From contig JABMCL010000154.1 in the NCBI GenBank assembly GCA_018857735.1, positions 62,001-126,000 on the forward strand: DNA of 64,000 nucleotides. Reading direction: 5' to 3'. The DNA comes from Alviniconcha marisindica (taxonomy: Eukaryota; Mollusca; Gastropoda; Provannidae). Position numbers and translations under genes: made by a program. The notes below the pieces were generated by a model. That model was not told the origin of the DNA and did not search any database. It saw only the letters and a program-made list of their open reading frames with translations. Shown here piece by piece: positions 1-64,000 of the stretch. Position 1 is the first letter of the stretch. Each line of letters starts with the position of its first letter.

Positions 1-735
1 GAACTGTCAGTTATGCCGTGTAGTCGTGTTGTCCGAGTCAGTGTATATGCCGTGTGCGTGTGTCCTGTTGTGTGTGTGTGTGTGTATATCAATGTGTGTG
101 TGACAGCTGGCACCAACCAACACAAAAACACCCGCGGCGGGTCGAAACTGACGTCACGTGGTTGCGGGGTGCGACCGATTGGCGGTAACACAAGGCGGCA
201 GAAGCGGATCGCAGTTCTAGTGAAACTGAAACCAAAGTCCAAATACCGTGACCTGCCTCAGCGACCACATGATAAAAAACTCCGTTTCTCTGCAGTCGTG
301 CAGAAAATTACACCGGGTCCCTGCTTGCAGTGTCATTGCATTCGAGGGAGGCAACTGAGAGAGAGAGGCAATCAATGTCTGAGGCGACCGAGACTGTATG
401 GGAGGCTTCAGAGTTCGTAAAGCTATGCGGTGGTTTAATAAATTAAAAAGAAAAGGTCAGCGGCGCTAGTTTAAGTGAATAGAAAAAATATGATTTGGTA
501 CAAAGCAATGTTTGTTGGGAATTAAACAAATGTCTCATAGCTCATCGATAGCCAGAAATGTGATAACCTAACTCACAGATCAACAACTAACCCCTAATCA
601 TGTGATCCCGGTCACATGACTGTCATCAGATAGTTGTCGGCTTTGTCGTTTCTAGGATTTTAACGTCCCGTCCGCACAGTCACTCAACAGTCTCAGCTTC
701 ACTGCAAGAGATTTTCTCTGCTTTGAACGGAGAGT
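1..735. other. 5' flank of the S28 protease gene
   Basis: I recognise no gene here. A short GT run lies near 70-110. The bases just before the ATG at 736 probably form the 5' UTR, but no convincing TATA box or initiator can be assigned. An open frame at 13-420 is partly microsatellite and resembles no family I know. Confidence 0.5.
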
Positions 736-1555
736 ATGTGTAAGTTGAGGACCTTGTTGCTAGTGCTTGCGTGCACTGTGTGCCTGACGAAGGCATGGAC
801 GCCGAGGTTTTTTCGCGGTCGTCCCAAAGGAGGTTTGGTACCGCCCCCACCCCGACTCGAGAGCATGCTCGGTAAGCCGGTGTCGCCCGACCTCTGGCTC
901 AGCCAGACCCTCGATCACTTCAACGATGCCGACACGCGCACATTCCGACAGGTGAATGGTCTCAAGCACTTTCTGTTTCTTCTGCTTCATCTGTTTCGAC
1001 CCTTTCTTCCGTGTACAGAACCAGGTTCACAGGGAATGTTGCTGCTTCAACATATGTGGAGTCTTTTGAGTAGGTTGTTTGGGCTTTGGAAGTGATAGCT
1101 GTGTTCAAAGATTTGAAAACTATTAATGGGCTTTGGAAGTGGTAGCTGTGTTCAAAGATTTGTAAACTATTTACAGTATGGCATTTCAGGAGCTGTCTAC
1201 AGTTGTGGGTAAAGCGCACTGTGTATGCAGCTGCTTAGACCGCGCTGTCCAGAATGCTTCCAAGGATGTGGTCATCCAGGGTGGCAGATGATTCCAGTTC
1301 CTAGGGCATACAGGAAGAATGAGCTGAAAAGTACCTGATGAGTTGTCCTCTCTGTGCTGCGCTTGTCCTCCGGTCACCCTTCTGGTAGAACTGGGTTGTT
1401 GCTGATTTTGTACAGTGTTCAGAGTCAGAGAGTTTTTTCTTGTGCTGCACTGTCTGTTTGGAGCAGTCTCCTTTGCAAATTTAGATCATCACACACACTC
1501 ACATCTTTCCAATTGGCTTTGAAATCTCACCCCTTCAATTATCCTATTGCCTGGG

Positions 1556-1588
<33 letters not shown>

Positions 1589-2037
1589 CTGCCACTGTGT
1601 GTGTGCGTATGCATGCATGCATGTGTATGTGTACATGTGCACATACTCACTCAAGTTTATTTTGACTGTTTTGCTTTGTAATGCTCTGCATGCTCCACTT
1701 TGGAGAAATAGCAGAGTGAGATAATATGTAATGCATTATTAAATTAGGTTGTGTAATGTTTCATGTAAAGTGCTTTGACTAGTTTGAGCCTCACTCTTGT
1801 ATAGTCATAGAGATAGAGGGATTTGGTGCATTAGAAATGCATTATTATAATATTAATATTTTTATATTTTGTCTGTGTTCACGTCACTGTTTCCATACTG
1901 TTACTGTGCTGGCCATTCCATTGCTGTGTTGAAATATAAATATATCTAAAAAATAAAATTTGAAATACAAAAAAAAGAAGAAGCAAAAAAACTAAAACAA
2001 AAAGCAACGTGAACAATAACTAACAAAACAAACATAG

Positions 2038-2102
<65 letters not shown>

Positions 2103-2755
2103 TTATACAGTTACATTAGGGATTATAACTTAGAAATCAACATACAACATATATACCACTAGATCATTTTAGTAACTTGCTGAATATTAATTATTATTTG
2201 TTTAGACTGAAAAGAAGTCTGTTGCACTTGCAGTTAGTCACAACTGAAATGATGTTACACTGTTAGTAAGTTAGTTAAAATATGCCTGCAGAGTACAAGT
2301 GAAACTCAGCTTAACTTGTAACTTTCCATTTGTGCAGCGGTACTTTATGAACAACAAGTACTATAAGTCAGGGGGTCCAGTGTTTCTGTCCATCGGTGGC
2401 GAGGGACCAGCCAATCCGGTGTGGATGGAGAATGGAGCATGGATACAGTATGCACAGGAACACAACGCCATGCTGTTTATGGTGGAGCATCGCTACTATG
2501 GCCAAACACACCCCACAAGGTATGGTTCGTGTCTATTGTTAGAGGGTATCCCCCTGTCTGAATAAGTGAAACAGTTGCCAAGTTTGGACTGAGAGTGGCA
2601 GACTTTTTGCATTTCTGTCTGTCTGAAAGACATTGAAATGGCACCAAGATCACCATTTTGATTTCTCCTTGGAAAAGTCCCAATTTTAATTTTTACTGAT
2701 GGAAATTGAAATCCTACCAGATTTTGATTTGTACCCACACAATCTCTCTCTCTCT

Positions 2756-2814
<59 letters not shown>

Positions 2815-5800
2815 GACTGTTTTCAATTTCCCTGTCAATTGGCAACCACATTGTGTCATTGAGTGTTGACCTAGTGTGTGCAGTGTATTTTTGTGTGTCA
2901 AAAGAATGTCTGCAGACATAAAATGGTGTGGCTCACTGGCTGCAAACATTTAAGTTTTTTAACATGCACAAACATGTTGTTAATTAATTATTCATGCAGT
3001 TGCACACCAGATCTGTATAAACACTAGAAGAAAGTCTGCACTGAAGTGAAAGTTGACTCTGAGACTCAGAAAATCCCTTGCCGTACCATGGAGTTGAACC
3101 TGCGTGAGCAGCACGCTGGACCCAACACTCAACCACCTGAGCTGCATCCCCACGCTCCTCAGGCTCATAGTTTTCAAAACTCAGTGGATTTTCAGCGTGC
3201 GCATGTGTGTGTGTTGTGTTTGACTATGTGTGCATAAAACAGAGTGAGAAGCAGAAGGGGGGGGGGGGGGGGGGGGGGAGATTGTTACATTTATTCGTTC
3301 TTTTGGTTTTGTGTAACATTGATCTTTGTAAAGCAATTCCTAACAGTAGGCGCTCAAGAAACCACCCATTATTAAAGTGATTGTTATATAGTGATTGACT
3401 CTTGTTCACCTTTTTGTACACTTTACCTGTTATATAGACATTGACTACTGTTCACCTTTTTGTACATTTTACGTGGCAGTGACATGAGCGTGGAGAACCT
3501 GCAGTACCTGAGCAGCGAGCAGGCGCTGGCTGACCTGGCGCAGTTTATCACCTTTGCTAAGGACAAGTACCAGCTGCCCAACAACAAATGGATTGCCATC
3601 GGAGGATCCTACTCAGGTGTGTCAGTAATAGCCAAACACATGAAAGGTTCAGAAGAACGCTTGTTTATTAGGTCAGAAACAGAGTCTGTAAATTTTCAGG
3701 GTAATCCCCTTTGTCAAGCTACAAAATGACCACAATTCTGTTTTGATTATGCATCTGGATATTGTTTTAGAATGCTAGTAGTTATTCTTGTTTCAGTGAC
3801 TTGTGTCAGTAATAGTAATACATATTTCTGAAATGCAAACTCTTGCATGCACGCACGCACACACACAGACAAATGCACACACACACACACAAATGCACAC
3901 ACACACACACACACTACACTACACTACACTACACTACACACAGTGACACATACGCACATACTCACACACACACATGCACATGCATGGGCACCTTGTGTGT
4001 GAGCACCTAATATCAGCTGAATATATATAATATATATATGTCTGTTGGGTAAACGTATGATGTCTGTCAGGTGAGCACATCATATCAGGTGAATGTATGA
4101 TGTCCGTCAGGTGAGCACATGATATCACGTGACCATATGATCTCTGTCTGGTGAGCACATGAGATCAGGTGAACATATTATGCAAGGCTTTTTTTCTGGT
4201 GTGGTTGACAGGTGCTCTAGCTGGCTGGTTCCGCATGAAGTACCCTCACCTGGTGACTGGTGCCATAGCAACCAGCGCCCCTGTCTTTGCGCAGCTCAAC
4301 TTCCTGGGTAAGTGTCCAGCGGCGCTGAGTTTCTAGAAGTAAGAAATAAAATCTGACGGAGCTTAGCATCAATGACAGGTGAGCTTGCTTTCATCTTCTT
4401 ACAGTTGCTTACAGACCCAATGCACTACTGTTGTTTTTGGACTATAATTACAAAAGCAATGCTTTTTGTCGTCATATTTCTCCACTGTGCCTTATAGTTT
4501 GGTAGTGCCTTATTTGTGAATAAAATTCAGCATGCATGCTTTTCCATAATGAATATTATTTTGAACCCAAAACAAGTTGCCGTATTAGACTAAAACAGAA
4601 ATTGCATAGCTTGGCAAACTAATCAGTGATATTTTCCAGGCAACTGACAGAGGGAGGAGATGATCCCAGAAATGGGATTTGAAACAACTCTAAATATATA
4701 TATATAGATGCTAGTATAGGTTGAGTCACACTGTCAGTGTATTAGAGCATTTTTTTTGAGGGTGGAAGATTACAAAGCCAAAAAACAGAATGTACATTAA
4801 CATCAAGTCCTTCAGATGAGACTATAAACCGAGGTCCCCCGTGTGTGTATATATATGTATGCATGCAAAAAGATCACATACACATGTATGTTAAAGGTCA
4901 TGTAGACCATGTCAGAGTTTGGTGGATTATGGGAAAACCAAAATAACCCAGCATGCACTAAAAGTGTCAGTCTTGAGAATGTTGAAGTTGGACACTATAC
5001 AAAGAAGAAGATCAAATACAATTGAGAGTAAATGGTAGCAGCCCCAGTTTCAACTTCATCTCATAACCAAGTCCCATTAGATCAGAATTTTGGTTAGCCA
5101 GTTATTGTCTGCTAAACTGTCCGTCTTTGGGGAAAAAATGCGGCATTTGCTGTTCCAATTGATTCAGACTCTTTGTGAATGGCAAATTCACAACTTTGGG
5201 GGGGAAGAAGAAGAACAAGGGGAGTGAGAGAGAGAGAGAGTGTGTGTGTGTGTGAGAGAGAGAGAGAGTGGGGGGGGGGGGGGGGGGGCGGAATAACAGT
5301 CAGTGTATTAGTAGTATTACTGCCACTATTATTTTTATCAACTGTATTATTTGATGCATGCTTTTCAGAGTATTTGTCCGTGGTGCATGACTCGCTTGCC
5401 ATGAACAGCCAGTCCTGTGTAGACAACATCAAGATGGCTGTGGTTGAGCTGGAGAAAATGATGAATACAAGCTCTGGGCGAGCAACACTGAAGAGCATGT
5501 TTAAGTAAGTCAGCAAGAGAGAGAGAGAGGATAAAATTCTTTATTTACAAGGGTAATAGAAAGAGAGAGAGGGGGTGTAGGGGGAGGGGGAGAGGAGGGG
5601 GGGGGAGAGTGATGGGGATGGGAAGAAAGAGAGGAGATAAATGGTGTAGGTACGAGAGAGAAAGGGGAGGGGAGAAAGAGAGAGAGGATAGAGAGAGAGA
5701 GGATATTAAATGGTGTAGTAAGAGAGAGAGAGAAAGGGGGAGGGAAGAAAGAGAGAGAGGAGATAAAGTGTGTAGGGAAGAGAGAGAGAAAGGAGAGGGG

Positions 5801-8800
5801 GGGGGGGGGGAGATTGTGGGAGGTGGGGGGGGGGAGATAGAATGTGAGGGAAAGAGGGAGAGGAGAGTGTTGAGAGAGAAGGGGATCAGGGGGGGGGGGG
5901 GGGGGAGATGTGGGTGGCAATATTGAATCATTTATTGGGGGTAGTTTGTGCAGTGTGTTAGTGCGAGAACAGGATTAACACACACACACACCTTTTGATC
6001 ACAATACAGTCTCTGTGATGACATCAACATCACCAACGCAGATGATGTGTCCAACCTGTATGCAGTGCTGGCTGGCAACTTTGAGAATGTGGTTCAGTAC
6101 AACAAAGACAACAGAGCCTTTGAGGTGAGAGAGAGAGAGAGAGAGATGTAATGTGCGGTAAACACCAGTCAGAGTGTGAGTGTGTATGTGTGTGAGAGAG
6201 AGAGAGAGGTAATGCTGCGGTCAGTCAGAGTGTGAGTGTGTGTGTGAGAGAAAGAGAGTGAGATTGACTGATTGATGTTTTATTCATATAAAGGCCATGG
6301 CCCTTCATGAAGGGGTGCACATACAAATATGGTACAGAGCTTTTGCATCTTATAAGTACATAACTGTTAACTACAACCAGTTCATTAGTACAAAGTAGTA
6401 AAAGTATCCCTAATCTTGAAAGCCTTATACAGAAAGGCTTACACATTATCAGCTGTCAGTGTTTGTCATAACAGCAACGTTTTGTTTCCTTTTGTAACTG
6501 CTTTCGATAGAAAGAAAAGAAGAGCAAAATAATACAGCTTGCTGCTGCTTTTACATTTAGTATTTACTCAGCTCTCACTTTCTCTAGAGAAGAAAAAAAA
6601 ATGCATGTGGAAGTGAAATCAGTAAAAGGATGTTGCTAAAGTGAATTCCATAAAACAGTGTGGCTGTTTGATTGTAATGACGGAGAACTGCTTTTAGCTG
6701 TAGCAAACTAGGGCCAGGAAGGAGGACAGTTCAAGCACAGCAAGGCATGGACGCTGCTGTGACTAGTCCTTTTTAGGTTTATTTTGTATCAGTGCTTGCC
6801 AGGAAACTAGCCCTTGAAATTTTGCATAATTTTTATAGACATGTCAAGGTGTAAGAAAATGTGTATGTAGCATTGAAAATTGTTTAAAGTATGCATGAAA
6901 TGTGCATTAAGATCCCTGGTGTGTGTGTGCATGCATGTGTGTGTGTGTGTATGTGTTTGTCTATGTGTATTCGTGTATGTGTTTGTGCATGTGTGCGCGT
7001 GCGCGCGTGTGTGCGTGCGCGTGCATGTGAGCACTTCTTACTCTGACCTCACAGTGAGAAGAAAATGACACTGTGAAGTCGCAGGGTACGTGGGGAAGCC
7101 CTGACTCTGGGGGAAAACCCCACCCAGCTCTTCATCCCGAACCTCTCAGATTGCCCGCAGCCTCACAGGCACGCTACAATGCAGTGGCTAACAGTGTGCA
7201 TGGCTTGCTTGCTTGGCCGGTGTGTGCAGGGGGCTGTGGGCACCAACATCACAATCGCCACGCTGTGCGGAGTGATGGACAAGAACACCAGTCGCTCAGC
7301 CCTGCAGCGCTACGCCGACGTCAACAGCCTGATCCTCCACACCTACAAGGAGAAGTGCCAGGACTTCAGCTACAGGGGCATGGTGGACGACTTGAGGAAG
7401 GTGGACTGGCAGAGCGATGCTGCCGAAGGAGGTGAGTAGTGAAACTGCCAGGGGAGGGGGTGGGGGGTGACATGAGGAAGGTGGACTAGAGGTGAGTAGT
7501 AACAGGGGTGGGGGTGGGGGGTGACATGAGGAAGGTGGACTAGAGGTGAGTAGTGAAACTTGCAGGAGTGGGGGGAGGGTGGGGGGGAAGACGAGGTGGA
7601 TGGCATGAGGAAGGTGGCGACATGAAGAAGGTGGACTGGAAGAGTGGTGCTTCCAAAGGTGGTTAGAAGTAGATCTGGCAAGGATTGGGGGGAAGGGGTG
7701 GGGGGGGGTTTGGGGGGGGAGATGGCGGACAACATGAGGAAGGTGGACTGGAAGAGTGATGCTGGTGAAGGAGGTGAGTAGTGGAACTGGCAGGATTGTC
7801 TGTAGGTTACCTGTACCATTTCTATCGACAGTTGTATTATATATATATTAGTTAAGCCACCAACAGGCCGTCAGCATCAAGATGACTTTTATAGTTACTG
7901 TTGTTATGATTATTGTCTTCTTCTTCGCGATTGCTGCTGGCATTTAAAGTGCATGGTTCTGTGATTTTCTGGAGAGCGCCAGTGGCTCAGTACCTCCGTC
8001 TTCAGCCATCTAGATTTTCTGTTAGCTTTCCTCGCCCTTAGCTCCTGGCCCCTACGTCCTGCCCTGGGAGCACAGGGAGGATGTTTTCCGGGGATCCCAC
8101 CCCGTAGCTAGGGCTTATAGCGGCCCATGTTCACTGATGGTCCCATCAATGGACACCTGAGGCATTTATTTTCGGTGTAGCAGAGCCACCTGCTACCACA
8201 TTCCGTCCTGGCAGGGGCACTGGCAGTTTGGTCCGTGACTACTTATTCGTCCAGTGAGCTGGCTTATTTCGCAGCTAACCCTCAGTATCTGGGGGTCTTC
8301 CCAATATCCGCCACCTGTGGATACGCCTGGTGGGGGGATGGTCGCCCCATCACTCGATTGGAAGTTGACCTGTCCAGGACGATTATTGTTAGCGTTGTTG
8401 TTTTTGATTTTGTCCTTCAGGTCGTCAGTGGACGTATCAGACGTGCACAGAGTTTGGCTACTACCAGACCTCCGACTCCAAGGGACAGCCTTTTGGCTTC
8501 AAGTTTCCCTTGGAATTCTTCATCAAACAGTGCCAGGACATCTACAATCCCAAGTTCAACACTGACCTCATCAGCCGCGGCATCAACCGCACAAACACAA
8601 ATTATGGGGGTTACGGGATCAAGGTCACAAATGTGGTGTTCCCCAATGGCTCGGTGGATCCTTGGCATGCGTTGGGGATAGTGAAGGACCTGAGTCCTGA
8701 TGCCACAGCAATTTTCATAGATGGTGAGTAAATGTTGGATTTTCCTGGCACAGATTTTTCTGTCAGTAGGCTGAATTCCATCTATTGAGGAGCAGCAGGG

Positions 8801-11265
8801 GTCGTTCTTGAGAAGAGAAAATGATACCAAAATGTATTAGAATACTTTCTACACACACAAATGCACACTCTCTCTCTCACTCTCCCATTATAATAATAAT
8901 AATACATAAATTTTCTATAGTGCTATTCCACACTGAGCGAGCTCAACGCGCTTGTTCACATATGTGTACATAATATATACCATTTACATTTACTAACATA
9001 TCATATACAAGCAGTCTCATAATACATACTTAACTCTTTCATCCCTGAAAACTGCTACAGCGGTTGAGAGAATCTTTCCCTTCATTCCTGAGAATTGCTA
9101 GAGCGGGGCAGGCATAAACACTCCCTTCCTTCCGGCCGGCTGCTGCAGCGGTTCTGCCTTTGAAATCCGCACCTACCTGTCGCATGGTCAGCACGTCAGT
9201 TCCCCCTGGCCAGTGTAACGGGACCTGAGGAATGTTTTGATAAGCTGCACAGTGCTTTGATTAGCCGTACCTGGCCACTGCCAGAGTGTGGGAAAGTGTC
9301 CAGTGCACAAAATTTGTCCGTTTCTAGGGATGGGGTTAGGTTATTCTGTACAGTTGGAAAGATGGAGGCGGATGAGTATAACGATAGTGATCAGTTCTCT
9401 GACGATGATGTTTATGACAATCTGGGCGAAAATTATTTTGATCTGTTGGAACTGACAGAAGAGGAGAGAGCAGAGCTTGCAAATGCATTTAATGATGATA
9501 GTGAGAGTGGTGATGAATTGGATGATGAAAACCTGCCTTTTGCCACATTTTGAGTGGACAGGTGGGACACTGCTGTGACACGAGACATACCTCTGATGTC
9601 CAGTGCAGATGTGTACATAGACATAGTAAATATAGTTGTACAGAGTTACGGTGCAAACATTGTGTACATATATGATAGAGATGGCGCATGGATTACACTA
9701 AAATGAAACAATCATACTGTGAACTCATACTTCCTACTCTTGTGCAAACCATCGCCTTTTCATCACCATTTCAAGGACACAGACAATGTGACAAATGGAA
9801 TTTCTGGAGACAGTTTCTGTGTGGATGTTACCTGGGACATCAGACTGTAAGTAGGGAGCATGTTCCATTTCTCTTGGCATGTTCTGTGGGCCTGCAAAAC
9901 CTTGGTTTCATCTGTTTGTCTTAGCAAGGGTATGTGTCACCTTTATTTGCACCTGTGTGTCACCCTCCTGGTGACAGTGACTCTGAAAGTGTGACCATTG
10001 CCTTCTGACTTCATTTACCTACACAGTGATATATAGGTTGCCATGGTTTTACTAAGAGCTTGCAGACACTGATGACTCAAACCCACATACCCTCTTTCAT
10101 ACATTTTTTTCTTATGAAAACCCAGGAGTGACAGGATAGTTATGTATATAGGAACATAGGAATAAGGGGAAGTAATGCCAAATACGAAACAGGGATGAAA
10201 GAGTTAATAAATTACACTAATATAAAACAAGTACTTGTAAAACAGCGCATGAAATAACTGTTATAAAGCATAGAGACGTTACAATAACTTCATATGGTTA
10301 GAGACCATTATAGTAATGTTCACCTGTGCCTCTGTTTTGCAGGGACAGTACCCACCCACTGATCATTAAAGACCTTTATAGTGATGTTCACCTGTACCTT
10401 TGTTTTGCAGGGACTGCAGACGGTTCCAACATGGACCCATGCATTGGTCATTGAAGACCATTATAGTGATGTTCGCCTGTGCCTTTGTTTTGCAGGGACG
10501 GCACACTGTGCCAACATATACCCACCTACTGATCATTAAAGACCTTTATAGTGATGTTCACCTATGCCTTTGTTTTGCAGGGACGGCACACTGTGCCAAC
10601 ATCTACCCACCTACTGATCATTAAAGACCTTTATAGTGATGTTCACCTGTGCCTTTGTTTTGCAGGGACGGCACACTGTGCCAACATGTACGCACCTACT
10701 GATCATTAAAGACCTTTATAGTGATGTTCACCTGTGCCTTTGTTTTGCAGGGATGGCACACTGTGCCAACATCTACCCACCTACTGATCATTAAAGACCT
10801 TTATAGTGATGTTCACCTGTGCCTTTGTTTTGCAGGGACGGCACACTGTGCCAACATCTACCCACCTACTGATCATTAAAGACCTTTATAGTGATGTTCA
10901 CCCGTGCCTCTGTTTTGCAGGGACGTTACTCACCCACTGATCATTAAAGACCTTTATAGTGATGTTCACCTGTACCTTTGTGTTGCAGGGACGGCACACT
11001 GTGCCAACATCTACCCACCTACTGATCATTAAAGACCTTTATAGTGATGTTCACCTGTGCCTTTGCTTTGCAGGGACGGCACACTGTGCCAACATCTACC
11101 CACCTACTGATCATTAAAGACCTTTATAGTGATGTTCACCTGTGCCTTTGTTTTGCAGGGACGGCACACTGTGCCAACATGTACCCACCCACCTCCTCCG
11201 ATCCTGCTGCCTTGGTCAAAGCTCGTGCCTCCATCACCACGCTCATTGGCAAATGGGTGGCCTAG
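736..11265 (+). CDS. PRSS16: S28-family serine protease, PRSS16 / K12H4.7-like, complete, 9 exons
   Basis: Exons: 736-951, 2338-2519, 3480-3616, 4212-4307, 5369-5504, 6010-6124, 7230-7431, 8421-8723, 11159-11265. All junctions are GT..AG and phases join, giving 497 residues. Residues 1-20 look like a signal peptide, so the protein is probably secreted or lysosomal. Peptidase family S28 cleaves after proline or acts as an endopeptidase (lysosomal Pro-X carboxypeptidase, DPP7, thymus-specific PRSS16). The triad is visible: Ser176 in GGSYSG, Asp441 in NGSVDPW, His466 in [25 protein letters not shown] (exons 2-3) is the typical S28 block. The catalytic His sits alone with the C-terminal tail in exon 9, whose acceptor region is tandemly copied ten times upstream. 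PRSS16-like is the closest label; one-to-one orthology with vertebrate PRSS16 is not shown. Intron 8 carries a piggyBac-type insertion. Confidence 0.93.
952..2337. repeat. S28 intron 1 with GT and CA microsatellites
   Basis: No gene is visible. The intron holds a GT run at about 1558-1588 and a nearly pure CA run at about 2039-2098. A 37-bp segment near 1084-1170 is duplicated (TGTGTTCAAAGATTTG occurs twice, about 55 bp apart). Confidence 0.7.
2520..3479. repeat. S28 intron 2: CT/TA microsatellite, poly-G, duplicated acceptor tract
   Basis: A CT run at about 2747-2793 passes into TA repeats to about 2812, and a poly-G tract lies at about 3257-3279. Just before the exon 3 acceptor, a roughly 45-bp segment containing CACCTTTTTGTACA occurs twice (about 3381-3432 and 3433-3479). 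The polypyrimidine tract of this acceptor is therefore tandemly duplicated. Confidence 0.65.
4040..4220 (+). repeat. ~40-bp minisatellite at the S28 exon 4 acceptor
   Basis: Three to four units of about 40 bp carry TGTCAGGTGAGCACAT. They end roughly 40 bp before the true acceptor at 4210-4211, which reads TTGACAG then GTGCTCTAG. The unit resembles that acceptor, suggesting a diverged junction-derived array. A CA run precedes it at about 3848-3950. Confidence 0.5.
4308..5368. other. S28 intron 4, no gene seen
   Basis: Mostly unique AT-rich sequence. Close to exon 5 there is a compound GA, GT and poly-G tract at about 5221-5288. Nothing else is recognisable. Confidence 0.5.
5511..5914 (+). repeat. 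400-bp polypurine tract in S28 intron 5
   Basis: An almost unbroken purine strand of GAGA blocks and G runs (poly-G near 5799-5812, 5826-5834 and 5889-5905) immediately follows the exon 5 donor. Long polypurine tracts of this kind can adopt triplex or G-quadruplex structure. It may also cause assembly error. Confidence 0.75.
6122..6268 (+). repeat. Duplicated donor-side segment after S28 exon 6
   Basis: From the exon 6 donor (GTGAGAGAGAG at 6125) a roughly 60-bp segment recurs two to three times, with GAGA, GTAATG and CAGTCAGAGTGTGAGTGTGT in order. The array starts at the splice site itself. It is partly microsatellite, so junction origin is less certain than elsewhere. Confidence 0.45.
6269..7229. 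other. S28 intron 6 remainder
   Basis: No gene is visible. A GT/GC-rich microsatellite occupies about 6918-7028. The exon 7 acceptor used is the AG at 7228-7229, because it keeps the frame across the junction and restores GAVGTNITI, the conserved S28 continuation. Confidence 0.55.
7388..7785 (+). repeat. Donor-carrying array derived from the 3' end of S28 exon 7
   Basis: The real exon ends with GAGGAAGGTGGACTGG...GAAGGAG and the donor GTGAGTAGTG. About five imperfect copies of this exon end follow in the intron, separated by G-rich spacers. At least three repeat AGGTGAGTAGT as an intact donor. The last copy (about 7734-7780) is nearly a complete duplicate, again ending GAAGGAG|GTGAGTAGTG. 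Confidence 0.8.
7790..8420. other. S28 intron 7 remainder
   Basis: About 7975-8390 is GC-richer than the rest and has the look of an old interspersed element. I cannot assign it to a family. No exon is needed here, since exon 7 phase 1 joins directly to exon 8 at 8421. Confidence 0.4.
8885..9029. repeat. Interspersed repeat fragment interrupted by the piggyBac insertion
   Basis: An AAT-repeat followed by a segment ending in ATAGTGCTATTCC resembles another copy at 63870-63960 and shorter ones near 12000, 12310 and 17860-17930. The sequence appears to resume at 10208, so the piggyBac element seems to have inserted into it. Confidence 0.45.
9030..10207 (+). mobile_element. piggyBac-type DNA transposon, internally deleted, flanked by TTAA
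   Basis: TTAA occurs at 9030-9033 and again at 10204-10207. Between them, 9034-10203 (1170 bp) begins CTCTTTCATCCCTG and ends with its exact reverse complement, CAGGGATGAAAGAG. TTAA target duplication with short terminal inverted repeats is the hallmark of the piggyBac superfamily. The left end also shows three imperfect subterminal repeats (about 9034-9063, 9076-9106, 9121-9151), each with a TGCTRSAGCGG-type core. The element is too short for a full transposase (usually about 550-600 codons), so it is non-autonomous. Confidence 0.82.
9362..9553 (+). pseudogene. Possible N-terminal remnant of a piggyBac transposase
   Basis: The open frame starts at the ATG at 9362 (an in-frame extension reaches 9257) and encodes an acidic 63-residue peptide rich in Asp, Glu and Ser (for example [18 protein letters not shown]) before TGA at 9551. 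Acidic N-termini are usual in piggyBac transposases. No DDD catalytic domain or Cys-rich tail follows within the element, so this is at most a fragment. The assignment rests mainly on its position inside TTAA-flanked inverted repeats. Confidence 0.5.
10296..11187 (+). repeat. 85-bp array of duplicated last-exon acceptors in S28 intron 8
   Basis: Exon-start positions in the array are 10343, 10411, 10496, 10581, 10666, 10751, 10836, 10921, 10989, 11074 and the real one at 11159. Spacing is 85 bp, with two 68-bp units. Every copy has a polypyrimidine stretch and an intact AG (usually TTTTGCAG). Seven of the ten extra copies encode A-H-C-A-N, the catalytic His segment, then Y-x-P-T-D-H and a TAA. 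Copies 1, 2 and 8 lack the His. Joined to exon 8 in phase 1, each could in principle serve as an alternative terminal exon. Confidence 0.93.
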
Positions 11266-11271
11266 TTCTTA

Positions 11272-11555
11272 ATGTGTGTGATAACTGGCCAGGCTACCTG
11301 GCTTGTTTGTGTGTGTGTGAAAACTAGCCATGCCACTGGGCTTGTGTGGGTGTGTGTGAAAACTGGCCAGGTCACCTGGCTTGTTTGTGCGTGTGTGTGT
11401 GAAAACTGGCCAGTTCACCTGGCTTGTTTGTGTGTGTGTGTGAAAACTGGCCAGGTCACTTGTTTTGTGTGGGTGTGAGAACTGGCCAGGTCATCTGGCT
11501 TGTTTGTGTGTATGTGTGTGTGTGTGAAAGCTGGCCAGGTCACCTGGTTTGAGTT
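11272..11555 (+). repeat. ~46-bp minisatellite in the S28 3' UTR
   Basis: About six units centre on AACTGGCCAGGTCACCTGG followed by a GT-rich spacer, starting a few bases after the stop codon at 11263-11265. They probably lie in the 3' UTR. CTGGCCAG and CCAGGTCACCTGG give each unit partial dyad symmetry. Confidence 0.8.
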
Positions 11556-13307
11556 TGTGTGAAATATGGATCACCCTACCTGAAGCCTGGCATTCAGAAG
11601 GTAGTGGCTTCTGTTTGAAAGGATCACCCAGGTCTGTTGGTGAAAAGACTGCCTCCTGCGAGTCTTTTTAAGAAAGCAGCACCTCTTCAAGTGATGTGTG
11701 TACACCAGTCTTCAGACAGAAAAGTGGAGACAATAACTGACAATGTATGTTTCACTACATTCTGCCACTGTCCAAAGAACGTTTGGAGATCAGAGAAGAT
11801 GTACGATCAGAGTGCAAAATGTTTGCAGTGATAGAGAGCGCCTGTCTGCCGGTTCAGAGGTTGGGGAAGAGGTCATGGGGTCTCTCTGTGTTCAGGGTGG
11901 TGTACGGCTATAAAGGGTGTGTGGTGTAATTCTAGCTTCCGTACAAGCACTGCTGTGCGGAAGTGCAGTGAGTTTGTGTAGACCAGAGAATAGCGCTGTA
12001 CAAAAGTTATCTATTAAGTGGTGTGATTCTGGTCTCCAAGCTACTGATATCCAGTGCTATTGCATGGAAGAAGCGCGGTTTGATACAAACATGTAAGTTT
12101 GGATGTTGGAGTGAGGTTCTGATTGAATTGAAAACAGTTCAAAACAACGGACCTGCTGTGGTTTTCATTCCGCGCTGCAAGCTTCCTCTGCCTTGAGTCT
12201 CTGTTTGTTGTGTGTAAATTAAGTTTTGTATAGTGAGTATACTTGTGTGTGTGTGGTGTGCATGCATGTGACTCTGTGTGTGTGTGCACACTTTAGGCTT
12301 AAAATAGTCTCTATGGACAAGATTTTGCGCTTTATAAATACTGTAATTATTATTATTTTATTATTAAAACTGTGGCTGCGTCTCATCCTTTGCCACCCTT
12401 GTCCATGACTCAACAGGCTGCAGTGTAATACAGCTGAGCATACAGTCCACTTCTGAGATCCCTTGCGTAAGATAGCGTGGCTCCAGTTGTTAACCAGTTG
12501 CAGTTTGTGAGACAGCGAGACTGAACAAGGGGCTGATGCTCTTTTCCTTGGTATAATTCCAAGTGTACGTTTTGTAAACTTCTAAACATGTATCTTGGTT
12601 TAAAATCTCAGCTGATCATTTAAGTATGGAGTCTTCCCCTCATAAATTTCCCTTCATGTATGACCCACATGGTTGAAAGGGGTACCACTGGCCTAGCCTT
12701 TACTGCAGCAAATGCCCTGGACCTTTTTGGTCTGCGATCAGGTGTAGCTTGCAGTGGAGCCCTATCAGTCTGGCCTATTAGATGAACAGACAGTTTCAGC
12801 CATGGTTGTCTGACTGCAGCTTGTGGTCGATTTTTGGAATATGCCAAGGAAAGGGGTGTGTGTGTGTGTGCGTGTGCATGTGCACATGCATGCATGTATG
12901 TTTTGTATGTGAGAGCAGGAGAGTCTTACTGTCTTCCTTACAATGAAAGGGTGTCTTCCTGGTAGTGCAAGTGACCTGTTTTTTTACGCCTGTCAACCAG
13001 TCCTGGTAGCAAGTTAATGTCTTCTGTACAATTACAGTGTACAAGTGTTTTCCTTATAGCCCAGCAGTAGTCATATATGTCGTGCAATGACCTTCACACA
13101 TCTCTAGTGGTACTGGTTAGACATAAATAGCCCAAGCTGAAGAAAGCAACACAAACAACAAAACTATACAAGTGTGGGTTACTGATGTATACAGTGGCTT
13201 ACTTGTCTGAACACGGGTGTAGCATAACTGATGTAGACACAAGTGTGTAGATGTAGGCATAGATGGAATTGAATGGGTTGCTGATGCAGAGGGAAGTATG
13301 TGGACAG
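11556..13307. other. S28 3' flank
   Basis: No gene is visible. Repeat-like tails with GCGCTTTATAAATACTG and ATT runs occur near 12310-12365, and GT microsatellites near 12244-12290 and 12857-12890. A motif containing TTTTTTACGCCTGTCAACCA near 12970-13005 resembles better copies at 21119 and 53570. I found no clear canonical poly(A) signal close to the stop; ATTAAA occurs at about 12363. Confidence 0.4.
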
Positions 13308-13605
13308 AAGAATAATAATAATAATAATAATAATAATGTACATTTATCATGCGCTCATCAACGCCCTTGAGCGCTCACATGATACATATTAACCTAAATA
13401 TGATATTCTATACACATGTAGAGCATAGTCCTACCAAAACAATTTACATAAAGTATTATTAAAAACACACACACAAAACGTGCTACACACACACACTCAC
13501 TCACACGCACGCACGCACGCACGCACACACGCATGCACAATGATTGTAGCAGAAACAGGGTACTGATATTAGGATGGAAATACTGTGAGAAGAGGAAGAC
13601 AGAAG
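13308..13605 (-). mobile_element. LINE 3' end, minus orientation
   Basis: Read on the minus strand, this matches the LINE 3' end at 27500-27876: the CTTCTCACAGTATTTC segment, the CA/GT block, the TTACATAAAGTATTATT-type stretch, then TGATAAATGTACATT and an ATT tail. The coding part is missing, so it is severely 5'-truncated. Confidence 0.7.
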
Positions 13606-15567
13606 AGTTTATGTAAACATAAGGGTTACTGGTGTAGCTGTGTGCATATGAGTCATCAATGTAGACAAATGTGCATTGGTTACAGATGTAGAGAGTTATG
13701 TGTTTGTCTGGGTTACTGATGTAGACATAAATGCTCATCTTGGTTACAGAAATTTTAGGTCAAAGTGTAGAAAAAAACAAGCAAGTAGTAGTTAATTGTT
13801 GAGGCGTTATATTTAGATCTGGAAGACCTTAAACAGAGTAAATCTGACAGGGGAAAAAAATGGAGAGACAGAAAGATACAACTTGCAAGGAAATGTGAAC
13901 AATGGCCCATGAATATCATTGCTCCAAAACTGAATGGTTTGGATGTGCCTTAAGAGTTGTTTTAGGCAATTGCAGACAGCTGAGAATTTTGGTTTTAGTT
14001 TCAAACTGGCAGAAAACCAAGATGCCTTGAGTTTCAAGGACCCACTGTGTTTAAGGAACCGGGTGGAGTTGGGCCCCAAGGACCCTGGCTTCTGCAGCAT
14101 TGCTGTTTCTGTTTTGGTCATTTATTTTCAGATGTGTGTTTGCATGTGTATTCTCAGTATTTAGTGTACTGTCTAAATGATGTATTTATTTGATGCATTG
14201 TAGCCACGTAACATTCCTGGAGTATTACTGTCAAAATATGGATTTCTGTGTGTTCAATTGAGATCATGCGACACAGTGAGAGTTGACATGTCTTTTGACC
14301 ACTTTTATTTTAAATCAGGTAGGTGCTTTCAGAGTTCTTGTGCATTTTTGTTGAGTAGAAAATTGAACTGTGCAAGTGCTTTATACAGACCTTTTCATAC
14401 TGTTTGTGTTAATGAGCCTGATGAGGTAATTCCTTGTTGAATGACTTGGACTGATTTGATGTAGCATCTCAAAAACATAATCATAACTGTTATCTGTTGA
14501 ACTCTATCCACATCTGTGATACAACAACATTAATTATTTGTTCTGACAGCTGATGTTGGCACAGTGCCAGTGGTGTGTTAATGCATTTAGAGTTGCCCAG
14601 TTTAAAGTCCCGTGGAATAAAAATATTGGTGGTTTCCTTTAATCTGTGACTGTGCAAATTGTCCCACAGGTCCTGCTCGATGACATGCTGTGTTTGGAAT
14701 CGTGCAGTTTGGTTTCATTGCCACCGCTGATGCTTGTGATAAAGGAATGCATATTTTCTCCAACACCAGACACATAATTATTAGGTGCAGTGTTGTGTGG
14801 TCATGTTGTATGGTTTGCATTTTCAGGTAATCCTTGCAAACACTGTGGTGTTTGGCTCACTGCACCATAGCAATGTGTCAATTTTTACCTACGCTACTTT
14901 GTGTGTGTGTGTGGGGGGGGGGGGGAGTTTAAAACAAATGCAGTGGAAAACCACTGAATGGCGGAAGAATCCAATGCCTGTATTCCCAACATTCACAAAA
15001 ATACTGTGAAGTTTTTTGCTTTTTATTCATGGGTGTTGGCAGAAGGGCAGTTTGGCCCAGAAGCAGGAGATAAAGCTGACGTTGACTGTAGGAAACTCTT
15101 GCCTCTATGATACAAGTTGCCCATTTCATCAGATGATGATGGTGCAGATCAGTGCCAATTCTGTTTTTCTTCAGTCTGAGAATGGTTGTTTCATTCCCAA
15201 CTGAGCGGGATTCTCAGGTCTTCCATCCACTTTTGTGCTTTCAGTGTTTGTTTTCACAGCTGCTTTTATTGTAGTGACAATTTAGTATTTGCGACTCAGA
15301 CTTTTATGCTTTCAACATTTGTTTTCTTAGCTTCCACTTTTATTTTGATATTCTTTTAACATTGTGACAGCTTTAAAACCAAAAAGGCAACTTAAGGAAT
15401 ATATACTCATGAAATAAAGTTAGATAACAATTTCAGAAAGTCATTAATGATTTGTCAAACCATTGACACTGTGGATGGTAACTTTTGTGGATATCCTGTA
15501 CATTTCCAAGCTGTTTGTATTCTTGGCAAAGAACCTGCTGGCTGCAAGCTGTTGCTTGAAACTGTCG
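13606..15567. other. Intergenic sequence, no gene seen
   Basis: Phrases like GGTTACTGATGTAGAC recur near 13180-13260 and 13625-13730, flanking the LINE fragment. They are probably diverged tandem repeats. A poly-G run lies at about 14912-14925. Nothing else is recognisable. Confidence 0.35.
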
Positions 15568-15996
15568 AGTGATGAATCTGAAACGGAATGAGGCCTAGAG
15601 TGCCTGAGCAGAATCAACACACAAGGGAGTTAATCAGCTCTCAAACTACGTAACACAAACACAACAAAGACCCGAGTCACCTACGGTCACTCACCTGGCA
15701 TGTGTGTAAATACAAGGTACATAAACTCCACCACAGGTACATTCTCAGTCAGAGGATGTACCTCTGGTGGAGTTAAACTCTCACCTGGCATGCGTGTAAA
15801 TACAAGGTACATAAACTCCAGATATACATCCTCAATCCTCAATCGGAGGATCATCAGGATGTACCTCTGATGGAGTTTATGCACCATGTATTTACATGCG
15901 TGCCAGGTGAGAGTTACCGTAGGCTACTCAAGTCTTTGTTGCGTTTGCGTTACATATTTCAAGTGCTAATTAACTCCCTTGTGTGTTGATTCTGTC
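15568..15996. mobile_element. Fold-back (long inverted repeat) element, about 390-430 bp
   Basis: The left arm from about 15609 (CAGAATCAACACACAAGGGA) is inverted at the right end, closing at about 15994. The arms of roughly 100-190 bp match through GCCTACGGT, CTCACCTGGCA and TAAATAC. Inner segments around GTACATAAACTCCA are themselves repeated. A shorter relative with the same AAGGGAGTTAATTAG end lies at 35725. No coding capacity, so it resembles a MITE or fold-back element. Confidence 0.75.
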
Positions 15997-16796
15997 TAGC
16001 GATGGTATGTGGAACCAGGTGAACTGGCAAAACTGCTCACTTTTGTGCACATTTGGCACATTTTTGGCGTGTCCTCTGCATGGTGTAGAGGACATGCAAA
16101 ACTGATTGCATGGTGAACGGTGGTAGACCAGCGAATAAGCTTTCCACCTGTAAAAGTTTTCTGGAAATAGTTTGAGGTTTGAACATTTGTGCATTGTTAA
16201 AAATAAGTTGCTTAACTTTTGAGCTTTACTATATTTCTTTTACTGAAGATTGTTGAATCACAGACAAAAATGCGTTTTGTTGGTTTTCACCAGGGTAGTG
16301 TTGTATTTTAACATTATTCAAACACTAACAAAAACATAAAGAAATGGTGTGTGTGTGTGTTTGTTCCAGACAGTTGCTAATAGTGCTTTAGCAAGTAAAA
16401 AGGTGTGTGTGTGTCTCACTGCTCATTTAATGTTATGACTTCTAATTTGTGTGTGTGTGTAGCAGAGTACCACAGAAGACGAATCTAACAACATCCATAG
16501 GCCAATTCAATCATGTTTATTACAAAAATATTTCTCACATAGATAACCACCAAAACAGCAATATGAGAACCCAACTGCTTCACGGATCATAAACTATTTC
16601 AACAGCTGCAACAGAGTTTTAAAAGAACTGAGATTCAAATAATCAAAATCATACTTAACACCTCCCCTACCTAACCCTCCATTTGTGGGCAGCCCAACCG
16701 AAATGTTGAAACTGTTACCATGGAAGCAGAAGCAAATGAACAGTGGCCATTCTGCTCTCTTGTGTACCATTTTTTTCTTCTGCAACCATGGCCGTT

Positions 16797-17125
16797 GATG
16801 CATTTCCTCTGGGTAAATTTAATTCCACATGAAACATTTCTGCATTCACTTGACAGATTTTGTTTACTGAAGCAATGTTGTCAATGCCTTTCCTCTTTAG
16901 CTTTTATTCCACATGAAACCTTTCTGCATTCACTGGACAGATTTGGTTAACTGAAGCAATGTCAGTGCATTTCTTCTGGATTTAATTCCACATGAAACAT
17001 TTCTGCATTCACTAAACAGATTTTGTTAATTGAAACAAATGTTGTCAATGCATTTCCTCTTTAGCTTTAGTTCCACGTGCAGCCTTTTTGCGTTCACTGG
17101 ACCGATTTTGTTAACTGAAGCAATG
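16797..17125 (+). repeat. ~85-bp repeat, four copies
   Basis: Four units contain CCACATGAAACATTTCTGCA then a segment ending TTTTGTTAACTGAAGCAATG. This is an intergenic minisatellite not related to an exon I can see. Confidence 0.75.
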
Positions 17126-17347
17126 TATTTTCACCCCCAGCTGACAAAATACCTGGGTAATGTATCTCACCTGATGACGCTGGCACTGTTTGGAACAACC
17201 TCTTGTGTGACACCAACCAACTGCTGTCAAAGGGACAGTGAAGAAGCTAATCAAGCACAGCTTTCCAGTATTCCACTGACACCTTTTTCAGCGCTGACTG
17301 CGACAAAAGGGTTTCCACTCTCAATCCACCCACGTTCCCTTGGCCAG

Positions 17348-17458
17348 ACCAATGTACCTTTAATTGGGACTGACCTAGTTTGACTGAATAACACTCCAGA
17401 CCAATTCACCTTTAACTGGGACTGACCTAGTTTGACTGAATAACACTTGCAGACCAAA
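17348..17458 (+). repeat. 55-bp tandem duplication
   Basis: Two near-identical copies contain GGGACTGACCTAGTTTGACT, adjacent to each other. Confidence 0.75.
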
Positions 17459-18949
17459 CCAAACCAAAAACATACTGTCCAAATCTGCACGTGTCCTCAT
17501 ATCTGCAAACGCAACATGGATGCAGAAAAGCTGTCTCGCATGGACATTGCTGATGAAATAAAATCAGTGCGGACATTTGACATGACTGCCTTACGCAGTG
17601 CAAAAAGTTGGTTTTGGGTGTTGATCTGATAATGGTTGTGATGGGTTTACAGTCAAAATCAGATGACTGCAGTTGTTACTAGGTTACAGTGCGACTCCAA
17701 TGATCAGGAGTTCTGATGAGTTTGCAGTTGGGTGTGGACCATCAGAGGTTTAACAGCTTCATCCTCTGGTTTGGATGACCAAAGGTGGGGATGAAATCAA
17801 AGCCTGGTAGGGTTGTGTGTAGAACATGGATATTGCAGTCAGTTCCAGCTTCAAAATAATAATAATAAAGAGGATTTCTAGAGCGTCCGTCTACCGCACA
17901 AGGTGGGAGCACAGGGCGCTTTACAATAACGCTAACAACACGCATGTACGCACACACGCACACAAAAGTAAACAAGGAGAGCAAAAACAGCACCACCTGA
18001 ACCGACCAAAGATAAATGTAACCCAGCAACTATGTGAAATAGGATCCTCAGTTATTAAACATGTCCACACATTTCCAACATGACAAAACCTTGAAAAATA
18101 GTGAAGGATTCAATCACAGCCTCTTTGCAAGTTACCAATCACAATAGTTGCATTATGTAAGGAACACGCACACGTACACACACACTCTCACTCTCTCTTT
18201 GTTACATACATGCCTATCACCTGTTCTCCCAAAGACCACGTAGAAAGGAACCCAGCACACAAATGTACAGTTAGTTCAAAGTGTCTTCAACAGACTCCAC
18301 TCACTGTCTGGAATTGTTCGAGCAAATTGAGTATCTGAACCTTTGCCTCTTAATTCCAAGTCCAACAATGAAATACATTATCCAAAAAAAGAAGAAGTAG
18401 GACTAAGTGCAAACTTGGGCTACCACTAAGAGCATCTCTGATCAGGCTCCCTTCTGCCTTCCAGACCATCATCACCTTTACACCAACTCACAGGCTCCGT
18501 GTGCCAAGCTTCCTCTGTAGGTTCTTTCAAACCTTCCTTTAACCCCCCACCCCCACCTCCTCGTTTCGTCAGTTCTCAGGTCCCAAGTCAAGATGCACAT
18601 GCACTTTTAGAGTTCATGTGTATCTCAATCTTTCACATCTTAATACAGATGTATGCATAAAATGTGTAAGTGCTTAGGGCTGCTAAAGGTTAGGCTCGCT
18701 AGATGCCTGTTATCATCATTTTTAATGCACCATGCAGTCATCTGGTCAAGGTTTTCACTCAGACTGCTTGCTGACTACTGTTCAGCCACAATCTGAATTC
18801 TGTCACTGTGACAAGAGTTGCCAGATGCAGAGCTATCACCATCACAAGTCTGTCAGCAATGAGGATGAAGATGGTATAAACTGTCCTCGTTGCGACACCT
18901 AGCCGGCTACCTGGCTTCAACCTTGCACAATGGGACACTGCCATTCTTG
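17459..18949. other. Intergenic sequence between convergent genes
   Basis: An AAT-tailed interspersed repeat fragment lies at about 17855-17945. ATTAAA on the minus strand (TTTAAT at about 18721-18726) is the nearest poly(A)-signal variant downstream of COG3, some 550 bp past its stop, but is only a weak candidate. No gene is seen. Confidence 0.35.
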
Positions 18950-19330
18950 GATTGCTGAGTTGCCCTTCAAGGGGATGAGGGATTTCTGATGCACCAGGAC
19001 AGTGACCGGGATGATGGTGTGGATCTCTGTGGCATTATGACGGTGGCTGGTGCAGAGTTGCAGGGGCAAGATGAGGGTTTTCTGTGGCATCAAAATGATG
19101 AGGGATTTCTGATGCCAGAGCCACGAGAGAGTCTGGCGCAAGGGAATGGGGTTGAGATGGTGACAGTTTTCTGCGGCATCACAGCTGGCAGAGTCTGGCG
19201 CAGGTTTGCGGGGGCAAAAAGGTATGTTTTTTTTGTGGTATCACGGGAGAAATGATGAGGATTATCTACGCAGGCATCACGACAGTGTCTGGCGCAGGGT
19301 GGCAGGGGCGAGAAGCAGGTTGATCTGCTC
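18950..19330 (-). repeat. Diverged copies of the COG3 C-terminal coding end
   Basis: On the minus strand the last COG3 codons, reading [10 protein letters not shown] and stop, are followed by about three to four decayed copies of the same segment. They share CCCCTGC...CTGCGCCAGAC and a TGATGCC tail. Visible blocks lie near 19200-19240, 19100-19145 and 19040-19075. They lie beyond the stop at 19277, so are probably 3' UTR or flank. Confidence 0.6.
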
Positions 19331-22300
19331 CGCGCTGGGAGAGGCCACAATCAAGCGGTCTTCCTCGGTGTAGTGGTCCAAGAGAATCTGGGACAGCTTG
19401 CCATAGTTCTGCTGGATGTTCACCTGTCAACACACACAGCACCATTTCCACTTTCAGGACCCGCACAAATCGCAACTTCCAACTTAGGCCTGTGGCACAT
19501 GAGGCAGAGAGTTAAGGTGACATGTTCAAGTCAAGTACTTCTTCATTCCGTTCAAAGGAAAACGTGGGTGCCACAGATGAATAACAAACAACGGAATCAA
19601 ATCTACATGTATAAGAGATTCACAGTCTAACAGTGCGCGACAATGTACAAATGCATTGCGGTCATGATGTGATTTGCAAGCGGGCATAGCTGAGTCATGA
19701 TTCATGAAACAGCGGCATGCACACACAGCATCATGCCTGCCATGACGGTTGCCATATAACTTTACAAGGCAAGTGATTTGCAAGTGGGCATGGTCGAGTC
19801 ATGATTGGTGGGTTATGCCTGCCATGGTGGTTGATATAAGACAAGTTGTTGACATAGTTATCCCATGCGATGGGCCCCATCTCCTCCTCACCGGGATGGC
19901 CTGAAAGGCTGATCATTTTCAACTGAGGGTGGTGGGCACAAAATACCATCTGTTGCAAAACCAACAGAAATCTGTTGCAAAACCAAAGCAACTGTTGTCA
20001 TCCCTACTGCTTGCACCTACCCAAAACACACACACACAATAACAACACAACACACATGTGCGCAGGCACGCACACACACACACACACACACACACAAAGA
20101 CCCCATCACCACCCCTGCAACAACACAAACAAAATGAAAAAAGAAAGAACAACACAATGATTCCAGTATCCCCCCCCCCCGCCCCCCCCCCACAAAACTT
20201 TTTTGTGGGGGCATGGGAGTGTATGTGTGTATGAATATATATGTGTGTGTAAGGGGGGGGGGGGGGGGGAGGGGATATAAAAACACCCCAGTTTCATGTC
20301 TCACCTTAATAGGTCGGAAGAGGATGGCCTCTGTGTCACGGTTGGCGAGATACAGGGACATGCTCCTTTGCAGCCCTGGCAGACGCGTCTTGATGTTGCG
20401 GTACGTCTCCATGGCAACGTCGTGCACCTTCTCGGGCGTGGCGAAGGGCTGAGCGCGGAGGATGACTCTTGGTGTTCCGTCCTCCTTGGTCATCGCCACC
20501 ACCACTCCAGCCTGTCGACCACAAGACACGAAGAGCAAAACACTCAGTCCGCCCGCATCCACAACCGGAAAATACTACCTGATACATTTTCACTGTGCTC
20601 TGACCTTGAAAACTAGTCATGGTCACTGAAACCAGTGTGAAAGTGTATGGCTTGATGGAGGCTGTCACTGTACAGGGTTTCAAAGATCTTGTCGAAAAGG
20701 GACCCAAGTTTTTAAAAAGAAGAAGCCAACATCAGGATTCTTTTTAAGTCCAACACCTGGCAAACACTCGCTCGTGTGTACAACCTGACGATGGCTACCA
20801 GTGTCTAGAGTTTCAAAGATTTCACTTAAAGATTTCCTCTGCATATTGATTTGTTGTTTTACCAATCCATCACCAGTAATACATGTATTTGTAGTGTGTG
20901 TGCGTGTGTGTGTGTACACGTGTGTGTGGCATGTCTGGGTGTGTGCACGCTTGTGTCTGTGTGAGCGTGTGTGTGTTTGTGTGTGTGATGAAATGAGTGT
21001 ATCCTTATATGTTTGTAAGCACTCTGGGCTCTTACAAGATGGGGCGCCATAAATAATCCATTATTAAATGGTATTCAAGAAAAGGCCAACATCAAAATAT
21101 TTCTTAAGCCCCACACCTGAGTAAGTAACTTGGTGTTTTACGCCCAGTCAACCAGTATCGTAATATCAGGGCAAAACACATTTTGTCAGCACACAATAAA
21201 TGTTAACAATATGTACATGTTAAAACTGGCATGTTATCAGATTCTCAAGAAACGGACACAAAAAGTGGATAAACACACACAGAACCAAAAATGACCCATC
21301 AACACCTGACAAACACTCACCCTGGACAGAAAGGTCTGCAGAGGTCCAGTGAACAGCTCCGTGACGTGGTTGATGAAATCCTCACACGTGCTCTTCAGCT
21401 GCTGGTCGACGTCTCGCTTGGAGTCGATGAACAGCTCTGTCACCTGGGGCGTGCCCTGTCAACACAAAACACTCACTGCACATCTCCTGGGTTGCATTTG
21501 GCCATGGCAGCATTCCTGGAGGTCTGAGCTACCAAAATTGCAGCATCCATAGAGACAGCATTGCAGCTCATGAACCTCTACAAGTTCTTCTGACCTTTGG
21601 GTCCCTGACCTTGGCACCCCTGACCCTGGAGCTCCTGGCCTCACTCTAGACTCCCATCAAGGTCATGATCTTTTTTCATGGCAGCAAGGACAATTTAAAA
21701 AAGTGCTACTGACATGCTAATGTTGGATTCTGCAGCTGTTTATTCTCTCTGACTCTCCCGTTGTCCCAGTAGGTATGACCTATGCTGGACATTAAAACCA
21801 ATTAGTTCATTACTATTACTATACATAAGCACATGTGCATGCACACACCCACATGTACACACACACACGCACACACACACAAGCACACTCAAAGCAAACA
21901 ACCACAACAAAACCACAACACTCACGAGAATACCAAGTGTTTACCTCCAACACAAACTGCAGAAGGGCATTGTTGCTGTTCAGAGCAAAGAGCAGCGACT
22001 TCTTCTGCATCAGGGAATAGGCAGCGTCTGCAACAACAACAATCCCCTTGATTAACAACACGCCAGCATGTCCTGGTAGGCAACAGCACTTTTCACTGGC
22101 CCTTGACGTAACAGGCAAACACCTGCCTTCAGGACAGGAAATGCCACCTGCTAGCAGCAGGTCAGAGAGCGACAGAGCAGGTACACAGAATTCTCACCTG
22201 CCATGCACCAGAGAACTATAAACCTCTGATTCATGGCCAAATCACACAGAATTCTCACATGCCACGCACCAGAGAACTATAAACCTCTGATTCATTGCCA

Positions 22301-25300
22301 GATCATGCAGAATTCTCACCTGCCATGGACCAGAGAACCATAAACCTCTGATTCATCACCAAATCACAGAATTCTCACCTGCCACACGCCAGAGAACTAT
22401 AAACCTCTGATTCATGGCCAAATCACACAGAATTCTCACCTGCCACACACCAGAGAACTATAAACCTCTGATTCATTGCCAGATCATGCAGAATTCTCAC
22501 CTGCCACGCACCAGCGAACTATAAACCTCTGATTCACGGCCAAATCACACAGAATTCTCACTGCCAGAAATCCACAAACCTCTGACCCATGGCCAAATCA
22601 CACACAGTTCTCATCTGCTGTGCACCAGAGAACCATAAACCTCTGATTCAAGAATTCTCACCTGCCAGGTGCCAGAAAACCATAAACCTCTGATTCATTG
22701 CCAAATCACACAGAATTCTCACCTGCTAGAAAATCATAAACCTCTGATTCACTGCCAAATCACACAGAATTCTCACCTGCCAGAAAACCACAAACCTCTG
22801 ATTCATGGCCAAATCACACAGAGTTCTCACCTGCCAGAAAACCACAAACCTCTGATTCATGACCAAATCACAGAATTATCACCTGCCAGGCACCAGAAAA
22901 CTATAAACCACTGATTCGTCTCAAAATCACACAGAATTCTCACCTGCTAGAAAACCGCAAACCTCCGATTCATGGCCAAATCACACAGAAGTCTCACCTG
23001 CCGTGCACCAGAAAACCATAAACCTGTGACTCATCACCAAATCTTCCCCCAAAGATAGAATGCAGTTCTGTGTGAAGCAGGGATGCCTCCAAGAAAATAA
23101 TAAACAGACTCCATCACTCCACTGGGCATTGCCGACACCAGGACCCTTGATGAGTCGGCACTGGCTAGTGCTGCCCAACTCCAAGTGAATTAAAATGCAG
23201 GAGAAGGGTTGCATGCAGAAAATCTCACCAGACCGGTGGAAACATTTGAGTGGATCTGCAGAAGCTGAGAAAAAAAGTGCTCAGAGAAGAAATTAAAAAT
23301 ATGGAGGGGGGTGGGGAGGGGGGGGGGTGAGTTGGGGAGGGGAGGGACAAATGTACATAACACTCCTTAACAACAAGCATCCAATGTAATTAAAGCAACC
23401 AGATGTGTTATCTGGAGAACACTATGTACCCCACCCCCAAACACAACCCCTCAACTTCATTTTCATAATTATGTGGCAAAATCCGACTGCATTCATGACA
23501 GAAACGAGACAAAGCACAAGTTTTCATTATCTGTGATTTACTCACTGAACAAATGAGCAAAATGCTCTTGCCGCCCAAGCTGGTGAGTATAACAAAATGC
23601 CAGTGGAAACTATGCATAAAGATGTAATGGTTTGCCAAATGGCAAATGAGCCAGACAAAGTAATAACAAACCAACTGGCAACCAACAACAAAAAACAAAA
23701 AAGCCAGTCGCAACCCATGCTGTTATACTGCACTATTAGAAATATTAGTGAAAGCCAGCATAGCAACAACTCAAACACCACAGCATTTACCAAAACATGT
23801 ACATGAACACATTCTCTCTCTCTCTCACACACACACACGCACGCATACATGCATGTGCACACGCACACACAGAGAGGAAACAGACAAACAAAGAACTCCA
23901 AGTGCTAGTAAAAACAACAGGATGAAAATGTCAGTGCATATATATGTAAAGCAGGCCTGCTTTCCCTCCCACGGCATTTTTACATCATTGTAGTACTTTT
24001 TGAATTATTTTTTTGGCTGAGGGGTGGGGTGGAGGGGGAACTTCACAGGAAAGAGTGAATCTGCAGGGTGAACAGAAAAACTGGTGTGTCAAATCCTATA
24101 AGAGTGTATTTTCTATTCCATTCCTATTGATGTACCCTTTTGGTAGGGAAAGGGTTGATACAACCAGCTTAAAAAAACTAAAAAAACTATGTTAGTGCAG
24201 ACAAAGGCCAGCGAAGATGTCTAAAAATTAGTAAAAGCAGCAAAGGGGTTAATCAAAGCCAAGTTCTAAATCTTACGCAGTAGGGTTCTAAGGGGTTAAT
24301 CAAAGCCAAGTTCTAAATCTTATGCAGTAGGATTCTAAGGGGTTAATCAAAGCCAAGTTGTAAATCTTACACAGTAGAGTTCTGAATTGCTTTGTCAGAA
24401 AAGAGTCTTTGTGTTCTAGAAGCTCTCGATGTCTCACGGACATTTCTTAGGCTGTATTCCATCGTGGCCATGCTTTTGGTGTAACCCAGTTACACTTCAT
24501 ACAGCACTTTACCCACGTGTTCATCTACCCTATGTGACTGACTACAGCTACATGATGCATCAACCATGTATCTAACTACTACAGATACATGATGTATCAA
24601 CAATGTATCTAACTACTACAGCTACGTGACGCATCAACAATGTATCTAACTACTACAGCTAGCTACATGATGCATCAACAATGTATCTAACTACTACAGC
24701 TAGCTACATGATGCATCAACAATGTATCTACAGCTACATGACCCATCAACAATGTATCTAACCACTACAGCTACATGATGCATCAACAATGTGTCTAATT
24801 ACTACAGCTACATGATGCATCAACAATGTATCTAACTACTACAGCTAGCTACATGATGCATCAACAATGTATCTAACTACTACAGCTAGCTACATGACGC
24901 ATCAACAATGTATCTAACTACTACAGCTAGCTACATGACACATCAACAATGTATCTAACTACTACAGCTAGCTACATGACCCATCAACAATATATCTAAC
25001 TATTACAGCTACATGACGCATCAACAATGTATCTAACTACTACAGCTACATGACGCATCAACAATGTATCTAACTACTACAGCTACATGATGCATCAACT
25101 ATGTATCTAACTACTACAGCTACATGATGCATCAACAATGTATCTAACTACTTTCAGCTACATGATGCATCAACAATGTATCTAACTACTACAGCTACAT
25201 GACGCATCAACAATGTATCTAACTACTTTCAGCTACATGACCCTCAACAAATTTTAAGTAACTATTAAGGAAAAACTTTCAATGAAAAATACTCTAACTA

Positions 25301-28300
25301 AACCTCTGTGAAAATACACTGTTTTAACGCCCAAAAACACTTCTATGACATACATTACCCAGGCTCTAACTACACCTCTTTTGACAAAAATTTTCCTTAC
25401 AAACCCCGCTCTAACTACACCTTTTTATGACCAATTTATATTACCCATGTCTCTAACTACACCTTTATGACATTTTTTATACACTCTACTTCCTTGACAT
25501 ATTACCCATGCGTCTAACTACACCTTTATGATGTTTTCTACACACGCTATACTTCCTTGGCATATTACCCATGCATCTAACTACACCTTTATGATGTTTT
25601 CAACACATGCTATACTTCCTTGGCATATTACCCATGCATCTAACTACACCTTTATGATGTTTTCTACACACTCTACACTTCCATGACATATTACCCATGC
25701 ATCTAACTACACCTCTATGATGTTTTCTACACACTCTACACTTCCATGACATATTACCCATGCACTTAAATACACCTCTGTGATGTTTTCCACACACTCA
25801 ACACTTCTATATTACTCATGCATCTAACTACACCTCTATGGTGTTGTCTACACACTCTACACTTCTGTGACATATTATCGATGCATTTAAATACACCTCT
25901 GTCACATATTTTCCACTAACTCAACCTCCGTGTATTACCATATCAACTACACCTCATTGGTCTACACATTACACTTGTGACATATTCCCATCCGTGCTTC
26001 AGTACCCTCATGTCACATATACCCTGTGCACTTGCCACACCTCTGTGTTCCAACCCACATGTCTAACAATTACACTCCTTGGACACATTACCCACTTAGA
26101 TGACCCAAACTGAACTTACCACACCTCCGTGCTTCAGTACCCTCATGTCTAACAATTATACCCTGTGTGACTTGCCACATCTCTGTGCTTCAGTACCCTC
26201 ATGTCACCCTGTGTGACTTGCCACACCTCTGTGCTTCAGTACCCTCATGTCTAACAATTATACCCTGTGTGACTTGCCACACCTCTGTGCTTCAGTACCC
26301 ACATGTCTAACAATTATACCCTGTGCGACTTGCCACATCTCTGTGCTTCAGTACCCACATGTCTAACAATTATATCCTGTGTGACTTGCCTCACCTCCGT
26401 GCTTCAGTACCCTCATGTCTAACAATTATACCCTGTGTGACTTGCCACATCTCTGTGCTTCAGTACCCTCATGTCTAACAATTATACCCTGTGTGACTTG
26501 CCACATCTCTGTGCTTCAGTACCCTCATGTCTAACAATTATACCCTGTGTGACTTGCCACACCTCTGTGTTCAGTACCCTCATGTCTAACAATTATACCC
26601 TGTGTGACTTGCCACATCTCTGTGTTCCAGTACCCTCATGTCTAACAATTATACCCTGTGTGACTTGCCACATCTCTGTGCTTCAGTACCCTCATGTCTA
26701 ACAATTATACCCTGTGTGACTTGCCACATCTCTGTGCTTCAGTACCCACATGTCTAACAATTATACCCTGTGTGACTTGCCACATCTCCGTGCTTCAGTA
26801 CCCACATGTCTAACAATTATACCCTGTGTGACTTGCCACATCTCTGTGCTTCAGTACCCACATGTCTAACAATTATACCCTGTGTGACTTGCCACATCTC
26901 TGTGCTTCAGTACCCACATGTCTAACAATTATACCCTGTGTGACTTGCCACATCTCCGTGCTTCAGTACCCACATTGGTGGATATTCAAAAGTGCTCGAA
27001 AAAAGCAAGTTACTCATTTAGAATCACATCCGAACAAGCACAGTGAGTCTGCTCGAGAGCGGAGAATAATGCTATATATATAAAAATGATCAAAACAAAA
27101 TGTCTAGCAATTAATTATACCCTGTGTGACTTGCCACACCTCTGTGACTGAATATTCACATGTTTAACAATTATACCCTGTGTGACTTGCCACACCTCGG
27201 TGACTGAATATTCACATGTTTAACAATTATACCCTGGTTGACTTGTCACGCCTCTGTGCTTCAATACCCACATGTCTGACAATTATACCCTGTGTGACTT
27301 GTCACACCTCTGTGACTGAATACCCACATCGGTGGATATTCAAAAATGTGCTATAAAAAGCGAGTCACTCATTTAGAGCGCAATGAGTCTGCTCGAGAGC
27401 AGAGAATAGTGCTATATAGAAATGATCAACACCAATAACATGTCTAGCAGTTATGCCCTGTGTGACTTGCCACACCTCTGTGACTGAATACCCCAATGCT
27501 GAAAATCCAGCGATACAAACGCAAGATTCATGGCTTTCGTGCCTTCTCTTGCTTTGGACCCCACATTTGGAATTCACTCCCACAAGACCGTAGACACTGC
27601 TCAACCCTGTCATCTTTTAAAGCCAAACTGAAAACATTCCTCTTCTCACAGTATTTCTATCCTAACTAATATCAATACCCAGTTCCTGCTACAGTCATTG
27701 TGTGCCTGCGTGTGTGTGTGTGTGCGTGCATACGTGCGTTTCCACATAATACCTTATGTAAATTGTTTTGGTAGGTGCTCTACATGCGTACAGAATATTG
27801 TAGTTAGGTTAATATCTATCATGTGAGCGCTCAAGGCATTGATGAGTGCATGATAAATGTACATTATTATTATTATGTCTAACAATTATACCCTGTGTGA
27901 CTTGCCACACCTTTGTGACTGAATACTCACATTTCTAACAATTATACCCTGTGTGACTTTGTCACACCTCCGTGACTGAATACCCACATGTCGAACACTT
28001 ACAGTCACATCTCTATGACTGAATACCCACATGTCTGACAATTATACCCTGTGTGACTTGCTACACTGTGACTGAATACCCACCCATCTAGCCACCCTGC
28101 ATGACTGACCAGCAAACTAGTGCCACATCACTGCTCATCCATGCGTGCATTTATTTTTCAAATCCCTCAGAGCAAGCAAGTAAAATACAGATCATGTTGT
28201 TGTTTGTTCCGACTCCAAGTCTAAGCCATCTTGACAGAGTCATGAGAGATAGCTATTTCACTTTAAGGCTAAAAAAAAAAAAAAAAAAAAGGAGAGAGAG

Positions 28301-31300
28301 AAAAAGAGAGTAAAACTAATACATAGACAAACAATGCGGCCTGGTCAGGAATAAGCTTACAAAGGAAACTGCAGACCATTTTACCGTACTTTTTGCAGAT
28401 CTATAAGATCCTGCCTTCTATGTTTGAGTTCAGTCAATTATGAACCCCTAAAAGAACCCAGCACGCACCGGAAGACCAGATAAAAAATACGTGGCTCCGA
28501 ATAATACTGTGCATAGTAAACTGGTGCATACTTGTATGGTGTGCACAGAATGTGCACCGAGATGGCACCAGCCATGGCACAACCACTTAGCACTGTAAGT
28601 ACACCACGTTAGTGGATATTGAAGCATGTTACGAAATGTGACAGTCACTCATTCATAACCACATGTGTCCAGAGTGCAGCGAGTCTGCTTGAAAGCAGAG
28701 AAATAGCGTTATACAAAACAAACCCATTCGAATGACAACACCACCAGCAATCATGCACCACTTAAGATAGCAAAACGTCTGAGCAACACAACGAAAACAC
28801 TGTTACAAGTCAAGAAGTCTAAAACTCATGAACTGAACCATGCACGCTTCTTCCAGACAAGCACATGAACTTGCTTCTCAACAAAACGCAGGGCTTTCAC
28901 TGAGCGACATGAAACGACTTCTCAGCACTAAAGAATCTTTGCTGGATGCCATTCCACAAACTATATGTGCACTACACATGCAGCAAGTTGCATTTATTCC
29001 ACAAGACAACTACAGGTATGTCGGTTGGCCCATTCTGCATGACAACTATGCCGGTTGGCCCATTTTGCATGACAACTATGCTGGTTGGCCCATTCCAAAT
29101 GACAACTACAGGTATGTTGGTTGGCCCATTCTGCATGACAACTAAGCCAGTTGGCCCATTGCACATGATAACTGCAGGTATGTCAGTTGGCCCATTCTGC
29201 ACAACCACCAGCTATGCCGGTTGGCCCATTCCGCATGACAACTACAGGTGTGCAGGTTGGCCCAGTCTGCACAACTACAGGTATGCCCACAAGTGACCTC
29301 TGCAACCAGCAGGCCCAGTGCACAAAGCAAAGTTCTACATCTACACCCTGAGTGAAGCCAGGGGCCTCCCACTGCTGAAGGTACTGCTACAACATGCAGG
29401 TCCGACTGGGACACAGCGACAGAACTTCAGTGCACAGCCGTCAACCTTTCAGGGAGGAAAACGGGCTAGCAAAGAAAGCAACACTACAGCGATCGGACAA
29501 ACAGCGTTCGGCCGCTGGATTCTCAACATGCGAATTCCTGGAAAGGCAACGAAACCCAGACAGCGTCAACCAGAACTTACCCACAGAAACAAATGAGTCT
29601 CATGCATGACTGGAGGAGGAAAAACGAAAAAGACAAGGACACATCTGTGGGACAGTTAGACACCAGACAGCTATGCTACACAAACAGGTCACTTTCAAGG
29701 GTTGTCATGACAACACAAGAGCTAAACAAGAAAGCACAGGAGACCGGCCAGCCCCACCTGCCAATGAGAGGAACGAGTACAAAATAGGAAGGAAGAAAAA
29801 GCCATCTTACCCATGATAGAGTTGAAACCCAGAGCGCCATGCGACTTAGCCATTTCTGCAGAAACAGGTGGCATGGCTGTGAGCACAGTCCTGTTGGCCA
29901 AGGCCTGGCCTTGTGTGTGTTTGCTGGTGATGCTACTCCCACCCCCTCCACATTGCTGACCCAGTCAAAGACTAAACAGTGCTACAAGTACCTGAACAAG
30001 CGTACCTGACAGGAGGCTGAACAAAAAGAGCACACTGTCTTTAGAAAACTGTCCGACTCTTTAAGTTTTTGTCTTTTGTTGCCTTTTGCTTCTCTTTTGT
30101 TGTTGTTTTGTTTTGTTGCCTTTTTGCTTGTTTTTCTTAAATGTTACTGTTTTGTTTTCCCCAAGGTTTAAAAAAAATCTATTTATGGTTTCTAATTTAT
30201 TTATTTTTATTTATTAAAAAAATAAATTAAAAAAATGGCTGTTATCGATCTTTCCTTAAAACTGACATATTTTTCCATACAGGTCTAAGGGATTTCACCC
30301 TTCCATCCCCCACTGTGCCATAGCCCAACCCCTTCAGTTGTGTGCAAGTCAAACTAAAAGCAGTGTCGGTGTGTAAACAAGGAAGTACAGTTTACACAAA
30401 GCAAGCATGGCACACACACACAGAGACTAAAGTCACTCCTTTTCCTGTTCATCTCAAACACAAAGCAAATGTAGTGAAATACAGGGACAGTGATAAAAAT
30501 AACAAAAAAGAAGGGCAAAGGTGTTGAAAGCAAACACATGCACACACATACACAACACACACACACACACACCAAGGTCAAGACTGCACACACTTTCTTT
30601 TGGATAAATCACTATGCACTCCATGCATTTGGGATAGACACAACACATTTGGTACCTTGTAGGTAAGCGTAACACCTTTGGATAAGCACAGCACACTCAT
30701 GCCTTTTTGGATAGTAAAAACAATGCACTCATGCCCTTTAGATAAACATGATGCGCTCATGCCTTTCGGACAAACACACCACTCACAGATAAGCACAGCA
30801 CACTCATGCCTTTTTGGATAACAAGAACAACGCACTCATGCCCTTAGACCAAGCACCACAAAACAAACTCCATGTCTGTAAGTACAGTGGCTTCTTCACG
30901 CATGCTCACACACATACACACAGAGGACCAGAAGAAACACAGAATTTGTAAACAAAAAACTACAAGAAAAAGATGAAAAAGAAAGGAAAAGACAACAGAA
31001 GCGTTAAATTTATGGTTTTTATAACATGCATCTTTTTTCCTACCACAGTGGTACCCCTGATGAGAGACCGCCCTGATGAAAGACCACTAGATGAGAGACC
31101 ACCATGATGAGAGACCACCCTGATGAAACACCATCTTGACGAAAGACCACCTTGATGAAAGACCACCCTGATGAAAGACCACTTGATGAGACCACCCTGA
31201 TGAAAGACCACCCTGATGAAAGACCATCCTGATGAAAGACTGCCCTGATGAAAGACTCCTCTGATGAAAGACCACTCTGATGAAAGACCGCCCTGATAAC

Positions 31301-32019
31301 AGACTGCCCTCATGATAGACCCCTCTGATGAATGACTGCCCTCATGATAGACCCCTCTGATGAATGACTGCCCTCATGAAATACTGCCCTCAAGAAAGAC
31401 CCCTCTGATGAATGACTGCCCTCATGAAAGACCCCTCCGATGAATGACTGCCCTCATGAAATACTGCCCTCGTGATTTTTAGAGGAAAGTGGCTGACCCA
31501 ACACAATCATGCAGTCAAATGTATGCATCAAATCAATGCATCATAACTGTCATCAGAAACAAGGCAGGAGGGGCATGGGGCATGTGCAGGTCGCTTCTCT
31601 CTGAGAAAGTAAATGTGAAACGGCATGCACAGTCCAGCACAGTGAACCCCCCTGATGAAGCGCCATGCACCCCCTTGTCACACAACGTTTTCTGAAACCT
31701 GCGCATTTATACTTGTACGCAAACCAAACTCCTGGTCTCCCACTGTAATAGTAAACCTGTCATCTCTCTCTCTGTTTACAAAACCCAATCCCCACACTGC
31801 TTTGGAGCAGCCAGCACACGGGGCATCCTCTCTCTTATGGATGTAACTGCATCCCTTGATGTACTCAGTACTGTGTACCAAAATGACAGAACTGTCAAAC
31901 ACATTAGGTGTGGGGGTGGATGTTGCTGAAATACTGGTCAGAAAATACTAAAAACAAACTGAGTACTACAGTTTACATTGTAATTTTGTATCTTTCACAC
32001 ACGCACACACATACATGTG

Positions 32020-32057
<38 letters not shown>

Positions 32058-35000
32058 TGCACACACACACTTGCATGCGCACACACACACACACACACAC
32101 GCATGCATGTGCACATGCGTACACACACTACACACACACACATTAAGCAGAAATGAACCCTGACCTCTGCCTTTCAGAGCACTTTGGATTGGTTTCTGGG
32201 AGCTGGGAGAGGGGGATGCACACTACTGTACTTGTCACTCTTGTCGGTAACACCAGATTGAAAGGACCAGGTGGTTTTTTGAAGTTACCAGTGTTTGTCT
32301 ATACCGCGGACACCACAATGAAAGGACTACATGTTTCTTTGCAGGTATCAGGATTAGTCTACACTCAACGAATACTTATAACATCACTACTTTGTGTAAG
32401 TGTGTCACTGTGTTATATAAGTGTGCGACTGTGCTTCACTGCATGCGTATCTTCTGCTGCTAAAAGCACTGAGTTATCAATATTAAATCAAACTGTTGGC
32501 CCTATGCTATTCATACGGAAGCCATTATTTTACCGACTTGGAATAAAGCCATGTCACCACTCTCACAGCAAATGCCACTGAAGACTAAGCAAAGGTAGTT
32601 CTAACTCAGCATAGTACTAGTATCACTTTCAGGCATTGTAACAGGTGTTACTATGTGTAATCCACTGAGTTCAAGAGACACAGCAATGGTATGAGACAGT
32701 CAGATAACTACAGTGGTATGAGACACAGTCAAATAACTACAGTGGTATGAGACACAGTCAAATAACTACAGTGGTAAGAGACAGTCAAATGACTACAGTC
32801 AAATCGCTACTGTATCTATAAAACTTGAACAGATCAAAACAGCCAAAAAGAACACTTTTCTTGTACCACAAGTTACAGTCACACACACTCTCTCTCATTC
32901 ACACGTGCACACCGATACACACATTCTTCTCTCTCCTTCTCCCCTCTGTCTCACACACAATCACACACTCACACTGCCACCCCTAAAGCCACAATGTCTA
33001 GTTCACATCACAGAAAAACAAGAAGAAAAAGGTAGTCTTGCACACCAATTTTCCTACCTTTGATTTTGCTGAAGTCCAGGTGCGTCTCTCGGATGGAGAA
33101 GTCCGCCTGGAAGGGGGCGATCTGTTCCCGCAGGATCAGCAGATGCTTGATGAGGAACAGCTGACCATCGAGGGCGGACTGTTGAAACAATGCATCCAGT
33201 TAGCGTGACTTCAACAACAATCTGCCTACACAGCTGCAGAGCCAAACTCCCGAGCGCTGGTTTGCAACAGCCTTCCTCCAACCACTGCCATAACTGATTA
33301 TGCCATAGGTCTCGAAAAACGGGCAGCTAACAGAGTGTTTTTTTAAACAATGACAGCCTTCCTCCAACCACTGCCATAACTGATTATGCCATAGGTCTCG
33401 AAAAACGGGCAGCTAACAGAGTTTTTTTTTAAACAATGACAGCCTTCCTCCAACCACTGCCATAACTGATTATGCCATAGGTCTCAAAAAACAGGCAGCT
33501 AACAGAGTGTTTTTTAAAAACAATGACAGCCTTCCTCCTACCACTGCCATAACTGATTACGCCATAGGTCTAAAAAAACAAAAACTGTCAGCTAACACTA
33601 GTAACAGACAGTTTTTCTTTGGGACTCAAAATGGCAGTAAGTTTGCAACAGACAAATTCTATCAGGTGTTAACCGGCCACGTCGCTTATGCCCACACAAA
33701 TAAAACCAAAATCATTTGAATCGAGACAGAACTCTTTTTATACCCAGGGCAGGCACGTCTTGCGTTTATTTGTGTACTGCGATGCTATGCTGATTCCACA
33801 GTCTTATTAGTACCCACACCTTTCGGAGGGCGCTGACAGCGTTGGTGGACAGCTATGCAGAGATAAAGAGTGCCCCACCAGTGGCATAACCAACTCTGGC
33901 AGAGTTTGCTGGAAGGTGCAGAAAAACGATGCTCAGAGTGTGCTAGAGAGCAGCAACAACATTCCAGTCTGGTTTTCCGTTTTCTTCTTTTGTTTACGCT
34001 GGTCTACGTCATTTAACAACTGAAACTGGTGTCTGCATTCAACACATAAACTTAAAATGATATATCATTTGCATTCAACAAATAAACTTAAAATGATATA
34101 TCATTTGCATTCAACAAATAAACTAAAAATGGTATATCTCACACATAAACCCACACTGTCACATTCAAGCCAAGATGAGTTATTGTTCTTATATCGAGTC
34201 TGGTGACATCACTGATACACACATTCTTCCTACCTTGCGTTTTGTGATGCCATCTCGGGCATTCTTGAGCGACTCCACGCAGGCCTGCAAGGCCTCTTGG
34301 GACAGACCCTGGAATGTGGTTTTCTGCAAGGGCCAAACAGCGGGGGATAAAACTCAACACTTTTGCATGGCCCGTTAGACAAGAGGAAACCCACTCCCAT
34401 TTCCCTGCTGCTAGTCCTAAGTGTTGATCATGTAATTTCACAACCACAGGTGTGTTTTTTCTTCTTTTTTCTTTCTCTCCAGTATCACCCTCGCTTCACC
34501 AGCACAATTACCATGAGTCTCTAACGATTCCATAGTCTGCTGTGTAAAAGATCTAAATGTATGCATGTGTGGGTGTCAAAACAAATGATGAATGGGCTAC
34601 CATCCAGAGGAGATCCTGAACACCTACAGTCCTTTCTTCTTCTTTATTTTATTATTTTATTTTTCACATACAAATTGACAGTATAATTATAAACAAACAA
34701 AACAGAAAACAAATAAACATAATCATGTAAAGCATAATGAAACACACACACACATACACGCACACATTCATAAGATCATGTGCCTATAGTCCTTTCTGTT
34801 ATCTTCACCACTGTAAGCCAGTCAACATCATTCAGCCTCGCACGCTTCACCCACTGCCTGGATCCGAGCTCTTCTGATTTCTAACTTCCCAGCTCATACA
34901 GACTTGTGACACGACTGGTGACACACCCTTTTATCTGAGGGTGATCAACTGGGTTTCACTTACACATGACCTTTGAAGATGACTGGGAGTTAAATAGCTA

Positions 35001-35092
35001 CCTCATATTCTTTTCATTAAACTAATCCTACTACACCCCCCCCCCCCCCCCCCCCCACCTCCATCCCACCCCACTCAGAAGAAAAGTAGACA

Positions 35093-35158
<66 letters not shown>

Positions 35159-35563
35159 CTGATGTGAGCACAAGTAGTTATGTCTGTATAGATACACAGG
35201 GTGATATTTTATTAACTCCACACTCCTGATCATATCATACTGAAAACATTAGCCACAGAAAAAAATACAAAAAAAACCCCAAACCCCAAAACATTCATAA
35301 GCCCCCTACTCACGTCAATACAGCGGTAGAGCTTGGAAAGCGTGACAAGTGTGCGGCGCACGGTGGGGTACCACATGCCATGCATGTCCGCTGGTGACAT
35401 GGGCATGTTGCTGACCGGCTCGTCCACACCTGCACAGGAACACACACACTGTGTCATACATGTGCACAGGTGTGTGTGTGTGTGTGTAATGTAATGTGTG
35501 TGTGTGTGTGTGTAATGCAGTGTGTGTGTGTGTGTGTGTGTGTAATGCAGGTCTTGTGTTGGG

Positions 35564-35626
<63 letters not shown>

Positions 35627-38600
35627 TGTGTAATGCGGGTCTTGTGTTGGGCTTCTTGTGGTTTGAATTCCTTGTAATCATTGCTGCTGTCATTTTCCGT
35701 TTGTGATGCCTCAATGTGGGGATTGAGTCAACCCACAAGGGAGTTAATTAGTGCTCAAATTAGGTTTTTGTTGTTGTGTTTGTGCAACATCCTTTGAGCG
35801 CTAATTACCTCCCTTGAGTGCTGTTTCGGCATGAGTGCTTTGGGCCTCATTCTGTTTCAGATTACGGGGATTTAAAATATGATTTCTGTACAGTGCGGCC
35901 AGCTCTTTTTTTATGTTACAAGTTCACGCTTTACAAGCATCAGTAAATATGGTGCTTAATGTCCACAGAAACCATAAAGCTTATTAGGGACCGGGAGGGG
36001 GGAAGTGGGTATGGAGGTGGCAGAAGAGGGAGAGATATATACCGGTTGCTACACTGACAGCATCAAAATGGCTCCTGCATTAAGACGGGCAGCGATGAAA
36101 TCCAGTTAAAAAGTCCATTAAAAAAAGAATAAAAACAAGCAAGTCACAAGACACTGTCCACAAGCCACAACCTTTTAGCTGAGGCCCTTCTGCTTACCAA
36201 CCTCACAACTTACCGCTAGTCGAAAACGGCTCACAATGACAAGTATTTCATCGTTATCGTTTTCACATCCACTCACTTCGATCCAGTGGGACATCGGTCA
36301 GCTGTGCCTCCGTGCCGGCAGTGTGGCTGGCCTCCCCGACTCCCCCCTCATCCTGTGACGCTGCTGCTGCTGCTGCTGATGTGGGTGCTGCTGCTGTTGC
36401 TGCTGGGGTTGTTGCCTCCGTTGCGGGCGTGGTGGTGGTGGCACCCTCTGCAGTCAGCTGAGCAACTTCTGCGCTTGTGCTGGAGGCGTTGGAGGGGGTG
36501 CGTGAGTGAGTTAATCTGTACGGCTTCCCCTTCTTCAAGCTCTCTGCGATACTCTGAAACAGCAACACGATGTACTGCTGAAAAATCAGTGCTGAAACAC
36601 TATATCCTACTGTAAAATCAGGTCAAAAATAGCAAGATATGCTAGCTGCCAATAAAATCAAGTCTAAAATAGAGCAAAAATTGTGGTGAAATAAGGTCTA
36701 AAACAGTGAGGTAAACAGTTACTGTAAGTTAAATCAGGCTGGAAACAGATGGATACACTGCTGTAAGATCAGGTCTGAAACAACTAGCCATACTGATGTA
36801 AGGTCAGGTGTGAAACAGCTATCAAGGTCTGAAACAACAAGCCAAACTGCTGTTAAAGTCAGGTGTGAAACACTCTCAGGTCTGGAACAACAAGCAAAAC
36901 TGCTGTTATGGTCAGGTGTGAAACAGCTATCAGGTCTGAAACAACTAGTTATACTGCTGTGAGATCAGGTCTGAAACAACTAGCCATACTGCTGTGAGAT
37001 CAGGTATGAAACAACTAGCCATACTGCTGTGAGATCAGGTCTGAAAAAACCTAGTCATACTGTTTTGGTTAAAAGATCGGGTTTTCGGGAAAAAAACTAG
37101 CCATATTGCTGTGAGATCAGGTCTGAAACAACTAGCCATACTGCTGTGAGATCAGGTCTGAAACTACTAGCCATACTGCTGTGAGATCAGGTCTGAAACA
37201 ACTAGCCATATTGCTGTGATACTCAGGTCTGAAACAACTAGCCATACTGCTATAAATCAGGTCTGATACAGCCATACTGCTGTAAAATCATGTCTGAAAC
37301 AAACTAGCCATACTGCTGTGAGATCAGGTCTGAAACAACTAGCCATACTGCTGTGAGATCAGGTCTGAAACAACTAGCCATACTCAGGTCCAAAAAGCAA
37401 AATGATGGAGGCTTTATCACTATATGCTCCTTTCTCTATTTCATTTTTGACTGCATTCTTGCTTTTTTGTTTTCTCTTCTTCTTTTCCAGTTTGTTTCTG
37501 TTCTTTTTTTCCCCATACCTCCATCATTTCCAGCTTTTCTGGGTAGGCCAGGTCGCCAGGCGCTGCAGCATACTGCAGAATGTCGGTGCGGATGTAGATG
37601 TAGGTGCGATACACCAGTCGTTCCTGAACGTCCTGCAGCATCTGTCGGCATATTGTCTCAAATGCCTTCAGCTCCTGCGCTGTTCACACAAACACCAAGG
37701 CTGCTGATCAGCATGTTCCCACAGTCACAATTCTCTCAGGCATACAGAAATCATGGGAACAGTCAAGCAGGTGGAAAGGTGTGTGGGGTGATGGGACTGT
37801 GATCGTCCTTCAAATCTGTGGAAGTCAAAAAGTGGAGTGGGGGGTGGGGGGGGGGGGGGGGTGGGGGGGGGGGGGGGGGCGCAGTTTGAATTACTCCATT
37901 TCATAGGTTTTGTAAATGCATGTTGCCGCTGATTGAAATCTCCAGTCCTTTTGTCTCTTGGCACATAAATGTCAATGTTCAAGACATTCCGCTTGCTGCT
38001 GCATTTTCAATAGCATAATTATGATGTTAACCTGTTTTCACTGCAAACTCTGTTTCCTTCTTCCGCAGATTTTTTAGCCGAAAGGTGGTAGCGGAGCTAA
38101 CAAAAAATCTGAAGTGGAAAGGATAGACAGTGAATATTTTCTGGTTTGCTGAAAATTCTCATGCACATCTGTGTTACTCTGCAGCACACTACAGCACTCA
38201 CGGTTCTGCTGGACATGCTGCTCCATCATCTCTATGTTAACTCTGCAGCACGCTGCAGCACTCACAATTCTGCTGGACATGCTCCTCCATCATCTCTATG
38301 TTAACTCTGCAGCATGCTACAGCACTCACGATTCTGCTGGACATGTTCCTCCATCATCTCTACGTTAACTCTGCAGCACGCTACAGCACTCACGATTCTG
38401 CTGGACATGCTCCTCCATCATCTCTACGTTAACTCTGCAGCACGCTACAGCACTCACGATTCTGCTGGACATGCTCCTCCATCATCTCTACGTTAACTCT
38501 GCAGCACGCTACAGCACATCTCTAAGTTAACTCTGCAGCACGCTACAGCACTCACGATTCTGATGGACATGCTCCTCCATCATCTCTACGTTAACTCTGC

Positions 38601-41600
38601 AGCACGCTACAACACTCACGATTCTGATGGACATGCTCCTCCATCATCTCTACGTTAACGCTGCAGCACGCTACAACACTCACGATTCTGCTGGACATGC
38701 TCCTCCATCATCTCTATGTTAACGCTGCAGCACGCTACAACACTCACGATTCTGCTGGACATGCTCCTCCATCATCTCTACGTTAAGGATGCAGCACGCT
38801 ACAACACTCACGATTCTGCTGGACATGCTCCTCCATCATCTCTATGTTAAGGATGCTGCACAGCTCCGCCAGTGTCTCCAAGTGCTGGACATGGATGATG
38901 AGCGGTCTGAAGACATCATACAGGTGCGTGCACAGCCCTTCCAGCATACCACTGCAAAAAACACCCCACAGGATCAGTGAATGAGTAACTCCTGCACAGC
39001 CCTTCTAGCATACCACTGCAAAAAACACCCCACATGATCAGTAAATGAGTAACCGAAATCTGTTTAAAATCCCAGGCATCCATTGCTTGGAGATATATGA
39101 AAATAGGGTGCACACTAGATCAACCGTTGGTGATGGACTGTGACTGCCCAAGCGGCAGGGGAATTGAAAAGAGTCACATACACAACCTGACTCCTGAAAA
39201 ACAGGCGCACCACCTCCGTAAAAAGAGGAACACAGAAACTAAGCATAAACAGATGGTCTGAGGCAATCAATTCAGCAAAGATTATATTTACCTGGTCTGT
39301 CAGATAACAGAAACAAAAAGTTTGTAGAAAAGATACTGTCACCAACAGGCGGTGAGCAAACTGGGCTTCTAATATACAGCAGTTGGTTTCAGCCTTGCCT
39401 GTACATTACTGCACTCTTGTTGTTGTTGTTGTTGTTGTTGTTGATCGCTTTTATACTATTCTCCGCTCTCGAGCTTTTTTTATACAGTGTTTTTGAATAT
39501 CCACCGAAGTGGTGTACTTACAGCGCTGGCATGGCTAGTGCCACATAAAACTGCTGCTGTCTTGGTGCAAGTTCTGTGTACACCATACAACCATGTCACT
39601 TCATGCAAAGCCACATTAGTAAAGTGCATGCGTATTTAGCTGTAACCTGCCACCTGCACTTTTGGCAGCATGGCTGGGATCTTTTATGTGCTACTGTGGT
39701 AACAGGGGGGTGGAATGGATACTGAAATAAGAGCCAGCACAGAAAGTTGACCCTGGGGAAGAAAATTCTCCTACTGCTCCTGCAGGGATTCGAACCCGCG
39801 ACCTTTTGATCACCAGTCTGGCTCTCTAACCACTGAGCTATCCCTGCTCCCCACTCATTCTTAAACCATGAATTTTTTATACAGGTAGATTTTGTTTCTT
39901 TGTTTGTTTGGTATTCATGTGTGGCACCCACGCATTCCTTTAAATGGAATAAAGAAGTTCTTGACTTGACAGTGTCAAACACATGATAAAATTCCCATTT
40001 AAGAAACACTGTTTCTATCAAAATGCACCACAGTTTCAGAACAGGAATTCAGCTCAGTAACGAAGCACTGGACTCATGATCGGAAGATCGTGGGTTCAAT
40101 CCCTGGCAGGAGCCACAGGAAAATTTCCTTGTCCAGAATGAACTTTCTGCCGCTGACTCTTACTCCGGTATCTGTTCCATTCCTGTGTTATCATGGCAAC
40201 ACATGCAGGACCCCGGTCACTCCACTGAAAGTGCATGTGGTGCAGGTTACAGCTAAACATGCACCCTTGACAGAACAGTGTCAAACTGGGCTGCCCTGCC
40301 ATGCACGACTCCTCAGGGAATGCTCATCCACAGACATCTCAGTTTGCTGAGCCACCTCAGACTGATCCTTGGCCTTAAAAGTGGCTTTGCTGCATGGGCG
40401 CTGATCTCCACTAAAACCAACACTAGAATTTTTAAAAAACAAAAAACAAGGGGGAACCCATCAGGGAAATGAATTCACACACAACTCCTCAGGGAATGCT
40501 TGTCCACAGGCATCTCAGTTTGCTGAGCCAATGCAAACTGATCCATGGCCTAAAGAGTGGCATGGATACACGTGGACTGATCTCCACTGAAAGCAACATT
40601 AGAAATAAAAAACAAAACAAAAAAACAAGCAGGGAATGACTCGTGAAACCTCCCCCCCCCCCCCCCCCCCAAGAAAAACCTTTGCATGCAAGGAAAAAAA
40701 GCCACCACTGCCACCACAACCATCACTGCAACCACCACAGTTCCACCTCAGTGCCACTGTGAACGTCCTTCCTAGATGACTCCAAAGCCACTTACTCTAG
40801 TCCACTCGTGGGCTTGGAGAAGAAGTTGAAGAAGAGCTGGTACTCATCTTCACAGACATGGATCATGAAGGCACAGCCGCTGCGAATCTGAACAGCAAAA
40901 ACAGAGCTATGCAGCCGACTGTTAGATGAAAAACAAAAAAGATGCACAAAAGTAGTGGTAGTCAAATCATCCAGAAACTGTTTTTAGTCAAATCATGCAC
41001 AAACAATCAGTAACCAAAATTACATGTCATGTACAATCAGTAATCAAAATCATAGACAGCTACTAATGGTCAGTCCATGCACGAAAACTACCTGTGGCCA
41101 AACACTGCACTGGCCACAGGTAGTAAGATGGTTGCAAATCTAAAATCAAATGAAAACAGTTCACTTTTATACATAGCCACAAAGCACCATGATGCTGCAG
41201 AAACAAATGGGTTACTGACAAAAATAAAATTCAACATAAAAACTAATGCCCATGGCCGCGTGCTTGTGGCTTGTCTGCCACAGTTCTGGGAACAGTTCAG
41301 TACCAAAATGCTGAACAGATTTGCTTTTTCTCTCTTTTTTTAAGACTGTTCCTCGGGAATATTGCTGTACAGACTCTAGCCAGCTTTTCCCAAAGGCAGC
41401 TAAGTGAGACCAGAAGCACTCAGCCAATACAGTGGGGGAAGTTCTGTAACGAGGGGGGGTAGGGGGGGTGGAAGCGGGGGTGGGGGGGAAGGAGAGTTGT
41501 GGGAGGGGCCTGACTGAAGGACAGACAACAAAATGCATCTTCTATGTTCCTAGGGCATGCCTTGAAATCATCAGGTTTGGTCTGTAGAGCAAAATCTACT

Positions 41601-44600
41601 TAAGGGATGCTACTCCCCCCCCCCCCCCCCCCCCCCCCCCTGCCCTCCCGCAACCCCTACAACAAAATACTTATATAAAAATAATTTTAAAAAACAAATA
41701 AAAAACTTCTTCTGTGTTCCTGGGCCATGCTTTGAAATCATCAGGTTTGGTCTGTAGAACAAAATCTACCTAAGGGATGCTACTCCCCCCCCCCCCCCCC
41801 CATGCCCTCCCCCAACCCCCACAACAAAATACTTATATAAAATAATAATAAAAAATAATAAAAACTTCTTCTGCGTTCCTGGGCCACGCTCATCAAATCA
41901 TCAGGTTGGTCTGTAGAACAACATCTGCCGAAGGGCTGCTACTTCCTCCCCCCTCCCATCCCCCCCTCCCCCAACCACCACCCTTTTCATCAAACCCCAC
42001 TGCACTAGGCCAGGGCTGGCTTCTCAGCACGCCCAAAGTGGGGCAGGACTGCAGCAGACAGACACTCCACAAAACGCAGACAGACAAAGCCCCAAGGTGT
42101 ACAAAGTGGTGGGATCCAGTGCTAATCAGCGCGGCCATTACCAGGGCGCAGTGGTCGCGGGAGTGTTTGGCGGCCAGGTCTGCGATGGTGGTGGTGATGC
42201 TGGGGGTCAACAGCACCACGCGCTGAGTGAAGTAGCAGTGGTGCAGCTCGCTCAGCACCTGCTCGTACCTGTAATTGACACAGGCTGAATTTACACGCAA
42301 GCCGACAAATCCCGCACCACTTGGCTGCGCAAAATTAAGGAACCCTTCACCAAGAGCCAGGCCTCTGTTAAGACTGCTTTTTCTGCGGAATGACTGAAAA
42401 ACTGCTGGTGAGGTTGACAAAACAGAACAGCTCTAGAGAAATGTACTCGCCTATATGACGACACATAAAGAACAATTAAAAACACAAGCGCTATCAACCC
42501 ATGGTTCTCATCTGGTGTAGAAGAGAGATAGAAAATAACAATAAAAGAAGGAAGTAAAGAAGAAGATAGACAAGAAGTTGAAATAAAACAATGTTAAGGA
42601 TCTTAGTTTAAGTACTCAGCATGTACTCGGTCTGTACCCTGTGTGTGCATCATATGTACTCAGCATGTACCCTGTGTGCGCACAGTATGTACTCAGCATT
42701 TACTCAATGTGCACTCATTGTGCACACACTATGTACTCAGCATGTACCCTATGTGTGCGCAGTATGTACTCAGCATGTACTCAGTGTGCACCCTGTGTGT
42801 GCACAGTATGTACTCAGCATGTACTCACTCTGGCCCCTTGTCCAGCCGCAGTTCCAGCTGTTCTGTCAGAGGTTTGACCCGTGGAGCGTTGGCTCGGAAC
42901 TTGCCGTAGAACAGTGTGAAGGCATTGTCCGCTATGTGGGGAACATCCTGTGGGTCAGGTAGACGTTCATTATAAAACATCAATCACACACAGACATTGC
43001 ATCATGCTGCATCAATCACCGGTACACATCACATGATAAAACATAAATTGCACATAGACATTACACCATAAAAAAACAATTATAAGGCTGACGTTTCCAC
43101 TTAAAACAATACAGGTTGACATTACACCATAAAACATCAATTGCAGATAGACATCTCATCATTAAACAGCAATCACAGTTAATAGGATCTTTAACCTACT
43201 CTGCCTTTGGTCTTACCAATCACAGTTAACAGGATCTTTAGCCTACTCTGCCCTTGGTCTTACCAATCACAGTTAATAGGATCTTTGACCTACTCTGCCC
43301 TTGGTCTTACCAATCACAGTTAATAGGATCTTTAACCTACTCTGCCCTTGGTCTTATCAATCACAGTTAATAGGATCTTTGACCTACTCTGCCCTTGGTC
43401 TTATCAATCACAGTTAATAGGATCTTTAACCTACTCTGCCCTTGGTCTTATCAATCACAGTTAATAGGATCTTTAACCTACTCTGCCCTTGGTCTTATCA
43501 ATCACAGTTAATTGGATCTTTGACCTACTCTGCCCTTGGTCTTGTCAGTCACAGTTAATAGGATCTTTAACCTACTCTGCCCATGGTCTTATCAATCACA
43601 GTTAATAGGATCTTTGACCTACTCTGCCCTTGGTCTTATCAATCACAGTTAATAGGATCTTTAACCTACTCTGCCCTTGGTCTTATCAATCACAGTTAAT
43701 TGGATCTTTGACCTACTCTGCCCTTGGTCTTGTCAGTCACAGTTAATAGGATCTTTAACCTACTCTGCCCATGGTCTTATCAATCACAGTTAATAGGATC
43801 TTTGACCTACTCTGCCCTTGGTCATGTGGGGACCATAAGTTCTGATGTGTGTGCAGCTGCACCAAACAGCGCTCACCTTCTTAGGTTGCACTTGCTGCAT
43901 GGCGTTGGTGAGGATGTTGGTGACGTAAGTCTTGATGTGGTTCAACGCCTGCGACAGGCACTGCCGGAACCGGGCCAGGTAAATCTCTGACTCCTTGTAG
44001 CGAGGCTGAAATAAGATTCACAACAAATCTCTTACCAGCAACAGAGAAGAGGGCAGAAACCAGGGTTCAGTCAGGTTCCCAGGGACAAAATTCAAGGAAA
44101 TTCAACTCAGACTTTCAATGGAACAGTTCTGGGGGTTTTCAGGGACATGACAAAATTTAAACTACCACTGTCAAGCAAAGAAAAACCTACTTTTATGAGA
44201 GGAAAACTCTGTAATAAACATTAATTGCTGGTCTGATGCGGGACTAGGAGCAGCAAGACCAGGACAGCAGGAGTAAATGCAGGAACAGTCACAGTTTTCA
44301 GCCAAAAGCTTGTGCGTTAAGACTACTACAGTCTGCTTCTTGAAGGACATTCTCCTTCTTTGCTATGCTAAACAGACATGCTGGTTGTCATGGCAAAGCA
44401 AACAGTCCACTGCAGGGACTTGCACATGACCCCACAGCTTCTCCAGCAAGTCCACCAGCTCAGGCCTGGGTTGTTGTTGTTCTGCAAAGGTGGGGCATGA
44501 CTAAAGGACGTGCTCAGGAGTATGGATGCTGGCACCGCATGGGCACTTGTCTGTGCAGGAGATCTTTATCCTGCAGAGATGATTTGGCCTACAACACTGA

Positions 44601-47600
44601 CTTAGACCACAATATCTACTCTGACTCGGCCCACAAAACGATGGCTAACAGTCTGACGCACAATATAGTTACACAAACAACGGTGCACACAACGCATCCT
44701 TTACAAAAAACACTTCCATGAAATGAATATCAACTTACATTTGTTCGTAAATAGTGGATACACTCATCCATGCGTGACAGCATCGGCACAAACGATTCAT
44801 TGGTCACAGACAACGCTTGGCGAGAGAGCTTCTGTAAAACACAGTAACGAGCAATTTGTTCATAATGACCGCAAAAATCATTTTAACAGTATAATGCCCT
44901 CCCCAAGAATGAACATTGTATGTGGGGATAAGAATGAACACAGGGTGGGGTGGGGGGGTAAGAACAAACACTTTATGATGGGATAAGAATGAACAGTTTT
45001 GGGGGATATAGATGAATGCCTTATGCTGGAATAAGAACAAATACTTTCAGGGGGATCATGCTGGAATAAAAATGAACATTATGTTGGGATAAGAAGAACA
45101 TTTTATGGGCGCGGTCAAAGGGGAAGAGCCGGAACACAAATGCTATCAACACAACTCACTGTGGTGATGGTGTCGTACTCGTTGAAGTAGGACAGTTTGT
45201 TGCTGATGCTCTCCACGGTGTTCATCAGCCGCGTCTGAAACCAATGGGCATGGAAAAAGGAGTCAGTCTGCTGTCACACTCTGACTGGTTCATCAACTGT
45301 GTCTAAAAAGCAACAACTCTTTTTATTTAAGCGAACCCATTTGTATTACATTGCTGACTCTCCTCCATATTTATCCACTGTGACTGAAACACACAAACAC
45401 CACTGGATCTCAAAGAAGAACTATCAGGTTTAAAAGTGTTTCAGGTGTCTGTTGTTGCATCCCTTGTAGTATACACAGCGTCAATGGAGTGCTATACATT
45501 TCCTCTCTTGGTCATGTGTACTGAATAGCTTAGCATTAAGCACAGAGCAACACTTGGTCATGCATATAGAAACATTCTAGGCCTCATTCTTCTTCAGAGA
45601 TTAGAACTGTTTTCACTGAATCTCCACACACAGAATGTGTGCACATTATCTGCATTCATTCGTTGAACCACGCAGCTTCAGAATGAGACTCTCTGATCTT
45701 GAACAGAAATCAGTTGTGTCACATGCATACACTGTTTAAATTAATGAGCTGAGCATGTTGATAAGTCTGTCAGCAGACAGCTGATCAGTCCAGCAAATCA
45801 GTCAATGGACAATGAAACAATAAAGGAATCCACCTGTTCGGCCAGCAGGTGCTCACACTCGTCATGCAGGGCATTGGTCTTGGTGGAGACGTTGATGTAC
45901 TGCATGTGCAGCTGTCTCAGGAAGTCCACGCACTGTGTGACCTCCCCCAGCACCGTGTCGCACTGCTCCCGGTAGCCGTGCAGCGAGTCCAGGTAAGGTC
46001 TGGAATTGGTATTATTGGCCCAATGGTTACACAGTCAAATATGTCTGCAGTCGTTCATCATCCAACAGAGAGAAAACAACCCAAAATAGGTCTTGTTTGG
46101 GTAGAAGAAGAGATCCGTTGAAGCGTGGGTGGAAACGCAATATTTTGAACACAGAAAAGCAGATTTGTTAGCAGGAGTAGTTTGGGGTGAGGACATGAAC
46201 TGAGGATGGAAGCTTTGGAAGGTATGGGAGAGTTGTATTATAAATAATGTTGTCAATTTATGTATTTTGACAACTGAATGTTGTCATGTCTACAGGTAGT
46301 GGGTACAGATCCTCTTCCAAGTTCCTGTGCCCTGTGGAATCTTCCTGCCTTCAAAGTTAAACCATGTCAGCATTAATATTAGTCTCACATGCAGTTATAA
46401 CTGAAGTTCAGTTATAAAAGTTCTGCATGTGGCATTAACATTAATGATTAATGCTGACATGGCTTAATTTTGTGCCTTACCTATGCCACAACTCTTTCAG
46501 GCCCAAAGAGATCTTAGTAACAGTACATCAATACAGATATAACCCCCCAACCCCCCTCCACACACACACACACGCATGCATGCGTGCACATACACACCTG
46601 TTCCAGGCAGTACCAGGCTGTACAACTCTACACAACACTAACTCTGTAACTGACACAGCTTATTGACTAATCAGTTAATGCTGTGTCTTACCTTTACTAT
46701 TACTAAATTATTTCTGTGCCATATGGAATCTTCTATCTACTCATAACAGTGTCATGTGACGCTGACATGACTAACTTTTCTATGTGACTTAATTTTCTGC
46801 CTTACCTGTTGATGCCACCACTCTTTTTCAGTTTTGTGGTCTATGGAATCTTCCAGCTACACATTACTCCATGTGACACTGACATGACTCACTTTTCTGC
46901 ACAACTGAATTTTCTGTCTTACCTGTTGATACCACAACTCCTTTTGTGGTCTATGGAATCTTCCAACTACACATTATTCCATATGACACTGACATGACTC
47001 ACTTTTCTACACAATTCAATTTTCTGTCTTACCTGTTGATACCACAACTCCTTTTGTGGTCTATGGAATCTTCCAACATTATTCCATGTGACACTGACAT
47101 GACTCACTTTTCTACACAATTCAATTTTCTGTCTTACCTGTTGATACCACAACTCCTTTTGTGGTCTATGGAATCTTCCAACTATACGTTATTCCGTGTG
47201 ACACTGACATGACTCACTTTTCTACATGACTCAATTTTCTGCATGACTCAATTTTCTGCCTTACCTGTTAATGCCACAACGCTTTTTGTGGTCTGTGGAA
47301 TCTTCCAACTATGCATAACTTCATGTAACACTGACATGATTCACTTTTCTACATGACTCAATTTTCTGTCTTGTAACCTGCTGATACCACAACTCCTTTA
47401 GTAGTTGATGGACTCTTCCAACTATGCATTTAACTCCATGCATCACTGACAGGATTAACTCTGTGTCTTACCTAAATACCACAACTCTTTTTGTGGCTTA
47501 TGGAATCTTGCAGCTATAGCCTATACAGAACTCCATGTGACAGACACCAACACAATATACTATGTCTTACCTGTATTGCTCCTCTTCCCCATGCTCTATG

Positions 47601-48773
47601 GAATCTTCCAGCTGTGAAAACCAGGAGAAAAACTGAAACACATCGAAACAGTCCTTTAAATACCAAAACCATGTTAAAAAGAGTACAAAATTTAATTCAA
47701 GGCAAAAACCAAACAAAATAAAAACCAACCAACAACAAATATTTGATAAAAATGTGATCAGTTTATGGTGTGTGTGTGTGTGCATGCATGTGTGTGCGTG
47801 TGACTGTGTGTGTGTGTGCGCACGCATGCATGTGCGTGCATGCATGTGTGCAAGTGCATTATATATTATGCATGTTTGTGTGTGTGTTTCTCATTCACCA
47901 AACAATGAGAATGGTCAATAATGTTAGCAACATAGTACAAACCTGCTGAGCATTTTCAATCTTCTGCCCTCCAGGCAGAGACTGTTGAATGAAAGCATCC
48001 AGAGTGTCTTCCCCTTCACCGTCACCAGCTTGCTTGGCTTGTCGCAGAGCAAGCAGTGGAACATCATCCTCTGGCAACTACAAGCACCCCGTTAACAAAT
48101 GGCATACAAATCATGCTTTATTTGGCTAGTTGCTGTTGACTCCTCAACAGAATACAGAAGAGCTTTAACTAGTTCAAGAGGTGGTTGCAATAATAATAAC
48201 CCCAAATGATGGAGTACCATAAAGTATAATAATATAGTATAAAAGTTTTTTTCTTTTTTAAATAAAGCCTGTACACCCATCTCAAGTCCAGCATTTTTTT
48301 TTATTTTTTTTTTTTAAATCATCACAACAACATCCCTTCTTCTTCCTCTGTAATGTATTACAGAGCTTATTTTTCTACATTAGAATGCTATTGTGCATTG
48401 CATTAATTTGTAAAAGGGGTGTTGGTGTGTAAGTGTGTATGGAAGGTGGACTGCACAGGAGAATAAAAATAAAAGACTGAAACAGATACACAGATATTTA
48501 GGCAGTTGCAGTGCAGAGCCTGGAATTCAAAGGATTAGATTTTAATGGAGGAGGATGTACTGCAGTTTGAGCTACAGTACAAAGTCACAAAGAAATGGTC
48601 AGTATGGGTACCGAAGCAACCTTTTCATGGAGATGGGGCGAGACTGGCCACCGCTTTTTCTCTGCAGTCGGCACTGGAAATGGTTAAACTCCCTGTGTCA
48701 TGCAGGAAGACATGGGAACATGGGATCTTTACATATTCAACGATATTGTACACACAACAAATGCGTAGGGGAT

Positions 48774-48807
<34 letters not shown>

Positions 48808-49031
48808 TCTAATTTCTATTTGCTGGATTGGAAAATAACAAACATAGCTTCAACGAAAATTCTCACTTCAGGAGGAACAGGCCTCTCCGCAGCAATGGCA
48901 GTCAGCTCGATCAGTGCATCCTTTTGTTTTGCGGTCAACGGTGCGGTGGGATTTGTCTTTGCTTCCCACACAGACAGCCTGTCACGAATAACTCGTTGGT
49001 TAACAGGCCTAGCCTGCGACGTGTCAGCCAT
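19277..49031 (-). CDS. COG3: COG3, conserved oligomeric Golgi complex subunit 3 (Sec34), complete, 20 exons
   Basis: Exons: 49031-48867, 48077-47943, 47632-47571, 45999-45834, 45234-45160, 44831-44739, 44005-43877, 42947-42829, 42268-42142, 40887-40796, 38951-38812, 37679-37519, 36553-36277, 35429-35314, 34323-34234, 33178-33058, 22027-21945, 21455-21321, 20511-20305, 19423-19277. Total 2640 nt, 879 aa; phases join throughout. COG3 belongs to lobe A of the Golgi tethering complex acting in intra-Golgi retrograde traffic. Recognised blocks are [15 protein letters not shown] (exon 1), [11 protein letters not shown] (exon 3), RDHCAL (exon 9), [10 protein letters not shown] (exon 12), [17 protein letters not shown] (exon 14), [20 protein letters not shown] (exon 16) and [17 protein letters not shown] (exon 19). 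Exon 13 (residues about 489-581) adds a Thr/Ala-rich linker with a GCN-repeat-encoded poly-Ala run, making the protein longer than human COG3 (828 aa). Intron 16 is about 11 kb of minisatellites. Confidence 0.95.
19426..20304. repeat. COG3 intron 19: 2-copy repeat, CA and poly-C/poly-G tracts
   Basis: A segment containing GTGATTTGCAAG, GGGCATRG and GAGTCATGATT occurs twice (about 19668-19765 and 19768-19840). A CA microsatellite lies at about 20067-20097, poly-C at about 20170-20192, and poly-G at about 20253-20273. Confidence 0.6.
20514..21320. other. COG3 intron 18
   Basis: A GT microsatellite lies at about 20892-20990. A 36-bp motif at about 21119-21154 containing GTTTTACGCCCAGTCAAC recurs almost exactly at 53570-53606 in PARL. 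The segments 20700-20830 and 21070-21110 share short phrases. No gene is seen. Confidence 0.5.
21458..21944. other. COG3 intron 17, nothing notable
   Basis: Mostly unique sequence with a CA microsatellite at about 21830-21895. No second gene or strong repeat is visible. Confidence 0.45.
22186..23035. repeat. ~55-60-bp minisatellite, about 15 copies (COG3 intron 16)
   Basis: Units contain CAGAATTCTCACCTGCCA, CAGAGAACYATAAACCTCTG and ATTCATGGCCAAATCACA. On the minus strand each unit holds GGCAGGTGAGAATTC, a donor-like sequence on the COG3 sense strand, although no COG3 exon matches it. Confidence 0.85.
23036..24242. other. Part of COG3 intron 16 without recognised content
   Basis: A G-rich run lies at about 23303-23345 and a CT/CA microsatellite at about 23812-23875. 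Otherwise this is unique AT-rich sequence and no gene is seen. Confidence 0.4.
24243..24385. repeat. 47-bp repeat, three copies (COG3 intron 16)
   Basis: Three near-identical units contain GGGGTTAATCAAAGCCAAGT then TAAATCTTACGCAGTAG. Confidence 0.85.
24520..25248. repeat. ~36-40-bp minisatellite, about 19 copies (COG3 intron 16)
   Basis: The unit is ATGTATCTAACTACTACAGC then TACATGATGCATCAACA. A 4-bp AGCT/CTAG insertion (GCTAGCTACATG) marks a subset of units, mostly clustered, as expected from local unit duplication. Confidence 0.9.
25362..25905. repeat. ~62-bp minisatellite, about eight copies (COG3 intron 16)
   Basis: Units contain CATCTAACTACACCTTTATG, TGTTTTCTACACACTCTACA and CATATTACCCATG. 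CTAACTACACC overlaps in sequence with the preceding array, so the two may share ancestry. Confidence 0.8.
26969..27088 (+). mobile_element. SINE 3' fragment inside the 56-bp array
   Basis: GGTGGATATTCAAAA followed by GAGTCTGCTCGAGAGCGGAG and a TATA-type tail matches the 3' part of the tRNA-headed SINE at 39417-39853. A sister fragment lies at 27322-27428 in the same phase of the array, suggesting it was copied together with array units. Confidence 0.65.
27322..27428 (+). mobile_element. Second SINE 3' fragment inside the array
   Basis: Very similar to 26969-27088 (GGTGGATATTCAAAA, GAGTCTGCTCGAGAGC, AATAGTGCTATATA). Both follow ACCCACAT of a repeat unit, so one probably arose by segmental duplication of the other. 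Confidence 0.65.
27490..27876 (+). mobile_element. 5'-truncated LINE: ORF2 C-terminus plus 3' UTR
   Basis: A plus-strand frame of about 27513-27670 encodes [17 protein letters not shown] and [16 protein letters not shown] and then TAA. This is the characteristic extreme C-terminus of the reverse-transcriptase ORF of CR1/jockey-like non-LTR elements. A 3' UTR with a GT block and TGATAAATGTACATT then ATT repeats follows. The element interrupts the 56-bp array. A second copy lies in reverse at 13308-13605. Confidence 0.8.
28086..28527. other. COG3 intron 16, short unique stretch
   Basis: A poly-A tract then GA-rich sequence lies at about 28270-28312. No gene is seen. Confidence 0.4.
28528..28722 (+). 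mobile_element. SINE body/3' fragment
   Basis: TGTGCACAGAATGTGCACCG, CACTGTAAGTACACCA, GTGGATATT and GAGTCTGCTTGAAAGCAGAG follow the order of the SINE at 39417-39853 read on its own strand. The tRNA-like head is missing. Confidence 0.65.
28985..29292. repeat. ~28-38-bp minisatellite (COG3 intron 16)
   Basis: About nine units are built on GGTTGGCCCATTCTGCATGA with an optional CAACTACAGGTATG insert. CTACAGGTATG would be a good donor on the plus strand, but the host gene runs on the minus strand. Confidence 0.85.
29293..30597. other. COG3 intron 16, no gene seen
   Basis: Open frames in 28840-29790 are long because of composition and repeats, and match nothing I know. T-rich and A-rich sequence lies at 30060-30240, and a CA run at about 30533-30572. 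Confidence 0.4.
30598..30850. repeat. ~35-bp irregular minisatellite
   Basis: About six to seven units contain GCACTCATGCCTTTTTGGATA or close variants with GATAAGCACAGCACACTCATGC. Confidence 0.7.
31040..31475. repeat. 15-16-bp minisatellite, about 27 copies
   Basis: The unit CTGATGAAAGACCAC and its variants (GAATGACTGCCCTCATGA in the second half) run continuously. The second half is a higher-order repeat of roughly 33 bp. Confidence 0.85.
31476..33055. repeat. COG3 intron 16: CA microsatellite and 29-bp repeat
   Basis: A CA-rich microsatellite spans about 31996-32146. Four units of about 29 bp with ACAGTGGTATGAGACACAGT and CAAATAACT lie at about 32690-32800. The open frame at 32153-32581 is unrecognised and probably not a gene. 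Confidence 0.6.
33268..33600. repeat. ~80-bp repeat, four copies (COG3 intron 15)
   Basis: Units contain ACAGCCTTCCTCCAACCACT, GCCATAACTGATTATGCCAT and a GCAGCTAACAGAG then T-run end. The array lies 90 bp from the exon 16 acceptor (33179) but does not resemble it. Confidence 0.85.
33601..34231. repeat. COG3 intron 15: 35-bp repeat and unique sequence
   Basis: Three copies of a 35-37-bp unit with CATTTGCATTCAACAAATAA and AAAATGATATAT lie at about 34035-34140. About 33890-33960 resembles SINE 3' sequence. Confidence 0.55.
34326..35311. repeat. COG3 intron 14: poly-C and CA tracts
   Basis: A poly-C run lies at about 35034-35056 and a pure CA run at about 35097-35154. The rest is unique sequence. 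Confidence 0.65.
35466..35640. repeat. Compound GT microsatellite (COG3 intron 13)
   Basis: GT blocks are separated by AATGCAGTG or AATGCAGGTCTTGTGTTGGG units. The latter phrase recurs on both sides of the longest block, so whole GT-plus-spacer units were duplicated. Confidence 0.8.
35725..35870. mobile_element. Short MITE related to the 15568 fold-back element
   Basis: AAGGGAGTTAATTAGTGCTC at about 35737 is inverted as GAGCGCTAATTACCTCCCTT at about 35796. The outer flank CTCATTCTGTTTCAGATTA matches, in reverse, GAATGAGGCC and CTGAAAC beside the element at 15568-15996. Confidence 0.65.
36600..37392 (-). repeat. ~35-bp array of acceptor-like units upstream of COG3 exon 13
   Basis: About 20 units, on the sense (minus) strand CAGCAGTATGGCTAGTTG then TTTCAG and ACCTGATCTCA. 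The true exon 13 acceptor region reads CAGCAGTACATCGTGTTG then CTGTTTCAG before AGTATCGC. Each unit therefore repeats a polypyrimidine-AG resembling the genuine 3' splice site. Confidence 0.8.
37681..38164. repeat. COG3 intron 11 stretch with G-rich run
   Basis: A poly-G rich run lies at about 37838-37880, next to unique sequence. No gene is seen. Confidence 0.5.
38165..38870 (-). repeat. 64-bp array of duplicated COG3 exon 11 ends with splice donors
   Basis: Sense-strand units carry GAGATGATGGAGGAGCATGT, CCAGCAGAATC and then GTGAGTGYTGTAGCGTGC. This is exactly the 3' end of exon 11 plus its donor. The true donor GT lies at 38810-38811. Extra donors are centred at 38747, 38683, 38619, 38555, 38457, 38393, 38329, 38265 and 38201, all multiples of 64 bp except one partial unit near 38515. 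Confidence 0.93.
38935..39060 (-). repeat. 2-copy duplication of the COG3 exon 11 acceptor
   Basis: The acceptor TTTTTTGCAG followed by TGGTATGCTGGAAGGGCTGT (38951 downwards) is repeated once about 60 bp upstream in sense, as TTTTTTGCAG plus TGGTATGCTAGAAGGGCTGT near 39015-38993. Exon 11 therefore has duplicated junctions at both ends. Confidence 0.85.
39417..39853 (-). mobile_element. tRNA-headed SINE, full length
   Basis: Read on the minus strand it starts near 39853 with a tRNA-like head: A box TAGCTCAGTGGTTAGAG and B box GGTTCGAATCC. A body of about 340 bp (AAGTGCAGGTGGCAGGTTAC, TAAGTACACCACTTCGG, GCTCGAGAGCGGAG) follows, ending in a CAA repeat (TTG on plus, 39417-39443). The head is not a functional tRNA; no clean cloverleaf or gene end is seen. 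Confidence 0.85.
40037..40300 (+). mobile_element. tRNA-headed SINE, second copy, 3'-truncated
   Basis: CAGCTCAGTAACGAAGCACT and GGGTTCAATCCCTGGCAGGA form the tRNA-like head. The body shares GAACTTTCTG and GTGCAGGTTACAGCTAA with the opposite-strand copy 200 bp away. The CAA tail and last third are absent. Confidence 0.7.
40301..40795. repeat. COG3 intron 10: duplicated ~190-bp block and poly-C
   Basis: CTCCTCAGGGAATGCT, CCACAG(A/G)CATCTCAGTTTGC and TGATCTCCACT occur twice (about 40308-40470 and 40486-40650). Poly-C lies at about 40651-40670. Confidence 0.6.
41535..41945. repeat. ~165-bp repeat, three copies, with poly-C (COG3 intron 9)
   Basis: Units contain CTTCTTCTGTGTTCCTGGGC, AAATCATCAGGTTTGGTCTG, AGGGATGCTACT, a poly-C run and ACAACAAAATACTTATATAA. 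Upstream lies a G-rich segment (about 41448-41490). Confidence 0.85.
42605..42829 (-). repeat. Array beginning at the COG3 exon 8 donor
   Basis: The donor reads GTGAGTACATGCTGAGTACA on the sense strand. TGAGTACATGC then recurs about eight times with GTGCACACACAGGGT spacers. The array starts at position +2 of the intron, so the donor flank rather than the exon itself is repeated. Confidence 0.75.
43160..43830. repeat. 47-bp minisatellite, about 14 copies (COG3 intron 7)
   Basis: The unit is ATCACAGTTAATAGGATCTT, TAACCTACTCTGCCCTTGGT, CTTATCA. A two-unit variant pattern (AATTGGATC, TTGTCAGTC) appears twice, marking a duplicated multi-unit block. I see no match to exon 7 or 8 junctions. Confidence 0.9.
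44385..44575 (-). mobile_element. LINE reverse-transcriptase C-terminal remnant (COG3 intron 6)
   Basis: The minus-strand frame shows [15 protein letters not shown], then a TAG where the family usually has Gln, then SCPTF and [14 protein letters not shown]..xxTxEHVLxxCP is the Cys/His motif found near the C-terminus of many non-LTR retrotransposon ORF2 proteins. The internal stop marks it as decayed. Confidence 0.6.
45237..45831. other. COG3 intron 4, no repeat or gene recognised
   Basis: AGGCCTCATTCTTCTTCAGA near 45578 resembles the outer flank of the fold-back family at 15568 and 35725. Otherwise unique. Confidence 0.4.
46355..46465. other. Imperfect hairpin (COG3 intron 3)
   Basis: CCATGTCAGCATTAATA is inverted as TTAATGCTGACATGG about 85 bp later, and CACATGCAGTTATAACTGAA is inverted inside it. 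The region ends in sequence resembling the adjacent exon-3-derived array. It could be a small fold-back element. Confidence 0.6.
46466..47632 (-). repeat. ~105-120-bp array of pseudo-exon copies of COG3 exon 3
   Basis: Exon 3 reads GCTGGAAGATTCCATAGAGC ... CAATACAG then GTAAGACATA. Intron 3 holds about eight more copies, with TTGGAAGATTCCATAGACCA, CAAAAGGAGTTGTGGTATCA, ACAG|GTAAGAC as typical unit. Most retain a GTAAGAC donor, and several have TAG just before TTGGAAG that could act as acceptor. Each unit is thus a potential decoy exon. Confidence 0.88.
47633..48866. repeat. COG3 introns 1-2: GT tract and long poly-G
   Basis: A GT/GC microsatellite lies at about 47769-47850. A poly-G run at about 48774-48803 sits 60 bp from the exon 1 donor. 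The rest is unique. Confidence 0.5.
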
Positions 49032-49236
49032 CTTCAACGTGGTTACATGTAAATGTCAAATCCGAATTAGCGCATTTCACACAAAAAGTGTAATTAGTTA
49101 TAAAAAATGTGACTATAATATTTTTTAATTTGTTAGTTATGAGCAATTCTAAAGACTTAGAATAATATTTAATTGATATTGCTGTTACAATCTGTTTTGA
49201 AGGCAGCTCATTATTTTTTATCCAACCTTGGCTGTC
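49032..49236. promoter_or_regulatory. Bidirectional promoter between COG3 and PARL
   Basis: Only 205 bp separate the divergent ATGs. The segment is AT-rich, with no CpG-island character and no obvious TATA at a standard distance. COG3's start is embedded in AAGATGGCTGA and PARL's in GTCATGGCGGC. Both resemble the YY1 element AAGATGGCGGC commonly found at translation starts of housekeeping genes. That factor binds is inference. Confidence 0.65.
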
Positions 49237-50007
49237 ATGGCGGCGTACGTCTGCTATCGGTCGTGCTGCCGGCAAATATTTAGCTTTCAGCATTTTTCAA
49301 GGTTTGTGAATGTTCTGGGCGAAAAGCAAGAGCGTAGTGGTCACGTTTTGATTATAAATGCCTGTTTTCGTTTGAAAGTGTGTTCAGTAACTGCTCTGAT
49401 CAAGTTGTGTCAAGAATTTGATACCGTTATGAAAGTTAAACCTGTGACTTTGAGTTCGAAAGTTGCACCAGAACAAGTTGTGCAAGTGTATGCAGGTCTC
49501 TGCTTATATGCCGTTAAAGCCTTCCTTAAACAGAACATACTATACGGAATACCTTTCCAGTGTAGGAAGTTCGCGGCACTGTACAGAAGAAGATGAACCT
49601 GATCAGGACCTACCTCGCTTCTTGGCCACTAACCTAGTACCTCTGTACCCCCCTCCCCCTCCCCCCGGCCTAACAGTTTTTCCTCCAAGATACTGTTAAG
49701 TACTGTGTACTGAAACATCTTGTCAGCGGATGTGGTGGCAGGCAGTACTTCTGATTTACGTTTATTTTTTTTTATTTTTTTGTTATGGTTGATAATGATC
49801 TGTTTTCAAATAATAAGCCTATTTTAGTTTTTACTCTTTTTCTTTTTCTTCTTTTGTTAATATCATCATTTTGAGTGGATGTGGGGACCAAACCCCAGAA
49901 AGCTGAGAAACTTATAGAATAAGTTGATTGTGGCTACTCAGCAGCTTAAGAAGAATGGAAAAAGAACAATTTCCTGTATATATATATATTTAAATATATA
50001 TGATTTA

Positions 50008-50067
<60 letters not shown>

Positions 50068-50601
50068 CTGTCAGTCTCTCTTGCTCTATGAAAGATAAGA
50101 TGAAAGATATCTTTCATATATTTTATAAGTTCAATTTTCATATCCTAATCAGAATTGGTCATATCATGATATGTTTTATTGTTTTAAGCCCAGTGTGCTA
50201 GAGTGGAATGATATTGTGCTTTAATTTGCTGATAAAGTGATATGTCATTTTTCAGGTCAATTAAAGCCTTTTCGCTGACTTCAAATATAAGTTCACCCAT
50301 CCTCAAGACAAGAACATCAGTTGGGTACCCACTTCTCAGATTCTGCCAGAGTTCTCATACCATTGGTCAGAATGCTGGGATACGGAAGGCATTTACAGAC
50401 AGAAGGCTCATCATATGGCGGGGGTTTCGAACACGGCAGTCAGAGAAAACAGTCATTAGACCCATTCAGGGACCTGAACACCCTGGGCTGCTGCCACCAT
50501 TTGTATTCACTGCATTTGTAAGTTCATAATCACTAACTTCATAGGCATACATGTGTTAATTACTTTGTCTGTGTATGCACACCCATATGTGCGTATGTAC
50601 A

Positions 50602-50660
<59 letters not shown>

Positions 50661-52799
50661 TGTTCTCTCTGGCTCTGACTCTGTCTCAGCTGATTATAAA
50701 TCTTTGCTGATCATTGTAATTAGAGTGATACTATTATTTTAAATAGTAATATTTAGACAGTTTAATTGTAATAATAAGAACGAAAGCTAAAGAAACAAAA
50801 TAGTATTGCTATTGCTGTTTATTGTAACAGTATCTATAGTTGATGGGATTCTTCATTGTGTGTTTAAATAATTTAATAATTTAAAGGAATTAATCCACAT
50901 GAAAAAGTGTGTCTTACAATCAGTGGTGAGCCACTGAGTGAGTGGCATGTCAAAAACTTTAATGTTAAGATTTTCTTGGAGACCATGAATGTGATAATGT
51001 CAAACTTTGTATTCCAGTTACTCATTCAAAACTACTGCTACAACTCATTGAACTTTACCTGTGCATACAACTTTCAGTGACCTTTACCATATTTCGGGTG
51101 ATTGAGCAGTGTCAGTCGGTTTCATGAAATCAAAAATAGCTTTTATCTGATTATTACTATTAGTTAAAATATTGACTAGATTTGACTGGCACATGGAATC
51201 AAGGGAGATAAATGCAACATGTTTCTTGGTCTGACAAAGGTAACATCAGTTGGCTTCTTTTTTTGGACATTGTTTTAAGAGTAAGGTCTTTCAAGATTTG
51301 CATGGTTATAACCTTGCTTGGGGTCTACAGATTTACAACAGGTTTGATGACCTTGGCCTTGTTTCAAGGTCACATGTTTGTCAGTGACAGAATAAACTGA
51401 AAATGGTAGTTTTAGATTCTCGTATTCGTCCTGAGGTGACCCTATGCAGTTGGCAGGATGCTGAAATCCTAGCACTTATAAACTGAGATTTTTGTCTGTA
51501 GTAGTTGAAATGTTGTGTGGTTGCAACATACATTGTAACATTAAAAAGATCATGCACAGCGAGCTTCATGTGACTGGTGTGGATAAGGGAGATAATGTAA
51601 TTAACACATTTATTCTGATTTTACACTTGAATGCAAGTTGTATCAGAGTAATTGCTCTATCATTATTATTGTTCTTATTCATATTTCTTTTTTGTTGCCT
51701 TGTTGTTTCACACTGATGACTTGGAAGTAAGTATGTCTGTCCATGAATTCTCTGTGGTGGTGGTGCTCGCTGATGTTAGTGATGGTGACGTGGCTTGTTC
51801 ACGCAGGTGTGCTGCTCCAGTTTTGTGGGCTGCATGATCTGGCAGTATGAGTCTTTGCGAATGCGAGCACAGGAAGCCCTCAAGGGACTCAGTCGGAAGT
51901 TCACCAACATGTTTGAACCCACCTACGGAAAGGAAATGGGATTCAGGGCGCATGTAAGATGACTCTTCTTCCTTGTGGTTTTTCCTCCCCCCCCAACCAT
52001 AGTATTGCATTAGACTGTACAATGTGCATTGTGTGCATGCATGTGTGTGTGTGAATATATGTGTTTTAGTGTGTTACATGTAGTCGTTCATGTTTGAACA
52101 GTGCTGACTATTTATTGTTGTTGTGTTTTGTATATATATATATAACTACTTGTGTTGGTGTGTTTTATATATATCATACATTATTTATTATTTGTAATTC
52201 TTGACAGTATGCTAGTGTAGATATTGTAAAATGCTTGGATGCCATTTTTTTGTTGGGGAAATACTGCTGTAGAAAAATGTTTTAAAATTTAATAAATAGC
52301 GTTATGTATAGCATCAAACCCTTTGTGCTGAACATTCTTTTAGTCAGATGATGGAATGTTTGAAGTGCAGCTGTTCATCTGTTCTGTGTGTGTTCTTTCA
52401 GATGAATGCCATGTGGAACAACCTGTCAGAGGGACAGAAAATGGTGGCTGGGTTGATCAGTTTGAACTTCCTCATTTTCTTGGCCTGGAAATCACCAGCT
52501 CTGCACCCCATTCTCATGCGCTACTTTGCCAGCATGCCAGGTATGTTGCTGGCAGGGTACAAGCTGCTAGTGTTTCTTGTGGTTTGCTGTGTTACTTGTT
52601 ATTGGTCAACACTAACTCCCGTGAAACCTTCCATCCTCCCCCCCCCCACCCACCCACCCACCGACACACATGTGTAGGCACACACACACACACATGTATG
52701 CACATACACACACACACACACATAATACACACACACACACACACAAACACACACATACACTCACACACATGCACACACACATACACTCACACACATGCA

Positions 52800-52898
<99 letters not shown>

Positions 52899-52996
52899 CA
52901 ACCACAACACAACACAACACACACATGCACACACACATTCACAACACAACATACACAACACAACACAACACAACACAACACAACACAACACAACAC

Positions 52997-53043
<47 letters not shown>

Positions 53044-54332
53044 GCACACACACACACACATATAATACTCTCTCCTGGGAATCACACATACTCTTCTCCT
53101 GGGAATCACTATGTAATGTGATCCATCGGACACATTAAGCTGTGCTCCTTAGTGCTTGCATCACCCAGGTCCCTGCTGACCCCAGCCAGCAAGGCCAGCA
53201 CAATTAAACAACCTACTTCAACTGCCATGCCTGCTTTTTTTTTCTTTATTTCTTTTTCCAGGCACATCTTTGTGGCGCATTTATTTAGAAACGTGCATCC
53301 ATCCATTACAATATATATTTATACCTTTCACTCCCTTTCATGCTCCTTTACATCATTACAGTTTTATGAAGCATGTCTTATCTGACAACTGAAGCTGAGC
53401 GGGGTCCAATCCTTGATATATATTTTAATTGTTAACTGTATAATTATATGTGCTCGTAGAACAAATAATACCCAGTTTGAAATTTGATTGGAAAGTATGG
53501 GGGTGGGGTGGGGGGACTTGAGAGAGACAGAGTCACAGAGAGAGAGACAAAGAGAGAGAGAGACAGAGAGAGTAAGTAACTTCCTGTTTTACGCCCAGTC
53601 AACTGGGTGGAGAGAGAGAGAGAGAGACTGTGTATGTGTGTGTGGGAATACAGGACCTAACGTGTCTGTGCCTGCTTTTTGTCATGCAGGCAACCCATCT
53701 ATATCCATGCTCCTGTCCGCCTTCAGTCACTTCAACCTCTGGCACATTGCCGCCAACATGTATGTCCTGTGGTCCTTCGCCAGCGTCTCTCTCAACCTCT
53801 TCGGCAGGGAGCAGTGGTTGGCTGTTTACCTCAGTTCAGGTGAGTCTCCCTCCACATACTTGGTGCAGAGGGGTTTCTGAAGATGCTGAGGTGTTTGATG
53901 CCATGTTGAGGGCAGCATCTTAGGCTTTTTAAGTTTTTTGTATGGCTGTTGTTGAGCAGTTAGGACATGATAGTTGGTAGGTGGTGGTGTCATAATAATA
54001 ATAATAATAAACAGCATCTGTAGACTTACTGCCATATGGCACTGGTATTTTCCATCATGCATATAATTTATATTTCTAAAAAAGAAGTGTTTCTGTCCAT
54101 TCTTTTTTAATATCTTTTTAAAATCTGGTGTCAATAAATTAGACTGAATGGTCGATGATATCAGTATGTCCTAGCCTCATGTGGTCTTTTTAACAGGGGT
54201 AATACTGAAAGGACTAATTCTTGAAAAATTTGTGTCTGATGTTTGCGTATGTATGTTTTGTTTCATGTTTGTGTAGGGATTGGTTTTGTGGACTGACTTG
54301 AGGAAGAGTTTACATATATATATATATTTGTT

Positions 54333-54400
<68 letters not shown>

Positions 54401-57400
54401 AGGTTTTGAAGTGTGCGTTTGGTTATGAATGAGTTTGTTTGTCCTAAGGTGACCCCGTGTAGTTGACGCCTAATGCTAAAATGCAATTACTAACTAACTT
54501 TGTCCTCAGCAACGGTGTCTGCGCTGGCCAGTCTCACTCACAAAGTACTGCGTCCTGGAACCATGGCGCCTTCCCTTGGAGCTGTCAGTAACTCTTTTTT
54601 CCTTCTGGTTTTGTCAATTGCATGCACTGTATCATCATCACACAGTTGTGCTTATTAGTATATTACGCAGATGATCATTAGTGATTTTGTCTGTGTCCAC
54701 TTTCTTTTTATTGATGCAATGACTAGGCCTGACCTGACAAATGTCTCTCACAGCCCCCTCTATTTGCAATGGGGGGGGGAGGGGGGGGTGGTGGTCCTGT
54801 GGAGGTAGTGTAGTGCTGAAATATCACTACTACTACTACATATAATTGGGGACGGGTGGTTGTGATGGGGGGGAGTGCACATGGAAGGTCACTGCTATAT
54901 GCAGTTTGGATGTTGGGGGTTATAGTGGTCTGAAATATAACCACAGATAATAGCTGGGGGAGGGGGGCTGCTTTGAGCTTGGGGGTGGGGGGGAGGATGG
55001 GGGGAGAGGGGAGACCTGTTGTACATTGTTGTAAAAGTGTTGATTGGTAGTTTTTAAAAAGCTCTCCACTCCATTCCTTCATTACAGTCAGGGGTCATCA
55101 TGTGTCTACTCAGTTTCAGTCAGGCGTCATCGTGTGTCTACTCAGTTCCAGTCAGGTGTCATCATCTGTCTACTCAGTTTCAGTCAGGTGTCATCATCTG
55201 CCTACTCAGTTTCAGTCAGGTGTCATCATGTGTCTACTCAGTTTCAGTCAGGTGTCATCATCTGTCTACTCAGTTTCAGTCAGGTGTCATCATCTGTCTA
55301 CTCAGTTCCAGTCAGGTGTCATCATCTGTCTACTCAGTTTCAGTCAGGTGTCATCATGTGTCTACTCAGTTTCAGTCAGGGGTCATCATGTATCTACTCA
55401 GCTTCAGTCAGGTGTCATCATGTGTCTTCTCAGCTTCAGTCAGGGGTCATCATGTGTCTTCTCAGCTTCAGTCAGGGGTCATCATGTGTCTTCTCAGCTT
55501 CAGTCAGGTGTCTTCTGGGTTTCAGTCAGGTGTCATCATGTGTCTTCTTGGTTTCAGTCAGGTGTCATCATGCGTCTTCTTGGTTTCAGTCAGGTGTCAT
55601 CATGTGTCTTCTTGGTTTCAGTCAGGTGCCATCATGTGTCTACTTGGTGCTGTGTGTGTGACACACCCGGATGCCCGCCTGAGCATTGCTTTTGTGGGAG
55701 AGATCTATCCCCACTCTTTTTCTGCAAGCAGTGTAAGTATACTTGCCCAGAATCTTGGCTGTCCTTAGTACAATGTAAGTCGACACTGTACATGTGGTAC
55801 ATGTTGATGGATGTACAGGCTGTAAATATAGGGTTTATGCACCTGTCCTTAGCAGTGTAATCGGGTTGCAAACACTTTTTATAACTTGTGTACAGCAAAC
55901 GCTGTCTCTTGTAAAACGCGTATACAAAAACATGATGCTACACACACTGAGAGCAATTTATTCAGAACAATCCTGCACTTACCTAGTTGAACAGCTGCCT
56001 CTCGTGCCTACTGCAGAATTCTCTGCGGGCCCGATGGATAACGGCACTAGTCCGAGTTTTCTGTGTTGTCTTTTGCTGCATGGTGCTGAGCTACAAAATG
56101 TGGTCTGTCCTGCATGCAAATGAACAAGGGGAAACTGGTAATGCGACCGGAACTACCACTAACCTCATTCAGCAGCTGTCAAAGTTAATAAGTTTTGACA
56201 GCTGACTTCACACCCTGACGTCAGAGACTGTGTGAGAGAGAGAGACTGCTGAAAGCCTTTAATTAAAACACATTCTGTCATACAGATCTCGACTTTTGTG
56301 TGTGTAGTAACTGCAGGAGGTATGAGCATTTGTGTGAGAGGGGTTTGTTTTGCATTAAAAACATGGCTTTATCTGCACGTTTGTGACTCCGGTGAAAGTA
56401 GACACTGTGCATGTTGATGTATGTATGGGCCCTACTTGTAGGTGTGTAGGTGTTATAGATAGTGTTTATGCATCTGTCCAATGTAAGGAGGCACTACATG
56501 TCTGTTCCTTCTCCAGCACATGCAGATAGTCTTCATGCATCTGTCATGTTAACCTGTTGTGCAGGCCCTCATGTTCATACTGTGAACATATTGTGTGAGT
56601 CCTTGGGTTCAGTGTTAGCACCTTGTGTGGGCCCTCTGGTTCATACTATTAACATTTTTGTGCAAGCCTTCAAGTTTATACTGTCAGCATGTTGTGCAGG
56701 CCTTAAAGGTTATACTGTTATCTTGTGAATGACCTCAAGGTCACACAGCTAACACATGCATGCCCTCAAGGTCACACTGTTAACAGTCTACACATGCCCT
56801 CAAGGTTGCATTGTTAACATGTTGCACAAGCCCTCAAGGTCACACTGTTAACAAGTTGTGCAGGCCCTCAAGGTCACAATGTTAACATGTTGCGTAGGCC
56901 CTCAAGGTCACACTGTTAACATGTTGCACAGGCCTTCAAGGTCACAGTTAACATGTTGTGCAGGACCTCAAGGTCACATTGTTAACATGTTGTGCAGGCC
57001 CTGAAGTTCATACTGCTGCTGGACACAGCAGGACTGGTGCTTGGCTGGAGAGTCTTTGACCACGCCGCTCACCTTGGGGGGGTGCTCTTCGGCATGTAAG
57101 TCACCATTCCTACTCCTTGCCCAAGGGTATAATTATGGGGGAGGGGTGGGTGGGTTGCTTGAGAGCCAGTTTGGCCTAGTGGTAAGGCGTTGGGCTGATA
57201 AGCGGAAGGACATCGGTTCGAATCCGCTTCGGCTCTCCTTTCTCTTCAGATGTTGTAGTCTGTGGACAGTCTTGTGACTTTGTCCCTCACAATTAATGAA
57301 ACATTAAAATGGCTCTCATCACTGCCCATCTTAATGCAGGAGTCATTCTGGTGGTGACAGTGTAGCGATAGGTATATAATCTACCTCTTCCCCCACCTCC

Positions 57401-57920
57401 ACCCCCCTCCCCATCCCTAATAAGCCTTATGGTTTCTGTGGACGTTAAGCACCATGTTTACTTATGTGGGTTGCTCTTCAGCATGAAGTGGGATGGGGGG
57501 AGGGAGTGGGGGGACTACTGTGCATACAAGTCTGAACAGGTTGATCATGGGGGGGGGGGGGGGGGTCTTTTATATGTACATCTGTGCCACTTACCTTGAG
57601 GAGGGGTTGGTGCTCTTGGCATGCAAATCTGACCCCACTGCACACCTTGGGGGCTGTTTGTTTTGACCAGGTCACTGGGGGTTTCTGCTCTTTGGCATAT
57701 AAATCTGACCATGCATTTCACTCACTGGGGTTGAGTAGGGTGCTCTTTGTTTGTGGTCATTGTCAAACAATTGTTCTTTCCTCTTGTGCACTTTGAAGAG
57801 TTTTTACTTGTTGGCTTGTCCCGCAGTTGGTACGCAACCTACGGACACAAAATTGTGTGGGGCCAGCGAGAGCATGTGATGCGCTGGTGGCACAGCATCA
57901 GAGGCAAGCCCAGCGACTGA
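49237..57920 (+). CDS. PARL: PARL, mitochondrial rhomboid protease, complete, 9 exons
   Basis: Exons: 49237-49301, 50256-50517, 51807-51953, 52402-52540, 53690-53839, 54510-54583, 55622-55732, 56998-57095, 57827-57920. 1140 nt, 379 residues, the same length as human PARL; phases join. PARL is an inner-membrane intramembrane protease that processes PINK1 and PGAM5. The N-terminal part is Ser/Arg-rich, fitting a mitochondrial presequence. SHFNLWHIAANMYVLWSFAS (exon 5) holds the rhomboid HxxxN region. The catalytic Ser280 lies in GA|SG split between exons 6 and 7, and His338 is in FDHAAHLGG (exon 8). Exon 6 uses donor GTCAGT, weaker than the others. Exons 7 and 8 are flanked by junction-derived arrays. 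The start at 49237 is the first ATG in frame. Confidence 0.95.
49302..50255. repeat. PARL intron 1 with GT microsatellite
   Basis: A pure GT run lies at about 50012-50067 and a TA-rich segment just before it. No gene is seen; the open frame running from exon 1 to 49596 is an intron read-through. Confidence 0.6.
50518..51806. repeat. PARL intron 2 with GT microsatellite
   Basis: A GT run lies at about 50602-50656. CGTCCTGAGGTGACCCTATG with GCAGTTGGCAGGATGCTGA (about 51424-51468) resembles GTCCTAAGGTGACCCCGTGT near 54440, an interspersed element not otherwise identified. Confidence 0.55.
52541..53689. repeat. PARL intron 4: 390-bp CA/CAACA microsatellite
   Basis: About 52676-53062 is almost entirely CA repeats, with CAACA pentamers at 52907-52999. 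GA repeats lie at 53520-53572. The motif GTTTTACGCCCAGTCAAC at about 53588 repeats that at 21134. Apparent long open frames here are repeat artefacts. Confidence 0.85.
53840..54509. repeat. PARL intron 5 with CT/TA microsatellite
   Basis: A CT run (about 54338-54369) passes into TA (about 54370-54398), the same compound structure as in S28 intron 2. AAT repeats lie at about 53993-54010. No gene is seen. Confidence 0.6.
54584..55087. repeat. PARL intron 6, G-rich part
   Basis: Several G runs (54769-54792, 54866-54873, 54957-55010) alternate with a diverged ~100-bp repeat. The array of exon 7 acceptors follows directly. Confidence 0.5.
55088..55644 (+). repeat. 32-bp array of duplicated PARL exon 7 acceptors
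   Basis: Seventeen units precede the real exon. Each reads TCAGGTGTCATCATGTGTCT, ACTCAGTTTCAG, matching the real exon start TCAGGTGCCATCATGTGTCT plus its TTTCAG acceptor. Starts are 55088, then every 32 bp to 55504, 55526 (after one 22-bp unit), 55558, 55590, and the true exon at 55622. Every unit has an AG acceptor and the TCA-GG(T/G/C) codons of the catalytic SG. The whole 534 bp is free of stops in the exon 7 frame. Confidence 0.93.
55733..56544. other. PARL intron 7, first part
   Basis: No gene is recognised. TGTACATGTTGATGGATGTA-like phrases near 55795-55830 recur near 56405-56440, again followed by a GGGTTTATGCACCTGTC-like phrase. This is a dispersed duplication of about 60 bp. Confidence 0.45.
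56545..57020 (+). repeat. 34-bp array of duplicated PARL exon 8 acceptors
   Basis: About thirteen units precede the true exon. The exon starts TTGTGCAG|GCCCTGAAGTTCATACTG; units read GTTGTGCAG|GCCCTCAAGGTCACACTG then TTAACAT. The most upstream copy (CAG at about 56564) is GCCCTCATGTTCATACTG. Many keep the AG; a few read CAT or CAA instead. Confidence 0.88.
57161..57240 (+). mobile_element. tRNA-like SINE head (PARL intron 8)
   Basis: A 77-nt segment has a perfect 7-bp acceptor-like stem (GAGAGCC with GGCTCTC), an A box GCCTAGTGGTAAGGC and a B box GGTTCGAATCC. The spacing before the D arm is about four bases too long and the anticodon stem does not pair, so it is a tRNA-derived repeat rather than a tRNA gene. 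The downstream body differs from the SINE at 39417. Confidence 0.6.
57464..57765 (+). repeat. Diverged copies of the PARL exon 8 3' end
   Basis: The exon ends CTCACCTTGGGGGGGTGCTC, TTCGGCAT then GTAAGTCACC. Intron 8 holds about five decayed versions: GTTGCTCTTCAGCATGAAGT, CTTGAGGAGGGGTTGGTGCT plus CTTGGCATGCAAATCTGACC, ACACCTTGGGGGCTG, CACTGGGGGTTTCTGCTCTT plus TGGCATATAAATC, and CTCACTGGGG. Donor GT is lost in most. Confidence 0.65.
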
Positions 57921-60474
57921 CACCCTTCCCTCCCCCGTTCCCCTCTCTGACCTGCTCCGTGTGACGCCAAGCGACTGAGAGTGGCAGAGGGACCCACAGC
58001 AAGCAGGAGCAGAGGGATTCATAGCAAGCATCAGCAACAGTTTTGACGCAGTGAGAGCACTGGAACTTGTCCTTCCAGGATCTGGGATGAAGCCTGTGAC
58101 TCTAACCTTCGCTGGGTTGTGAAGTGGTGGTCAGTGTTCCCAGGCAAAAAGCCTGTCTACGGTGATCTTGCTGTACAGATTACCTGACAGGAACCCCTGG
58201 AGGTTTTGGACAGACAGGGTGTTGTTTTTCTTTTTGAGTGGGTCAAAATAAAAATGTAAAGTCGAGCAGTTGCAGGCATGGGGATTACTTCGAAGGAAAA
58301 ACTCTGAAAACTAGGGGGGTCTTGGGGCATGCCCCCTTAGAAACTTTTACCCCCCAAAAGATCAAAATATATGCAATCTGAGGCTATCCTGAGGTCATTT
58401 TTATGGAAGTAAAGATAACTGTAGCATTACAAAGCCACGTGCCAGTGCGTTCCTTCTTCACCTCCTCACAAACTTTCTGACATGTCCCGCTCAACTGATC
58501 ATCTTTTTCTGTAAAGTGACCTCCTTCATCACAATTTATTGAAGATGATGTCACTGTTAGGGGTTGTGCAGCACCAAAACAAAAACAAAAAAGATTTTTT
58601 TTTTTACACACAAGCATTCAGGTTTGAGTGTCCCACCGGCTTGTCACGTCTCCAACTAGACCAGTCCGGCTACCATTTAATGATACACACTTCTACTTCC
58701 ATGTATTGGCACAGCCACAGTCATCAAACTTTTACCCCAGTCTCCCCCCACCCCCTGACAGGTATTTTTTCCCATGCCGAAAGTCAGTTTCACGACAAAT
58801 TTCATAGACAGTTCCCATGCCTGCAGTTGCCTCACTAAATTTGACCTGCTCAAAGGGCATTGGTGAAAGAATTGAACAGTCACTGCAGGTTGCAAGGTTA
58901 GAAAGGAGGTTGGGTGCACAGAAAAAGGTGAGAGCATGTGGCAAGTTTGTCATCTGCACCATAGCTTGTACTCCTGAGCCTTGCTTTTGATCTTAGTTAC
59001 ATTGATGACCTGACCTCATGAATATTCATTGGGAAGGATTCATGTATGTCTGCAAGGAAATCCATCAGGCTGACAAAAACAGACAAGCGCAAAAATGGAA
59101 GACATAACAGTAGACCAGTGAATGTGAGCGGGGATTTTTGAATTGCGTGAGAAATGTGAAGTGTGTGTAATTTAGTTGTATTTTCGATGAGTCACATCGT
59201 TCTATGTATGATTCAACATGCATTGTTCACGAGTGCCTGAGCAATGAATTATAAATAAGGGGAAAAAGTTGTTTTTAAATACATCATTTGTTTGCATTCT
59301 GAAGGAAATAGACTTGATCTGGAATCTGTGGCACAACTTTCTATCCAGCTGATTCATTTGGAGGTGCATGGTGTTAGTTCCCCATCATTGATATCTGCAT
59401 TTTCATTTAGAATCACATGTGCTGTATAAAAGCAATCATCATTCTGAAGGACAAGACAGGAAAGAAAGAAAGGGTTGTCCCAAGACCTTGAGAAGACGGT
59501 AGAGTTCATCTGGTTGAGCAGGATTCAGATTTAGACCGCTTGACCAAAACGATTTGAGCAGAAAAGAGCGCCCCAGCCATTAGTGAGTTTTGTAAGACCC
59601 CAAGGTTGCATTCTCCAAAACAGAAATGTTCCTCAGGGCGTACTTCTGCTAATTGTCAGCGTGCATGTGGGTGTTGATTTTCATTTTTGTACTTTGTGCA
59701 TCTATGAAAATGTCTGGTGACCAGTGCGTGTGGGGGGGAAAAGGGTGGGTGAGTGGATGTGTGAGGAAAAAATACATGTAATGCATATATAGCTTGTGCA
59801 GGCGAGTGCCATGTCAGCTGTAGGATAAGCATTGGATGCTGGAAAGGAGTCTGTAAATTCAGAAAATCTTGTGTTAGCATGCGTGCCCATTAAAGGTACT
59901 TATGTGTTTGTGAGTGTGCATGTGTGTGCGGTTAAAAAACTTGAGAGGCCTGTTCATTCCCGAGGACTGTGTTTGATTTTCACAAGAGCGAGCGTGCTGC
60001 GACAGTTGGGCCATTTACACCACAGCACGGGCTGCTCAGTTCAGGCTGGGCGCAGGCTGCTGCGTCTACATCTGTGATCTGGACCACACTTGAATCAGAC
60101 GTTTGACGTCATTATTGCTCAACGTCCATCACCTTGGTCTGTGGTCCAGACAGCAGATGACGCACAGTGGAATGAAAGCTGCACTCTCTCCTACTCTGGG
60201 GCCGAGCCGAGCGTGGCTCGCATCCATTCTGGGATGGCTCAGCTGCGTCCAGACCAGGAAGTTTTGCTAGTGTGTACGTGAATACACGTGTGTGTTTTCA
60301 TTATATGTGACAGTGCCTGTGGTTTTTCCAAGGTTTGTGTGTGTGTGTGCCCCTTCTCTGGCTCATTCTGCATGGCTGATGGTACAGTGTTACATCTGTG
60401 TGGAACTGGAAGATGCTGAAATGTGTTTCCCCCCCCTTGTTCTCTAGTTTGCTGTGAATCAATGCCCTTGCAAT
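57921..60474. other. PARL 3' UTR and flank
   Basis: No second gene is seen. About 57921-58246 is probably 3' UTR up to the first AATAAA. The sequence further on is unique, with no strong repeats. Confidence 0.45.
58247..58252 (+). promoter_or_regulatory. Candidate PARL proximal poly(A) signal
   Basis: AATAAA lies about 330 bp after the PARL stop. The downstream GU-rich element is not strong. Confidence 0.45.
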
Positions 60475-60480
60475 AATAAA
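60475..60480 (+). promoter_or_regulatory. Candidate PARL distal poly(A) signal
   Basis: AATAAA is followed 15-25 bases later by GGTGTCCGTTG, a reasonable GU-rich element. Use would give a 3' UTR of about 2.6 kb. Confidence 0.4.
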
Positions 60481-60752
60481 AATCTGTGAGAAATGGTGTC
60501 CGTTGATTTCCTTCTCAGTATGAACTCTCAACAGTTTGTGGTCAAAAGTATGACAAAATAAACAATGGCCGAACACAGGTTTGACTGAGACATTCACAGA
60601 GAGACAAGAAGAGCCCCTCACACACTTTCCATCCCCTTAAATTGGTAAACAAACACACACACACACTCAATCTGTGAAACCTAACAAAAGTTAGTGAAGT
60701 GTGAGCTCCAGACACAAAAACGCAAGCTTCCTGAATTTTATCATCCTGCAGT

Positions 60753-60758
60753 TTTATT
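60753..60758 (-). promoter_or_regulatory. Candidate WDR36 poly(A) signal
   Basis: TTTATT on plus is AATAAA on minus, about 745 bp past the WDR36 stop at 61503. It is the first canonical hexamer I see on that strand. Confidence 0.4.
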
Positions 60759-61502
60759 ACTCGCAGAAATAGCTCATGGTCCGTTACACACACACACGTG
60801 TGCTCACACTGACAAACTCATTCACGCAGGCAAACTCGCACTCTCCGGCAAAAGCACACACAGGCAAACTTACACAGGTAAACTCACACCCTCTGATCAC
60901 TTGCACACAAACTCTCAAATCCTGATGCAACACGTAGCATGAACACACACTTCCACTCCTAACACAAAATGTTTCAGGTAAGCCAAGAGCACCACATGCA
61001 TTCAAGACATCCACCTGTACTGGCTTAGCAGACCCAGACATCCACATATCCCCATTTGGACATTTTACATAAAATCCTAGACCACTGAAGACGGATTTCT
61101 GCAAACTGCCTTACCCCCCACCCCCCTCCCCCCCCCAAACCTGATAATCCTTTTTTCCTTATGCAATGAACATGCTGTTGCTGCATGGATGTGTGTCCAC
61201 ACTCTACAACTGTACAAGTCTTCATCGTCACCATCATCACATGACAAGACTGTTGGAAGGCTAAGGAATTTTACTGGTCTAGGAACAAAACCGATACACA
61301 TGGGAATTTTCCTTCTGACAGCAAATAAAAAATAGTGATAACACTTTGTAAAAGAGTAAGATTTTTGTTCTTTCTCTCTCTCTAAACATATATGCTTCAT
61401 AAAATAGTTGTGGAAGACCTTTTGGGGGTTTGCAGAGGTCTAAAAAATGCACGGATGGACCTAGGGTGCGGTTTTGAGAGTAGATCTGGACGCCTCACCC
61501 AG

Positions 61503-63585
61503 CTATCCCAGTTTAGCAGAGCACATGTATTTGCCCAGACAGAGTGACTGTTTCATGTCGTCGTCGAGCTGACTGGCAGCCTGGCTCTGAAGAGACAGGA
61601 TATCCTCCATCTTCTCCACCACCTCCAGGCTGTTCTGCAGCTCATCGTGATGAATCTGCACACAGACAACACGCCTGATGCCTCATCTCAAGCTACATCT
61701 GCACACAGACAACAAGCCTGATGCCTCATCTCAAGCTACATCTGCACACAGGCAACATACCTGATGCCTCATCTCAAGCTACATCTGCACACAGGCAACA
61801 CACCTGATGCCTCATCTCAAGCTACATCTGCACACAGACAACACGCCTGATGCCTCATCTCAAGCTACATCTGCACACAGACAACAAGCCTGATGCCTCA
61901 TCTCAAGCTACATCTGCACACAGGCAACATACCTGATGCCTCATCTCAAGCTACATCTGCACACAGGCAACACCCCTGATGCCTCATCTCAAGCTACATC
62001 TGCACACAGGCAACACCCTGATGCCTCATCTCAAGCTACATCTGCACACAGGCAATGCATACTTGATGCCTCATCTCAAGCTACATCTGCACACAGGCAA
62101 CATCCTGATGCCTCATCTCAAGCTACATCTGCACACAGGCAACACCCCTGATGCCTCATCTCAAGCTACATCTGCACACAGGCAACATACTTGATGCCTC
62201 ATCTCAAGCTACATCTGCACACAGGCAGCATGCCTGATGCCTCATCTCAAGCTACATCTGCACACAGGCAACATACTTGATGCCTCATCTCAAGCTACAT
62301 CTGCACACAGGCAGCATGCCTTATGCCTCATCTCAAGCTACATCTGCACACAGGCAACATGCCTGATGCCTCATCTCAAGCTACATCTGCACACAGATCC
62401 AGTGATAGCTCACTTTAATGAAAAGTCCAGTCATAGATATATCTCACCTTGATAAAGAGTCCAATGATAGCTCACCTTGATGAAGAGTGCAGAGATAGCT
62501 CACCTTGATGAAGAGTCCAGCAACAGCTCACCTTGGTGGAGTCCAGCGATAGCTCACCTTGATGAAGAGTCCAGCAATAGCTCACCTTGATGAAGAGTCC
62601 AGTGATAGCTCACCTTGATGAAGAGCCCAGCGATAGCTCACCTTGGTGAAGAGTCCAGCGATAGCTCACCTTGATGAAGAGCCCAGCATTAGCTCACCTT
62701 GATGAAGAGTCCAGCAATAGCTCATGAAGAGTCCAGTGATAGCTCACCGTGATGAAAAGCCCAGTGACAGATCACCTTGATGAAGAGTCCAGTGATGCTC
62801 ACCTTGATGAAGAACCCAGCGACAGCTCACCTTGATGAAGAACCCAGCAATAGCTCACCTTGATAAAAAGCCCAGTGTAGCCCTGTATCAGGTCAAAGTC
62901 ACGGTTGGTCTGCAAGGTGTTGAGGACGAAGTCGCAGAAGGCCACCATCTCTTCCTCCCCCTGCAGACTCTGGATGTCTGCATCAATGCCAAACGCCCCC
63001 AGTCCCTTCAGCCTCGTGAGAACAGGAGCATCTGAAAGTGGAGTCCACAAACCTCCTCATGCAGTGGTGTAACCAGCGCATGTTCACATTCCACTCCCTG
63101 CATGCTTAGAACTAATTCTGTCTGCAAAGAGACTGCATGCTTGAAATCAGAAGGGAGAGTCAACTTTGTGGTCTTCATTCTTGCACCAGGGGAATAAGTA
63201 AAGTGTCTTTCTGCTTAATAAGTTAAAAGAATAAAATAAAAGGAAAGTATTATTATTATTTACACACCCACCTGTGCCATGTTCTGACACAGTTTTACTG
63301 TGTTATTTGCTTTTTAATCAGGATTTTTTTTTTTTAAATCCTGTTTCAATAAACAAAGAGTATAGAGATATTCCTGAATGGTATAAAAGTCACAAACTAT
63401 GCAAGAAAGACATCCACACACACGCACGCACACACACAGACACAAGCCTAAATACACTCTGATTTGGAAAGTGCCTGGCAGAGAAGAAGCGACTCACAGT
63501 GGCCAGTGTTTGATGCCTTCAGCAACAGCTGGGCAAACTCTGAAGGAGCATGCAAGTCTGGTTTGGTCAGGATGCGCGACTGGGG
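61503..63585 (-). CDS. WDR36: WDR36 / UTP21, last three coding exons (5' part outside window)
   Basis: Exons: 63585-63498, 63031-62859, 61655-61503 (stop TAG). The 137 C-terminal residues are seen and phases join; the upstream exons lie beyond 64000. The sequence matches the Utp21 C-terminal domain that follows the double WD40 propeller: ILTKPDLHAPSEFAQLLL, GAFGIDADIQSL, RDFDLIQGYTGLFIK, and a final helical segment with VEKMEDILSLQSQAASQLDD. WDR36/Utp21 is a UTP-B subunit of the small-subunit processome, acting in 18S pre-rRNA processing in the nucleolus. Both junctions of the last intron are tandemly copied (see the two arrays). It is convergent with PARL. Confidence 0.9.
61640..62400 (-). 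repeat. 43-bp array of duplicated WDR36 last-exon acceptors
   Basis: About seventeen units. On the sense strand each ends GTTGYCTGTGTGCAG followed by ATGTAGCTTGAGATGAGGC. The true acceptor is TTGTCTGTGTGCAG followed by ATTCATCACGATGAGCTGC. The splice acceptor is copied exactly. The exon part is only partly similar (GATGAG conserved). Confidence 0.85.
62436..62872 (-). repeat. 28-bp array of duplicated WDR36 donors
   Basis: About fifteen units. The sense unit is TGGGCTCTTCATCAAG|GTGAGCTATCGC. The real exon end is TGGGCTTTTTATCAAG|GTGAGCTATTGC at 62859. Exon end and donor are repeated down the intron, most with intact GTGAGC. A donor shift by one unit adds 28 nt and changes frame. Confidence 0.92.
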
Positions 63586-63619
63586 CTGAAAGACCAACAT
63601 AAGATGACATGTGCATGCT

Positions 63620-63654
<35 letters not shown>

Positions 63655-64000
63655 CACACACACACACACACACACACCTCACTGCATGGGTGGTCACAAC
63701 AACAAAATGAGCCACAAAGATGTCAACAAACTCAGGCAATAGTTTAAAGGAACCATACCTCCTCAATGCATTTTTTTTTTTGTCCAACTAAATCAGGGCA
63801 GCATTGTTAACACCTGTTGCAGGCATGCTCAGTGTAGGACGCAGACCTGTTTACTCTCAAATACACACAGTAATAATAACAGATCATTTTTGTATAGTGC
63901 TATTCTCTGGTCTACACCAACTCAGTGTGCTTTACAGTATTCCATGACATTTTCAACATTAAGTGAGAAAAGTATCAACAATAACATGTTCAAGATAAGA
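63586..64000. repeat. WDR36 intron with CA microsatellite, open at window edge
   Basis: CA runs lie at about 63621-63676, and an AAT-tailed interspersed fragment at about 63868-63960 resembles the one at 8885. No further WDR36 exon is seen before the edge. Confidence 0.55.

Follow-up and report, generated by a model that had tools for sequence, protein, structure and literature searches.

Tandem arrays built from splice junctions in four genes of a snail resemble the mirage minisatellites of amphioxus

Minisatellites that consist of tandem duplications across an intron-exon boundary, on the donor or the acceptor side, are known in amphioxus as "mirage" minisatellites and occur there in Adh3, in the globin genes BflGb6 and BflGb9, in TnC, and in PGBD5; their units range from 10 to 72 bp (Adh3) to 150 to 160 bp (globins), and AG/GT is kept in many copies, though not in all (PMC3902484 and PMC3087553). 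According to PMC3087553, regular splicing is undisturbed by the mirages, as seen by RT-PCR, and in the Rogers model an intron is gained when a proto-splice site, AG/GT, is duplicated in tandem. For human IFI6 (6-16/G1P3), a title cited in PMC2572611 (Nucleic Acids Res 1995;23:1854) describes a minisatellite with multiple splice donor sites. The literature matches listed, which cover few subscription papers, include these amphioxus cases and no mollusc case of mirage minisatellites, and the phenomenon is unreported in the accessible parts of PMC9210306 and PMC3862624. The original prediction for the locus described here, namely, that about 15 tandem arrays abut exon-intron junctions in four genes, did not mention the amphioxus precedent.

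The window (the whole stretch of DNA that was analyzed, 64 kb) contains four caenogastropod genes, encoding peptidase S28, COG3, PARL, and the C-terminus of WDR36. Gene models were obtained with a spliced protein-to-genome aligner and gastropod homologues; they comprise 9 exons for S28, 20 for COG3, 9 for PARL, and only the last 3 for WDR36, with 74 splice junctions, introns of at least 310 bp, and exons of 62 to 303 nt. The reading frames of the S28, COG3, and PARL models are uninterrupted up to one terminal stop, and the GT-AG intron ends are imposed by the construction of the aligner. In COG3, single-homologue runs spuriously split exons 13 and 14 and joined segments wrongly around exon 16; these errors were resolved by hand. 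The last exons of WDR36 rest on a human C-terminus and a Pfam Utp21 match.

To look for copies, we aligned the 60 nt on either side of each junction with the adjoining intron (at most 1,500 bp, microsatellites masked), and introns at least 3 kb distant within the window served as background (296 draws; best score, 16). A junction was called copied at a score of at least 20, and strongly copied if the exon and intron sides both had at least 10 net matches. By this measure, 14 of the 74 junctions are copied within the intron that they border, and such copying of individual junctions exceeds chance. The strong set comprises eight junctions, evenly split between four donors (S28 exon 7, COG3 exons 3 and 11, and the penultimate exon of WDR36) and four acceptors (S28 exon 9, COG3 exon 11, and PARL exons 7 and 8). 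At these 8 of 74 junctions the tandem unit runs from the end of the exon through the splice site into the intron, and both 5' and 3' intron boundaries are affected, as in mirages. The exon part of the best copy is short (4 to 5 net matches) at the WDR36 last-exon acceptor, the COG3 exon 8 donor, the S28 exon 3 acceptor, the COG3 exon 13 acceptor, and the S28 exon 6 donor. A weak copy of the COG3 exon 8 acceptor, which the prediction did not list, also scores at least 20. The arrays and copies are as follows.

3382..3479, plus strand: S28 exon 3 acceptor, score 36; two 46-bp units, one copy degenerate, exon part 4
6125..6260, plus strand: S28 exon 6 donor, score 33; GA-rich repeat of about 60 bp from the donor, low complexity, exon part 4
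7432..7795, plus strand: S28 exon 7 donor, score 56; degenerate 54-bp array (TRF part, 7449-7575), with the final 35 to 39 or so nt of exon 7 and the donor copied at 7773
10349..11192, plus strand: S28 exon 9 acceptor array, score 90; 85-bp unit, 10 AG-intact decoy copies that precede the genuine acceptor (11158/11159)
11266..11561, plus strand: array 3' of S28, score 39; 39-bp unit, beginning right after the stop codon, coding part 4, with scarcely any coding sequence copied
18970..19300, minus strand: COG3 stop-codon edge copies, scores 30, 26, and 25; decayed
36733..37384, minus strand: COG3 intron 12 array, score 22; 35-bp unit with degenerate likeness to the exon 13 acceptor
38176..38861, minus strand: COG3 exon 11 donor array, score 101; 64-bp unit of exon end plus donor, 9 to 10 decoys
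38929..39053, minus strand: COG3 exon 11 acceptor, score 55; two 64-bp units
42612..42827, minus strand: COG3 array abutting the exon 8 donor, score 47; intron-start sequence, exon part 5, GT kept in none of the 6 copies listed
46753..47475, minus strand: COG3 exon 3 donor array, score 23; unit of about 110 bp with ACAG/GTAAGACA
55085..55644, plus strand: PARL exon 7 acceptor array, score 79; 32-bp unit that includes roughly 23 nt of exon, 16 to 17 decoys
56547..57015, plus strand: PARL exon 8 acceptor array, score 58; 34-bp unit, AG intact in 6 of 10 copies
57470..57720, plus strand: PARL exon 8 donor, score 17; apparently a decayed array, copies at 57484, 57622, 57670, and 57698
61654..62396, minus strand: WDR36 last-exon acceptor array, score 54; 43-bp unit, 16 to 17 decoys, exon part 4, almost no exon sequence in the unit
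62398..62875, minus strand: WDR36 penultimate-exon donor array, score 61; 28-bp unit, 14 to 15 decoy donors

The last two arrays together fill 1,202 of the 1,203 bp of the last WDR36 intron. Of the 15 junctions predicted to abut arrays, 13 reach a score of 20, and the PARL exon 8 donor would be a decayed 14th. The S28 exon 4 acceptor drops out, with no junction copy in its intron and a 40-bp array that ends 29 bp before the junction. Anchored arrays were found in all four genes as predicted, the unit lengths given (28, 32, 34, 43, 64, 85, and 110 bp) are correct, and the idea of independent origins with a common logic holds, given the different units, the four genes, and the like treatment of donors and acceptors. 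The observation is thus largely real, while its interpretation is supported in part.

We propose, with a probability of roughly 0.7, that the arrays are mirage-type minisatellites, i.e., neutral local duplications across the edges of constrained sequence that are tolerated via exon definition and have expanded into the intron. Tandem duplication would occur anywhere in a repeat-rich genome, with units that by chance span an exon-intron edge; duplications within exons would be purged, and those across an edge would survive. They would be tolerated because, under exon definition, splicing favors whichever sites lie nearest to each other across the exon, and extra sites on the intron side would thus mostly be ignored. 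The exon-side copy, being held by selection, may act as an unlosable seed for arrays, and the result would be a longer intron.

Enrichment of arrays at junctions is moderate and depends on the test used. Before clustering, TRF rows with a period of at most 6 were treated as microsatellites and left out, together with 22 other low-complexity or short-period rows. TRF arrays cover 20% of the window, and anchored TRF arrays make up 10.7% of intron length. All enrichment P values are nominal, since several definitions were tried, the window was picked for this pattern, and positions and copies within an array are non-independent. (i) At the level of arrays, with strict (8) and loose (11) labels assigned by hand from the junction-copy scores, of the 33 arrays that lie in introns, 8 cross a junction under the strict label, against 2.0 to 2.9 by random placement (nominal P of 0.0004 to 0.003); this 2.7- to 4-fold excess persists on dropping any single gene (P ≤ 0.04). 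The hits exclude the COG3 exon 13 acceptor and two non-TRF cases (PARL exon 8 donor and S28 exon 6 donor), and the COG3 exon 11 donor unit was taken as 64 bp, in place of the 226 bp of a prior version. (ii) At the level of positions, the strict count (8 of 74) compares with 4.1 to 5.5 in the four controls drawn from introns or from all nonexonic sequence (P of 0.055 to 0.18, not significant), 8.0 when only COG3 intron 16 is used (P = 0.55), and 2.0 in intergenic sequence (P = 0.0008). For the loose count (14 of 74), the corresponding values are 5.6 to 6.5 (P of 0.001 to 0.005), 8.9 (P = 0.055), and 4.2 (P = 0.00006). (iii) From raw array density, about 15 junctions would be expected inside arrays, and only 7 of 74 lie strictly inside TRF arrays. 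The excess sits in junction-spanning arrays and not in arrays merely nearby; a general attraction of arrays to junctions was rejected, as the 22 arrays not classed as spanning are distributed evenly along introns (KS P = 0.49).

In 15 of 21 non-junction arrays, the sense strand has the better top donor score (Wilcoxon P = 0.03), which gives a hint only of splice-like donor motifs, and acceptor scores favor the sense strand in only 10 of 21, without a signal.

A more austere account retains the mirage identity and the exon-definition step and denies both excess and seed: through pure survivorship, arrays would be uniform in non-exonic sequence, and the pattern would lie in a reader's eye in a rich window. 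It agrees with the strict position test against intronic positions, with the raw array density, and with the selection of the window because the pattern had been noticed. Survivorship, one of the causes offered in the original prediction, is further in keeping with the finding of no minisatellites wholly inside exons in the window (low-complexity rows set aside) and with the exon-proximal place of the genuine copy, which is partly by construction because copies were sought in introns only. However, the array-level excess outlasts the removal of each gene in turn, and the loose position test shows an excess as well. Survivorship alone predicts at most the intron-interior rate, and therefore a true excess needs more, e.g., a constrained seed copy. 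We hold this account to be unlikely, though it is the best of the alternatives.

The prediction had also offered duplication promoted at spliced junctions. If R-loops, nucleosome edges, breaks linked to the spliceosome, or the like actively promoted duplication at the splice junctions of transcribed genes, this would fit the array-level excess and its restriction to spanning arrays, but donors and acceptors are equally represented in the strong set despite their differing sequence and binding factors, and the strict position control is not significant against intronic positions. Moreover, the COG3 terminal codons and stop region have copies 3' of the coding sequence, where there is no splice site; such copies had been predicted, and they are decayed. 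Stop-edge duplication is clear at 1 of 7 coding ends, as scored without a background of its own. Splicing-promoted duplication is not needed to explain these results, and we consider it improbable. An unlosable constrained seed copy, as proposed above for mirage-type arrays, would explain a moderate array excess at edges, one stop codon included.

Most of the copied splice dinucleotides are intact across the arrays, and, as in mirages, AG/GT is retained in many copies but not in all. In six arrays, AG/GT is intact in every copy with at least 68% match, against only 6 of 10 in the PARL exon 8 acceptor array; for five arrays, the counts of intact decoys among well-matching copies are 10/10, 9/9, 16/16, 14/14, and 17/17. 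One copy of the WDR36 donor array, at 62722, is without GT. Scored with a crude weight matrix, 31 of the 74 decoys that are intact equal or exceed the genuine site, among them 6/10 at the S28 exon 9 acceptor and 8/9 at the COG3 exon 11 donor. Decoys are mostly weaker in four arrays (at least as strong in 2/16 at the PARL exon 7 acceptor, 2/6 at the PARL exon 8 acceptor, 0/2 at the COG3 exon 3 donor, and 3/17 at the WDR36 last-exon acceptor), and strength may therefore do part of what we credit to position. In PMC9225289, large introns show a preference for exon-proximal splice sites, the stronger of two competing sites prevails in 86% of events, and where strengths are nearly equal, the upstream 5' site is preferred in only 60% overall; from these figures, decoys should cost something.

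The suggestion that redundant splice sites are kept by selection, as a splicing buffer or for useful isoforms, is in line with the fully intact dinucleotides of the five arrays and with six PARL exon 7 decoys that keep the frame open when used. However, among the 76 decoys of nine junctions, 70 would introduce a premature stop if used and thus cannot be main sites, AG is lost in 4 of 10 copies of the PARL exon 8 acceptor, and GT is absent from one donor copy in WDR36 and from the copies listed for the COG3 exon 8 donor. Nor, in six arrays, is the copied GT/AG better conserved than the dinucleotides at every other phase of the same unit (combined P = 0.76). This suggestion from the original prediction did not hold up, and we regard it as very improbable. 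A simpler column test for dinucleotide conservation (P = 0.053) was set aside as biased toward window centers. Polarity of copy age away from the junction, which a seed model might predict, was rejected, the signs being mixed. That an assembler made the repeats is scarcely credible, for copies within an array have their own substitutions and truncated units and match the array consensus at 0.66 to 1.00 in seven anchored arrays.

With our analysis, mirages of the amphioxus type extend to a mollusc, where their density is high (8 to 14 of 74 junctions). We suggest only tentatively, giving it less than an even chance, that edges of constrained sequence, chiefly splice junctions but also a stop codon, recurrently seed tandem duplication in this snail lineage, and that anchored arrays are a main route of intron lengthening, up to the replacement of a whole intron by about 17 donor and 17 acceptor copies. 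If true, introns would have a general mechanism of growth that can be measured, and the arrays would serve as a natural assay for spliceosome choice among near-identical sites. The arrays are natural experiments on splice-site choice; in WDR36, for example, 10 of the 14 decoy donors reach the score of the real donor and lie within about 450 bases. Whether introns grow by duplicating their own ends, and whether it is exon definition that permits this, become testable questions.

The snail arrays, as read from genomic sequence, resemble the amphioxus mirages in their boundary-spanning units, in affecting both donor and acceptor sides, and in retaining most AG/GT. They differ in their host, a mollusc instead of a cephalochordate, and in that four genes of a single 64-kb window are affected, one intron is made wholly of its two junction arrays, and a stop-codon edge is affected too. 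With human IFI6, whose minisatellite reportedly has a 12-bp unit, they share the repetition of a splice donor, as far as the title of that report tells; IFI6 is a single locus, however, and in the title the minisatellite supplies donor sites in the transcript. As in the Rogers model, tandem duplication runs across splice-competent sequence, whereas in the snail it is existing introns that are lengthened.

Four genes were modelled in the window, the junctions of which were searched for copies:
736-11265, plus strand: S28 (peptidase S28), 9 exons
49031-19277, minus strand: COG3, 20 exons
49237-57920, plus strand: PARL, 9 exons
minus strand: WDR36 (C-terminus), last three exons only

S28 is backed by a Pfam Peptidase_S28 match and shows 78-81% identity to Babylonia and Nucella, while the draft COG3 query from the window shows 84% identity to Littorina saxatilis, 83% to Babylonia areolata, and 81% to Batillaria, and PARL (a query with some guessed residues) 74% to Littorina. 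These values point to a caenogastropod, apparently distinct from every species named here. WDR36 is backed by a Pfam Utp21 match; its exon models rest on this match and on a presumed human C-terminus. Adjoining gene numbers on equally long contigs in Batillaria and Nucella, and an apparently single contig in Littorina, suggest that the COG3/PARL/S28 neighbourhood is conserved. The start codons of COG3 and PARL lie head to head, 205 bp apart (48867-49301).

Tandem Repeats Finder returned 133 rows for the window, which were clustered into 38 minisatellites, 33 of them intronic. Each of the 74 junctions was aligned, anchored at its boundary, against its own intron; introns at least 3 kb away served as background (maximum score 16 in 296 draws). 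Scores of at least 17 were obtained for 18 of the 74 junctions and of at least 20 for 14, and 8 junctions have at least 10 net matches on the exon and intron sides alike. Clear aligned copies exist for S28 exon 9 and the exon 7 donor, both ends of COG3 exon 11 and the exon 3 donor, the acceptors of PARL exons 7 and 8, and both ends of the last WDR36 intron, where the acceptor copies are almost devoid of exon sequence. The original prediction had named 15 such sites, of which 13 score at least 20 and the PARL exon 8 donor scores 17; for the S28 exon 4 acceptor, none exists. At COG3 exon 11 (38176-39053), the arrays at the two ends both have a 64-bp unit, with differing sequences.

How strong an excess appears differs among three nulls. 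Tandem arrays occupy 20% of the window and 27% of the combined intron length. Measured against raw array density, the null named in the original prediction, there is no excess: 7/74 junctions lie strictly inside arrays, versus about 15 expected. Density is the wrong kind of null, because an exon within an array would be broken up. A position-based control used the frequency of a copy on one side only at 6,647 non-exonic positions. With loose thresholds (score 20, each half at least 4), 14/74 junctions compare with 5.6 to 6.5 in four intronic or all-nonexonic controls (P = 0.001 to 0.005), 8.9 from COG3 intron 16 alone (P = 0.055), and 4.2 from intergenic positions (P = 0.00006). With strict thresholds (each half at least 10), 8/74 compare with 4.1 to 5.5 (P = 0.055 to 0.18), 8.0 (P = 0.55), and 2.0 (P = 0.0008), respectively. 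In the array-based null, the unit of each array was placed randomly in collapsed introns; 8/33 arrays are strictly spanning versus 1.98 for any intron (P = 0.0004) and 2.91 for the own intron (P = 0.003), and 11/33 loosely versus 2.73 (P = 3e-5) and 4.06 (P = 4e-4). The strict array-based P stays at or below 0.04 whichever single gene is left out, and the 22 arrays not scored as spanning are evenly distributed along introns (KS P = 0.49). Thus, a moderate excess of arrays at junctions is likely, though unproved from one hand-picked window.

The 11 anchored arrays of the loose set make up 4,850 of 45,364 intron bases (10.7%). In the last WDR36 intron (1,203 bp), donor and acceptor arrays cover all except one base; this intron is made from its own two ends. 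Edges other than splice junctions are also involved. The COG3 stop codon and its preceding codons have decayed downstream copies (scores 30, 26, and 25, with no separate background), and an array almost without coding sequence begins directly after the S28 stop. Coding starts are copied in 0/3 cases, and among four stops (the WDR36 edge being placed 3 nt ahead of its stop codon) one is clearly copied and one abutted. These few cases point to duplication at edges of constrained sequence generally. The constrained copy would serve as a seed, kept by selection; an age gradient of copies away from the junction, looked for as support, was not found.

COG3 intron 16 (22028-33057) is 11,030 bp long, the second-longest intron in the window being 2,435 bp, and contains nine minisatellites. 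An array in this intron (22183-23043) has a unit containing GGCAG/GTGAGAATT, a core that looks like a strong donor on the sense strand, and might derive from an unannotated exon; donor scores above 5 occur in 3/21 non-junction arrays in sense and 0/21 in antisense. Two stretches of COG3 intron 10 (39599-40350), viewed by translation, resemble dispersed tRNA-derived SINE copies. A tRNA match in PARL intron 8 (57165-57234; 30.5 bits versus an Rfam gathering score of 29) is perhaps a SINE. An acidic open frame on the plus strand of S28 intron 8 (9362-9553), for which a Pfam search gave no match, may represent a nested gene or have arisen by chance.

The decoys (copied splice sites inside the arrays) look neutral, since copied GT/AG is conserved no more than other unit dinucleotides (six arrays, combined P = 0.76). 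Scored with a crude weight matrix, 31 of the 74 intact decoys equal or exceed the genuine site: 6/10 at the S28 exon 9 acceptor (9A), 8/9 at the COG3 exon 11 donor (11D), and 10/14 at WDR36 2D, with few at PARL 7A (2/16), PARL 8A (2/6), COG3 3D (0/2), and WDR36 3A (3/17). Spliced in silico, 70 of 76 decoys at nine junctions bring in a premature stop, so that the spliceosome, judging from sequence, must mostly pass them over. The six exceptions all belong to PARL exon 7. None of the three forward frames is interrupted by a stop in the array there (55044-55860; ORFs of 205, 269, and 236 amino acids), so that its units, if retained, would be translated into a tandem peptide. Compared with its decoys, the genuine site always lies next to the exon, partly by construction, as copies were sought in introns only. 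According to one study, splice sites nearest across the exon are preferred where flanking introns are large, the stronger site prevails in 86% of events, and where competitors are nearly equal in strength the upstream 5' site wins just 60% of all competitions (PMC9225289). Exon definition would favour the exon-proximal genuine site over decoys; given the 86% and 60% figures, strength differences or other help, e.g., exon enhancers, would have to add to it.

A 1995 paper reportedly describes, to go by its title, a human minisatellite that supplies several splice donors. In amphioxus, two papers give the name "mirages" to boundary-spanning tandem repeats in Adh3, with further cases in globins, TnC, and PGBD5 and with normal splicing reported or suggested (PMC3087553, PMC3902484). 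No mollusc report of such repeats was among the matches listed, from a search that left most subscription papers outside. The structure in the snail, repeats spanning an intron-exon boundary, thus belongs to a kind that is already known; apparently new are its occurrence in this phylum, its density, the case of a whole intron built in this way, and the duplication at a stop-codon edge.
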